From Dipylidium caninum (Eukaryota; Platyhelminthes; Cestoda; Cyclophyllidea; Dipylidiidae): a stretch of DNA of 64,000 nucleotides. Below, one piece after another: positions 1-64,000 of this stretch; the first letter of the stretch is position 1, and each line of letters starts with the position of its first letter. The position numbers and the translations under genes were made by a program. The notes below the pieces were generated by a model, which saw only the letters and a list, made by a program, of their open reading frames with translations, was not told the DNA's origin and searched no databases. Location of the stretch: assembly GCA_017562135.1 (NCBI GenBank), contig QEYB01001312.1, forward strand, positions 1,054,001-1,118,000. The letters run 5' to 3'.

Positions 1-3000
1 AGCCTTGGTCTTTTTGGTAGACGGCTCTTTTCCGGCTTTCTTCCATCAGTGAATGGGTGAGAGGGACGTCGTCTCGTACAGACACTTCGTTTTATTCTAA
101 ACTTACTCCAGACCGCCTCACTTCTCCCTCATGCTCCCCTGGATGCCTGCTTTGACAGCGTCTTATGGCTCGTCGGCTACGTGTTTCCGGTTGATTCCTT
201 CCACTTTCGGGCGTGCTTTATTCCTAGTCACATTGAGACCGCCACGTAGAGCCTCGTCTCATACCGCCACAGGAACAAGTTCTGGCTACTGTTGTCTCCA
301 GCAATTCCTCTCCCTTTACCTGCACCAGTTGCGTTAGGCGACGACTTTGACTTTGCACTTTTAGTAAATTTAGTAAACTTTAGCATTTTACTTCCCTTCA
401 CTTTTCCTCCGATCAAAAACTCATAGTTTGGGGAGTATAGGAGGAGAGGTGTCCATCTCGTCTGTCGATGCTCCGAGAAAGTGGCCGAGACTGCCAACAC
501 TGCCGTTTCCCGGCGGTCTCTTACACTTTTCTCCAGGCATGGAATTTGGTCTTTTCCATCCCCTCCATCGTCAAATCGTCTTGTCATAACTCGTTAACCT
601 AATTATAATTGCATGAGGTGGATTTAGCACCGCTGCGATGCTTTGCCGACCTACCGCTTGACAGGCAGAAAATCTTACCACTCTGCACTAACTCCTCAAC
701 CACTTCATAATTGAACTTTCACTTTCGGCAGAGGGAAAAGTGCGACGTGAATTGATGCCCAGCGGTGAAGCAAACACTAACAGTTTGTCCTTGTCTTTTG
801 CACTCTGCCTCTTTCATTCAGTCCTTCCTCCTTTCATTCCTTTTCCACGTGGACGAAAAGGGTGTGCTCGCTCCAACCACTTCGTTTTCTTTGAGGAGCG
901 TTGGTCAAGCTGCCCCCACAATCCGCTGTTCAACTTTCGCTGCAAATGATCACTGGATTAGCTGCTCTCTGTGCGGCTGAGGATTTTATGACCTACCATC
1001 ACGTAGACGTGTAGTAGTGTATTCACTTTTAGTTGCGATTTGAAGAGTCATTTGCTTGGGGAGGCGTTCACTCCCTGCCTCTAAATGCCGTTCGACTCGG
1101 CAAATAGGTTTCTCTGTCACAGATCCCTTCAATGAATCACCACAAATTCACGGCATCACCACTTAACATAGTTGGCCACGGATCAGTGGAGTTTTACTCC
1201 CTACTTCTCTCTCTCTTATCTTCTTTCACCCATTGCCGCTTTCGGTGCAGGAATTCACCTCGCGAGCGAGGCCTGACGAGGCCTGAAGGGGTGTCTTCGT
1301 CTAGCCCTTTCGACTATTCTAGTTTTTGTCTGAAGCCATAAACAGGGTGCACTTCTTATCACTCGCCCTTCCTCTCCCCATTATGGACTTCGCGTACACA
1401 TCATTCGGACCATCAAAGTGCAGTCGCAGTTGATTACGGGGACACAAAAGGCGGCGCCAGTAAATTAAGATTTCGTTCCCGTTCGTGCGTTCAAGCCTAC
1501 TGTGACCGCGTTTGGCTGCCTCTCGTCAGAGCAGGGGCGAGACTCGCTGGCCGCGACTTTGACAAATCTCTCCTTTCCTCGCGAACGCACGGGCGAATTC
1601 GCACAAAACGGCGTTGTGCGGTTTACCAATGTCCCTTTTTCCTCAACTACCTGACTGCATACAGAACTTACGCCGGCCGACCCACCACCCGAGGACCAAA
1701 CTAGTCTCACTGTGAGAGCCCCCGCCACGACTGAGAGGGTGGAGGAAGAGACAAAAGGCTAACCAATAAGTGGAAATCTTTTAAAATTAGTTTAAGCGAT
1801 ACGCTCGTCAGCCTGTCTGCTCCTGAAAGTCTCGTGACGACTTAAATATACACGTTATATCCAGCGCATTTTATGTCTTCAGTCGGGAGCGATGCAGCGC
1901 CTCCTAATGTCACGGCCATATGGCAAATAGGGAGCTTTTTCTTGGGCCTTCTGCTTGCTCTTACGAGTTTTGCCAACTCAACGTCCCGCCCATTATCCTT
2001 GCATAAGTCCCAGGCCCCAGGAGCTTCCGCCAAGAAAAACAACACGAATTTGTAAACATTCGGACTCATTCTATTTCGAGGCCAAGTTTCCACCTCTCGC
2101 TCTGGTCGATTTCTCCTCCATGCTACCGCGAGACTTGTGAAGGCGTGAAGGAGGTGGACAGCCCGAGAAGAGGTCCATGGCGGTTGCGAGGAGGCGAGCT
2201 GCGAAGAAAAAGTTATATTTTAAGGAACCCCATGTGTTGGAAAGTGCAATTTCTTCTTGGTATAATGACAACGCCAACGATGGCGAAGTGGGACTTTCGG
2301 TGAGGGTTATGAAGCAGCTTCCAACATTGAAATAATATGGGATGAGTGCCAGCTTTTTGCTCCGCGCGGCCAGTGTAGAAAGCCGCTCTCCTTGAAAGCG
2401 ACACCTGTTTCTGCTAACTAAGGCAGTCACTAATTCCCCCGTTCTCCGCAATTCCCCTTCTCGAATTGGGGATTTCAATCGGTTCAGGGTCTCGTCGCTG
2501 ACTCAATGACATCCCCAAACTGTCAGGGTTGCGGCCTTCTCGCCCCTAGCAGATTACTCCTGATTTTTGTTTTTATGCCAACTTTGGGAGTAATTTGGAA
2601 TTTCCTAAAATTGTCCGTTGGGAAAGTAGCGAAATAGAGCTGGCAGAAAATTTTGTGAATAAGATAACGATAGGGGTGTTTCAATGCACTGCACTGTTTT
2701 TTTCGTACTTTCCTCCTTCCCTCCTGCTCCAATTCTCATTTTTGCGTCGACTGATGGTTTCCCTTCAATGCTCTTGCACCAATGAGGCAAAACAGTGCGG
2801 TCTTCTTTTGTGAACCTATTTCGTCGTAAATGCACAAATTTCTTCGGTCGGAACGCAGAGGTAAATCTTTGAGTCCTTCTTAAACGAGACTCCTGCAAAC
2901 TTCCGGCAATTCCCTGTGAGAGACGCATTTACAGGATGAAATAACCTTCTCGAAGGTGCGCGTGTATGCTTTTTACGATTGTGCCAAAGGTTGACAGTGA

Positions 3001-6000
3001 GACTTGCACTACCATCGTGGCACTTAGTCCGCGTCGCCATCAGAGTGTAAAGAATTGTTTTACACGCCATCATAACAACATTCCCGACGGTGGCTCTCTT
3101 CCACGTTCTCATGTCTCGTGCATCATCCAATTTCACGCAGTACAGAGTTAATGTGAGGCAGCAGACTCCCATATACGTCAGGAGAACGGTAGCCGTTGGA
3201 ATAACAGCCTGCGTCGCCGACCTTGAAGGCCAAAGTTTGCAAATACTGTCCAAATCAATCTGATGTGCTGATCGGAGCTGATTCGCGCAGTGATGGTTGT
3301 CTGGGCCGGGGATATCAGGAACCCATCTACGTCTGAACGCTGCGTAGAACGCAGTCGACTCCATTCTCCGCTGGTGGGGCACCACCCAGCCACACTGACA
3401 CATCGTTTAGAGGTGGAAAAGTAGTTTTATCCCTTCCATATCGCGCGATAGAACGCTTTCCATACTTTTGCCGTGTGGTATTCAACGTCTGCGTCTGTGC
3501 TTTTAATTCAGTTAATAGCGCATCTCCCACCTTACGACGCAGTCTCTACCAGTTACCCGTGTTGGCACAAAGAAGGCTCCTGCAGATCTCCCTTTACCCA
3601 CTCGTTAGATTATGTTTGTGAGTATTATGGTATCTTTACCATCAGGTAAACCGTGTCAATCATACCGAAGAGCCAGTATTCTCCTAAAAACGCGCCTATT
3701 TGCCACAAACATTTGTTGACGCGTCCTAAGACCCCAAATGAGCTTCTGAGGCACTGCCATCATGTCGCCCGGTATTAGCCGTCTCACAAAACTCCCTGCC
3801 ATTTGTGCGCATTTGTGGTCATCTTGTTTACCAAACACCCGGCCTCTCCAAACTGCAAGGCTGACAGGTGATTCACTGGTTTTGGTCCGCAATGAAGGCG
3901 GCTGATGAAGTAAATTTAACGCAACGAACTCCGATAACTACGATGACTGTTGGACCTCACGGCAGCCGTAAGACGAAGGCGATGGCATCTTCAAGGTAAT
4001 CCGGTTTCAGTAAAACAAGGTGAAAGCGAGGAAGAGGCATTAGGAGAGCCCGGTGCCAACCTTGATATCCTGTTCCCGGCTAATTAACGCCCCTGAACCA
4101 CATCATCCTGAAGTCAGTGCAAATGGCGAAATTTAAGACCTATATTCAACGCACAGTGTAAAGGTATAATGAACGCATAATTTCACTTCATTCCTGAAGG
4201 ACACTTAATCATAGCTCCACTTTTCATCATATTCAAAAAGTACTTTAAGTTTAAAATTAATTAGAATTCCCCAAAATCAAAAGTATTCATACAAAATTCA
4301 TTCATCCAACTCGCGACACATTGACGTGAGTAACAGTTTCACATTTGTACATTTTTCTTAATGATGGGGACTTTTAATTGCCACTTGCTCCAGAAGGAAT
4401 TGCGACGTGAGTTCACGACAGCTCTGTTTCTTTGACTCCGAACACTCGACGGAATCTCACAATGCCTTTTGAGTAGAGACCTTCTGGCGGGTGGTGGGAG
4501 GTTAGCGCCAGTCAAGACGGGCACGTGAGTAACGTGTTTCCCCTTAATCTCAGTGCGTAGGGAGGAATTCACAACACACACTCGCCCTCTCTCCCTCGCC
4601 CATTCAAGCCAATGCCTTGAGTTTAACGCAGCGCTTACTCCTGGGGCAAAAAGCTCCTCGAACATTCCGATCGAGAAAAGTTGAATCGGACGTAGCCACT
4701 CTTACGTATTTTTGCTCTAGTGGCACAATTGCTTTTAATCTCGACCAGGAGGAAAATAATGGATTTCAGGAAATCGCGCCTGCAGCTCCAGTGGATGACC
4801 GTCCAAAGGTCGAGTGAAGGTGACCCACGAGGTCTCATGCGATAGGTACTGGCGTTAACTCATGCTAAGCCGGTCTTACCACAACTTTTTGGAGAGCGGT
4901 CGCTGCTGCACAGCGGTGAACCCATCCCCCACATTGGTCCCCTGGGACGGCAGATGCTGAACGATAATGGAGAGGCTTATTCTGGGACAGCGGTGCTGTG
5001 AGGTCTTCCTCCGAATTGGTGACGGCCTAGCTTTTTAGAATCTGTTGGGGCATAAACCACTAGGCTTGGCGTTTTAAAGCACCGTTGATGACTACTCCCG
5101 CCGTTTGTTGTAATTTTTCGTGCGGTCTTCCTCATTCGGAGCCTGGCTTCTAGTGGCGTACTTTAACTTGTGCTACTCCTTGACATTCATTTGCGCCCGA
5201 CCCGGATGTCGCTGCACTTAAAGTCCGTCGGGATCATCGTCCCGCCTTCCGCTTGCGCATTAGTCTCTGCCCTATTTGAGGGCAGCATCGCGATGGATGG
5301 TCCTCACCCTACTCGGGAATGCCGTAAAGTGAAGCAGATTGAAGTCGTCCCGTACGAAAAGGAAACCATCAATAATTTAGTCTAGTCGCTCTTTCTCTTT
5401 TACGTGTTCTTAGTTTTGGGAAGTTGAGGAAATCAACATGCTTTTGCTACAAGCTCTCTCGCAGTCGCCCACTTACATGTACACCCGTCTGGGAATTTGA
5501 TGCTTCCAACGTGGGTCACTAGCCTTCCGCTACTGGCGTTGGGAGAGGCACCGGGCTCAGACGCACTCCTAAGGGGCTCCCGAGCGGGGCCTGAGGGTAA
5601 ATGCGTCCCTCACCTGCCCACAGCCCCTCTAATCGTATCCGTCCCAGTCGCGCTTAACAGTTCATGACCCTGAATTGACCGCCTTCTCGGCAAAACCGCC
5701 ACCACATCACCGATGCAACACTCATGTCAGCGCTTGCTTCGTTGAGTCCTAGGACACTGCACTGGTCAGCCAGACGACTTTGTCTTTATCAGCTTTTAGA
5801 TTGACCCTGACAGCTTTTGCCGTCACATCGCCTCAATTGCCTCTTTGTGGTTCACCAGTTGCTTCCATGCACACGACGGGAGTCTTCACCGCTCAGTTCT
5901 CACGAATATCCCATTCTGCTTGCTCCATCCTGTAGTGCGCCCTATTGCATCTAGCAAAGGCGGTCATCAACTATACAAAGGCACTACTGTCGGAGACAAC

Positions 6001-9000
6001 TAGGACAGTAGCAGGCTCTCAACGGGCACATGTTACTCCCCTGTTCTCCGTTTTAATCATATTTGGTTGCCATTACTCGCCGCTCGACATTCACTGTATT
6101 CCAGTTTCTGTGATTCTGGATGGTAGGACGCGTGCGCTTCCATACCCAAACCGTCTTAATCCTATGTTCCTCTGTGTCTTCATTGCCGTGTGTTCGGGAA
6201 GGTCAGATCAACCACCTCCCAAAACAGTACTTGCTTTTCATCTTTTGTGGGCCAGCGCCACTGGGTGCTTCTTTTTCTACGACTTTACGAAGGCCTAAGT
6301 GGTGGCTGAGGGCTCACCCAGGTCTGCTGAGACCTGAGCACCCCAGATAGTTGCTTTTTTGCGATTGAGTAGAGATATCGTATAAGCGGTACAAAAAAAT
6401 ACCTGGAGTGGATTGAAGCCGGCAACAATTCTACTATCGACCCTCATCCTCTTCATCCCTCCGTTAGTTCACCACCCTGATCTCCTGGTTAATTTGATAC
6501 CTTACTCCTTTCCCCCCAACACTCAAACGGTAAGTTCTTCCGCGCTAAGCTATTTGGCCTCCGTGGACTTCACTATCATAATCCTGCACAGACCGACCAT
6601 TTAAGGAGACGACTTTGCGCCTAAGAGGCTCCATTCGATAAATAAACACCCTTTTTGGGACACGTTGCTCCAGCACCAGCCGCCCCAACCGCCCATCGCG
6701 CCGCTAGCAGTTTACAGCAGCCTCTCCGGGCCTCGTGCGTGACAAGTGCTGCCCAGACAAGGGGAAGTCCGCTGTCTCGGGAGTCATTGTGGCCCAAACT
6801 TCACCCCACCTAAAAGGCGGAAGTAAATTTTATGTTCTTGTCAGCACAGTCGTACACAAACAGTTCTTTACTATCCTGCCACGAGATTATTAATTAATGA
6901 AGGCATTAAATTGGACTTAAGAGGAAGTGAATACTTTCCGCAAAATGAACATCTCCTTAAGGCGTATGCTACCATGAGTGTCAGATGGGTTTCGTTGGTG
7001 GTAGACAGTCCTCCAACTAAGTTTACCTTTCAATTTACACTCCTCCATTTGCATCCAGCTCGATACGTGAATATTGAGGATGAGGGTTTTCATGAACGCT
7101 GAAAATTGACAATTCCAGGAATCCAGACCGACTACCTTTGCCATTTGCTCCCACAGCCGTTGGTGCACGAATGTTGCTTTGGCAGCATTCCGAGCTTAAC
7201 CCTTGTATTCAGCTCAGAGGCTCCGCAACGCGCGTAACTCCGCAACGCGCGTAACTCTGGACAGGATGTAACAAGAAACGCTCAGGGGAATTCGATGAGC
7301 TGTTAACGGCGATGGGGAGATAAAATCATCATGACAGGCACTGTGCGGTCAAGTGGAGAACTTATGCAAATATTCTTCATTTGCATAGCTTCCCCTTTAG
7401 AGCCCCGCCACCTTCGATTTCGGTGTTGGGAACCCCCTGAGGCGACAAGTAGGGAAGAGAAGCGCTGAATAAATTAGCCGAACGAGTCGAAGGTGTGATT
7501 GGTGTGGGAGCACTACTGCCCACACACCGTCCGCCCCACTCGCCATGCCTGAGAGTCACGGGGAGTCACGCGAACGACCTCAACAAGTGGCGTACTGAAG
7601 AAGTACAGCCACGTTATGCCATCATTTGGTATAAAGTGTCATTCAAACGTGACTACGCGGCGCTGCTTGAGTCACTTACTGCAACACGCTGCTGGGCGCC
7701 TTCAGTCCCCTTTTCCCAATTAAGGCAAACCAATCATTGCCTGCTACGCCAAGACAACAGCCCAGTCCCCAGCATCAACCATGCCTCCTGTTCGACTGTG
7801 GATGGGCGCCTGTCTACTGAAGTCGCTTCCTCTTCTCCGTCACTTATGAAAAAAGAGCTGAAACTTTAATCGTTCGGTTGGTACTCCGAAATCTCTGTCC
7901 AGCGGCGGAGATTTAATTAATGTGGCCATTTAATTCTCTGACGATTTGAGAGAATCTCCATTGCAATTCTGCTTAGAAGGCGAATGCTTTAAATGGCATT
8001 AAAGGTTCCAATTAGGCGACGAAGTTGACTTTCCACAAGTTAAATTCCAGACCATCGATTTCCGTCTCCCTCTCCTCCTCCCCCCCTTCCATTCTCATTT
8101 TTACTCTAACGTATGTATAATGGTGGCTTCGATGAGGCGCAAACCTCCTGTATTTGAGACAAAAGAGTCCTGAATTCGTAAGGTGCCTCCTCGTGTGCTT
8201 ATTCGGCCTCCCGCGAGCAGCCTTTCCAGCTGTTGCAGACTCACCCTGTCTAGGTGGCTTCGTTCGAAGCGCGTTTTTGGCGGGCTCATTTGCCGCTGCC
8301 CGGAGCATATGTCACCTCTCTCCCCCTCCCATTGGTGTTCAGAATACCAACCTAGCAGAGTCTAACTGTTCGTGCAGAGAAAACATATACTTGCTTTCTG
8401 CAAAATTCACCTTACACTTACTCAATCTGCTTTTGGCACCGTTAAGTAAACGACCACGAAGTAGGACGGTGAGAGGTGGAGCGCAGCACGACAGCCTCAG
8501 GGTCCAAGAGAGGATCGCAACCTCTGGCCATTCGAGAGGCAGAACAATTGCCCTAGCGCTCAATAATTAAGTAGTATATGGGAAGGTTAAGAGCAAGAAT
8601 TATGCCACACACCTCAGCACCAACATCTTCTCCATTTGGGATGCTTGGTGCGATTACGCACACCACATTAAGCCTCATAGTTAATTGGAAAGCAACAGCT
8701 GGGTGTGATTATTTTGTCATTTTTCGTTGTTTACTGCGAAGACCTAAATCATCGCCGAAAAGTTTCATGTAATTCCATCGTTTACCTTGGAAATAAAGAA
8801 CTTTCCAAACGTACTGAATAGTATTTATGACAACCCTTAAATCGGATTACTGCATGGCGGTCAAGAAGGCACAAATAGTATCAGTGTTAATTCTAAAGAG
8901 ACTGTCGAGGAAAGGGTAAATCGCAGGGAATAAAATTATGCTTCGTGCTTACTTGTATGTTAAACAATCACAGGTGTGCGCAAATGTTTTAGTGAAGACC

Positions 9001-9100
9001 GCATTCCAAAGGAGGAGAATAGTAGTAGCCACTCAAGAGAGGCAGGAAGATAAATCGAAGTCCCACCCAACATCACCCCCATAATTAATGCATAGTCGCC
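1..9100. other. Gene-poor region, nothing supported
   Basis: I read both strands and found no protein family, no convincing exon series and no RNA gene. The longest open frame is 195 codons on the minus strand (2816-3403); it has no recognisable domain and no supporting splice context. A short direct repeat lies at about 7224-7258. Exons of a gene whose other parts lie outside the window cannot be excluded. Confidence 0.5.
7224..7258. repeat. Two-copy direct repeat of about 17 bp
   Basis: The unit CTCCGCAACGCGCGTAA occurs twice back to back with no spacer. It contains two overlapping CGCG steps. There is no coding context; this looks like a simple tandem slip or a small site repeat. Confidence 0.6.
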
Positions 9101-9229
9101 CGACCGCCACCATTAAGCCTTAAGCACGTACTTAGCACGGAGGACTCCACCCTCGAAGTAATAAGAGCCATTTGATTGACCATTTTGTCATCACGCGGAG
9201 ACTTCGCAGAGTCCGTCCCCGCGCGCGTC

Positions 9230-9335
9230 GGCTAGCAGCCCCGCAGCATTCGCCACAGCCGTAGACAGGCACACACGGTGCCCACGAGGGCGTGCACCAT
9301 TTCCTTCGCCAATCGCCTGTCTTGCGGGCTCCCCA
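9230..9335 (+). pseudogene. Short fragment related to the PP1-like pseudogene
   Basis: Read as reverse complement, this stretch matches about 80-100 bases of the pseudogene at 16003-16090. The shared core includes GGCGAAGGAAATGGTGCACG and GTGTGTGCCTGTCT. The matching part of that pseudogene has extra sequence compared with the intact gene at 20783. Both fragments therefore appear to descend from an already altered copy. The match is too short to define gene limits. Confidence 0.5.
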
Positions 9336-9859
9336 AAGAAGTCCGCTTTCGTCCTGTTCCACGGACCACTGGACACTCACTTGAAACGCACACTTTTTCC
9401 AAGGCAGCATTCCATCCGCTCATGGTCCACACTTTCACCCAGTGACGCCTCCTCGACGGCACGTCGTGAACCACCTCGTCTCGTGCTCCATCAAACTCCT
9501 GTGACATTTCTTCGGTTGCGATTCCAACATCAACATATTCGCCGTACTCAATAGTGGGCACTGGTGCGCCTACCCCGGCCATTCCGGAGATAAAGCCAGG
9601 GGCGAAGGCGGAGATCTTCTTGAAATTTCCACCCTCCCCCTTGATGTGCCTTTTGTACACAGTTCACCGTCTGCTTCTTCTCCCCTCCTAACGGCTATTC
9701 CCACCTCTATCGCCGACAATGGCCCATCCGCCTACCACTCACACGCGATGACGACATTTGGGGTGCATCCACCACGCACAAAGGGGGCAGGCAAATGGAC
9801 AGGGAGACGGATGCACGCAGGCGCACATCTAATGAGGCCCTCGCAACACGATTATAAGG

Positions 9860-10600
9860 TCCTCGGAGAATCCTCTCTTCTCTCATTCCTCTTCCCTCAT
9901 CTCAGTCGCCTCCCTGTTTGTAAACCCATGAATCAAAATTCCAACGATGTCGCATAACCTCCGCAGACATAGCATTCACAATGCCCAATCGCAGCCACCA
10001 TGCTCTCAGCACATACCATACCTCCTTCACCTGCTCCGAGCACGCACTTCTGCAGCCTGCTGCACCTCCTCCTCTACCTCTTCTTCTTCTTCTTCCTCTT
10101 ATCAATTTCTTTCTCCTTTCTTGTCCATCGACTGCCTCCGTCAACCCACCCGAGGTGGTCAGGTGCGTGTGGACTACAAGTGGCTGTGCCTGACGAAACA
10201 CTAGGCCTGAGCCTTGGATAGAAGGTCGGCGAGGAGGTCGGAGAGGAGGAGGGTCGGGGCCAGTGGCTTCACGTGAGCGAAACTACTCATCTACCCAGTC
10301 TCCGCCTCGTAGGGAGCAGTTGGCAACGACATACACGTTGTCAAAAATGTCCCACAATCGGCGATATCATCTACCACCTAAGTAGCTGCTTTTGTCGGCT
10401 CTCAGGAGACCTTTGCTTACCTGGCTCCGTAACTCGCCAGTCGACCTGTCAGAGCCCACACTCATTCGTTGAAGTTCGTACACAACGCGGCCCTTCATGG
10501 TATGTTCGATGCCATCTGTTGATGTGAATGCCTCTGCCTCCTCCTCTCCGCCTCCGCCTCCGCCTCCATCTACTACTGTTTCATCTTCTAAAACTGCCAC
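9860..10600 (-). repeat. Left arm of inverted duplication (unknown gene fragment)
   Basis: This arm is the reverse complement of the block at about 14985-15680. From about 10265 to 10540 the two arms are almost identical; I see one A/G difference in the coding stretch. Below 10200 they diverge but still align through a CTT-rich tract (about 10075-10105) and the sequence around GTTTGTAAACCCATG (9918-9932). A mixed-up or recombined ancestral gene fragment is carried inside. Confidence 0.75.
10269..10600 (-). pseudogene. Unidentified gene fragment, left copy
   Basis: On the minus strand an open frame encodes an acidic segment (EEEAEAFTSTDGIEHTMKGR) followed by VVYELQRMSVGSDRSTGEL. The frame then reaches a good splice donor, CAG followed by GTAAGC. 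A 43-nt GT-AG intron would follow, and the next exon would read VVDDIADCGTFLTTCMSL in frame. The tiny intron is the same size class as other introns in this window. I do not recognise the family. The same gene fragment is repeated in opposite orientation at 14950-15262. Start codon and further exons were not found, so I treat it as a partial or broken copy. Confidence 0.4.
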
Positions 10601-10605
10601 ACTTC

Positions 10606-13600
10606 ATGTTTTCTTAAATATTGCACATTGTCTTTTTGTGGCTGTCCTAACGTCTGCCAGGTCTCCTTTGCCCACCACTCCATCCTGTTTAGAGAATGGC
10701 ATTTGGTTTGCATCGCCCCAGAATTAAGCGTTCTCATTTTAGCCGCTAAGGCGCTCAGTATAGTATTTTCCCCTTTATTCAGTCATCACGCATATGCAAA
10801 TCGGCTGAATAATGGCGAATGTAGTCTTTTCATAGCTCTTTCCTGTTCAAGCTCAGCTTTCCTCGATCAGTCGCGTCCCCTTTTGTTTTTTGATTAAGAA
10901 CGCATGTTACACGGTAATTCCGAGGATTTCATTGCACATTCTTGAGAGAAGTATCCTTTTGTCGTCATGGTTAAGAGCATTCTAAATGTACCGATAAAAG
11001 GTATACGACTGCTACATCCGTTGGCCCCGTAGAGTTTTTGGGAAGGAATTGCTTTTCAATTTGTCGGCTTCTACATTCGTGGCTCCCGACAGGGCTTTGA
11101 ATATATATCGGATTACTCCTGTCAGTCATAACGAGAGGAGAGTGGAAGTCTCAGCACATGCACCAGCACAACAATTTACTTCGTTCGTGCCAGACGATTC
11201 AGCATTTCTTCGTTCGACGGGTGGAAGGATTTTCACTCCGCACTGTGACGCACCATTTTCCCCTCATGCACAACGTTATATTTTGCTTGCCGTTTTGACA
11301 CTCGTTAGACAAGGGAGAACAGAGTGTGCGACCAATCAACTTGATCCATAACCTTATCGCTGCCGGTTCTGTTGGTAGTGTTCGATGCGGCCGTGCCATT
11401 TGCACAAGGAAAGGAACGCATTGACGGTGCGCAGTTTTAACCAGAGCCTGACTCGCTGGCGCACCTTCCCCTGCTACCTGAACGAGAACACTGTGATCCT
11501 CAAAAAACTGACCAGCTTCTCCACGACAATTCACTCTCTTTTGTGGCCCGCTTTCACGGCCCTGCTCAGCGCCCTTCTCCTCCTCCTCAACTGGCGCCTC
11601 TTCGCTTGCCGCGTATGGAGGGAGACCGGGTCTGCACTGTCAACTCCCACCGCCTCCGGCGCGACATCCATCGTTTGAACAGGCTTTCGGGACAACTTTG
11701 GAACGGAAATATTCATTTCACTCATCTCTCCCCGCCTCCACTCTTCCCCTTTGTCTAAGGCGCTTATTTCTTCCCCTCCAGCACTCTCCCTTCTCAAACG
11801 CACCTTCTTCCCCTTGTTGCGAGAATATTCTTGCTTGACTGGACCTCCCTCTTCCCTTAATCTGTTTTTCTTTCTCGTAGTTCGTCACTTTTAGTACTAC
11901 GGAGAAAGTTTATTTTTGTGTAAGTTCACATGCGTTTGTACAATACGAAATTAAACTTCAAGAAACCCTCTTTAAGTGCTTTCCCAGTTGGGATTAATGT
12001 TATATATTTGAGCCCCTTACGTGTATTCATAACCCCTTGAAAGGCGAAGCAGTACCACCCTTGTTTGCCTATGCTCCGCTTTCCGCAGCTATGACTAGTA
12101 AAGAGCTACCAGACAATGACCGGCGTAACTCGCTCCTAGTCCATAAATCTCCCCGAAACAAAAATGAGACTGAAGAATTGCGACGCAACACGAGTAGGTT
12201 TCTAATCGCTTTCAAAACAGGCATCTTCGGTAGGCATCTTGCTAACCTACTTCTTGCATTCACGCAACACTCCTCCGCTCCTGGTGGCGAACGTAGCCCT
12301 TTCTGTCGTCTAGCGCCGATGTATAAGAGAGGAATTTCGCCAGAAGTGGGTCCACGAAACCTGGCTATTTCGGATGTCATAATGAGATGTGTAAGAAAGT
12401 GGTACAGTCGGTAGATAATGCAAACCTTATTGCTCACCTCAACTGCCACGATGGCTCCAGCGTTGCCTGCTGCGCTCCACGGGCTCTTCCTCTGAGACAA
12501 CCTGTAGAGATGCCCACCTTCGCAAGAGCTCCGTCAAGTACGAGCACGGCCATGACGCACCGCGAGATCTCATACACATTTGCATGAACTCTTGGCTTTG
12601 AGGCGCTCCAATCTCCGCATCGGTGCTTAGGCCTAGCTCCGTTTCCTGTAGGCCAGACTGCAACCGCGCCTAGAAGGACTAAAAAAGCCGCGTTCTCACG
12701 CTGTGCGTACTACGTGCCTGTGAAGGCGAAAGTGAGTCCAACAAACCGCTTGAGCGTGAGCAAGTCTAACGAAAACGTAGAAATCAAACAAGGTACGCAC
12801 GCCACGGCTCACACGTAACATTCAAAATTGCTTTTATTCCAGTTTTTGCGCCTGACAAACAGGCCATTTGGCCTTTTGTCATCGCGGATTTGCCATTGAG
12901 TGAGATGTCATCGGCCCTGCACGGTGACTTTGGGGTCCCTAGTGCGCCTTCACTGAGTCCAATCTTCTAGAACTACAGCTTATCGCGATCTCAGAAACGA
13001 CTCCGAGTCTCAGCGGGGAGGCATATTTTGGGGGGCGGCCAACGTTACATGGCGGGACTTTGGATTGCCGTGCAGTAGGGTAAATATGCGGATGCATTAC
13101 AAAGCGTGGCAGGACCAGCGACCGGTGAATGATGTGGCGTACCAGCCTCTTGGCCGCTCTTCTTAGTTGAATAATGCCACTTTTGAAGCTTTCAGTGAAA
13201 GCGGAGTAAAGCAGTGGCCCCCATATTCCCATTCTCCTCTTTAGTGTGTGAATTTTGGCTGGTAGGCTGCTGCGTGAAATGCTAAATCCAGTCATTGAAT
13301 CCTCGGCTGAGCAAATGGATATCCGAGGACCGACCACCAGTCAGAGGGGCTGCTCATAGTCTCGTCCAAGGTAATGAAGGGACAACTGAGTGAACTGACA
13401 CCGCCTGGATGGCAAGGGACTCGGCGCGCAACTCAGACGCTCGAAATTCTTCCCACACATTGCATTCCCCCGACATGTGCCTGGTGGGTCGAGAACAACG
13501 CGTATTGCGAGGACTTCCTGAGCCCGGTTTAAGTGACACTTTATGACTTGTTGGGGGGAGAGAAATGACGAGAGCTGAGTCCCGCCTCGACTCTTGAGGA

Positions 13601-14840
13601 TATTAATTACATTGGAACGGCTCACGAGGGAATGCTAAATGCGTTACACGCTATAAAAAGGAAACTCTCTTAGTGCCTGGATTTCTGTAGCAAGAACACC
13701 TCCTAGAGGAATTTTCAACCTCAGTGCCTCCATGAGCCCGGAGTAGAAGTGAATGAAGTGCGACGGTTGATGTCCGAGCTCCAATTCCCATTTCAACTCA
13801 CAACAACTCCTCTGAGAAGTCACTCACTCCAAGCCTTTAACTCACGCCGCTATTTAGGACACATTGTGAGATATTTCGTCCTGGGTAGCGCAAGGATTTC
13901 CCTACTGTAAATGTCGTTCACTTGGCTCAATCAGTTTAGAGAACAATTTTTGTCAAGGCATAACAGATGAGAGGCATTCTCTGCCTCACACCAAACTCAG
14001 TGACACGGCATCGAGGGCTAGTGATTATACCCAGTCTACTTTGCTCTAAAACGAATGGAGGAGAGTGAATTTTACCTGGAGTGTGTAGAGTCGCGTCGAG
14101 TCGTGGAGCATAAAATGAGCTGACGTTGGAGAGGCTGCTCTGCTCATCGTCATTGCCAGGCGCACTTTCATGGGCAGGTCTACGAGGCAATAGACTGTCT
14201 CAAGGAAAATAACGCAGGCACGTCCGACGGACGCGAGGGGACGCGGGAACAGGGACGGATGTGGACATGAGGCTGTGGGTCAATCGCTCTGGGCTTCTTC
14301 GCCTATCGGTTGACAGGGCTGCTCCTGTTGGCGTCGGCAACCGGTGCCGCCGTGCCAGTTTTTTGGTTGTAACATTTATGTCGGACCACCACCTGTTATC
14401 AGGCTGTCTCGCAATTGACAGCCCAAAATGTCACGCTCCCTTTAATGACGACATGTCATTCTAATGACAAGGCTTCGTGTGCTTAGAAGCATATAAGCAA
14501 ATTTGGCAATATAACGTACAATGTATGGCATTGTAGGAGTGAGGTGAGTGGAAGGCATTAAAGCCACTACCGCAGCCTGAAAACAATAAGGTCGTAACTT
14601 CAACAGTGGTCCTCATCGGCTCTGGTCTGGACACGGCCGAGGGTAAACCCCTCTCAGGTAGGGCATAAGACTTCAATTTGAGTCGAGTTACGAAAGTATG
14701 TGCACAGTTTTAATGGAATGGAAAAAAGGGGAAAATTAGAAGGCGATTATAAAAGGAACATGTACGCTACTCATTACAAGAACCACTTTGGGCATTAGAG
14801 AAGGGTACATGACACGTGAAGTGTGCCGGCTGCTCGAACT
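10606..14840. other. Spacer between inverted arms, no gene supported
   Basis: About 4.2 kb separates the two arms. On the minus strand, 11531-11850 holds an open frame with basic clusters (AKRRQLRRRRRALSRAVK), but it has no recognisable domain or clear splice partners. Nothing else could be supported. Confidence 0.45.
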
Positions 14841-14949
14841 AATTGAGGCAATCGAGGTTCTTAAGGGGAAATTACAAAGTGATAATTTTCTCATTTGTAG
14901 GCTGTAGTGGGAAAAGGAGATGTCGCATAAAAAAATCTACAAAAAGAAG

Positions 14950-15262
14950 CGTAGTGGTAAAGAAAGCTAAAGTAATGGAAGTTGATGACGGAGGCGGAGA
15001 GGAGGAAGCAGAGGCATTCACATCAACAGATGGCATCGAACATACCATGAAGGGCCGCGTTGTGTACGAACTTCAACGAATGAGTGTGGGCTCTGACAGG
15101 TCGACTGGCGAGTTACAGAGCCAGGTAAGCAAAGGTCTCCTGAGAGCCGACAAAAGCAGCTACTTAGGTGGTAGATGATATCGCCGATTGTGGGACATTT
15201 TTGACAACGTGTATGTCGTTGCCAACTGCTCCCTACGAGGCGGAGACTGGGTAGATGAGTAG
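14950..15262 (+). pseudogene. Unidentified gene fragment, right copy
   Basis: This is the partner of the fragment at 10269-10600. A basic, nuclear-signal-like stretch (GKRRCRIKKSTKRSVVVKK) runs into the same acidic EEEAEAF segment and STGELQSQ, then donor GTAAGC at 15124. A 43-nt intron would end in ACTTAG before VVDDIADCGTFL. The exon ends at ACTGG with GTAGAT as a possible donor. The VDDIADCGT string resembles the D-D-x-x-x-x-G-T signature of phosphoribosyltransferases in spacing, but nothing else in the fragment supports that family. Function unknown. Confidence 0.4.
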
Positions 15263-15680
15263 TTTCGCTCACGTGAAGCCACTGGCCCCGACCCATCCTC
15301 CGACACTCCATACCTGCAGTCATGCCGTCAAGTGGGCAGCAGAGCCACTTGTAGTCCACACCTGACCCTCGGGTGGGTTGACGGAGGCAACGGTGTCCTT
15401 CTGGATGGCATCTCCACAAGAAAGAGAAAGAGAAGAGAAGAAGAAGAGGTAGAGGACGAGGTGCAGCAGAAGCCGATGCCCGAGCAGGTGAAGGAGCCAT
15501 GGTATGTGATGAAGCATGGTGCTGCGATTGGGCCATTGTGAATCGAAACTATGTCTGAATGCGACATCGGTTGAACCTTAGCTGACATGGGTTTACAAAC
15601 GCTGCCACTTAAAGGAGGAGAGGGGGATGAGAGATGAAACACGTTGAGATATGCGAGGGCTTTGAGATGTGCGTCGCTGC
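14985..15680 (+). repeat. Right arm of inverted duplication
   Basis: Reverse-complement partner of 9860-10600. Near-identity over about 280 bp of the coding stretch, compared with clear divergence in the flanking low-complexity part, suggests recent duplication or gene conversion of the inner segment. The arm joins directly onto the 3' broken end of the PP1-like pseudogene at about 15650. Confidence 0.75.
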
Positions 15681-16770
15681 GAAGGTCTGTCACTTCTCCC
15701 TCCAGCAACTGTTTTGACCTCCGTGCACACAGAAAATCTGCTCCTCTATCACCGCGGATGCAATCGGCAGGTGTAGTTGAAGATCTGCACAAAGTTCAGG
15801 GTGCAGGGTTCTTCATCCCATAACGAGCCTCCATCTCCTGCTTTCAGACCGAAGCGCTCGCACAGTGCCCTCAGACATTCGTGATGTTGCCTCGCAACAG
15901 GTAGAGGTTGTGTGGAAACGATGGCCTTGTAGGTGAAGAGGAGGGCCAGACTCTCACCGACTGCGGAACCCCGAGTGTCCACGTAGTCACCTTTGGGGAG
16001 GAAGACAGGCGATACTGGCGAAGGAAATGGTGCACGCCTCGGGGAACCGTGTGTGCCTGTCTCTGTGAAGATGCGGGGCAGTAGCCGAGTCAAAGTACTG
16101 TCCGTGAATATCGCCGACCACTTGGATGGGAGTTTTGAAGCCGGCTCTACAACGAGCATGGGGTCTGCCTTTATTTTCTCCAACACCAGACGACACACAC
16201 CTTCTATCTCCTCCACCGTCACGTCCACGTAGGTGCCGGGAGAGGCGAGGCCCCTCTGAAGTTTGGTGTTGAGCATCACCAAGAAGCGGTATGCCTCCGT
16301 GTCCACGTCTGCCAGCTCCTCGCACGAGTCCTGTCGCCCATTTCTCACCGTCCGAGTGCGCTGCCAGTACCGGCGGTTTGGCGGTCTCTGTGCATGCGAG
16401 TCCAAATCAATTGCTGCCAGTGAGTCTGCATGGCGACGAGTTCCCGCCCATCTCACAGCCACGTTAACCATTTTCTTTAATTCGTCTACAAAAGTCAACC
16501 CTCTCACCCGGCGTGTAGTTTGCTCTCGCGCTATCTTTAAACTTGATTCAGCTTAATAATTTCTTTACTGGGGTCGTACTGCAGCGCCACTTTCGCCTTA
16601 GGCGCCGCAATAGTGGCGGGCACGGTGCAGCAGAGGGGAGAGGAGAATTTTAGACGAACTGCCTATATGTTCACTTCGTCTTTGTGCGCGTACCAAAATT
16701 ATATGTGAAATGATAGGCTGCTCGCCTTCTAGTTAGTTGTTCTGGAACGGCCGTCTTTCTTGACGCTGAG
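15650..16770 (-). pseudogene. PP1-like serine/threonine phosphatase pseudogene
   Basis: On the minus strand this is a damaged copy of the phosphatase gene at 20783-21856. Long stretches are nearly identical in protein (CEELADVDTEAYRFLVMLN, TYVDVTVEEIEGVCRLVLEK, ESLALLFTYKA). One base is lost just after the start codon, which shifts the frame. The GDIHG metal-binding motif is lost by frameshift. LRGNHE has become ARQHHE. Extra sequence lies before GDYVD. Homology stops near VTDLR at about 15650, so the C-terminal third is missing. Similarity extends about 250 bp upstream of the start (to about 16770), so this is a DNA-level duplication rather than a retrocopy. Confidence 0.85.
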
Positions 16771-16779
16771 CACCTCATC

Positions 16780-19700
16780 TCTCAGGAGAACTGCCTATTG
16801 CGACACAGGGTGACAACCATTTGGGAGAATTTTGCGGCGTAAGTGGTCGATTGTCCGTTGAAAACCATGGTCGTTTCAGCCACATTTACCATATTATCTC
16901 CACATCTCTTTCACGTTTGGTGGAGATTCGCAAGATTACTAGTCGCATTGGAGGAGGCTTTATTTCTCTTGACCGTGGTGACTGCCGTATTGAGTCAGTC
17001 TTGCTTCAGATTTCTCTTTACTGACTGAGCACATTTCTAAGGTAAGTTGTCTTTAACACTTCGAATTTCATACCTGATAGCTGCCCTTCTCCGCCCCTTT
17101 GGTCACACGAAGCAAGGGAAAGGAACTTGAGGAGTGGACGCAAATATAAATCTCCGACACGCGGTTACCACAAGAGGAATGAGTCCTCCTGAGGTTCCTG
17201 GAAGAATCTTATTCACTTCATGAGCAGGTTATAAGGGTTAGGACGGTAGACGCCAGTTCTGACCTAAAGTAACACAAAATCGGCGAATTTTGGAGAAATA
17301 CTTTAATAAAGTGAATAGCTGCGGCGCAGTGCCGTCGGACGCAGACTTCACATAGCGCGGAGGAGGGCGTTACGACCCAGGTGTGCAGCGCGTCCGGACT
17401 TTCCACTGCACGGACCGTCACAACGCTATGGGACGAGGTGCATGGTCGCATTTCCACAAGAATGTGATGTATTTTGCATTTTCGCAGATGCCAACGTCTG
17501 TTACCTATGGTCATCCAGTTAACCACTAAGAAAGGAAAGGAGGAGGTTAAAAGCCACGCAGCCCTGCGGGAGGACCACAGTGTCTACCGGGCACCCCTGT
17601 CCCACTGCTAATCACTAAGCTGAAAGCTATGAAACGGGCGTTGGATATAAATAGAAGGCAAAAAGCCCAATTATTTTACATCATTTATTGTAAACAATCA
17701 AAAGGATTTCCATTAGCATGTACGACTTTTTGTCCACGGCTGGGCGAGTCATATATGCCTTTTTGAAGAAGTTTTCAGCGTAGGCACAGAATTTTTCGCC
17801 CCTAAAATAAATCGTAATTACGAAAAAGGTAAAAATTGGTCGGCGGACTATCGTCGGGTGCAGTGTCGCCCTGCAGAGGAGTTGGTGAGCTTGTCAACGG
17901 TAAAGGAGGCCGCATGTGGCCGTCGTGGCTTGGCGCCATGCAGCGAGATTGCGCCGAGACGATTGAGCGATGCTGGTCGACTTTTCTTCATGGGCTCCTC
18001 CTTTCGCATGTCATCAATTTCATGCACGACATTCAGTAGTTTTTCCCTTAATGAAATGTCGGCTTATCTGTGTGTTCTGGCCGCGTATTCGTGTCCACCC
18101 ACTCGCTTGATCGTTTTTGATTAACGTACAAAACTTACTTTTCACCACAAATGATGATTTGGTGTAAAAACGGCGGCAACCGCGCACCATGGAGGAGGCC
18201 ACAAGGATGCACACTTTCCCCTGAAACGGTACCGCGATCATCTGCCAACCGCCTCACTTCGTGCGACACACACGAGTCCGCCGTCTTTTTCTCCGTCATT
18301 TATTCCACGCAGCTGTTTTAACACAGCCCAGTCGAATAGATGGCTCAGTTCCTAGCTAATGCCGAACCGACTGATAGTTCTGTGTGCTCGTCGAATTCCA
18401 CAGTCTTCCTCAGTTCTTCGTCGTCATCGTCAATATGGGCCGGTCGGCTCGTTGGCGACACTCAAACTGCCAGAAGGCAACTTTGCCACGAATATTCAAC
18501 ATTTCTTTCATTAGTGGATGCGTCTCCGAATCTTCAACTTATATTCCTCGAAGCTTCAGCTGCGCTATGATTCACTTTGACCTGCACAGGAAAAATATAT
18601 ACTTGGCGTCTAATTTACATTTGATTTCGGAGGAAAATTAAGTACAATTAAGAGACTAACACTGAAAAAAATATCAAAAAATGAGTGAAAGGAAGGCCTT
18701 TAACATATATAAATATAACTATCAAGTGCAAATTGCAATGTATCTCTCTCGGTCACAGCTGAAAATGGACCACAAAATAATCGTTTCATGGTTTCCAGCA
18801 TAACTCATTATCACTCAGTTGTCTATCCATGACTACGAAGTAGTATGCATAACGAAGAACTTTGTAGTTTTCTTGTATCAACACTGTGCCGCTACGAATT
18901 GTAATGTCGCCTCTTCAAAAAGGGCAGAATAAGTGCGTCAGCATTGGTCTCCTTGATTCGAGAAATCGTCTCTTTTGATACTCCACAGGTTTCTGAGATG
19001 TTACTAGTTGCAGTATTTCCACTATCAAATGAAGCCTGTTCGTAGCAGTTAACATGAAAATAGCGAGTGTGTCGTTAGTTAAATTCGTTTACTTGAAGTT
19101 GAGACCATCAGGATAAGAACTCTGAGCCAAAGTACACACCATGGTCGGGAAAGTCACATGATTCTCCCTGAATTTATCATGAAGAGATTAAATCAGAAGC
19201 AGAAAGCGGGGTTTTTTGGTGAAAGGTGGAGGGGATGGAGGACAGAAGCATTACCACCACGGCTCTTCCACCCCCATTCGAGTCCGCCCGCTAATCCCCA
19301 ACTACATAATGGTCCTGGAGTTATTCCGAATGACTTGCACCTAACTACGTAGACTGGGGCGAATCTACTCAATCATCAATGCAGATGCAAACAGACACGG
19401 CGAGAACATAATATTTGCCTATTTTTAAAGACCTTCGGTTACTGGCGACGTTCAGAAGACGGGAGATAACAGTAGTCCAAGATCGTTAATGACAACGATT
19501 GTTCGTCCATCATCAAACGTATGACTGTGACAAATGACATGCCAAACTTGTTAATAGTAAGAGAATTCTGTGGCACATGAGGTTAAAGTAATAAAGGACT
19601 CAAAGGAAGGGAAGATAGGACCACAGGTGGTTAAAAGAAAACAAAACAACATCGCAAACAGGAGCGTCGACATGTTTGATGCAAATACGCATCCCCTTCG

Positions 19701-20430
19701 AAGTGATAAGCTGCTCCTAGAGCGCAGCGCCACGAGGTGGAATGAGTCCCAAACTCCCCAACAGTTTGGCGCCGATTGGGGCCTAATTCGACCGAAGATG
19801 CATAGTGGGGAAATCGTGTGGAGCAGCGGAAGTTGTACCACTGCTGCTGGTGCTTCGAGGCATGAAGGGGACGGAGCAACTCCTGCGTGGGCTAGAGCCG
19901 CCAGGAGTTGAGCCGCAACGCTACTACGAGGAAGTGCCTTCTTCCCATTAGAGGGCCGATCTGAATGTCCCTACTATATTGTTGCACAAACACTACAATT
20001 TTTTGCAATACCAACGTCCCCTGACCTTCTAGGAGACCTCCCAGTTTCACGTGTTTGCGCTGAAGTGAGTGTCATCTGAAAATATTCTTGACATGACGCC
20101 ACACTGTTTTTAATCAGATAATCGCCGGAATGAGCAGCAAACTCTTCAATTCCTTAACTATCCACCGAAGAGTGTTTTCCAAGCGGACTTAAATATCACA
20201 GACATTAGCAGCAAAACCTTACGACTCCAGACCGGCAGGGCTGTGTAACATCAGATTTCAAGAGCATGTCTCAGGATTGGCATTCTCTTTTGCGGAGACA
20301 TCGCCAAAGTTGTTGAAATGATAAGACGTAGGTGAAGAGACTGTTTAAATTGTCACAGAGGAGTGTAATCTATGCTTGAAGACTTAAATTCTTATCACAA
20401 GAAGGTCACGCGTCAAGTTAAAGACGATCG
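16780..20430. other. Intergenic, no gene supported
   Basis: No recognisable coding sequence was found. The open frame at 19570-19911 (113 codons, plus strand) has no domain I know and overlaps another open frame on the opposite strand. Short AT-rich tracts occur at about 18640-18720. Confidence 0.45.
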
Positions 20431-20782
20431 TTTGAGAAACTAGAACAACTAACTAGAAGGCGGCAACCTATCATTTCACATATAATTTGGTACGCGCACA
20501 AAGACGAAGTGAGCATATAGGCAGTAGTGTATCAAAAATTTCTCAGAATCTGTGACTCTTGCGCTAAAAAGTGGGCTGAAAAACGACAGTAAATAAATTA
20601 TTAAGGCGAATCAAGTAAAAATTTAGCGTGACAGCAAACTACATGCCTGAGAAGGAGTCCAGAGAAGTGGCGGATGGACGGGGATACTCGTCGCCATGCG
20701 GACTCCACGTGGCAACATTGATTTGGTCACACATGCACAGAGACCACCACCGCCACTAGCAGCGCATTCGGACGGTGGGAGA
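20430..20782 (+). promoter_or_regulatory. 5' flank shared with the PP1-like pseudogene
   Basis: This stretch upstream of the intact phosphatase gene aligns with the reverse complement of about 16520-16770. A long shared core around CAACTAACTAGAAGGC and TTTGGTACGCGCACAAAGAC is well conserved. It probably contains the promoter and 5' untranslated region copied along with the gene. No defined core promoter element was identified. Confidence 0.4.
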
Positions 20783-21856
20783 ATGGGCGACAAGGACTCG
20801 TGCGAAGAGCTGGCAGACGTGGACACGGAGGCATACCGTTTCTTGGTTATGCTCAACACCAAACTTCAGAGGGGCCTCGCCTCTCCCGGCACCTACGTGG
20901 ACGTGACGGTGGAGGAGATAGAAGGTGTGTGTCGTCTGGTGTTGGAGAAAATAAAGGCAGACCCCATGCTGTTGGAGCTCAAAACTCCCATCGAAGTGGT
21001 CGGCGATATCCACGGACAGTACTTTGACTTACTGCGCATCTTCAGACAGGCCGGCTTCCCCGGCACCACACAGTACCTCTTCCTCGGCGACTACGTGGAT
21101 CGGGGTCCGCAGTCGGTGGAGAGTCTCGCCCTCCTCTTCACCTACAAGGCCATGTTTCCAAACAACCTCTACCTGTTGCGAGGCAACCACGAATGTCTGA
21201 GGGTGTGCGAGCGCCTCGGTCTGAAGCAGGAGATGGAGGCTCGTTATGGAATGAAGAACCTGTACCTGAACTTTGTGCAGATCTTCAACTACATGCCAAT
21301 TGCAGCGGTGATAGAGGAGCAGATTTTCTGTGTGCACGGAGGTCTGTCGAAACAGTTGCTGGAGGGAGAGGTTACAGACCTTCGAGCGACGCTCAACGGT
21401 ATTGCCAGACCCATAGACGTCCACCAATTTGGCTTGGTGGCGGATCTGCTCTGGTCGGACCCCATTCCGTTTGGTTCTCGCCGGCCGACTGGCTGGGCTC
21501 CGAGTCCCCGAGGCGGTGCCAGCCATGCCTTCGGCCACGATGTCATCGACGCATTCCTCGACAAGTACCACCTAACCAACATACTCCGAGCGCATGAGGT
21601 TGAGCACAGTGGTTTCCGACACCACAATGGCCAAAAGTTAACAACAATCTTCTCCGCACCCAATTACGTCAATGTTTGTAAAAATGATGGGGCAGTGCTG
21701 TCATTAAAAAGAGGAGACAACGGAATGTTGACTGGGTTTATGAGGATTTTCCAGCCCTCCTACATACACTACAGAGTGCCGTTCTCATCGACACTGATCA
21801 AAAAAGAAAATATCGCACAAAGTACGCGGACACAGGCAGGATGTTATGACCCCTGA
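20783..21856 (+). CDS. PP1-like protein serine/threonine phosphatase, intronless
   Basis: A single uninterrupted frame of 357 codons encodes a metallophosphatase of the PPP family. Motifs in order are GDIHG (residues 74-78), GDYVDRG (102-108), RGNHE (133-137) and HGG (185-187), then LLWSDP, the arginine in SPRGGASHAFG, RAHEV and TIFSAPNY. All metal-binding and catalytic residues known from PP1 are therefore present. The frame is open 29 codons further upstream to 20696; I chose the ATG at 20783 because the pseudogene copy keeps that ATG and it lies where the family begins. The PP1 tail signature CGEFDN after SAPNY is replaced by VNVCKND, so toxin and inhibitor sensitivity or targeting may differ. 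The lack of introns in an intron-rich genome suggests retroposition of an ancestral PP1 gene. Confidence 0.85.
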   Translation: MGDKDSCEELADVDTEAYRFLVMLNTKLQRGLASPGTYVDVTVEEIEGVCRLVLEKIKADPMLLELKTPIEVVGDIHGQYFDLLRIFRQAGFPGTTQYLFLGDYVDRGPQSVESLALLFTYKAMFPNNLYLLRGNHECLRVCERLGLKQEMEARYGMKNLYLNFVQIFNYMPIAAVIEEQIFCVHGGLSKQLLEGEVTDLRATLNGIARPIDVHQFGLVADLLWSDPIPFGSRRPTGWAPSPRGGASHAFGHDVIDAFLDKYHLTNILRAHEVEHSGFRHHNGQKLTTIFSAPNYVNVCKNDGAVLSLKRGDNGMLTGFMRIFQPSYIHYRVPFSSTLIKKENIAQSTRTQAGCYDP

Positions 21857-22698
21857 CCGGTCGTGCGCTGACCCACCTGGGAGATATCCACCGTAGGACC
21901 TGTTGAGTCCACACACTTTGCTCACTTCTCTCGTCGATTTTACCAAATTAAATTGAGAGTTTGGGAAGTATCATATGACCTAGGTTGTCGTGGTTCGTAA
22001 GATGCCCTTGGAAACATCTGAGTGGTCGCATAAGGGGCAGCTGATCAACTCCTACTCCAGTCAGTCCCCTTTCATATCCTCTTCTTTCTGCTCTCATATG
22101 GCACTGTTCAGGCCTTTGGGATAGGCAAAGCCACAACGCCGTTGTCTATTCCCTGTCACGCCTTCCTCATTCCAAGAGATTAGTTTTCGACACAACGACG
22201 GCTCACCATCGGAATGGGCAATCTGATGACGCACTGGGACGTCGATTGGTTTGACGCTGTGTGCTCTCGAGCCAAGGGGAGTCGCGGAGTTGTTGAAAAT
22301 GGGAATTTGCGCCAAACGTGATCACAAATTTGAGCACTAAGGGAACACACCGCCTCTCAACAAGTATCCTACACTTCTCCCCTAGAGACTAAAGCCCTTT
22401 TTTGCAGCAGTCCTTCCGCTCCCCACTTTTCCCTACTTGTCGATTCTAATGAATTATTGTTGTCCGTCCGAGCAACTGCAGTGTGAGTACAAAAAGCATC
22501 ACCCCCAAAACACCATAGACAGTTAAGTTCCAGTCGACCATATATACATATATATATAATTAATCTAACACGACGTAAGATCAACGAAAACCCATTAACT
22601 GCTATCAATGCACAAAATATATCCATGACAGTAGATAATTATCTAATCGTACAAAGATGGGCAAAATAAAGTATAAAAGAATCTAGCCATTGACATAT
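21857..22698. other. Intergenic between convergent genes
   Basis: No gene is supported. The stretch separates the 3' ends of the plus-strand phosphatase and the minus-strand ankyrin gene. A short TA repeat occurs at about 22541-22560. The minus-strand 3' untranslated region of the ankyrin gene probably lies at its right end. Confidence 0.5.
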
Positions 22699-25693
22699 TC
22701 AGTTGCCAGCATCATCTTCAGGAGCGGCCAAATTGTTTGCGTCAGTAACCGAAGGAATCAGCATCGCTGAGATGATATCAGCTATGGCTTCCTTCGATAA
22801 AGCAGTTAACTCGACACGCACCCTGTAGATTCCTATCAGTAGCTTCTGGAAAAGCTGAAAGGTCTGCAAAATGACAAGGTTGAGCGTACATCTCTTCCCA
22901 GACAAAACAAAAAAAATTAATCATACACACTTGACTCTTTTGACCGGAATTCGAATGCATGGTTACAGAATTGAGTCCGCCATTATTCAGTCGACTGCCG
23001 AGGACGAAAACCCGGAAACCTGGTGATTCATCGACTTCAGTCGGACTGCCGCTTAAGGAAACGTTTGTGTTCAAGACGTTCCTCAACGGATTGAGAGATA
23101 TCGCGGGGGTGTGCGAACCGTTGAAATAGACAAGGTTGTAGATAGGCGTTGATTGGTTAGAACGTGGTGGTATCAAGAGACCATCCTATAAGCGTATATG
23201 GAAAGTGATTGTTGCGGACAACGCATTGAAATAAAGGTATTAAAACCTGTCGCTCACCTGGAGATCCACACAAGTTACATAAAGAAGAATTAATTCGTCC
23301 AGCGCTGACCCCTGACCGACGCTACTGAAGTGACTTGAGTAAGATGGGGGAGTGCTGAAAGTGAATTGAAGGATGCGAGTGGTCTTGGAGTTGGAGACCA
23401 CCTGCACGGGGATGAAACTCAAAGAGCGCGGAGTGATTGACTGCTGCGTTGTGGGGTGACCAGGATCGATGAGCTTCGTTTCCGGGGGTAGAGTTGCAAG
23501 TACGAAATTGGTCAAGTACTGGTCCATCCTGGGGGCACAAATAAGAGCAATGGTAAGATAGCATCTGCCCATTGAGCCATGAATGAAAAATATTAAGTCA
23601 TAAAATACCAGATCTGCTTGGAGAAGTAACCGTTTAAGCAAAAAAGCATTACATGCGATTGGTGGCGATGAGCGCCTCCTGGATGGCCACATGACCGAGA
23701 TGACGCGCCAGTTGGAGGGGCAGAAGAAGGCGTGTAGTGCGCAGGGCCGCCGCACTAGGGAGTGGGTTGGCTCCGTGCGCTAGCAGCTGCTTCACCACAG
23801 CCAGATGCCCCCCCCCGGATTGCCTGTGGGAGAAAGGTAAACACCAAGGTAGTTATGTTCTTTATAACTTTGAGCTTCCAATCGCCCTAATAAAGCTTTG
23901 CAAAGTCGAAATGAGGTAAAACGATTACGTTTAGAATAGAAGTCGAACCAATTTCCAATGAGTCAAGGACAAAACCTACTAAAAGCAACGCCGTTTCTGC
24001 TTTTGAATTGACGGAGTCAGGATCGGCACCCCATTTAAGTAACACCATCACGGTCATTGTGTGGCCCTGTCCAAAAAATGAACAATTATAAAATTTCTGA
24101 CAATACATTAAAAACACTATCACAATAAGGGAAATTTTCATACCGCTCCCCAGTTTTAGTAGAATGAATTGGAAAAGAATTCAACTCACGGACATTGCTG
24201 CGGCCATCAAAGGAGTAACCTCACTTTGGGATGCCTTGGCGTCGACCTCTGCTCCTGCACGTAGCAACATTCCCACAATATCAGCAAAACCTATATTTTA
24301 AAAATATATCAAAAACAATAACGGGGCCGATGGGACATTAGCTAGAAAAAACGTTTTTCGATTTCACATAATAGCTGTTAAAATTGTTTAAAGCTAATGT
24401 CCCTGTGAGTATCTACTGAATATAGGTTTAACAAATGGCATGACTTTCAGCTTATTCATCAAATTTTGCTTGGAAACCACCAAAAATAATCTTTCCATGA
24501 TACGTAAAGAAAAGTCTTGCTAAACACATAAAGGGCAAGCTTATGTGCTATGATATTGATAAAAAAATAATCGCGCGATCAACAAAGACGCCCGGAAACT
24601 AGAAAAAAACTACATATTTGGGAATGTAACACTTGATCTTCTACTATAGTAATGATATGTATGTATGCCAAAGCCGACTTTTTAGTAACAAGACCAAACC
24701 GGAATTAAGAATATTTTTAAACCGATTCACCATTTGAAACTTTTCATTTTAAGAAGACTGCTAAACGGCTCAACAAAAACGGATAGTCGTGGTGTGGGGA
24801 TAAATACACACAGTTGATTGGCATCAAGTAAACTGTCAAGTTAGATACCTGACGAGGACAGTTTAGATCTCATATCTATGCAGGAAGGACTTATAGGAGA
24901 GGATAAGGGTAAAATAAAGCCCTAATAATAGAATACAACTACAAAAGCAAAGAAACTTAATCCTGGAGTCAAACTAGACGGCATTGTTGAAGAAATCTAG
25001 GATACTGTTAAGATCAAATAATCTACCAATCATAGTCACTACCTCAGGGCCGGTAAAAAATAGCAATATAATAAGACTCACCCTGTTTTGCGGCAAGCAT
25101 TAAGAAACGTGGCTCAAAATGAGCATTTACGTTAGGGGGATTAGGAAGTGAAAGAATGCGACAGACTTCATCGGTATTTCCAATAAACACTGCTTCCTTG
25201 AGGGCTATCTCGTCGGAGGCTAAGGAAAAGGAAGAGTATTCTCAACAATAAACATCTACTAATGCAATAATAATTATCGTCAAACTTTTGAAAAAGCACT
25301 TACTAGTTGGAGAATGAGTCAGTAATGACTTATTTTGTCGTGCGAAAGATGGTGGCTAGAAGAAATCATCCACAAAATACAATTTCATCGAACATATGTC
25401 TATCACCCTAACAGCCATAACAAAATAGGCAGCCCTAAATTTATACAGCATATATCATCAAATTCATCAAAAAAGAAACGACAGCTACCGATAAATGTAA
25501 TGCTCACCACTTGGGAAGGATTGGGAGGAACACTTGCAGATGGCATTGCATTAAGGGAGGATAAATTCGGATTGGGGATTACGGTCCTACGGTTCATTTG
25601 ACTTTTTGAGACACCACATCTAACTGCCAGTTCAGTGGACTCATCTCCACCGTCAGCAGTTGCTCGGTTTTCGCAAGTTGACGCAGATAATAT
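22699..25693 (-). CDS. Ankyrin-repeat protein, 5' end not found
   Basis: Eight minus-strand exons join with matching phases: 25693-25508, 25355-25304, 25219-25082, 24290-24190, 24066-23980, 23823-23653, 23528-23258 and 23185-22931, followed by the terminal exon 22863-22699 with stop TGA. After an Ala/Ser/Pro-rich N-terminal part come four to five ankyrin repeats. Examples are ADIVGMLLRAGAEVDAKASQ, TPLMAAAMS joined to GHTMTVMVLLKWGADPDS, and GGHLAVVKQLLAHGANPL. The roughly 230-residue C-terminal part has no domain I recognise. It probably acts as a protein-interaction scaffold. The exon at 23823-23653 is out of phase by one base because of a run of nine C (see findings). Upstream coding exons beyond 25693 are expected, since that exon begins in phase 0 with no convincing start. 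Confidence 0.8.
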
Positions 25694-28578
25694 CTACAGT
25701 ACAAACTTAGCTAAATTGGTAGCTAATAAAAGAACACTAACAAAATGGCTACTTTTCTCAGTGGGTGCTACCCTCAACCATTGACAACATAAGGCTTCAG
25801 TAATTTCGTTTAACATGAACTCAAATTATAACGAATCTGTGGGTGTGTTTATCATGATGGATAATTGAAAACTAACTCATAAAGAGAACCCATTTGGTAA
25901 GTATAGAAACAATTCAGCGGAACAATTGGGTTGTTGAGAAGAATTCCGGCGAAACAAGATGTTAATACTTAAGCTTTAGACTGAAAAGAGTTGCGCATTT
26001 AAACTGGCATCGTGTCACTTATTTGAGTCGCTGACGTTTGGGAAATTAATATCACTACAGTTTAAACGAGACCAAGTTAGAGAGCTCTTTGAGTTACTCA
26101 CGGGGCGTGGGTCACGCGTGAGATTTACACTCATCGACCTTCAGCAGTTTCATAACGAGAGCGTTGTATGCTGCCAAACAATTGAGGATAATAAGAAATC
26201 AAAATGTATCATAGAAAATTTAGTGTTGCGAGGAATTGTAAATATTTATGCTGAATGACGAGCGTAAGGGGAAGCAATTTGATCCTGAGCAGTACAGTTC
26301 TAACACACAAAAACAACATAAGAAATTCAAGATGGCGTTATTTGAGGAGAAATCAGTATGGCACCTATATAATAAATAAAATTACGTTTCGCTGCGATGC
26401 AACTGGTGTGGATAGAGACAGAGCTAAAGACGTACACGCGGCTAGCAAAATATTATATTATTATTAATATTAAGACCGCAATCGCTCACATGAGTATGCA
26501 TGCAGCTTAGACGGAATTCCAAAAATCTTTAACAAGCTTGTCAAATGCACGACATATAGCCGCGCGGCCATAGCGACAACAATGTCTATTATGATCGATA
26601 TCAGTCTCAATGAAGCAGCAGTTAAAAAACACAATACTGCAGTAAGCCGCGAAGTCAGCCGCGATTCCAAAGACTATAGTGAATGAACGCACTACGATTC
26701 GAACCTGGCGAGAAGATTAAGACCAGGCTGTAATAAGGCAATACAAATCTAATAAATATCAAGTTTAAAACCGTTTGGGTAAAACCAATGTCGGGAGGAA
26801 AAATATCTGTATTGATCCACCAGGATTTGACGAAAGGTTATATTCCTCTACTAGAAAAGAACTATAGCTAATTAAATAGGTGTTGTAAGAATCAGTTTGT
26901 CATCGCATTTTGCTGGTGCTACAGTTGTTATATCGAAGAACTAAAAGCTATAAGCTATTTGCGTGAAATTGGGTAGTACCCGCTGGCGAAGTTTAAAATT
27001 CAATATTTTAACTCTTCCATCAAAAGATACAAGGTTTCGAGAAAAGTATGTCGAAGAATATTAAGGTCAAAGTATATAATATGTAACATTATCGCACTCC
27101 AGCATGAACATAAATTCTCAAAATTCTCAAATAATTTGTTTTTCGCCTTTAACAGTGACACCAATAGAAGTGATTTACTATGAAATCAACTTTTCCCAAA
27201 TAATTCCCTCTTATTATGGAATTCATTTTTTAATTTATCTAAAGTATTGGAAAGTGAGGTGTGATGAAAGATTAGGTAAATTAAGGTGGCTGCGTATTAG
27301 TTTGAGACGCTCTCCAGAGCCGAGTACGATAGATAAGCTAAAGAAGTTGAAGAGAAAGTCGTTCTACGTGAGTTAAACCGCAACAGGTAGCATATTTCAG
27401 TCGCACTCAAATTTGGAGAGGTAGGTAGAAGAAAGTATATTTCGTTCGACAATATGCCTTTAAGGTGGCGAATTCGGGATGGGAGAGATAGAGTAAAGGG
27501 GAGAGTGTGTATGTCGTAGCACATTATAAACGTAGCAGATCGTTTTGTAGTCTCTGAGGGCGCAAGCCTCTACATCTATAATTTACTTAATTCGGCCTTT
27601 GTACAGTTCTATGAAGTTCGGGTAAGGTGTTAAATCAAAGTTTAATTATAGAAATGCTGAACGGCAGACAGCGGCGCAATTTAGCAAATGTCAGAGTGTT
27701 AACAAATGAAGTTATACCATACCAAAAGTAGTACCCATACAAATGACACATAAAGGCTTTGTGCTTAAAATAACCACTGGTCCAAGCTTTGTGACAAATG
27801 GGAACTACCCCAAATCAACAATTAGACTTTGAAAAGGTTGTTAGTATGAGACTCGCAACACAAACGCATTTTTTGGGCTAAAGAGGGCACTGTGTGTTTG
27901 AAAGTCACGAAATAATGAATGTATTGCAAATAGGCTGGCGTGGAACTCCTTGGGGCAGCTTTGTAAACTAACAATTAAACATTGTCCTCATGGGCTGTGG
28001 TGCGCGGAGTGGTGGGGATAGAGCAGTGTAAACAGCGTGGAAATTTGTGACTCGCAATTAGCTCAGGGTCAATACGGATAAAATTATTAGTTGAGGAAAT
28101 TATTAAAGACCAGGAATCACTGTCATCAACCTTGAAAACGTTTGAATCCCCTCTTGGTCGGCTGCGTCATTTAAAGTTAGGATTTGATAATTGCGTGGAT
28201 TGGGAGATGATGTTTCATGTAAGTGGCTTGTACTTTTCGTCACGCAAATGAATTCCAATTGTGCGCTTAACTCGTTATTTAAGTGGGTTATGCCTTCGGC
28301 TAACCCATTTAGTTGTGTCTTCTATTCCGACTTATTCTCTTTTTACTTCGATGCTTAAGTCGTTGACTTCTTGTACTGTACCCTCTATATCCATATCTCA
28401 GACATCATGCTCTCTCGGTTCTTAAGAGATTGATTTTCGTTTCACGTGCAGCCCCCACGCTATATCGTATTTCGATCTTCGTTGAGACTAATGCCCCTTA
28501 TTTACTCAATATTTTTACGCCGATTTTTAATTTTATTTTCTCATCTGTTGACATTTAATTTCTCATCCATCGCTTATT
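25694..28578. other. Intergenic or 5' region, no gene supported
   Basis: The minus strand should contain the first exon or exons of the ankyrin gene. A candidate reading AAYNALVMKLLKVDE lies at about 26105-26165, but its donor phase does not fit. The plus strand should contain the promoter and 5' untranslated region of the MAM gene at its right end. The sequence is AT-rich and no motif could be assigned. Confidence 0.45.
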
Positions 28579-28683
28579 ATGGTTAGTATCTGTGGAACAA
28601 TTTTTCCTCAATTGTTCATGTTTTATTGTAGGTTTTGACGCCTTTCTGTGTCTTAACTTTTGTGAGTTGGGCTTCTGCCTCAG
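28579..28683 (+). CDS. Predicted start codon and signal-peptide exon
   Basis: An ATG at 28579-28581 sits exactly at an exon end before GTTAGT. A 50-nt intron (28582-28631, ending TTTATTGTAG) follows, then coding 28632-28683. Together they read MVLTPFCVLTFVSWASAS plus one G. This is a compact signal peptide with a hydrophobic core and a plausible cleavage site after ASA. The exon ends in phase 1 with G before GTAAAT, as every A exon requires. The end base matters: a T there would create stop codons with A2, A3, A11, A12 and A13, whereas G gives sense codons with all 17. The alternative is a leader exon further upstream. Confidence 0.55.
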
Positions 28684-31600
28684 GTAAATTTATTACTAGT
28701 AATTTCGTGTAATGCCTTCATTCAGTTTGGAATAATGATGTGAATTTTCACTGTCTTGCTGTTATTTAATTCGTTTGTTCGGTGGAATTAATATTTTATC
28801 TAAAATTCTATTAACTTTGTCAAGATATCTGTGTTTTTTGCCTCCCTCTGGACATTTCACGGATCTCATTCTTCATCCTACATTTTTGGTCATTTACGCT
28901 TACATTAACTGTTTTGCCATTTCTCAGTCTGGAAAGTGCGCAGGGTTTAATCTGCTGGTTAAATTATTTTATTCTTTTTACTTCCGAAAAGTGTACTAAC
29001 TCAGAATCTGATCTGGAATCCGGCAAAGCACTTTTGCTACAATTTCTTCATTATCTTAAATCGGTGACTTTTGGGAACTTCTTATTACTGGATATCTGTC
29101 AACGCCTCCTAAGCGGTGATTTTCACGTTGATCTTGGCTGATGTCATAACTTCCATGACCGTCGCACACATATATACTCCCATAGATACTTGTGCGTTGG
29201 TTAATTTTACTGATTTTGGTTCGTTTGGCCTCCTTCCTCGTAGCCGAATCTCTAAATCCCAAAGCGCAGTGCACATTCGACAAGGGGATGTGCGGCTGGA
29301 GCAATGATCAAAATAACCCGTGGTTACTCACTTTCCAAAACAAGCTCACTTTACAGTCTCTGCCATCAACCTCCAGCTGGCCCATTCTTTGCCTCTCAAT
29401 GAGGGCCCTACAGGAAATCGATTCAAGTGACTCGTGGTTCGCAGATGATGTTACCCTTTCGGCTTCTAAATTTTACCTACAACCGATCAGGACTCGTCTT
29501 CGTAGTCCGAACGTACCCGCATCCCTTAATCTTAGATGCCTCACCTTCTCCTATTTCCTCCAGCTAGATAAACGCGCAGATGGTGCAAAGGATCAAGTGA
29601 TTCTAGGCCTGCTCTTGCAAACGGACGGGTGATTGCTTGTTTCTAATCATTATCTTTTGTCAAGAGGGAGGGGTGAAAAAAACAAGTATATTATTTCAGA
29701 GAGTACTGGAAAAACTTTACAATGTTTTAAGCGCTTGCTACTGTATGTGTACTTTTATAGTCTTGCTGTCATTGCTGCGATGGTTAAAAGGGCTACCTGA
29801 ATTGATTCTGAGACGTATGCTTAAGGCCTTTCACTGAAGAAAACATGAAATCCGAGTTCACTTTAAATCTATTCTTCTTATAGCAAAGTGACGACGTTCT
29901 TTACAACAAAATGAGGTTTTTCGCTTTTGTGTAACCCTTTGGTTTCTGGATCTTGTTTTGCGCAAGATTCTGAGGTTTTAAACGATTCTGAACGTACGTC
30001 GTATGTCCTTCCTTGTTTCACGCATTTCCGCTAGAATCACCTATCAAATCTCTGGCAGTCTGCGATTTCGACGATGGAGATACATGCAGCTGGATGCACG
30101 AAGAAACGGTGTGGACACATCGGTGGACAGTTGAGCGAGGCTAGCTCTGCCTTATGGCTAAAATGCCACCTAGAAAGAAAGTTTCTTCCTGGGTGTCCAG
30201 TCTTTCAAGTGGACAGAGGATGCCCACTGCAGATGCTCGCGTTCGGTTCACCAGTCCTCCCATTTCCGCCGCTGTCGGAGTGAAGTGTATCACTTTTGAG
30301 CATTCCATCAATTTGGGATCAGTAATGATGTCAGCATTAAGTGTATCTGCCCGCATGTTGTCCCTGTTACAGCAGCAAGAAGGGTGCTTTCAAATTTTCT
30401 AATTGCTCCCATTCCTGTTCGATTTCTATCGAAGTTTTGCGAATCTGTTTTATATCACTTGTTTATTCAGTTTTTGATTATATTTCTTTCTAGCGATTTA
30501 ACAAAAATTCATTTCAACCTATTACGCCATAGTCTGATACCTTTCGGTGCAGGTAGCTCCTGTCCATACTGTGTAACACTAGCAGGATCCATTTGGTAGC
30601 ATCTCAATTTTAATCGTCCTTTATCTTACAAAGGTTACTTAAAGTTCTGTGGTCTCGGTACTTCTTATTCCATCCGATTTTTTAATGACATTTTTAGTTG
30701 AACTACCTTTTTTTCCGTTTCACATTTCGTCTCCTGATAATTGCAGTTTGAAACAACTTCTGTCTACTTTTTCGACATTTTCCGCGTTTTATAAATTCTA
30801 TGAATCTTTGTCTTTGGGAAATCTTTTTCGAAAAATGTACTAAAATTCGGGTCCAAACTTTTCTCTTCCCTCATTCTTACTAGAATTATCGTCCATCCAA
30901 CCGCTGGCTGTTTGCAATTTCGACGATGGTGAGATGTGCGGTTGGATTCATGAGGAGGTTCGGTGGACCCATCGCTGGGCAGTCACAGAGGGTTCTCTCT
31001 GTCTCACGTCCAAAGTGCCCTCGACTTTGTATAAAAAGAAGGCATCTTCTTGGTTACCTAGTATCTCTACGAGACAAGATCCCTTGGTAGATATTCGAGT
31101 TCGATTCACTAGTCCTCCGGTCTCTGCTACCTTCGAGTTAAAGTGTCTCACTTTATTATACGCGATTGGGTATGGAAACACGTCGAAATCCGAAGAGTCT
31201 TCCTGCCGTCTAGCACTGCTGAAACAGCAAGAAGGGTGACTTACTTCCCTTTCTTTCGATTCCTTCTCTTCTTTGTGGTCATTTCGGCTTGAATTTTTAA
31301 CCAAATAGGTGTCACTCGGTTAGTTCTCTGACGTCATCCCAATCTTGCATAATCAGAATTATCTGTTTACCGTTTGACTACCGCGCTTACTACTGATCCA
31401 TTTGATGGCACACGGTGAACACATCCGGCTTCATATTTATTAAATCTGTAGGAACCCGCTTTGTGGGCAATTCATTGAATTCTGTTTTCGAAATTACCAA
31501 ACTCATTGGAACAGTCTGGAAGTTATTTTGTATTCTAAAAATCTTTCGTCTCACTATTCTGTTTCATTAAACTCAATCATTTTTCATCGTCTTACCATTC

Positions 31601-34600
31601 GAATCGATGCTACACGTGTTTAATTTCATTTTTCAGTCCCGTGAATAAGCGTGCAACTAACTCCTTCTCTTCGTATTTGACCCAATTTTGAGTAATGCGG
31701 CTCATTTCCACTTGTCCGTATTCCGCCATATTCGCTAAATTTTGGCCGTCCATCCCTCCTTCCCCCCAGCATTTGCTTCGAATGGAATGAACAGGGAAAC
31801 TAAACAACTTGCGATTCAGCACCCCTATTTTCGATGGAGACGTTGACGACCATTGACACTAGGATTTAAACGACAAGGATGTGTACGGTTATTTTCGTAA
31901 GAAAAAGTTTTGATATTGTTGGCCTTCAAGCTAAACGGTAGAACTGTCCTTGTCATTCGATTTCAAGGTTTGTTGCACTTGCAGTATGGACAATTTTACT
32001 TCATACCGATAGATATTACAATTATTAAAAAAATGAGTTTTTCGGACCCGAAAAGCTTTCTACTATATACTGCGGGAGATAGTCTACATATTACATGTTC
32101 TATGTTCGGAAAATGAACGGTCCTTTTAAGATGCTGTAATGCACCTTCCCTTCTATCCAGTGAAAAAGCTACTAAATGGGTCTAACACACGTTTGGCCAC
32201 TGAACCTCTACTGCCCATGTCGAGTTGATTTCCTCTTTTTTGGCCTCCATTGTTCCTTTTTTCGTATTCTGTTTTTTTGGTCAAATTGAACATTGGATTT
32301 ATTCGCGACCTCCCCTTTGCTTCTCTTCCTTTCATTTTTGCTAGTGTCATCGCCGTCAACGATCACACCTCTGGCAGTTTGTGATTTCAACGACGGTGAA
32401 ATGTGCGGTTGGGTTCACGACGAACCTATATGGTCACATCGATGGGTAGTCACAGGAGGCTCTCTGTGTCTTGCAGCGAAAGCGCCCTCTCCACGCAAAC
32501 AGAAAGCCTCTTCTTGGCTTCCTGGCCTTTCCGCCGACCACTCAAATGAAGCAACCGATGTCCATGTTCGATTCACAAGTCCCACCGTTCCTGCTATCTA
32601 TGGACTGAGGTGTATCGCATTTGCGTATTCCATAGCTTTGGGAGCAGCGAAGTCCTCGAAACCCATCCAAGTTTCCAGTAGTCTTTCGTTGCTGCAGCAA
32701 CAAAAAGGGTGCTTAGCGTATATTTTTCCGTTTGTAATTTCCACAATCATTAGGAATGCCTCGATAGTAATTTTATCATCCCTCAGTTTGTGGCGGAAAG
32801 AATTTATTTCTCGTGATTTTCGTTTGATGTTTGAGCAATATTTTAGTAGTCTGTGCTCTCTTTCCTTCGAAGTGAAAAAAATGTAAAACGGTCTGGTAAT
32901 AACACATCTCGTTTTTGAAGTGCTAGTGTATGTGGGAGTGAACATGAAAGGTCTTGGAAAGTTGGAAAATTTACTAACCTTTTCCTTGGTAATCTAGGTT
33001 GTATTAGTTGGTTGAACTCACCAACACTCCCTTTGTGTTGTTGTTTCATGAAGAAATCCCTGTTGCAGTCAGCATGTGTAAATTTGAGAGTATCCTCGAT
33101 GGTTGGAACTCGTAAAGTGACAGTTGCCATCACTTTGGGCAGCCACACAATGAGCACTCTGTTTCCGGAAGCTGGAGAGTTACCTCGATTTGTAAATGAG
33201 GCTTCGTGGTGACTAAATTCATTGGTCCATCCATTTTCACATCACTTGTAATGCAGAACCTTTCATTTCTATATCATTTAGAGGTCTCTACCAATTTAAA
33301 TCCTCTCTCAAGGGTTCTGTGCTCCTACTTGGACATCTTTCGTTATCGACACTCGATAGATGAATTGTTCTCTCCACATTGTATGCGTTACGAGTTCGTT
33401 CTGCCAATTTGAAAATTTGCACACTGCTTCTTGATTAGAGGTCTGATTCAACTTCCGCATGACGCATTGTTTCAATGCCATTTTTAGTGATATTCTCGGT
33501 AGCCTATTACTTCTTGTCGCCTTGTCGTTTATGGCCACCCCCCAACATTCTAAAATACTGGTGTTTTGATGTGAGATATTTTTAAGCCGGCGTTAAGCGG
33601 ATTTCTTAAACGCGCACTTTCTTCCTCTAACTCGATAAGGAAAGGGAAACAAATTGCTGAAGCGGACTATGTCTGGATTGACTGACAAACACATCAATTC
33701 CCTTCATTCAGCTTTCGCTGTACTGATTATATTGCAATAAGAAGACGAGTATTGGAAGTTATGCTGACCATTGATAAGGAAATGACTATCCTTTGTGTTA
33801 ATTTACTTGATGTTCGAAATTTACACTCCAATATTCTTACTTCGAGTTCCCTGTCCTGTTGATAGCAGTTTGAGATCTAACTGCATAGTTCCCTAAGATG
33901 CTGTATTTTGCTGTCGTATTTCCCAATTCTTGTCAGCTGTTTTCATTTTCTCTCCTCTAGACTCAACTCCGAAGCCATATTACATTTGGGCCTTTGATGA
34001 AACCATGAGCGATTGGGTCAATGATGCTGCGAATTGGCATCAAAAGTGGCAGCTCACTGGAGGAGCTGTATGCCTCCAAAATATGTTAGCTAAGCATAAA
34101 CAGAAACTTGAGCAACTGCCTTGGCTCTCCTTGAAGGCTAATAAGGAAGACAAAGGTCTTAAGAAATCAAAAGCTTCTCTTTGGAGTCCGCCAATTCCAC
34201 AACATAGTGGAATGCTTTGTGTAACTATGAATTACATCATCATATCCGATCCTGCTAACGTGGAATCCTGCAGTCTTGCCATGCTGCAACAACAAGACGG
34301 GTGATTAAATATCTCGAAACTGTTCTCTTATTCCTTGCGTTTTGCCCTCCAGTTTGAATTCCTGAGTCTCCCTGATTTTTGACGGCGTTCTTTACTTTCT
34401 CGGATTGTCCGTTTTTGTCGGTTCAAATTTGAGGCTTCGTATTTTGTGAAGGTTGTTCGACTTCTCGTGAAGTACTACCTAGTTCATGTCAAAAGCCTTC
34501 GTTTGTCTTCTCTAGACACATCCGCGAGGCCATTTTTCGTGTGGACCTTCGACGAGAATATGGGAAAGTGGGCCAACGACATTTCAAACTGGCATCAGAA

Positions 34601-37600
34601 GTGGGAACTCATAGACGGTTCCATCTGCCTACACAATGTTTTCACTGAGGTCGAAGAATCCATTGACATGTCTTGGCTTTCCTTAAATAGTAGGCAAGAC
34701 GACACTCATAGGAAGAATTCAAAGGCTCGTTTGTGGAGTCCGCCCATTCCACTTGTTGTTGGAATGCAATGCATCTCGATTGATTATAAGATCAACGTAG
34801 ATTCCAGTGACTCTGAAGTTGGCAGCATTGCTATATTACAACAACAAGACGGGTGATTAAAAGTAACAAATTATCATTGTTGGCACCAGGCTCTTTGGTC
34901 CCTTCACCCTTAATTTGTCGTTCTGATTTATTTCATCACTAATATCCGCGGGGCGCCGCCCCTCCTCCCGCCTTTCACACTTATATTTTTGTTTTTTTCT
35001 TGAATTGTGGCCTCATGATGGTGTTATCTGACGTTAATGTCCCTTACTCCATCAATTTTTTGTCGACATTTCGCCCACAACTTTCGATTACATCGATTGG
35101 TTAGAGATCAGAAGTGAGTGACAGCTCATTTATGAAGTTGGTCCTCTTGTCACTGATAGTAGGCAAAATCTTTGAAATGCAAAGGTCGTGACAAAAAACA
35201 GCATAATTGTAGATTAGAGCATCATATCCGCTTTCGCAGTGTTTGTTTTACAGTCTGTCAGTATCGCAAAAACTGGGGGATTGAAACAATAATTGAACTA
35301 CTTTTCGCTTTACTATGAATTGTTGAATTTTGTCCATATTTTTTCTTTGTCTGTCGGGACATTTTTTTCATTTGATTCATTGGCTCTGGACTTTTTAATA
35401 AGATCTTACTCTCTAAGTCCATTGGTGCAAAGTTTTCGTCTTTGGTCTTTGTGCATTTTGGTTTTATCTCCGTTTCATGTACCTTTTCATGCTCTTTCGA
35501 CTATTTGTGTTTGGACCGCCATTGAAAATCCTGATAAAATAATCACGTGATATCATGAATGAGAAGGCGTGAACGAAGTTATTTGCCCACAGAATATGCG
35601 AAATCGGTTCCTGGCGCAATTTTTTCTCATGCAGATTTTCAGTTGAATGAAGATAGAAATGCCCCAAACGGGGGACCGCACTTCATGAGTTCTTTTTGGT
35701 CTTCTGCATAAAATGTATTTCCAGATAGCTCCAGTATCTGAAAACTTCGAGAATTTTATATCACCACCTTTGAATTCTTGCTGAATAGTGGTGATTTTTC
35801 AATTATCTGCCTGAAGTTTCTGAAATTCTTGCACTATTCCTTAGTGACATCCTTTTTTTAGCTGAAGTCTTGTCAGTCAATTCGTTTTATTTCCTATAGA
35901 CACATCTGTGAAACCATATTTTGTCTGGACCTTCGATGAGGACACAGACGGTTGGGTCAACGATATTTCTAATTGGCATCAAAAGTGGCAATTTACCGAC
36001 GGAACGATCTGTTTGTGTACTGGTTCGGATAAAACTAAAAAGCGGTCTAAGATTATCCCTTGGCTCTCGACGAACGTCAAACATCAAAAAAGCGCTAGAC
36101 CGGCAAAAGCGTCCCTTTGGAGTCAGCCCATCCCACAGGGTGTTGGTATACGCTGCGTCACGATGGACTACAACATTGATGAGGCTTCTATTACAACCGG
36201 AGCCCCTAGCCTTGTCATGTTGCAGCAACAAGATGGGTGACTGTTCTGACCTTCCGCTATGCTTAAATTTTTTTACACGGAGCTCCTCTCACTCTGCCAC
36301 CTACTCTTCACGTCCCCGTTTAATGATTTGGTTTTTTCTAGCGGATTGTTGGCCTTATGGCAGTTTTTGACTTGAACACTCATTTTTTCGATCCTGGGAA
36401 ACAATAATTCGTAATCGAGATCTGTTTCCTCGTCTTCACTCCATCTGTTGCAATATTTGTGATCTGGCGTTCATGTTCTCTGCTCCCTATCAGTTCCGTC
36501 TGTTTTACCTCCCATAGATGTTCCTCCGAAACCATTTTTCGTGTGGACTTTCGACGAAACCACGAGGAAGTGGACCAATGATGCTGCAAATCAGCGTCAG
36601 AAATGGGATCTTGTAAACGGAGCTGTTTGTTTATACAATGCGCCTTCCGTGTCTGATGAGTCGAGCGACGATTTGTCTTGGCTCTCTTTGGTTAATGAAC
36701 GACAAGACCGAGCAAAGAGTACAAAAGCTCTTTTCTGGAGTCCACTCATCCCACACGCTGTTGGAATGCGTTGTATTGCGATAAACTACAGCATCAGTGG
36801 CCATTACGAAGCGTTCGAGACTTCTAGCCTTGCCATTTTGCAGCAGCAAGACGGGTGATTAGATACACTTCAACCTATCGTCTATGTACTCTTTAAAGCT
36901 CCTCTCCTGGTCTCATTATTTGTCCCTGACCTTCATCGTGGAGTCGTTCTCCACCTCCATCTAGAGCGCGTTCCTGACACACTCCGTTTCTCCCTCGATC
37001 AATCTCTTTTAGCCTTTGAATTTTTTTTGCCCTTCATGCTTGAAAGTCCCTTGTCACGTTTGTGTCTTGTCGGTTGTTTCCGCCGTTCCTTTTTCTATTT
37101 TTTAAGTCAAAATTCGTGGTTTTTGTCAGAAGTTTTTCATTTTACATCCTATAGATTCCTCTCCAATGCCATATTACGTCTGGTCTTTCAATGAAAATAC
37201 TGGTAAATGGGTAAACGATGCGGCAAATTGGCATCAGAAATGGGATCTCATCGAGGGAGCCATCTGCTTACACAATACGCCAATTGAACCTAAGACCCCA
37301 TCTGACGACATTCCGTGGCTCTTGTTAAAACCGAAACCGGTAGAACCGTCTGTTGGGAACTCAAAATCACTCCTCTGGAGCCCACCTATTCCGCAAGCTG
37401 TTGGAATGCGTTGCATCTCGATGGACTATCTCATCGAAGTCGACTCCTTAGTTTCCCGGGTCTTATGGTCTTGCAATGCTCCAACAACAGGAGGGGTGAT
37501 TGGTTATATCTTAAATTCTCATCACCTTTCTTTAATTATGGATTTTGGCCTCGTCCTGCCTCTGTTTTTCGTCGGAGTGTTTTTTTTCCAATGGTTGCAT

Positions 37601-40600
37601 TGAATGTGATATCGCAGTGTTCTGGTTTTTGATTACTGAAGCGCTTCCCGTCTCAACTTCATTTCTTGGTTTTTTTACTCTATTGATGATGGTCCGCCGT
37701 CTTGCCAGTATTTTTTGGTTGCTGTCAACTATTTTCGTTTTGTCTCCTATAGACCTCCCCCCGAATCCGTATTACATCTGGACGTTTGATGAAAATACGG
37801 GCAATTGGGCCAACGATCTTTCCAATTGGCGACAAAAGTGGGAACTCATTGATGGCGCCATTTGTTTGCATAATTTGCCGGCTGAATCTAAAATTTCCTT
37901 CGGTGATGTACCCTGGCTCTTCTTAAATGCTAAGCACAACGTAAAAAATACTACGAACACAAAAGCACCTCTGTGGAGTCCACCTATTCCGCAATCCGTC
38001 GGGATGCGCTGTATCACAATGCACTACATCATGAACATCGGTTCCGATGAATCGGGGTTTTATGGACTTGCCATGCTACAACAACAGGACGGGTGATTGC
38101 TTTCATTTTAAGCTCTGTTTTGACGGTACAAAGTTGTTCCGTGCCCTCTGTTTACTCCGGCATCCTTTAAGGTGGTTGGTCAGTTCGTTTCGAGAGCTTT
38201 TCGACCTTTGCATTTCGGTCTTCTTGGGCTATTTTAAGAGGGAAAACCAATCAACCTCTTTCTGGTTTATGTATTCTCAAAGTTGTTGCACTGTTGCCAC
38301 GAGACAAACTACATTGTAACCGTGGATTTTTTAGGTTGAGTCCTGCAGGCTTGTCACTTTGCGAGAACCGAAAAGCTTATAAGTTTACCGAAAGTGCAGT
38401 TGGATCTTTGATTGCAATTTAATCCTTGCTTTTGTTTCCTTCATATGTGAATCTTTGTGGTTTGATTTCCCTCCGATTCGACTTGAGATTTTTCTCCACC
38501 CTTATAAGAATCTTATGCTTGATTCTTCTGTTGAATTAATTTCGGAATGCGAGGAGAATCTGTTCGTCTTCCACAGAATGCTACCAAAGATCAAAGTTCC
38601 GAGTCTTTCTTAATTTATTCTTCTTTCTGTTCGTGTAGGAACCTCTTCCATATTCCACGTTTGGACATTCGACAAAGATCTTGAGTACTGGTCCAACGAT
38701 CAGGATATGTGGGACCACAAGTGGCTGTTGATGCCTGATCTGCAGTCTGTCTGTTTGTCAGCCAAAAGTTCCCTCTCTGTTATGAACGATCCCCAGCGTC
38801 CAGCCTGGATGATTGAGGATGCAGTCGATTCTGTTCACTCATCTTCAGAGTTGAGGGCCTACTTACGAAGCCCCAAGCTCCCCGCGAAAGCTAATTTGCG
38901 ATGTCTAACAATTGCCTACAATATGATTCTTGGCGTTGGTGAAATGAATCCTGGGATTATTTTAGCCCTTCTTGAGCGTCGAGATAGGTGTCTGATCTCT
39001 TTCCTGTCTGTATTTTTGGTGCATAGATTTTTTTGGATATCATGAATCACTTTTTCTTCCCATTTTTTCGGGTGCGATAAAGTCGGAACAGCACTTTTTT
39101 TCTGTTTCTCGCGGTTATCGGCCCCTTTCAACACTGCCTATTTGTCGAATCCGTCTATAGTTCTCTGGTCTCTGCTCTTTCTACTCCTCCGGTAGTGCAT
39201 TTGAAGATGCGGCAACCGACGCTGATTTGTGTAATGTGGCGATCGAGGCGGTCTCTGAACATGGTCAGCGTACTCGGTCTGTGAGAAACGGTTAGTTGGT
39301 TAGAAAGCCCTTCTAAAAAAAAACGATTTCAACATCAAATTGAAACGTTGAATCTCGGCTTCGTTTAAAAAATTGGAAAGGAAAGGAAACTGATAATGTG
39401 CCTTCTCTAATCATTTTATTTTTTTCTCTTGGTCGATCATTTTGCTCACCATGGTGTGTTTTGGACGTTTCTTCTGTCATTGTTTTCGCCCACATGTCAT
39501 TTGATAAAGTGTGGGCGGTCTCTCCAAGTTTCACATCTGTCAAACAACAGGCTAACTGCCAACTCTTATTCACCTCGAAGTCCTTGCGTGGTGAAAAAAT
39601 AGGGTATTACAAAAATTCTGTTCTGTGGAATGATATTTGAGCCTCAGCCTTTTTGACGTCATCTTAGTTTTGCCCTTGTTTCGATTCATTTTCCTTGTTT
39701 GCCCGGTAAAATCGGAACAAACCCATTCGACCACCCAGTTGTCGTTTCTGCCTTCTCTTTCTGATCAGATTTGAGTTTTTTGACTGTAGACTTCACTTGA
39801 CGATTCCTCCTTTCATTCTACCTCGTATGAGGTAGTGCCTCGTTTTTTAGTTCAATTTTTGTGACGATAACCAACATCCTGATCCCGTAAAAAATGCTTC
39901 AATTTTTTCACTTAACATTCTATCGGTCGACTTGCCAAGCTCATGTGCCTCTGGTTTTATGAGGAATCTCCTGAAATATCATTTTTTTGCGCCACTATCT
40001 AAGGAGAATTCAACAATCTCCCTAATAAAAGCCGTTTTTATCTTCGCGTCTAGAGTTGCCGAAGCCCATTCTAAGGTGGACATTTCCCGATGATTTCGAA
40101 GAGTGGACAAATGATGGGGATAATTGGTTGCAAAAATGGAAGGTTTCACGGATTCGCAATCGAAACTTGCTTTGCCTTTACGCAAAGAACCAGCAAAGAA
40201 AATCGTTTCTGCTGTCCGAAGAAGAGTTATCAACCCAAACAAGCATACAAGCTCGCTTTTTAAGTCCTCTAATACCCGCTCGTCTAAACCTCCGGTGTCT
40301 CTCCATGGCCTATTCATTCGATTTCGGGCCTGTTGTGAAATTTCCAGTGGATTTGAGGTTGAGCCTCTTGCAGCGTCGCAAAGGGTATCTGTTTTTGCGC
40401 GATGTTCATGGTGTTTTTCTTTTCACATATCGAATGAATTTCATTTATTCCACTAGTTGTTTTCTCCTATTTTCCTCCTTGACTCGCGGGTGATTTTGAT
40501 GGTTTCTCTGTACCGGGTTTTTGAGCCCCGTCTTTCCTTTGCCGTTTCTGAATGTTCCCATTTTTGGTCTGATTCCGTGTTTTCCAGATACCCAGAATTT

Positions 40601-43600
40601 AGTATGTCTACTATCGCAACACTTGGTTGGACTTCGGGGGAAGTGTCTGAAATATAGTCCTCGACTGTCTCAAAAAGTTTAAAGAGGCTTCCCTAATCAA
40701 AAACATTTTGTCTTCATATCTAGAGCTCCCAAACCCGCTTCTATCATGGGCATTTGCGGAAGATCTGGAAGAGTGGACAAATGACGGCGACAATTGGTTA
40801 CAACAATGGAAAATTTCGTCTATTCGCAACCAGACTTTACTTTGTCTCCACGCGAAAATCCCTCATCGAAGTCGACAATCTATTTTACTCTCACGTAAAG
40901 CACATCCGACCACATCAAACGTCCAAGCGCGTCTCATGAGTCCGCTCATTCCCTCCGACTTGAATCTGCGTTGCATCGCCATTACTTATTCGTTCGATTT
41001 CCCATTTAATGTCCAAATTTCCACATCTGCCAAATTGGGTCTTCTCCAGCGTCAAAGAGGGTCCTTACTTTTGCATTTTCCGCACGTTTTTTTCAATTTC
41101 ATGCACTCCCCCCTTCCCTCCATTTCTTAAGCGTCGATTTAGGTGAGTGAAGGGTGTCGCGTCAGGCTAGTGGTCTCCATTTATCCAATCATCTACCAGT
41201 TGCGAATGTGTGTCCTTGCGGTGATTGGTCAGTTAACGTTCCAATCATGGGACGCCTCGTCGAGACACTCGTGCGTTTCTGACGGCGATGAATCCTGCCT
41301 GGGTACACGTATGCCATTGACGCATGCATTTCGTGGCCTATGTGTCATGCGTCCTAAAGAGAGTTTTCCGCAGACAGTGTTCACAGCCTTGGGAAATCTG
41401 TGGGCGCGGCGCTTTAAAGAAACAGAGATGACAGTGGATTTCCGTCTTTCCTAGGTCCAACCTTTCTCACCTGCGGCTTTGAAAATGGCAGTCTGTGCGA
41501 GTGGGCAAACGACCTGAATAACTGGCTAGCAACGTGGAAAATACAAAATTCAGCGATATGTTTCAAAATTCTGCGCCACTTGTCAAAGTCAAACACAGAT
41601 TGGTCTGCTCGTCTCTACAGTCCTTTTTTGAGCGAGGACAATATGATCGAGTGCTTGAAATTCGATTTTATGATCTCCATCCCAAGCACTCATAGTGGTT
41701 TGATTCAGAAGTCTCCTGTATTATCTCTTATGCAAAAACGGATGGGGTAAGAGCGGGTTCTCTTGTCGTTCCTTCAACATCCAAACGGACTGTTCTCGGG
41801 TTCATCTTACCGATTAAATTCGTGTCGATCTGTTTGTCTCAGAGGTCAATCATTTTCACTTTTTCTCGATGCTACGTCTCCCTTTCAATAGTTCTTATCA
41901 ACATATTTTTGACTCACTGGCTTGCTTTTATGGCTACATAGCTTCTTTCATCCTCTCAAAAGGATCATTGTCTAGTTTGTCAGACGCATAATGGCTCCCC
42001 ATTCAACTGGTCTCCATTATTATACGTCGAAATCTGTTGCCCACTGAAGGAGTCGTTGCGCATTTTTCACGACAATCAGGCCACGGTTTCTCAACTCGTC
42101 ATGATCGTATATTTAATTCTGATGGCGCTGCAATGAAATCTAAATCCTGGTTGCGATTGCTTATTTTTTAAAAGCTTTTTTGACAGCGCATTATTTCATA
42201 ATTTTTCTCCTGTTTATTTGTGGTCAGATTTACTTTGTATTTGATCTCGTTTTTTGAATTTGTTTTATTCGTTCCAGAGTTTGCTCTCACGATTTCTACC
42301 CTATTGTCAGCGATAGACAACTTTCATGGGCAGAAATTCCAAACATTATTCTCGCAATTCGCTGTATTCCTGTGCCTTTTCTCCACTGTTAGATTTCTTC
42401 TGGTTCCATCAGCGCATGCATACATGTGAACCTTTTCATTCTCATCTCTCTTCGTTTTTGGCTAATTTAAGTTGAATAATCGGACGTTTATCAATGAGTG
42501 ACATTGAACTCCTTTCCCTATTAGGTCGAGAATCTCTTGATTGTTTCTTTGAAAATGGCACGATCTGTGAGTGGACCAATGACCCCAACAACTGGTTCGC
42601 CACATGGGAAGTCTCAAATTCACTTCTCTGTCTCAAACAGCATCGTCCTCCTCTTGTCTCACAACCCCAACTGACAGCCCGTCTCTATGGTCCCCTCTTA
42701 AGTGGACGCAATAGAATCGGATGTGTGAAGTTAAACTACGTCATCTCTAGTAGCCGTCGTTCACATAAACTGCAAACAAGTAGCCTCTCGCTTTTGCGAA
42801 AGCAGATGGGGTGAGAATCTATAAAGCAATGGTTGCTTCCTCGGATATTTTGACTATCTTCCATGCCTAGTAATGTATGATGTTACAATGGAGGAGACTA
42901 CGGCAATACTCCGGCTCACCAACGGCGTCAAAAGGGATGCACATCAGTCTGGAAGCAATGATTGAGGATATGGCTTCTTGGTCCGATGGTCAATCTGTTC
43001 TGAGTTCTTTATCCAAGTTATGGTTTCCGATGATAGCCGGCTTTAGGACTAGTCTTTTTAATTCGAACATGTCTCCTTTCCTATGTGTACGTTTATGCAT
43101 AACTTCTTTATGTATTTGTTTAAATCGGGTTTGAGTGTTAAGGAAGGAATTTGCCACCGAAAATTCAGTTTTATTTCCTCGCTTGCCTGTACCCTCAGTT
43201 GCGAGCGTTATCAGCAGCCCTGAACCATGATAAACAGCATGCGCAGCCACCAATCTGTCACTTCTTCCGTCGAACAACTTGAGCTTCTTCTTTGCCGCTT
43301 TCCGTTCATTCGATTGGAAGGTTTAGTTCACAATTTTCCATTATATTCTTGGTCCGGCAACGATTTGTCACTTCTCCGTCTCGGGTTTGGTTTTTCAAGT
43401 GGATTTTTTGTGGCGCCGAATTTTTTTGGTTTTTCGGCCTATCAAATCACCATCTCAATGCTCGATCCTTTGCTTTTCATTCGTCCATTGTTTCCACTAT
43501 AGACCACTCATAAGTAAATGCACTTCGTGACCTTCTACGCTCAGAAAACGATCCTTTACTTTCTTTCAGCGGTGTCCGCCTCTCCATTCGCCTGTGATTT

Positions 43601-46600
43601 CGAGGCGCAAGGAATTATGTCTCTCTGTGGATGGAAGGACGATCCTAGAGACAGTGGTGTTGCTTGGAGCTCTACCTGGAACTCCGACTCGTACAGCAAC
43701 GTGCTTTGTTTGACGCCCACCACATTGGGTCGGGCCAGGGCAGGCTTATATCCCGATAGGAAAGCTGATGACAGTGATTTTGATACTGAGATGTCTGTAA
43801 TGACGGCCAAATTATGGAGCCCGAAATTCCTTTCGGCAAAACTCGATTTTTCTCCGCAATGTTTAAAGTTCTCTTTCAAATTTTATCAACCGAACGACGA
43901 CCTGCTTTCCTTAAGTCTGATGCGTCACTCTGCAAGGTAACTGGTGTATCCGGCACCTCTCCGGCGCCTCTCTCTATTGGGCACGATATATCGAAGGTTG
44001 TTGTTGTGAAAGTGCGTCCAAGGATCGTCCTCGTAGTTTATTTACATCTTGATGGGTGTGTCGTTAATCCCGACTAATAGTTCGGCAACAACTTTCCGTT
44101 TGTTCTCTTCACATATCCATGTGCTCCTCTTTCTCTGTATCCTGTAGCACTTTCGTCTAATGCTGCAAGTTGCTTGGGTCTGGAATGTTTCCGCAAACTG
44201 AATCGCGACGTGGGAAAGCAAGATGATAGTGGTTTCATTTCTCTCTTTCGGTTTATCAGAAATCTTCTGGGTTTCTCGTTTACATTCATTGCTAGAATCG
44301 TGTTCGTACAGTTTCAGTCGTCATTTTGACTTGGTTTTGAATAGAGAAGTTTGTTTTGATTTTGCATCACTTTATTGCGGCTTCGAATATCGAGTTTCCG
44401 TTATTTCAGCTTTCGCAATTCTCATATTTCACCTCAGTTTTTTGTGTCTTTCCGTGGTGGCTCAATCGGTGTTTCCATGTCCAAGTCTTAGCTCTAAGTC
44501 GATCCCGTTGTTTCCTCGTTTCAGCAGTACCGCATATTGTGGAGTCACCGTTGGACTGCCATTTCAAAAATACCTGCAACTGGATGCCTGATCCTCGCGA
44601 TAGCACAGCCAAATGGCAAATCGAGAGTGACACCATGTGTCTGCGCCCCGTCACCATTACGCAACACTTTTCATTTTCTGATCTCGGGTCTGGTTTTAAT
44701 GGTCATCGAGCACGTCTGTGGAGCGCAGATATTCGTTTCCTCCACAACATTCAATGTTTAGGTTTCTTCTACTCCCTGAGTCCTCCGTCAGTGGATAAGA
44801 TCTCACTTTCCGTTTTGCTTCACTCGTCTGGGTATGATGGGGGGATCCTAACCAGTAACATAAACATGCAACTGAAATACTTGTGTTCTCTCCTGAGCTG
44901 TTTCTACAGCATTTGGGCTAATCTAAATTCGCTTCTAGTTTTCTATTTTTATCATCTCAAAGTAATTAATGTTTTTTATGCGTCATATTTATATTTATAT
45001 ATACATTTGTTTACATGTCCTTTCTTCTTTCTTCCATTTCGTCCTTCCTCCTTGGTGTGCGCAATCCCAGGTTTGAATGTTTGTCGTTTCGTTTTCACTT
45101 GGAGAAGCGTCTGTCGTGACCGCTGCTCACTTACGACCCCCTAGTCTCTTTCACTTCAGCTGCTTATCTTGTAGGGACTAATAGGGCATATAGCATTGAT
45201 TCCCTTCTTGTCTAACTTGTCTGATTGTTGGGTGTTTGCTAACTTCGTTCGCTTGAATTAGGGGCTTGGGCCTAAGCTATAGAATCGGGGAAGCTTTAAT
45301 ATACCACCATGTTTTGCGACTGGAGTTTATACTTGTAACCTATTTGATGAGCAACACATTCGGTTAGAAATTTTATTTAGCTGATTTCTTCGTAGTTCGT
45401 AGCATAGCATAGCGTTCGTTCAAGGACGAGGAGGGTATGATAGCTCCCAGGTCGCGTTCGTAGGTGAGGTCAAAGGTCTGAATTCGAACACTAGGTCTGG
45501 GTACACAGGCGCACCGCATTCGTTACACTGAGAATCTGTCCTTTTATCGGTTTTATTCTCTTTCTTCCGTTGTAATCATCCATATCCCATTCTCAGTATT
45601 TTCTTTTCCCCTCCTCTTTCTTACTTTTAAGTGCCTGCCAAATTATTAAAGAAGAGAAATCAGGCCAGATTGGAACGTTTTGGTAGGCTTATATGTGCAT
45701 AGAAAGCAGTTAAACTAATGCTTCTCTAGTGCCAATGAGGTTTTGTGGAATACCACGGGTTCTCATTCTACATGGAACACGGCTCATATCAGTCTTCCTC
45801 GCAGTACTTCTGCTTTGAACGACTTTAAGGTACGTGGGTAAGGATGCGTCCAGTGAACTAGGCTTCATAGCATTCTGTTATGTTATCTTACCCACTTCCT
45901 CTTTCAACACCTCTTCTTTTTTCCGCTGAAATTGGCGTTCCATATCCCATCATGCGATGACAGTTAGTGATTCCTAACCATGCCTATGAGCCGATGATTT
46001 GTGGCGTCCTAAAGCAGTTCTTTTCCCTAATCACTAAGCTTCTTCTTGGGTAGCTTCTGGTAGTATGGGACTGGCTAGAAGACTGTTTGCAATGATCCTG
46101 GAAAAGAATTGTGCATTATGCCTTCCTTGTTTGTAAAAAAGAGTTCTGTTGTGATTTAACAGTTTGTTGAGTCCTTTTCCGCTTCTACTTCAACCAATCA
46201 GCATTTAGAACCTCTTCACTTCTTTCTTTTGCCTCACCTAATTTCCCCCGTCTTATGATGCAGAAATTTGCGAGAAGTTTTGGATCTGGCCACAGGAAAG
46301 ACCCTTCAGATTAGGTAATTAAGGCATTCTTATTGCTCTTATTAGCCTTGATATAGTCAACCTGACGTCATATGGTCTTCGGAACCGGTTTCTCAGTCCC
46401 TTGCTTGGCAAAACGCTCGAGTATCGTTGAATCTCAGCAGTGGGGGTGGCGATTTCAAGGTGAGACTGTCTGAGGTCTCTTCTTTTCCTTTTCTGTTTTT
46501 TCTTCCAGCCTCTTCTTTTAGCCCTTTCTTGTTAGCTTCAAGCATAGGCGTTATTCCAAAACCGACGATATTCTCGCCGTAGCAAGAAATTTTTCATCTG

Positions 46601-49600
46601 TTGGGACACTTATGTGAACCTGAGGTTGGAAACGATCTGTAGACAAATAACAGCACTCTCTTGCAATCGTATCTTCCTAGGCTATCAGTACTACGCTTGA
46701 TATGGATCTTTTCTTCCTTTTATCGTTACTTTGGTCATTATTTAAGCTGCTTGAGTTTAGGTTTAATTCTTGCCCGAAATTCTTTCAGGTTTCCAAGTGC
46801 AGACAGCATACTTTTAATTACATCAATAAACTTTAACTTAGGATTGCGGATGGTTTTCTGTTCCTATTTGTCAGGTTCTTGACTCTCCATTTTTTCTGCT
46901 CAACGCATTATGGTACCTGTCCTAGGATTAATCCGAAGTAACTTCGTGCCACCAGGTCGACTTGTTAGAATGCGGTTTTTTGACTTTGACTAAGGTTGGC
47001 TCACCTTCATCGTTCGCGTGACCATCTTTTAATCTATTTCTCGTACCCTTTTCTCTTCATAAATCCACGTTTTTTTTTTCAACACACCCGCCATAATGCC
47101 TGTTTTCATTGTTCCAGTAATTGCCACTCTGTCCGTGATCCTGTCACAGGAGACACGATCAAGTACTGGTAAATTCTTCTGATTAAATGTTACCAAGTAC
47201 TTTCTAGTAAGCCCCATCTCTTATGGAAAAGTGATTCTGTCTTGGGGTGGCGAAGAGCCTCAGCGGATCTCATCTATAACTCGTCCACTGATTTTCAGGT
47301 GAGAGAATACCATTTGGTATTGGGGGTATTTCGTCGAATGCCTGAGGTTTCTTTCTTCTCTCTCTTTCCTTTCCTTTCTCTTTCGGCCGACAAGTGAACG
47401 TACGCTCATTCCTCACCTTCTTTCCCTAGTAACTGCTATCAAATACCGGACCCAGAAACTGGGGAGCCAATTAGATACTGGTAATTTGCCTTCTACCTTC
47501 CATCCTGACTAGTCCGTAGCAAACCAAAGCTCCTGTGGAAAGGTACTGAAGCTACAAATTGGCGTAAAACCTCCGTAGATCTTCTTTCTAACTCCTCGGA
47601 TTTTTCCGATTTCAAGGTAATTGTGTTCACAAACGAACTGAAATTAAATCGAGCATATTGGGGATTAGTGTGTCTCAGCTTGTTTGAAATCTCTTCCTCA
47701 TAAACCTGTTCTTATCTCTTCGCCTTCTGTTGACCGTTTTTATTCTCGTCGCCATTATTGCATTTTGTTCCTTCTAGATTTTGTCGTGATATTCCGGATC
47801 CTCTAACTGGAAAGATGATTCGATACTGGTAACCGGTTTATTATTCAGTAGCTCCATAATCTTTTGTTTAGTGAACCCCAAATCCTGTGGTCGACAAACT
47901 CGACAAAAATCTTCCCTACTTGGTCCAAGGCGTTAGTTAGTTTGGGTTCTGGTGAAAACGCTACGAAGAGTGATTTTCAGGTACCGGTTTCGACTTGGTT
48001 GCTTCAATTGTGTCAATTAGATAGTAGACGACATTCATTAACTTTCCTGGATTATTTGCTTTCGAGTTCTTCCGCTCATTTCTTATCCATTCTTTCTTTA
48101 TTCACCATTATTTAGTCAACTTTTTTTAGTTGTAGTATATAATTGTTCAACATTCGTTCGTCACAGGTCTAAGCCTTTCTTCTTTGTTCTCGCTCTATCG
48201 GAATTACCCTTCCTTTAAATCATTTTTTAAACCTATGGACCCGTGAAGTTGACACTAATTTAATGCCACTAACCGATTAGTGTGGCCAACGTGGCGGGAT
48301 CACATTTCTATGGTCTTTGAGGCACACGATTTGTCTATATTTCTCAGAAAGAATTATGTGTCTGGCTGATTGCTTCAATTTCGTTCTCGCACTTCCCTGC
48401 CTTTCTCTTTCTTCCTTTCTTCGAGTACATTATTCGCCTTTCAATTCTTCACTCCTCCCTCATTTTACTTTAGTCGGTGCGTTCAAGTCGCCCATCCGAT
48501 TACGAGGAAGCCGTCAATCTTTTGGTGGGTTTTCCTTTAGTCTTTAGGTAACTGACTGACCTCTCTGTTAGCTCCAATGATGACCTCTGGAACATCACGG
48601 GTCCCACTTCAGGTTGGCAAAGTGTCATGGTCGATTTGACTTCCCCATCGAAAACCGATTTCCAGGTAGTCTGTCATGATCTTGGTTCAGATATTTCGGA
48701 ACATCTGATGAAAACATCTTAATCTAGTTCCGCGGTTTACTTTGATCCTGCTACCTGGGTGCCATGAGTTCATTTTCACCTATGTCCCATTGTGACCAAA
48801 TATTAGGCTCCTTATATTTGTCAGTCTTCGTTTAAGTCGAGTACCTTTTTTAGGAGAATGTTCAGACGGTTCTCATCTACGGTCTGTTTGTACTGCCTCT
48901 TTTAAATCTTGCTTTCATTCTCTTCTCTCTTTCTGTCCTATTTTTGTCTTCTTTTTTCAATCTAACTCTTCTCTCACAGATCTTGTCGTGAATTTGTGAG
49001 TCCTGAGACCGGTAAAAGGATCACTTATTGGTAATTTCCACTTCGTGGATCCGTTAAATTTCCTCTCGCTCATCTAGCGAACCAGAAGTTCTTTGGTCAG
49101 CAAATGCCACGAATGGTGCATCGACTTGGTCCAAGGCCCTAGTTAATCTGAATTCTGGCAATGGTACCGTGAAGAGTGATTTCCAGGTATTACTATGATT
49201 TCTGGGAAATGAATTTTTTCGCGGAAGAAAATGAGTTTAGTTTATTCTGGTGCAAATGAGCCTGTGCCTGAGTCCCTCCATTCTCTTTTGAACCCTTTCT
49301 TCTTCACCGCCTCTTCTTGCCTCTCTCTGACTTTCTATCACCTCTAACACCACGTTTCTCCCGATAATTTAGTGACTGCGTTCAAGTTGTCCATCCAGTA
49401 ACTGGACAAACTTCAAGTCATTGGTGGGTCATCCTCGCATCCTTAGATAATATCTAGCCTCTTGTTAGTTTCAACCAACATCTCTGGAACTTCACTGGTG
49501 CAACATCAGGTTGGCAGATTGGCAAAGTCGATCTAACTACAGTGAAGAAGAGCGACTTTCAGGTAGTCACTGTAGCTTTTCTGATAGAAGCCGCACAAGC

Positions 49601-52600
49601 TATCTTCTTTGTTTCTGTCATTTTTTTCCTACGAGAAAAGCTTGGTAATCTTTTGTGGATATTCATTTATCGCATTTTGCAGTTTTTCATTTTATCTCCT
49701 TTCTTCCTTCTTGCCTCACCTCACTTTCACGCTTGTTAGTATTATTACATTTGGGCCTATAACATGCAAACATTTCAGATCTCTCTGAAGTAATAGCTGA
49801 GCCTTTGGGCAAAACATCCCAAGCCCTATCCTCCGTAGGCAATACATAGCTTACCGTGCCATTCGCCTCGGACACGACTGAATTATGTAAAAAAGGAGGA
49901 ACAGTAGTGGATGAATGAATGTCTGTCCTGAACCATCTTCTTTGGGTCTTTACCTTCTCATTTTCTTTATCGTTTCATCTTCCCCTCTAATGTTCTTTTC
50001 ACTCAATTCAGTCGTTGTGTTCACGTCCCTGACCCAAAAAGTGGGAAACTTACAGGCCTTTGGTAGGTTTTCATGTGATTTCCGGATAACATTCGGTACC
50101 CCCGTTAGCTTCAGTGATGACCTCTGGAAGGCCACTGGTCCCACCTCATCTTGGGAGAACGTCAAAGTTGATCTTTCCTCATCAGCGAATAGTGACTTCC
50201 AGGTATTTCTAAGGCTTAATTCACAAATACACTTGAAAGGCACCTTTGAATTCGTGTAATTCGAATTTCCTTACCCAATAGTTTTGTCTGTTTCTTGGCC
50301 TTTCGATTTTGCCGTCTGCAGTGTAGCATACAGCATCCGCAATATAGTTCTGACTAATACCTCCTAAATGCGGCGGAATGTAGTTCTGTTACCCCCAGGT
50401 TCTTCACTCACCCTTGACACCTCATTACCGCAGCCTCTTCAACCATGTACATCTCACACCACCACCCAAGCGGGATGCTACAATTAACAGTCGGTTCTTG
50501 TGTGTTCACTTTTTCTAGACAAAGAAAGGCACGGTAGATGTGTGTCTGTGTTAGCCTGTCCGTCCATCTTAGTTCCTTTACTGTCTCTTTTCCCTTATCC
50601 TCATTTCCTTCCCCATTTCACCACTTGCTTAATTAATTCAGTGATTGCGTTCAAGTTGCCAATCCGAAAGGTGGGAAGGCCTCAAGCGTTTGGTGGGTCA
50701 TTATTCCAGTTTTGAGGTAAAATCCGGCTTCTAATAGTTTCAATGAAGATATATGGAACGTTACAGGCCCAACCTCGGGTTGGGAGACCGCTAAAGCGGA
50801 CTTGACTTCTGTGGCGAAGAGTGATTTTCAGGTACCTGTTTGTTCATCTTTTTCTGCTATCTCCCTTAGTTTTTTTCCTTTTCAGCTCATATGCCACTTT
50901 ATTTTTATGCATTTTATCCGGTTATGTGCAATGTCTCCAGTATCTCCTAAAGTCCTTTTGACAGTATTCAAAGTTAACCAAGTTAAGTTGACCTCTAGTC
51001 TTTTATTGCTTTCTATTCATTTCCAACAACTTGGTACATTCTTCCTTCATTTTTTTACCCATGTCACACCTTATTCTTAGAACTGTTTCGTGGGAGGCAT
51101 TTCATCTCTTCGTAGTTTAGTCGATCTTTCGATCCAAATTAGTGGCATTTTTGTCTTTGTCTCTTAACTTGGTGGGGTTATAGTTAGGTCGACAGACGTT
51201 CCCGATGTGCGAAACCGATTTACTTGCATTAAGGCGCCTTTCTTCCCTCCGCTTTTACTTCGAATAGTTTCTCATTCTTCTCGTTATCCTTTTGTCGATC
51301 CGCTCAAAAGTAGCCAAAAGTGAAATTAGGGGCTAGGCGTCCCTCGCACCATTGGGTCAGCGTGGTGTGTTTGAATTCTCTCCCCTCTTGACTTGATATC
51401 TCTATCCACTTGCTCTAATCATTCTGTTCCGTATTTTCATCACCCATTTTCCACTACAGTTCCTGTAGCGAGTTCGTGAATCCTAAAACCGGTAAAAGGA
51501 TTCAACACTGGTAGATATTTTGTTTGGTTCCTATCAATCCCTTGTTTAGTGAACCAGAAACCCTGTGGTCGACAAATAGCACAAACACTGCCCCATCCTG
51601 GTCCAAGGCCACTGTTAGTCTGGAGTCTGGTGGACCCACTTTGAACGCTGACTTCCAGGTAGTTATTAAACGTCTACTTTCCTACTGGAAGAAAAAGCGA
51701 TGAGATGATGTCGCTTTTAGGTTATCTAGACTTCATGCACATGGTGACGTAGTGTTCTCCCCCCAGGTCTCTGACTAAGATGCTTCTTATTTCTTCTGTT
51801 TGTGATATCACGAAGGTACTTTTCGTGTAAATACAGCCGGTTGTAAAATTAGACATATCCTCATCGGTTCCACTCTGTTTTTTTTTTTTTTTTGCGAAAA
51901 ACTTGGAAGGCATTCAACACAAATTCCCATCTGTCTATCAGGTTTCACCGCAAAATCGGACACCATAAGTTACATTCTTTCTACTTTTTTCTTTAAGCCA
52001 TCAGAGACTAGCCTCCTTCAGCTCTTTTTGTCTTTTCTATATTTCGCGAACTCAGAAATTTTTAATAATTTTGTTGGGGCTCACTAATTGTCATTATAAG
52101 GTCCTATTTCAGTTAGGCGACCTCAGAGACTGTTTGTGTTGACTTTATTTCTCTACAAGCATATCCCTCTTCTTCTTTTTCTCCTCTCTTTACTCAAGTG
52201 TACATCTTCCATCTGTCCTTTTAGCAATTGCAAAAACGTTCGCGATGCTGATACTGGTGAAATTCACGTTATCTGGTAATTGTTCGGTTCGAGTAAACTG
52301 AAAACCCTTCAGTAAACCTTACCAATTATGGGCTTCGATTGGTTCCACAGGTGTCAGTCCTGTTTGGAAGCAAGCTTCTGTCGACCTAGGCAGTAATTTT
52401 ACCTCCGATTTTCAGGTGAGACTTTGTGTCTCTATGACTATGAACTCCAGAGGGAAGGAAGGACGAGTGATTGAGGTGTGAATGTAATGGTTGGAATTGT
52501 TCGTAACTGTATCAACCCCCTACTTCGTTCCACTTTTGACTTCTTTTTGGTATCTTCCTTTAATTCCCTTTTCATCCTTTCTCTGTTGCATTAGTGACAG

Positions 52601-55600
52601 ATTTTCGGAGGAGAGCATTCAACAACCTCAGCATTTTGAATGGCACTGGATCCCCTATTAACTGTGGTGATATCGGCGCCACTGACCCCATAACAGGTTG
52701 TAAGGATGCCCAAACCGATCTGATTTGCTCACCATAAGACTATTTTCAGTGACTCTTTATTGCTTTATCTTTTGTGTTGATAGTCGTAGTTTTTCTCTTA
52801 TTCCTGCTCTTTTTCGCGTTCTCAACCGCACTGAGTTTTCTATTAACGCATTTCTTACAGATTTATCATTGTGTTTTCGCAGCGACTGGAATGGCCACGG
52901 TTTGACCAGTGTGCTTGGCTTTTGAGATGTTACTTGACTTAAAATGGTGATTTCCAGGTGGAGTATTGGTTACCGTGCATTGCAGTCGAATGTGATTGAT
53001 ATTTTCAAAACAAGTCTGTTTGGCTTCCACTCCTTTTCATTCTATGATTGTCCCCTTCCTTTTTTTACTTTGTGCGATTTTTCAATATTCTCTTTTATTT
53101 CCTTTTCGTAATTAAAAGGATTCTTGATCTTTCTATCGGTGAACTCCATTTGGTAGCAAGTGTTTCCATTTGTGGTCCTCAATGCACTGCTAGTGCCGGT
53201 TCTGTTTAATCTAAATATTTTGTAGAACTTAGCAGCAATTCTCTCAGATTTTCGAGCGAGAAGTAGTGTTCTCAATTGTTCCATGTCGTAATTAAAGTAG
53301 CCGGACGCTAATGTATCATCCGTATAAAGTATAACACTAGTGAAGGTTGTTGTCTACATCGGCACGTTGCGTCTGCACTTGAGAACCCCATCTTTCTATC
53401 TTCATGCCCTCCTTTACCTGCCTTCTTGGATTCGCCTATTCTAATTTACTTATCTCTTCACATTTAGTCGTTGCGTTGAGATTGCCGATCCGATTACCGG
53501 AAAATCATCAAGTCATTGGTTGGTTGCTAAACGTTTTAAGATATCAAACCCAATTACTTCTTAGCTTTAACGATGATCTATGGAATGCTTCTGGTCCTAC
53601 ATCAGGCTGGAAGGGTGCTCGAGTTGATCTCCCCACTCCAACGAGGACCGATTTTCAGGTACACACCTTAACACTCCTTAATTGTAGACCAATTACTAGA
53701 TCTTTAGGAAGCTCTCAGGAGTGTATACTTTCTATTGTGTCTATACAAAGACTTGCATTGCTCTTGCCGATCTCAGCAACTACCGCTATTATTTGAGTAA
53801 CTGTTCTGCTCACTCCGTTTGACCGAGATCTCGCTCCGGAGAGTATCCTCATCGTAGTCTTTATTATCCCGTATTCATTCTTTTTAGCTTCAATTCTTTT
53901 GCCTTCAATACTTTATACATTTTTCTAGTCATCTAGTCTTTTGTTCTCCACTCACATTTTTACCGGGATTTTCGCCTCTTCCTAATCCTCTTACATGCCA
54001 CTTACGCAAAGAGCAGAGGCTGCCACTGTCTGTTCAGCTTTACGACGTTGATTTGGTGTCTTAGATCTAGTGCCTTTGCCATCTTAAAAATAATCAGAAT
54101 TGGCATGATCACGTGTGTGCTTGGTTATTTCTTTCAGGCTTTCCTTTACTTTCTCTTTGTAACCTCTTCTCTGGGTTTAGTACATCTGAAATTTTTGCCT
54201 ATTTCATAAATTTAGTCGCTGTGTCCAGGTCGCTGATCCGAAGACTGGAAAACCCTCTAGTTTTTGGTGGGTTGTTTGTCTTCTGATAACATCATGAATT
54301 CCTCATTAGCTTCAATGATGATCTTTGGAACGTCACTGGCTCTTCGTCAGGTTGGCAGAGCGCCAAAGTCGATCTGACTCCTGTAGAGGAGAGTGATTTT
54401 CAGGTACTCTAAATGAATGAGTAACATGCTAACTAAGGTTTAGTTTTTTACTGCGTAGAGGCAACACTTCAGGTGCTGACTCATTAAGGTCGGCACAAGC
54501 TTTCTTTCGTTTATTTTTAAATTTCCATTTATTGTGAGGGCTTTAAAGTGACCTTCTAAATCTTCTGTTCGTGGTTGCGTTGGCCCTGGAAACCTTTACG
54601 ATATTGGAATAATGGTAGTTTTGTTGAGAGTCGCATAGCTTGTTTGAATTAATATAAAAGGTGTTTGTGAAGATCCAAGTCTGCATTACAAGAGATTTAT
54701 TTGCCTTCTCAAACCATTTTTTTCTGACATTTGATTTCATGCGTGTAGGCTCTCGCTTTTGAGTTCACACTGCAATACTATAGCCTTTGTGCAGCCGATG
54801 TCACTAAGGCTTAGGAGCGATCAAAGCTCTGTCAAGCACAAAGTAATACTACAAAAATTGGTAGGAAAAAGAGCAATCTTCTCATAGATCTTTCTATACG
54901 AGATTGTCAAATTCCGTAACATGGTGCTAGGGATTCGGTCTCTTCGCTTTTCATCTCGTTTTAACATCAAGCAAAGGCACAGTATGCCCCTAGCCTATCG
55001 TGCTCCCTTCTTCCAGATTCTGATGAACTCTATTACCCTTAAAATGGATTCTATATTTGTGTGTTGGTGGCCTTACAACATGCTTCTAACTGGTCTAAGG
55101 TTAAAGAACTTTCTTTTATTCTGAACATAAATAGGAATGCCCTAGGCCTAACGTATAAACGAGTATGCTGGTACTTTGCATTTTTGATCTTTCACTCTGA
55201 TTCTCTCCACCCTTTCCTCATTTCCATACCTTCTCTTTTACCCCATTGTCTCTTCTTATTCAGTGGCTGCGTTCAAGTTGCCCATCCGATAACTGGAAAG
55301 CTAACAAGTGTATGGTAAATCTTGAAATACCACGAAACCTAATGTGTAATAGTTCTCATGATGATCTCTGGAACGATACAGGCTCCACTTCGGGTTGGCG
55401 GCACGCCAAGGTTGATCTGCCTGTTGGGGTGAAAAGCGATTTCCAGGTATTCCTCGTAGCGTTGTTATGATCTTTGGTAATCTGATTGTCTGGTACCCCT
55501 TTCGCTTCCTTATAGGAAGTAAATGTCATGTTTTTACTTACATTCGTCCGATACTTTTTTGTCACAAATGTTATGCTTTAGGTAATCTCGAGCTTCATTT

Positions 55601-58600
55601 AAGTCCTTTCTAGCTCATTTATAGCTTTTAGTAAACTGACTTCTGATGACACTGAAAGAAAGAAAATACTATGTGACTTTAGAATGCAGAATATCTAATT
55701 TAGGCGGTGGTTGGATGCTCTACTCTGTCTATTAAACTCATTCTTTCCTCTCTTGGCTTTCACTCCTTCCCCCTTATGGCGCCTTTCGTTTACATTTCAT
55801 AATACTTTGTTTTCCTAGCGATTGCATCCAAGTTGTCCACCCCAAGTCTGGAAAACCCACAAGCTTTTGGTGGGTTGCATAGTTTTCCTTGAATTTTACC
55901 TGAATCCTTATTAGCACTAATGAAGATATTTGGAATACCACTGGCTCAACACGGGGTTGGCAGAGGGCCAAAGTCGATTTACCTTCTGGTGCAAAGAGTG
56001 ACTTTCAGGTATTAGTTAAGGGTTAAATCGTCCAAGTATGCAGATTTGGGTTTCGTCCCCTTTTCAGTAGTTTTTCTCCTTCGATTTCACTGACGCTGTC
56101 CATTTTCTTCTACGGTCTTCTGAAGCCTCATCTTGGCATATTCTATCCCTTGTCATTAAATGCACCAACTTTGTTGATTATTCTTACCAAACTATTCTAA
56201 CATACAACTTTTACTTTAATTTCATCAATCTACTTTTGTACGCTTTCCCTCAATTTTTCCCATCTTTTCGTCAAATTTTTCCTTGAGGAATTAAGAATTA
56301 CACTTTATCATTGATTGAACTTCTTGTGGCACCATTTTGTTATCTTAATAGGAATAAGGCTTATTCGGCACATCATTCATCCATCCACTTCCACAGACAA
56401 ATAGGCGATCATCTTACGAAAGTGAAGTGTTTGTAACTCTTGTGCTACTTAATCCCACCCAGTCTACCAGCTTATTAGCTAGAGTTTAGTGCGTAGGCCC
56501 ACAGAACATTTATAGCCGCCCATTTCAGCTTCTCCCTCTCCTTCTTCTATTCAGATTATTCTGGAGGGCGTCATTCCTGCTGGCTATCCCGATGCAAGAA
56601 TATGCGTGGACAACATTACGAGCTACACTGTGCCCTGCAGTGGTGCGTTGGCCTTCAATTATGTTGGGATATGGAGAGCTTAGGAAGTAGCATAGTTATG
56701 AGCATGAGGGCGTGAAGGGAGTTGAATGAGGTGGATAATCCTACTTGGACCTCTTCAATGACTCGTTTGGCGTCGATCTATTTGTTTGTTTTGTTCATAT
56801 TAATTATTTCCATCTTTTTTTCGCAACTACTTAATAGGATTTAACAATGAATGATATAAAAATGATTTTTAAGATTTCCAGGATGTCTATTTATATTTCA
56901 AAAATGGACATTTTTAACGTGAAATTGATCTTTTTCGTAAACGTCTCTTCGAAGCGTCCATTTTAAAATGTGTTGGCCGCCTTATAAAGTATTTTGATAC
57001 TGTTGGTTAACTTTAATAATTCTCATTTAATTCCGCCAATAAAGTGGGTGCTTACATTGGACTAAATTGCAAGGAAATCGAAATTACCTGCAAAAGGGAA
57101 GCGGAAAATTGTACCACTATTCAGTTGCAATGAGCGCAATGAAGGGATATCAGCTACGAGGTTATTTTAGTAAATGATTCCCTTATACTCCTAAGTTTAT
57201 CTGTTATGTCAGTTTCCTGAATCTGCACCTCTATGGATATGCTCCGCTCCTAATTCATCACTTCTGCCTACAATGTTACGGGGCCGTGCGTGAACAATTG
57301 GCTTTCATTTGAGTGCTTATGCAGCCTAAAATAGGATATGTTTTTTGGTAGACGATATTTTACGAAATCCCGTTAACAGATTACAATGCCGTGATGGATA
57401 ATTCTCTGATCTTACCCGATTCTCATAGAATCCGCTTCTGAATAAGGAGCTGGAATGTTTCATCAAAAGAAACATTAAAATATAAGAAATCAAACCGAGT
57501 ACGAAAATTTGGATGACTTCATGATCATTAAAAATATTTATTGAAAATATTGAATATTGAAAAATATTTATTGGTGTTCAATTGTATGTTGATACACTAG
57601 TCTGTCAAAGGAGGCGGTCTGTTAACCTTTCTCTGTCATTAAAATAATGGGTCATTTTGCGTAAAGTCATTCACAAACGCCTTTTCATGCAATAGACAAA
57701 TACTTGTCCTAAGCACAGCTTAATTTCCAATTTTAAATTTTTAACCTCCCTTCCTCTTGACTCCCATCACAATACCAGAGCTGGAGCCAAAACCAGCGAA
57801 GTCGTCATCGGCCACTTATACCTGGGCGCAGTACTTCGGCATCACTTTCATTGTTGCTCTGGCATTCGGTCTGCTCATTCCCATCCTCTTCCTGGTGGCC
57901 ATCATTGTGGTGTGCCGCCGCCGCCACGCCTACCGCCATCACCACTGCATGACCAATGGCTCCGGCGGCGGGATGAGCGTTGGAGGCGCCGGTAGCGGCA
58001 GCTACGGCAACAGCAAACTTTTCTCAGCCAACCTCTGGCATTACATCGGTGGAAAGGAGGTGGCCGATGATCCCTTTGCTGAACACACTGCCAGCATCCA
58101 CCGTCCTCCGTTCTCAGCGCATAAATTCTCGGATGGGACACTGGGCATGCGGGGCGATGGAACACTTGACCTGCCCGACGTTGTTATCCCCTCCGGTAAG
58201 TGCTCCCATCTGTTCTTTAAATGTTGGCTTCGTTGCTGCTCCTTCTGAGGTCTGGCGAGGCATACTCATTTGGGAGTGATTTCAAAGATGTCACCTAAAA
58301 AGCCTAGAACTTGTGATCCTAATTACTTTGTGCCATTGACACTAGGGTGAAACCATGGAGACTGAGGGCCAAAATTGTCAAATTTTGCCAGTAAAGCAAA
58401 TATTCTTGTCCAGGGCCCACATAAACCATTTGTTGTAGCTCTGATTTGAAAATGTCTTCAACTATTTTTATGCCATAAAACCATCAATGCTGCGAAAAAA
58501 TCGGTTTGTAATTGCATATACGGAAATATTTTCAAATTCTAATTGCATTTGTTGCCTTAACGACTAAATGATGCTTCTCTTTGTCTATCAGAATTTTATC

Positions 58601-61600
58601 AGCTAACCATTATAGGCAAACAATCATCTGAGCATGAAACTAGGCCTTAAAATTTTGCCGTATGGATGTTTTTGGGGTATTTAACAATAATAGTTCGCTT
58701 CAGGACTAATCATTGAAGTTGTTATTACTTTTGTCACTTGATACTGTAGTCATCCCTCCTTCCACTAACGTAGCCTTAGACTTTCCTCGTGTACAACAGA
58801 GTCCTCCTGACGCCAGTGTTTATGCTCCACATTCTCCACAATGTAAAACGTCGAGTGATCCATCGTGACGCCCCTTCCACCCTTTTTAAGGCATTGGCAT
58901 TGACAGACGCTTTCAATAATCCTGCGGAAAAAAAGTAATTAAACTGCCGTGTGGTGACCTACGTTTCGATGCCTAAGCACATTGCTGTGGTGTTCGGTTG
59001 TGCTAGCCAGAGCGTTTTTAAAGGCCGCTACGAAAAAGTGCTTCGAACAGCTCTATGATAGATTTCGGTCATAGTAAGACTACGAATCAGTCAATGGTGC
59101 CTTATCTTGCATAATTCACTGTGGTTTGTTCCTTTAAGGCCCAGTTTCAAAAATAAGGTTTGTGGAGAGTAAAGGTGTGGTTTCTACCTGATTTGTCTTT
59201 TTTCAAATCGTTACATACTCGAAAGGTAATCATCTGGTTCCTTTTAAAGCTTCCTTATGCCCTTATCATTAGCAACCAATTGCGTTTGACCGCATGTATC
59301 TGCTCCTACTAACTTAGTCCCCTGTCAAGCGCCCGATGGCGATGAAAAAATGACTCCTTGCAGATGGAAAAATTGGAATCTAGAAGTTTCCGGACACAGA
59401 ACACATGTAAAAAAGTTTACGGTGATGCTATTGGGTTAGTAATTGAGTGATTGCGGATTTTGTCAACACTTTGTTTTAATATTTCCGTTTTCACCCCAAT
59501 TTAAAATGGAAATTATGTGCTCCTGATGAGAATGAAGTCTTGAAGGAAAGGCAGTGTCGTCAAAAGTTGTTTGCCAGATTTCATCCTGGTGTTTTTTCAC
59601 TGCCAAATACTCAACGATTTGATTGTACATCCATTTGAAGGGAAATTAAAGTGCTCGACGATTTTGATCTTCATCAGAGCACAACAGGCGATGTTGCAGG
59701 GAGCCTCAGTTGCCAATCACATCGATGCATTAAGAACAGAAGTACGATTTTAAAGAGCTTGGCTATGTGAGGAAACTCCTTTGGTACAGCGCATTAGCAG
59801 CGTCTGCGACTCCTTGCATCCGAAGGGTAATGAAGTTGAGCCACTTATGAAAAGACTAATTACGGGCGTCGAAAAAGTGGAAGTTTGGACAAAAACTTTG
59901 AAACGGAAGATGAATTGGTTATACAAGATGAACCAGTCCAGCGACATCAAAAGCTGAGATTCACCAAGAAATTATTATGTTGTCGGTCTGTTGAGGATGT
60001 AAAGGTATTCGGTACTGTGAACTTCTGCCAGACGGACAAACGGTCAATTCAAATGTGTGCGTTTGACAACTCGCTCGAGCGAGCGATGCGATTAATTCGA
60101 GCAGAGCGGCCAGTGGTGGACGTCAGCGTCGCGAGGGTGTCGCTGTCGTTCACCATGATGGTGCGCAGCCGCACACGTCTGCGGTCACTCGCCAAAAGTT
60201 ACTGAATCTGGGTGGGAATGCGTTGACACGACCTCTCTGTAGCCCTGACCTCACGCCTTCAGGCTGCCATTTTATTTCTTCGTTTCTTACAGGACCCCTT
60301 AAATCTTAAAATTTCTGTCAGCCCTGATGGTGTCAAACCACATTTGATTCAGTTTTTTGGGTACTTGCTTGAACGATTGCAAAAGGTTATTAACAAAAGC
60401 GGACAGGGCCTAATTATTTAAAAGTTATATTTTTTACAAAAATTTTAGATTTTCATTTCTTTTTAAAAATCACAATCACTTTGTAAGTCGTACCTATTCC
60501 TAAGGGGTAGGTATGTACAAATGGGAAAAGTGTTCCTAAACCCTAGATAAACTGGAGATGCGCCTCATGCAGCATTCTTAAATCCACTTCATTGCATTGG
60601 TGATCCATTTCCCGTAAAGGTCGCGTGGTCGGGGGAACGTTGATGCGCCAGTCCTCACAGCCGACGTATAACGGAGCGCCCTACGGCTACCAAACCATGA
60701 TGGCCACGGGCAAAGCGATGCGCTACAACGGGATGCCCATGGCTCAGCCCAACAACATGCTTGCTTCGCAGACCAACTTCAACATGGACTTCGGCACTCA
60801 GGCACCGGTTCACAATGTGGCCCAACAAGGTAGCAAGGCTTGGCAAACACGCCTTTATTTTCTTTGCTGAACGTCAATTAGAAACTTGTTTTTTTGCCAT
60901 TTTTTCACCCCTTCTCCCATTTATCCATCCATCTCCATTTCATTTACTGTGCTGATTATCTCTGTCCTTTTTATCTATATCTACTTTCTCAGTATTTTAT
61001 TTCATTAAATTATCGCCATTCAACAAGGTCCCTACGCTAGCTCCGTCCTGTCACATTTGCCCATTCTCGAACGTACCACCTACCCATTTGTCGAACAGCT
61101 CCGAGCTGAAGGCGTCCTTCGTAGTGAGCATGCTCCAATCCATCCTACCATTTACCGGTCTCTTCAACTTATCTTCTCTCCTCAATGTTCACTTTTTTGT
61201 CTAACATAAACTCTGCTTAATCTCATCTACATCTTCACCCAATGATCTATCTACATCTATTTACTTTCTCTCCGTGCGTTGAAGTGGTTTTTCTGTCCAT
61301 AAGCGGTCACTCTGTTTCTGGGGCTTTGAGCGTTGCTTTACACAATGTGTTAACGATTATTGTGCTCTACTGTGATTTCCAGTAGAGCACACTCCTTCCT
61401 GTCACACGAATGCCCGCCTTCTCTGTATAGTATCATTTTCTTTGAATGAATACGGCGGCGCGAAATCTGTTTAAATTGTCATCCACGCATTATCTCTTCT
61501 TCCCTACTTTCCCTTTCGGTCAATGCACTATATTTTCAGACGGATTTTTGTACAACTCGTTATTTCGGCGTGCGTGACGTTATTTTGGCCACATTGATGA

Positions 61601-63804
61601 GTCTGCTGCGTGATTGGTGAATATTACGATCACGAACGCCTAAGCCAGGGCTTTAGTTTCATTAGTGAAAAGAAGTTAGGGGTAAAGTGCTTATGTGTTG
61701 CATTCGAAGATTCTTTTGTGAATGCGGAATAGTAGGTCGCATCTCCAACCCTCTTCCCCCCCCCCTTGTACTCTGTTTGCGCGATAAAATTTAAACAGGT
61801 TGTTTTTATCAGTTCCTTTTTTTTTTCAAAATACCGCTATAGCACTTGCCAGTTACATTTTGAAACTTTATAAATGTCGTGGAAAAGAGTGGCTATATAT
61901 GGATGTGTACATTTCTTCGAAAACCTCGAAGAGGATGAAGCGCCTTAATAAGCGGTTTAAGCTTGTTACCGAGAAGACCCATTGGAGCACTCAGGCCTCT
62001 CAGCTCAAGCTCGTCCGGAAGCAATTTGGGTAGCTGGACAGAACTGAGAGAGGCGATTCGATTCTTTCAGCTGTTTACAGGACGTCCCCAGAACATTGAA
62101 TCACTTGGCCATCCGTATCCACTTTCCACCTTTTTCTCCATGCAGGCAGCCACCAGATGATGATGCCGATGGCAGGCGTCCCTACTTCTAACCAAGTGAT
62201 GGTTCAACCTGAAGCTTCTCAGCAGGTAAACCTCATGGCCCTCAACTAATCTATGCATCAAATCACTAAGCGGCTCACTTTTTTCTCACTTGATTAGATG
62301 GTCCAGCCGGCGAACTACTTCCAGTCTCTGGCTCAACCAGCCAACTCGGCTGCTACTGGGGCTACTCAGCCTGTGGTGGTCGCCTCAGCGGCTGCTTCTA
62401 CGCCCTCTGTCACAGCCGCCGCTGCTCTGACGGCCACTGCTGCTCCGGTCACTGCTTCTACCCCTATCGTTTCTGCAATGGATGATAATGGACCCTTCGT
62501 ACTGCCTGATCCTCCATCTGACCACCAACAGGAGCGTGATCAGGTGAGATTTGCCCATCCCCACGCGTCATCGTGCTTAACATCCCTCTCTTTTTCATCG
62601 CGTTTTGTGACAGTTTTATCTCCACGATTGATGTGTATCATTACATTGTGTGCGTAGAAAAGAAAGCTCCAGCTTTCGACCTCTTGCTGCGAGGTAAATT
62701 CGAAATCGTCTAGATTGGTCCTTGTGGTGCTTAAGAAAAAAGCTACATAGTGGTGATCCCTTTTGCCGGCTCCCTCGGCAACTTCTACAAACAACTTGAA
62801 TTCTTTTTAGATCCTACCCTGCCATATTGTAAGGCCCAAAGCTTTCCAGTTGCCTTGTTTACACCTTCAGGAAGTATGTCACTTCGTGTTGTAGTCAAAT
62901 GGATACAGTATCTCACATAATGGCCTTCTACCAAAGGGTAGCTCTTAATTGGGACGAGTAATGAATTTACCCCCTTATGGCGGGGTCTCAGCCGTTTTAA
63001 AGGGCAAAGTCTCTTTCATGCATTGCTTTAACGTCCTCATGTCACAAAACGATCCTTTTTGTTGTAATTGGGAAGTCGAAGCAGATTTACATATCCTGCC
63101 ACTGCCACATTATGGGTGTAAGAATGTGCTCTAGCTCCTTTCCTGTTAGCATTGTTGTGCAGGCACTAATCCAAATCCACTCTTCACTCGTCGCCCCTTG
63201 TCTGAACGTTTCTTTCAGCTCGTCCTTAATCTATGCAGAGTATTTTATTTCCCAAAAATCAGAGTCTACAAATACTTTAACCAAGGAGCTTATGATTTAA
63301 CTTTGGCGGAAGGAAGTTAATGTCTTAATCGCTCATTTTAGCTGAGCGCAGGTTTTATCTCCGAACACGGATTATTTTGGAGACTGCCGAGCATATTTGT
63401 TTTGTCTAGCTGTACGTTTTCTTCTTACATTTTTTTCGGCTTCCTTTTTTCAATGTTGTGACCCGAATCACAGGTCTGCAATAATCTCCCTTGACCCACT
63501 CACAACGCGTTTATATGAAACTCTGGCTGTTTGCTAGGTTGCGGCCGCGTTAGATGCGCTTAACGCCGCGACGGAACCCCCGCAACCACGTCAAGGGACG
63601 TCGATGGCAGCTAGTGTGGGCGGAGAACACCCTCCTCCAGGCTATGACGAAGCGGTTGGCATGGCCGTCACTCGCTCCTCCGGTGGAGGCGCTGCTGCTC
63701 CCGTTCTGCCTCCGCGGCGCACTGTTCCAGTGACAAACAGCGCCGCCGCAGCCGAGCCTCTGAGTTTGGCGCAGCGCTACGGCCTCCCAGTGGCCGAAAT
63801 CTAA
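28579..63804 (+). CDS. MAM-domain receptor gene with two arrays of mutually exclusive exons
   Basis: Gene-level entry. The predicted mature product is signal peptide, one MAM domain, one transmembrane helix and a cytoplasmic tail of roughly 400 residues. Constant exons are the leader (28632-28683), D (56555-56642), the membrane exon (57779-58195) and tail exons (60620-60829, 61028-61123, 62146-62225, 62298-62543, 63538-63804). Variable parts are 17 A exons and 16 C-B cassettes. Phases at junctions are 1 (leader/A), 2 (A/C), 2 (C/B), 0 (B/D) and 1 (D/membrane), which allows exactly one A and one cassette per mRNA. MAM hallmarks are C-x-F-x-x-x-x-x-C-x-W, R-C-I-x-F-x-Y, L-W-N-x-T-G-x-T-S-G-W and I-C-V-D-N-I ending in P-C. 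MAM domains mediate adhesion or ligand binding outside the cell. Function here is inferred; the splicing mode is a prediction from frame and copy layout. Confidence 0.8.
29244..29628 (+). CDS. Array A exon 1 (MAM N-terminal half)
   Basis: The longest A exon at 385 nt. Acceptor CCTCGTAG, donor GG before GTGATT. It keeps the first MAM cysteine pair (QCTFDKGMCGW) and the NLRCLTFSY strand, and carries an extra acidic insert (EIDSSDSWFADDVT) compared with its siblings. It has no close relative in the array. Confidence 0.8.
30035..30383 (+). pseudogene. Array A exon 2, in-frame stop
   Basis: Member of the A2-A4 subgroup (LAVCDFDDGDTCSWMHEE). TAG at 30142-30144 stands where A3 and A4 encode the Ser of GSLCL. 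Length is 349 nt, and the splice sites (CCGCTAG and GTGCTT) and phase are intact. Selection of this exon would truncate the protein in the first third of the MAM domain, so it is either dead or acts as a null choice. Confidence 0.8.
30884..31235 (+). CDS. Array A exon 3
   Basis: 352 nt, acceptor TTCTTACTAG, donor GG before GTGACT. Reads LAVCNFDDGEMCGWIHEEV, GSLCL, RVRFTSPPVSATFELKC and ends LLKQQEG. Both cysteines of the first pair are present. Closest to A4 and the broken A2. Confidence 0.85.
32345..32708 (+). CDS. Array A exon 4
   Basis: 364 nt, acceptor TTTTTGCTAG, donor GG before GTGCTT, a weaker donor shared only with A2. Reads LAVCDFNDGEMCGWVHDEP and ends LSLLQQQKG. The preceding intron (31236-32344) is one of the longest in the array and holds no recognisable copy. 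The hydrophobic frame before the acceptor has no ATG and is polypyrimidine tract, not a signal peptide. Confidence 0.85.
33961..34300 (+). CDS. Array A exon 5, first member lacking cysteine pair 1
   Basis: 340 nt, acceptor CTCCTCTAG, donor GG before GTGATT. Begins TPKPYYIWAFDETMSDWVND: the C-x-F and C-x-W cysteines are both gone, replaced by aromatic and other residues. C3 is kept in GMLCVTMNY. Founder-type of the A5-A10 subgroup, all of which start PKP/SMP/PNP and read W-x-F-D/N-E. Confidence 0.85.
34516..34852 (+). CDS. Array A exon 6
   Basis: 337 nt, only 215 bp after A5, the closest spacing in the array. Reads FFVWTFDENMGKWANDISNW and GMQCISIDY, and ends ILQQQDG. A5-A10 subgroup without cysteine pair 1. 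Confidence 0.85.
35900..36236 (+). CDS. Array A exon 7
   Basis: 337 nt, acceptor TTCCTATAG, donor GG before GTGACT. Reads YFVWTFDEDTDGWVNDISNW, TICLCT and GIRCVTMDY. It has one additional cysteine (ICLC) that its neighbours lack. The 1-kb intron before it has no identifiable content. Confidence 0.85.
36518..36854 (+). CDS. Array A exon 8
   Basis: 337 nt, acceptor TCCCATAG, donor GG before GTGATT. Reads FFVWTFDETTRKWTNDAANQ, with Gln where siblings have Trp (ANW), then AVCLYN and GMRCIAINY, ending ILQQQDG. Confidence 0.85.
37155..37495 (+). pseudogene. Array A exon 9, one-base frameshift
   Basis: 341 nt, so it breaks the length rule (all other A exons are 1 modulo 3). The frame is normal through GMRCISMDYLIEVDS. 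It then shifts at a CCCGGG near 37457-37462, so the final GLAMLQQQEG-like segment falls one base out of phase with the donor. One extra C explains the shift. It may be a decayed copy or a sequencing error; splice sites look normal. Confidence 0.7.
37753..38092 (+). CDS. Array A exon 10
   Basis: 340 nt, acceptor TCTCCTATAG, donor GG before GTGATT. Reads NPYYIWTFDENTGNWANDLS, AICLHN and GMRCITMHY, and ends AMLQQQDG. The best preserved relative of the frameshifted A9. Confidence 0.85.
38639..38987 (+). CDS. Array A exon 11
   Basis: 349 nt, acceptor TTCGTGTAG, donor AG before GTGTCT, so the junction codon is Ser or Arg instead of Gly. Reads FHVWTFDKDLEYWSNDQDMW and NLRCLTIAY, ending LLERRDR. A divergent singleton without cysteine pair 1. 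The 1066-bp gap after it contains no recognisable copy. Confidence 0.8.
40054..40384 (+). CDS. Array A exon 12
   Basis: 331 nt, acceptor TTCGCGTCTAG, donor GG before GTATCT. Reads PILRWTFPDDFEEWTNDGDN and NLRCLSMAY, ending LLQRRKG. Sister of A13; both lack cysteine pair 1. The frame stays open to a second GG-GTGATT at 40490, which would give a phase-compatible exon longer by 105 nt. Confidence 0.85.
40724..41060 (+). CDS. Array A exon 13
   Basis: 337 nt, acceptor TTCATATCTAG, donor GG before GTCCTT. Reads PLLSWAFAEDLEEWTNDGDN and NLRCIAITY, ending LLQRQRG. Last member of the block without cysteine pair 1. Confidence 0.85.
41455..41746 (+). CDS. Array A exon 14
   Basis: 292 nt, acceptor TCTTTCCTAG, donor GG before GTAAGA, the strongest consensus donor in the array. 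The frame lacks an internal early ATG. Reads LTCGFENGSLCEWANDLNNW, with cysteine pair 1 restored, then MIECLKFDF, ending LMQKRMG. Confidence 0.8.
42525..42810 (+). CDS. Array A exon 15
   Basis: 286 nt, the shortest A exon. Acceptor CCCTATTAG, donor GG before GTGAGA. Reads LDCFFENGTICEWTNDPNNW, LLCLKQ and RIGCVKLNY, ending LLRKQMG. Sister of A14. Confidence 0.85.
43570..43936 (+). CDS. Array A exon 16
   Basis: 367 nt, acceptor CTTTCTTTCAG, donor AG before GTAACT. Reads FACDFEAQGIMSLCGWKDDP, so the loop between the first two cysteines is longer than in other exons, then SPQCLKFSF, ending LMRHSAR. Related to A17 through DDPRDS/PDPRDS. Confidence 0.8.
44525..44831 (+). CDS. Array A exon 17
   Basis: 307 nt, acceptor CGTTTCAG, donor GG before GTATGA. 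Reads LDCHFKNTCNWMPDPRDSTA, TMCLRP and NIQCLGFFY, ending LLHSSG. Last A exon; the next coding element is micro-exon C1, 800 bp downstream. Confidence 0.8.
44832..45631 (+). other. Spacer between array A and array CB
   Basis: 800 bp with no coding match. In Dscam-type systems such an interval can carry a docking sequence that pairs with selector sequences near each alternative exon. I see no obvious repeated element, so this is only the place to look. Confidence 0.35.
45632..45829 (+). CDS. Cassette CB1
   Basis: C exon 45632-45682, B exon 45730-45829 (100 nt), intron 47 nt. C reads CQIIKEEKSGQIGTF; B reads EVLWNTTGSHSTWNTAHISL and ends DFK. It has a sequon at WNTT. A divergent founder-like cassette without a close sibling. 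Confidence 0.8.
46264..46459 (+). CDS. Cassette CB2, both C-exon cysteines lost
   Basis: C exon 46264-46314, B exon 46357-46459 (103 nt), intron 42 nt. C reads LREVLDLATGKTLQI: the first cysteine is Leu (TTG) and the exon ends AG, so the junction codon is Ser. B reads DVIWSSEPVSQSLAWQNARV. Frame and splice sites are intact. Confidence 0.8.
47118..47298 (+). CDS. Cassette CB3
   Basis: C exon 47118-47168, B exon 47208-47298 (91 nt, shortest B), intron 39 nt. C reads NCHSVRDPVTGDTIKY; B reads KPHLLWKSDSVLGWRRASAD and ends DFQ. Groups with CB4 and CB12 by the KP-x-x-L-W start. Confidence 0.85.
47430..47616 (+). CDS. Cassette CB4
   Basis: C exon 47430-47480, B exon 47520-47616 (97 nt), intron 39 nt. 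C reads NCYQIPDPETGEPIRY; B reads KPKLLWKGTEATNWRKTSVD and ends DFK. It lies only 131 bp after CB3, the tightest spacing of cassettes. Confidence 0.85.
47778..47980 (+). CDS. Cassette CB5
   Basis: C exon 47778-47828, B exon 47872-47980 (109 nt), intron 43 nt. C reads FCRDIPDPLTGKMIRY; B reads EPQILWSTNSTKIFPTWSKA and ends SDFQ. First of three long-B cassettes (with CB7 and CB11). Confidence 0.85.
48474..48665 (+). CDS. Cassette CB6
   Basis: C exon 48474-48524, B exon 48572-48665 (94 nt), intron 47 nt. C reads RCVQVAHPITRKPSIF; B reads NDDLWNITGPTSGWQSVMVD. First of the main subgroup that carries a WN-x-T/S glycosylation sequon. Confidence 0.85.
48980..49186 (+). CDS. Cassette CB7
   Basis: C exon 48980-49030, B exon 49078-49186 (109 nt), intron 47 nt. 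C reads SCREFVSPETGKRITY; B reads EPEVLWSANATNGASTWSKA. Close to CB11 and CB5 despite the unlike cassette CB6 lying between. Confidence 0.85.
49373..49562 (+). CDS. Cassette CB8
   Basis: C exon 49373-49423, B exon 49469-49562 (94 nt), intron 45 nt. C reads DCVQVVHPVTGQTSSH; B reads NQHLWNFTGATSGWQIGKVD. The C acceptor is AATTTAG. Confidence 0.85.
50012..50202 (+). CDS. Cassette CB9
   Basis: C exon 50012-50062, B exon 50109-50202 (94 nt), intron 46 nt. C reads RCVHVPDPKSGKLTGL; B reads SDDLWKATGPTSSWENVKVD. The sequon is lost here (WKAT in place of WN-x-T). Confidence 0.85.
50642..50831 (+). CDS. Cassette CB10
   Basis: C exon 50642-50692, B exon 50738-50831 (94 nt), intron 45 nt. C reads DCVQVANPKGGKASSV; B reads NEDIWNVTGPTSGWETAKAD. 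The usual Thr before Gly in the C exon is Gly (KGGK). Confidence 0.85.
51460..51658 (+). CDS. Cassette CB11
   Basis: C exon 51460-51510, B exon 51550-51658 (109 nt), intron 39 nt. C reads SCSEFVNPKTGKRIQH; B reads EPETLWSTNSTNTAPSWSKA and ends ADFQ. Long-B subgroup. Confidence 0.85.
52225..52415 (+). CDS. Cassette CB12
   Basis: C exon 52225-52275, B exon 52313-52415 (103 nt), intron 37 nt, the shortest intron in the window. C reads NCKNVRDADTGEIHVI; B reads KPYQLWASIGSTGVSPVWKQ. Related to CB3 although eight cassettes lie between. Confidence 0.85.
52595..52957 (+). pseudogene. Decayed CB cassette
   Basis: Between CB12 and CB13, a degraded C-like stretch (NCGDIGATDPITG, from about 52660) lacks an acceptor and a donor. 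A B-like stretch at 52883-52957 keeps its acceptor TTTCGCAG and the terminal TTTCCAG-GT. Its middle has indels and two stop codons. It is a relic of a seventeenth cassette. Confidence 0.65.
53468..53658 (+). CDS. Cassette CB13
   Basis: C exon 53468-53518, B exon 53565-53658 (94 nt), intron 46 nt. C reads RCVEIADPITGKSSSH; B reads NDDLWNASGPTSGWKGARVD. The sequon is N-A-S rather than N-x-T. Confidence 0.85.
54216..54403 (+). CDS. Cassette CB14
   Basis: C exon 54216-54266, B exon 54310-54403 (94 nt), intron 43 nt. C reads RCVQVADPKTGKPSSF; B reads NDDLWNVTGSSSGWQSAKVD and ends ESDFQ. Confidence 0.85.
55264..55446 (+). CDS. Cassette CB15
   Basis: C exon 55264-55314, B exon 55353-55446 (94 nt), intron 38 nt. 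C reads GCVQVAHPITGKLTSV; B reads HDDLWNDTGSTSGWRHAKVD. The closest match to the MAM consensus among the B exons. Confidence 0.85.
55819..56008 (+). CDS. Cassette CB16
   Basis: C exon 55819-55869, B exon 55915-56008 (94 nt), intron 45 nt. C reads DCIQVVHPKSGKPTSF; B reads NEDIWNTTGSTRGWQRAKVD. Last cassette, 546 bp before constant exon D. Confidence 0.85.
56555..56642 (+). CDS. Constant exon D, end of the MAM domain
   Basis: 88 nt, acceptor TCTATTCAG, donor GTGCGT, phase 0 to 1. Reads IILEGVIPAGYPDARICVDN then ITSYTVPCS. This is the last MAM strand pair, with the family's D-D/N-I motif and terminal cysteine. It is present once. Its phase accepts only the end of a B exon, so every variant must finish through this exon. 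Confidence 0.9.
56643..57778 (+). other. Intron, AT-rich
   Basis: No exon is supported. An imperfect repeat of AAAATATTTATTG occurs about three times at 57530-57575. Confidence 0.5.
57779..58195 (+). CDS. Transmembrane and juxtamembrane exon
   Basis: 417 nt, acceptor AATACCAG, donor GTAAGT, phase 1 to 1. A short Lys/Ser/Thr stalk leads into a helix of about 27 residues (ITFIVALAFGLLIPILFLVA and IIVV), then a basic stop-transfer CRRRHAYRHHH. This gives a type I orientation with the MAM domain outside. After it come a Gly/Ser-rich linker and a segment ending LPDVVIPS. It follows D in matching phase. Confidence 0.9.
58750..58868 (+). CDS. Possible alternative terminal exon
   Basis: Acceptor ATACTGTAG, phase 1, open for 38 codons to TGA at 58866-58868. 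It is Pro/Ser-rich (IPPSTNVALDFPRV, QQSPPDASVYAPHSPQ). The phase matches the end of the membrane exon. Use of this exon would replace the long tail with a short one. No polyadenylation signal was confirmed, so it may be chance. Confidence 0.3.
59530..60420 (+). mobile_element. Mariner-type transposon relic in an intron
   Basis: Reading across frames gives mariner transposase segments in order: RQKLFARF-x-x-GVFSL, FKELGYVRKLLW, ELLPDGQTVNS, HHDGAQPHTSAVTRQKLLNL and CSPDLTPSGCHF. The catalytic region is broken by several stops and frameshifts. Terminal inverted repeats were not identified. It lies in sense orientation within the intron between the membrane exon and the next tail exon. Confidence 0.8.
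60620..60829 (+). CDS. Tail exon 2
   Basis: 210 nt, acceptor CCCGTAAAG, donor GTAGCA, phase 1 to 1. Encodes a cytoplasmic segment rich in Met, Asn, Gln and Tyr (YNGAPYGYQTMMATGKAMRY, MPMAQPNNMLASQTNF), with several tyrosines that could be phosphorylated. Confidence 0.75.
61028..61123 (+). CDS. Tail exon 3, possible cassette exon
   Basis: 96 nt, acceptor TTCAACAAG, donor GTGAGC, phase 1 to 1. Reads PYASSVLSHLPILERTTYPF then VEQLRAEGVLR. Because it is phase-neutral it can be skipped; exon 2 joined straight to exon 4 would read VAQQGSHQMMM. Confidence 0.55.
62146..62225 (+). CDS. Tail exon 4
   Basis: 80 nt, acceptor CTCCATGCAG, donor GTAAAC, phase 1 to 0. Reads SHQMMMPMAGVPTSNQVMVQ then PEASQQ, continuing the Met/Gln-rich composition. 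Confidence 0.7.
62298..62543 (+). CDS. Tail exon 5
   Basis: 246 nt, acceptor TTGATTAG, donor GTGAGA, phase 0 to 0. Gln/Pro start (MVQPANYFQSLAQP), then a long Ala/Thr/Val/Ser run, then acidic-proline PFVLPDPPSDHQQERDQ. Probably disordered. Confidence 0.8.
63538..63804 (+). CDS. Terminal tail exon with PPxY and SH3-type motifs
   Basis: 267 nt, acceptor TTTGCTAG, phase 0, stop TAA at 63802-63804. It carries PPPGYDEA (a PPxY motif for WW domains, for example Nedd4-type ligases) and PVLPPRR (PxxPxR, an SH3 ligand). It ends LPVAEI. GC-rich and probably disordered. These motifs suggest adaptor binding and turnover control of the receptor; that is inference. Confidence 0.85.
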   Translation, partial: VAAALDALNAATEPPQPRQGTSMAASVGGEHPPPGYDEAVGMAVTRSSGGGAAAPVLPPRRTVPVTNSAAAAEPLSLAQRYGLPVAEI

Positions 63805-64000
63805 ACCGTCGGGGTGGTGGTTCTGTGGTGCATTGGAGCGCTGCTAAGTCAAGCACTGCGACCTCTTACCATCTAACACCCCACGCTACTACAAACTAAT
63901 CATAATCGACGTCATCATTTTCGCTATTTCCGCAGTCATCATCGCTTTCTTTTATTATAATCTCTCTCACTGCACCTGCATGCATTTCGTTTCATTCAAC

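Follow-up and report, generated by a model that had tools for sequence, protein, structure and literature searches.

A tapeworm locus with two arrays of alternative exons predicted to yield combinatorial single-MAM surface receptors

The window analyzed here is a stretch of 64,000 nucleotides from the Dipylidium caninum assembly (contig QEYB01001312.1), and the locus under study occupies positions 28579-63804 of its forward strand. The locus runs from a leader through 17 A exons and 16 pairs of C and B exons (CB) to six constant exons. The A exons correspond to the first half of a MAM domain and the CB pairs to its middle; the constant exons complete the domain and add a membrane helix and a tail. 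Exon segments were found by iterated HMM searches of the six-frame translated window. These retrieved 17 A segments (29258-44823), all on the forward strand, with E-values of at most 1e-19 for the 15 found in one piece and with A2 and A14 each in two weaker pieces. They also retrieved 16 B segments (45734-56008) plus one weak match on the reverse strand (E 0.27), and 13 C segments plus two weak reverse-strand matches. Three further C exons, 5' of B1, B2, and B12, were located via splice signals. The searches and splice signals confirmed the 17 first-half and 16 middle versions of the original prediction, but its single constant exon was replaced by six, of which D1 (56555-56642) ends the domain and five more encode the membrane helix and tail. 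In the following list, A, B, and C exons were delimited by HMM and splice-boundary picking unless another basis is given.

28579..28581, +, leader exon 1: start codon, or site for a trans-spliced leader (sequence, spliced models)
28632..28683, +, leader exon 2: signal-peptide-like by reading (VLTPFCVLTFVSWASAS), ends in phase 1; resembles IVTALFALTFVSWASAS of T. solium P0014
29244..29628, +, A1
30035..30383, +, A2, with an in-frame stop
30884..31235, +, A3
32345..32708, +, A4
33961..34300, +, A5
34516..34852, +, A6
35900..36236, +, A7
36518..36854, +, A8
37155..37467, +, A9, out of frame near its end, end uncertain (also frame models)
37753..38092, +, A10
38639..38987, +, A11
40054..40384, +, A12
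40724..41060, +, A13
41455..41746, +, A14
42525..42810, +, A15
43570..43936, +, A16
44525..44831, +, A17
45428..45443, +, weak candidate docking element in the A17-C1 intron (docking search)
45632..45682, +, C1 (splice signals)
45730..45829, +, B1
46264..46314, +, C2, without either cysteine of the C-exon pair (splice signals, cysteine count)
46357..46459, +, B2
47118..47168, +, C3
47208..47298, +, B3
47430..47480, +, C4
47520..47616, +, B4
47778..47828, +, C5
47872..47980, +, B5
48474..48524, +, C6
48572..48665, +, B6
48980..49030, +, C7
49078..49186, +, B7
49373..49423, +, C8
49469..49562, +, B8
50012..50062, +, C9
50109..50202, +, B9
50642..50692, +, C10
50738..50831, +, B10
51460..51510, +, C11
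51550..51658, +, B11
52225..52275, +, C12 (splice signals)
52313..52415, +, B12
53468..53518, +, C13
53565..53658, +, B13
54216..54266, +, C14
54310..54403, +, B14
55264..55314, +, C15
55353..55446, +, B15
55819..55869, +, C16
55915..56008, +, B16
56555..56642, +, D1, constant end of the MAM domain, starts in phase 0 (splice models, Pfam, Echinococcus comparison)
57779..58195, +, D2, membrane helix and start of the tail (splice models; helix modelled in fluke orthologues)
60620..60829, +, D3, tail (splice models, comparison with relatives)
62146..62225, +, D5, tail (splice models, comparison with relatives)
62298..62543, +, D6, tail (splice models, comparison with relatives)
63538..63804, +, D7, tail end with PPPGYDEA, LPPRR, SLAQRYGLPVAEI, and stop (comparison with relatives)

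In tapeworms, trans-spliced leaders are said to have ATG as their last three letters. Within 28579-28631, the first coding exon may be the start codon alone, and trans-splicing may use the acceptor at 28631. A seventh constant exon, D4 (61028-61123), was modelled and then dropped because it has no counterpart in Echinococcus. Two further stretches were noted inside the locus. At 33070-33220, a short sequence resembles the start of an A exon by eye and contains stops (perhaps a relic), and in the D2-D3 intron (59840-60420) there are frames that read like a decayed mariner-type transposase, with no Pfam match.

The 17 A exons measure 286-385 nt and lead from phase 1 to phase 2, the C exons measure 51 nt in all 16 cases (phase 2 to 2), and the 16 B exons measure 91-109 nt (phase 2 to 0), with C-B introns of only 37-47 nt. 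All A and B lengths leave a remainder of 1 on division by three, although phase was imposed when boundaries were picked, so that this uniformity is partly built in. For the C exons, lengths of 42-60 nt were searched in steps of 3; the 51-nt cut was the sole candidate in nine of the 16 and was picked by likeness to other C exons in the remaining seven. Adjacent A exons lie 215-1252 nt apart. In searches of the whole assembly (920 contigs, 106 Mb), in which the best candidates were scored, A and B matches were confined to this locus and to one other contig of 17.9 kb (C185). The latter is a redundant, error-rich copy of 36950-52815, aligned collinearly in one piece at 93.4% identity. The copy is cleanest over 40-45 kb, where each kb shows 1-9 mismatches and 0-8 gap columns. 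The middle of this contig is cleaner and both ends are full of small errors, as if unpolished, and its first 2.2 kb have no match above 90% identity. It was rejected as a source of polymorphism because of the error-rich ends.

Spliced models revealed how strongly the reading frame constrains the use of these exons. With D4 omitted, all 240 models that join one of the 15 sound A exons to one matched CB stay open from the start codon through to the last stop; the one model that was measured encodes 614 residues. The up to 240 intact ectodomains foreseen from the letters (15 A times 16 CB) were thus reproduced. None of the 16 models with A2 was intact, on account of its stop, and 13 of the 16 with A9 were, the end of A9 being uncertain. 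By contrast, no model remained in frame when two A exons (0/136) or two CBs (0/120) were placed in series, when A was skipped (0/16), or when CB was skipped (0/17). The frame therefore requires one A and one B. It was kept, however, in 240 of 240 models with C left out and in 136 of 136 with Ci joined to the same or a later Bj, so that the frame alone does not enforce the pairing of C with B. As in a mutually exclusive cluster, the exons are homologous and in tandem, have compatible phases and splice sites, and break the frame when used jointly, with the exception of the end of A9.

MAM is an adhesion domain. One A together with one CB should give a complete MAM domain, as had been proposed: all nine spliced models tested, out of the 240, passed the Pfam cut-off (PF00629). 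The profile was covered from position 1, 2, or 8 to 157 in eight of them and from 41 to 157 in the ninth. Coverage by the separate parts was complementary, with A4 alone matching positions 1-83 and CB14 plus D1 alone 101-157. Above the cut-off Pfam reported MAM only, and no Ig or FNIII domain was found in these nine models; weak matches to Ephrin_CRD fell below the cut-off and were rejected. All 17 A exons encode two cysteines, and a further pair is present in eight and absent in nine, with neither of its members ever found singly (0/17). Likewise, the cysteine pair of the CBs, which lies in C with its second codon split by the C-B intron, is complete in 15 of 16 and wholly missing in one. We compared 42 exon pairs in four groups of related exons, and dN/dS was 0.05-0.40 in the 29 for which dS was finite; the majority of these were close to saturation. 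Paired change of cysteines and low dN/dS are expected of old variants that have each been kept as a working protein. In AlphaFold models of two fluke orthologues (P0047 and P0022), the first half and the membrane helix were modelled and CB had a pLDDT of about 40-55. A Foldseek search with these models, which are weak over CB, gave no PDB match at E 0.001, and 5oj2 was matched at E 0.14 only. The tail carries the motifs PPPGYDEA and LPPRR, and its PPxY is presumably a WW-domain ligand. The tail end SLA(E/Q)RYGLPVA(E/D)I is conserved in those tapeworm and fluke entries that reach it.

Judged by sequence similarity, orthologues of the predicted receptor occur in other tapeworms and in flukes, which is new here. 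A full-length search, in which about 8,000 candidates sharing the most words were scored, gave 77 homologues, all from tapeworms or flukes, with no near-identical protein among the matches. A profile search of about 8,000 best candidates added 15, including further flukes and the monogenean Protopolystoma. The constant part is 82% identical in Echinococcus granulosus, 80% in Anoplocephala, 78% in Hymenolepis diminuta and T. solium, 76% in Mesocestoides, 58-60% in Spirometra and Schistocephalus, and 39-46% in three flukes. A search with the constant region, among 3210 candidates of limited length, gave 62 matches at E 0.1 or better, all of them from tapeworms or flukes. This one search, which requires shared five-residue words, gave no match in free-living flatworms, and this is only suggestive of the absence of the locus from them. 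The Schistocephalus entry P0029 consists of the tail only and starts within the membrane helix, possibly as a partial model.

The fluke proteins were examined for how the segments are combined. The 58 fluke clusters of the full-length search (278 member sequences in sum) were all submitted to a single-cut script, and 51 could be divided into one A and one CB. These pairings came from S. mattheei (14), S. spindalis (10), S. bovis (8), S. margrebowiei (7), S. mansoni (5), Dicrocoelium (3), and four other species with one each. In two of the pairings the A is a stub, of 5 and 21 residues, and in four it is a 51-residue piece. Among the single-cut pairings the same A was found with different CBs and the same CB with different A's. 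One A type of S. mattheei was joined to six CB types; in four of these six combinations the A is a 51-residue piece. In P0054 of S. margrebowiei, A is joined directly to B without C, an in-frame skip that the 51-nt length permits. An HMM count over all 92 homologues, with HMMs that include these proteins' own segments, found exactly one A, one CB, and the start of D in 50, all of them flukes and all database gene models, which may be founded on RNA data. No paper on how these fluke models were made was found in the open-access literature. The interpretation first proposed is supported, as one A plus one CB keeps the frame, gives a Pfam MAM domain in the nine models tested, and matches these 50 database proteins. 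We therefore regard it as highly probable that this is one gene whose RNA would be spliced to include exactly one A and one CB, giving up to 240 single-MAM surface receptors.

A tree of the 17 A exons of this locus and 16 fluke A exons was examined for the age of the array. Since it has a midpoint root and many long branches, we relied only on its two marked forks. One of them unites A14 and A15 with three fluke A's (support 95/86), and in the other, five fluke A's join A16 and A17 (99/94). A third fork, which unites A1-A13 with three other fluke rows, has a support of 93/93, just below the mark of the tool, and within it A1-A13 cluster among themselves. Because two A subfamilies cluster with fluke A exons, part of the A array is likely older than the split between tapeworms and flukes. 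In the monogenean protein P0091, four second-type A segments follow one another, with DPRD and, for the most part, HSSG. Other tapeworms have counterparts of the exon types, for example one at 75% in Hydatigera for A17 and one at 82% in Echinococcus for CB10, and these are often, though not always, closer than the nearest copy within the window.

Many variants of a predicted surface protein in parasites could also be a store for antigenic variation with fast turnover, by which the worms would escape their hosts. Such turnover is unlikely, as the variants look old, with two A subfamilies spanning tapeworms and flukes, second-type A segments in the monogenean, and low dN/dS wherever it can be computed. 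Conserved variants favour a recognition code over fast antigenic change.

On the one hand, several A and CB units might be spliced in a row into a longer ectodomain, and at least two A segments are indeed present in 20 of the 92 homologues and at least two CBs in 11 (three proteins are in both groups, and 14 of the 92 are fragments). Chaining is also seen in fluke entries, among them P0078 of S. mekongi and P0080 of Clonorchis. Tapeworm entries either split the gene (T. solium P0005, P0010, and P0014) or chain its exons. On the other hand, none of the two-A or two-CB models stays in frame, and first halves in a row without second halves make no MAM domain. Moreover, in the eight chained proteins inspected, non-A residues lie between the A segments, as from a retained intron, although some gaps are of only 2-7 residues. 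An A, a CB, and the start of D are all present, once or more, in 54 homologues, and 50 of these hold exactly one of each, the exceptions being P0015, P0078, P0079, and P0082. We read the cut or chained tapeworm entries as probable mispredictions and consider serial splicing very improbable. Serial inclusion and separate genes, two of the outcomes that the original prediction had set against itself, fit these data badly, though 20 of the 92 homologues are annotated with serial A's.

Alternative promoters would act in another way, as in protocadherins or sDscam, with each A having its own promoter and start and being joined to CB and D. The A array does lie 5', and 16 of the 51 fluke models lack the leader, several of them beginning inside A. 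In the other 35, however, the leader shared within the species precedes different A's, and all 17 A exons of the tapeworm can be read from a phase-1 acceptor whose last letters are TAG or CAG. The sequence comparisons lean against a separate promoter and 5' end for every variable exon, and we give this arrangement hardly any credence. A decayed or tandem-duplicated locus, with few exons in use and the rest relics, would explain the stop in A2 and the lost frame of A9 but is equally implausible, as 15 of 17 A exons and all 16 CBs are intact, dN/dS is below 1 in the computable pairs, cysteines are lost in pairs, exon types are matched in other tapeworms, and A subfamilies recur in flukes.

Under the preferred reading, one A and one CB per receptor, a single transcript would begin at the leader, and one A and one CB would be joined to D1, so that Dipylidium caninum would splice in the manner suggested by the fluke proteins. 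The short C-B intron may allow each pair to be spliced first as a unit, which would then compete for A and D1. Donors of the form GTGNTT are found in seven of the 17 A exons and may be weak. Exclusive choice could come from control of splicing, for example by competing RNA pairing, with frame-breaking products discarded. The spacing of the A exons seems too wide for simple steric exclusion, which would leave competing RNA pairing or a choice driven by factors. The isoforms may serve selective recognition at the cell surface through homophilic or ligand binding, relayed by the one shared tail.

Pairing between docking and selector sequences is known for one array of Dscam1. A docking search over four layouts gave its best result for a dock in the A17-C1 intron against the CB array, where p was 0.02 when compared with 60 shuffled docks and 0.00 when compared with 30 shuffled-target sets; p was 0.07-0.40 in the other three. 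This weak candidate is purine-rich and introns hold pyrimidine tracts, and a comparison with other introns was made for this reason. Its score was reached by none of ten other introns when the final 45 nt of each target were masked and by one of ten without masking, and the scores of the other layouts were reached by 2/8, 3/14, and 13/18. No convincing docking/selector pair was found across the four layouts, and the A17-C1 element is kept as a lead.

The locus had been called Dscam-like, which applies to its working principle (one piece per array and a shared tail) and not to kinship, as the nine models lack an Ig domain. According to two papers (PMC1397879, PMC4835542), arthropod Dscam1 likewise has arrays of alternative exons for pieces of the ectodomain, one of each being used per receptor, and a common membrane part and tail. 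The tapeworm locus, however, belongs to a different phylum and gene, no Ig or FNIII domain was found in it, a single MAM domain is the whole predicted ectodomain, its second array consists of two-exon pairs, and up to 240 forms are predicted as opposed to 38,016. In chelicerate sDscam, as portrayed in one of these papers (PMC4835542), multi-exon repeats are also joined to constant exons, but these cassettes lie 5' and generally have their own promoters. The CB pairs, in contrast, are internal and behind another array, and the fluke relatives share one leader. Clustered protocadherins have large first exons with their own promoters and encode cadherin domains. Like the tapeworm locus, those of vertebrates combine many ectodomains with one common tail, as the same paper indicates (PMC4835542). 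From the sequences, the locus seems to differ from both systems in having a shared leader instead of a promoter for each variant. Splice variation of proteins, with small exons, is also found in the parasitic flatworm Schistosoma, for which passages of a review of parasite splicing name micro-exon genes and VAL genes with SmVAL isoforms; those passages describe neither such exclusive arrays nor a MAM domain (PMC4015677). Unlike micro-exons, the A exons are 286-385 nt long, and C, at 51 nt, is the only small variable exon. Meprin, neuropilin, RPTP-mu, and MDGA1 carry the same domain type (PF00629) on cell-surface proteins, and, as far as is known, their MAM domains are fixed. We know of no exon arrays in MAM-domain proteins and of no MAM domain in such receptor systems.

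To our knowledge, large receptor repertoires from one gene occur in few lineages. On balance, we lean slightly towards an invention by parasitic flatworms, independent of Dscam and protocadherins, in which one gene, with one array of exons and one of exon pairs, would have joined hundreds of single-MAM ectodomains to one invariant signalling tail since the ancestor of tapeworms and flukes (perhaps also of monogeneans), for cell-surface identity or host recognition. No paper describing this receptor was found among those that searches of the open-access literature listed, and an account may exist in subscription papers or preprints. If true, this would be an independent case of a large one-gene receptor repertoire, in a phylum for which no description of such a receptor was found among the open-access papers listed. 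One could then test whether surface identity of a combinatorial type has evolved more than once, and which kinds of surface recognition parasitic flatworms need. The cutting and chaining found here in tapeworm entries hides a conserved predicted surface protein.

Upstream of the locus, at 15749-16552 on the reverse strand, lies a broken-looking copy, related by eye and without a Pfam match, of an intronless frame of 401 residues at 20651-21856 on the forward strand. The latter matches Metallophos (PF00149, E 3.7e-33) and reads like what is presumably a catalytic subunit of protein phosphatase 1.
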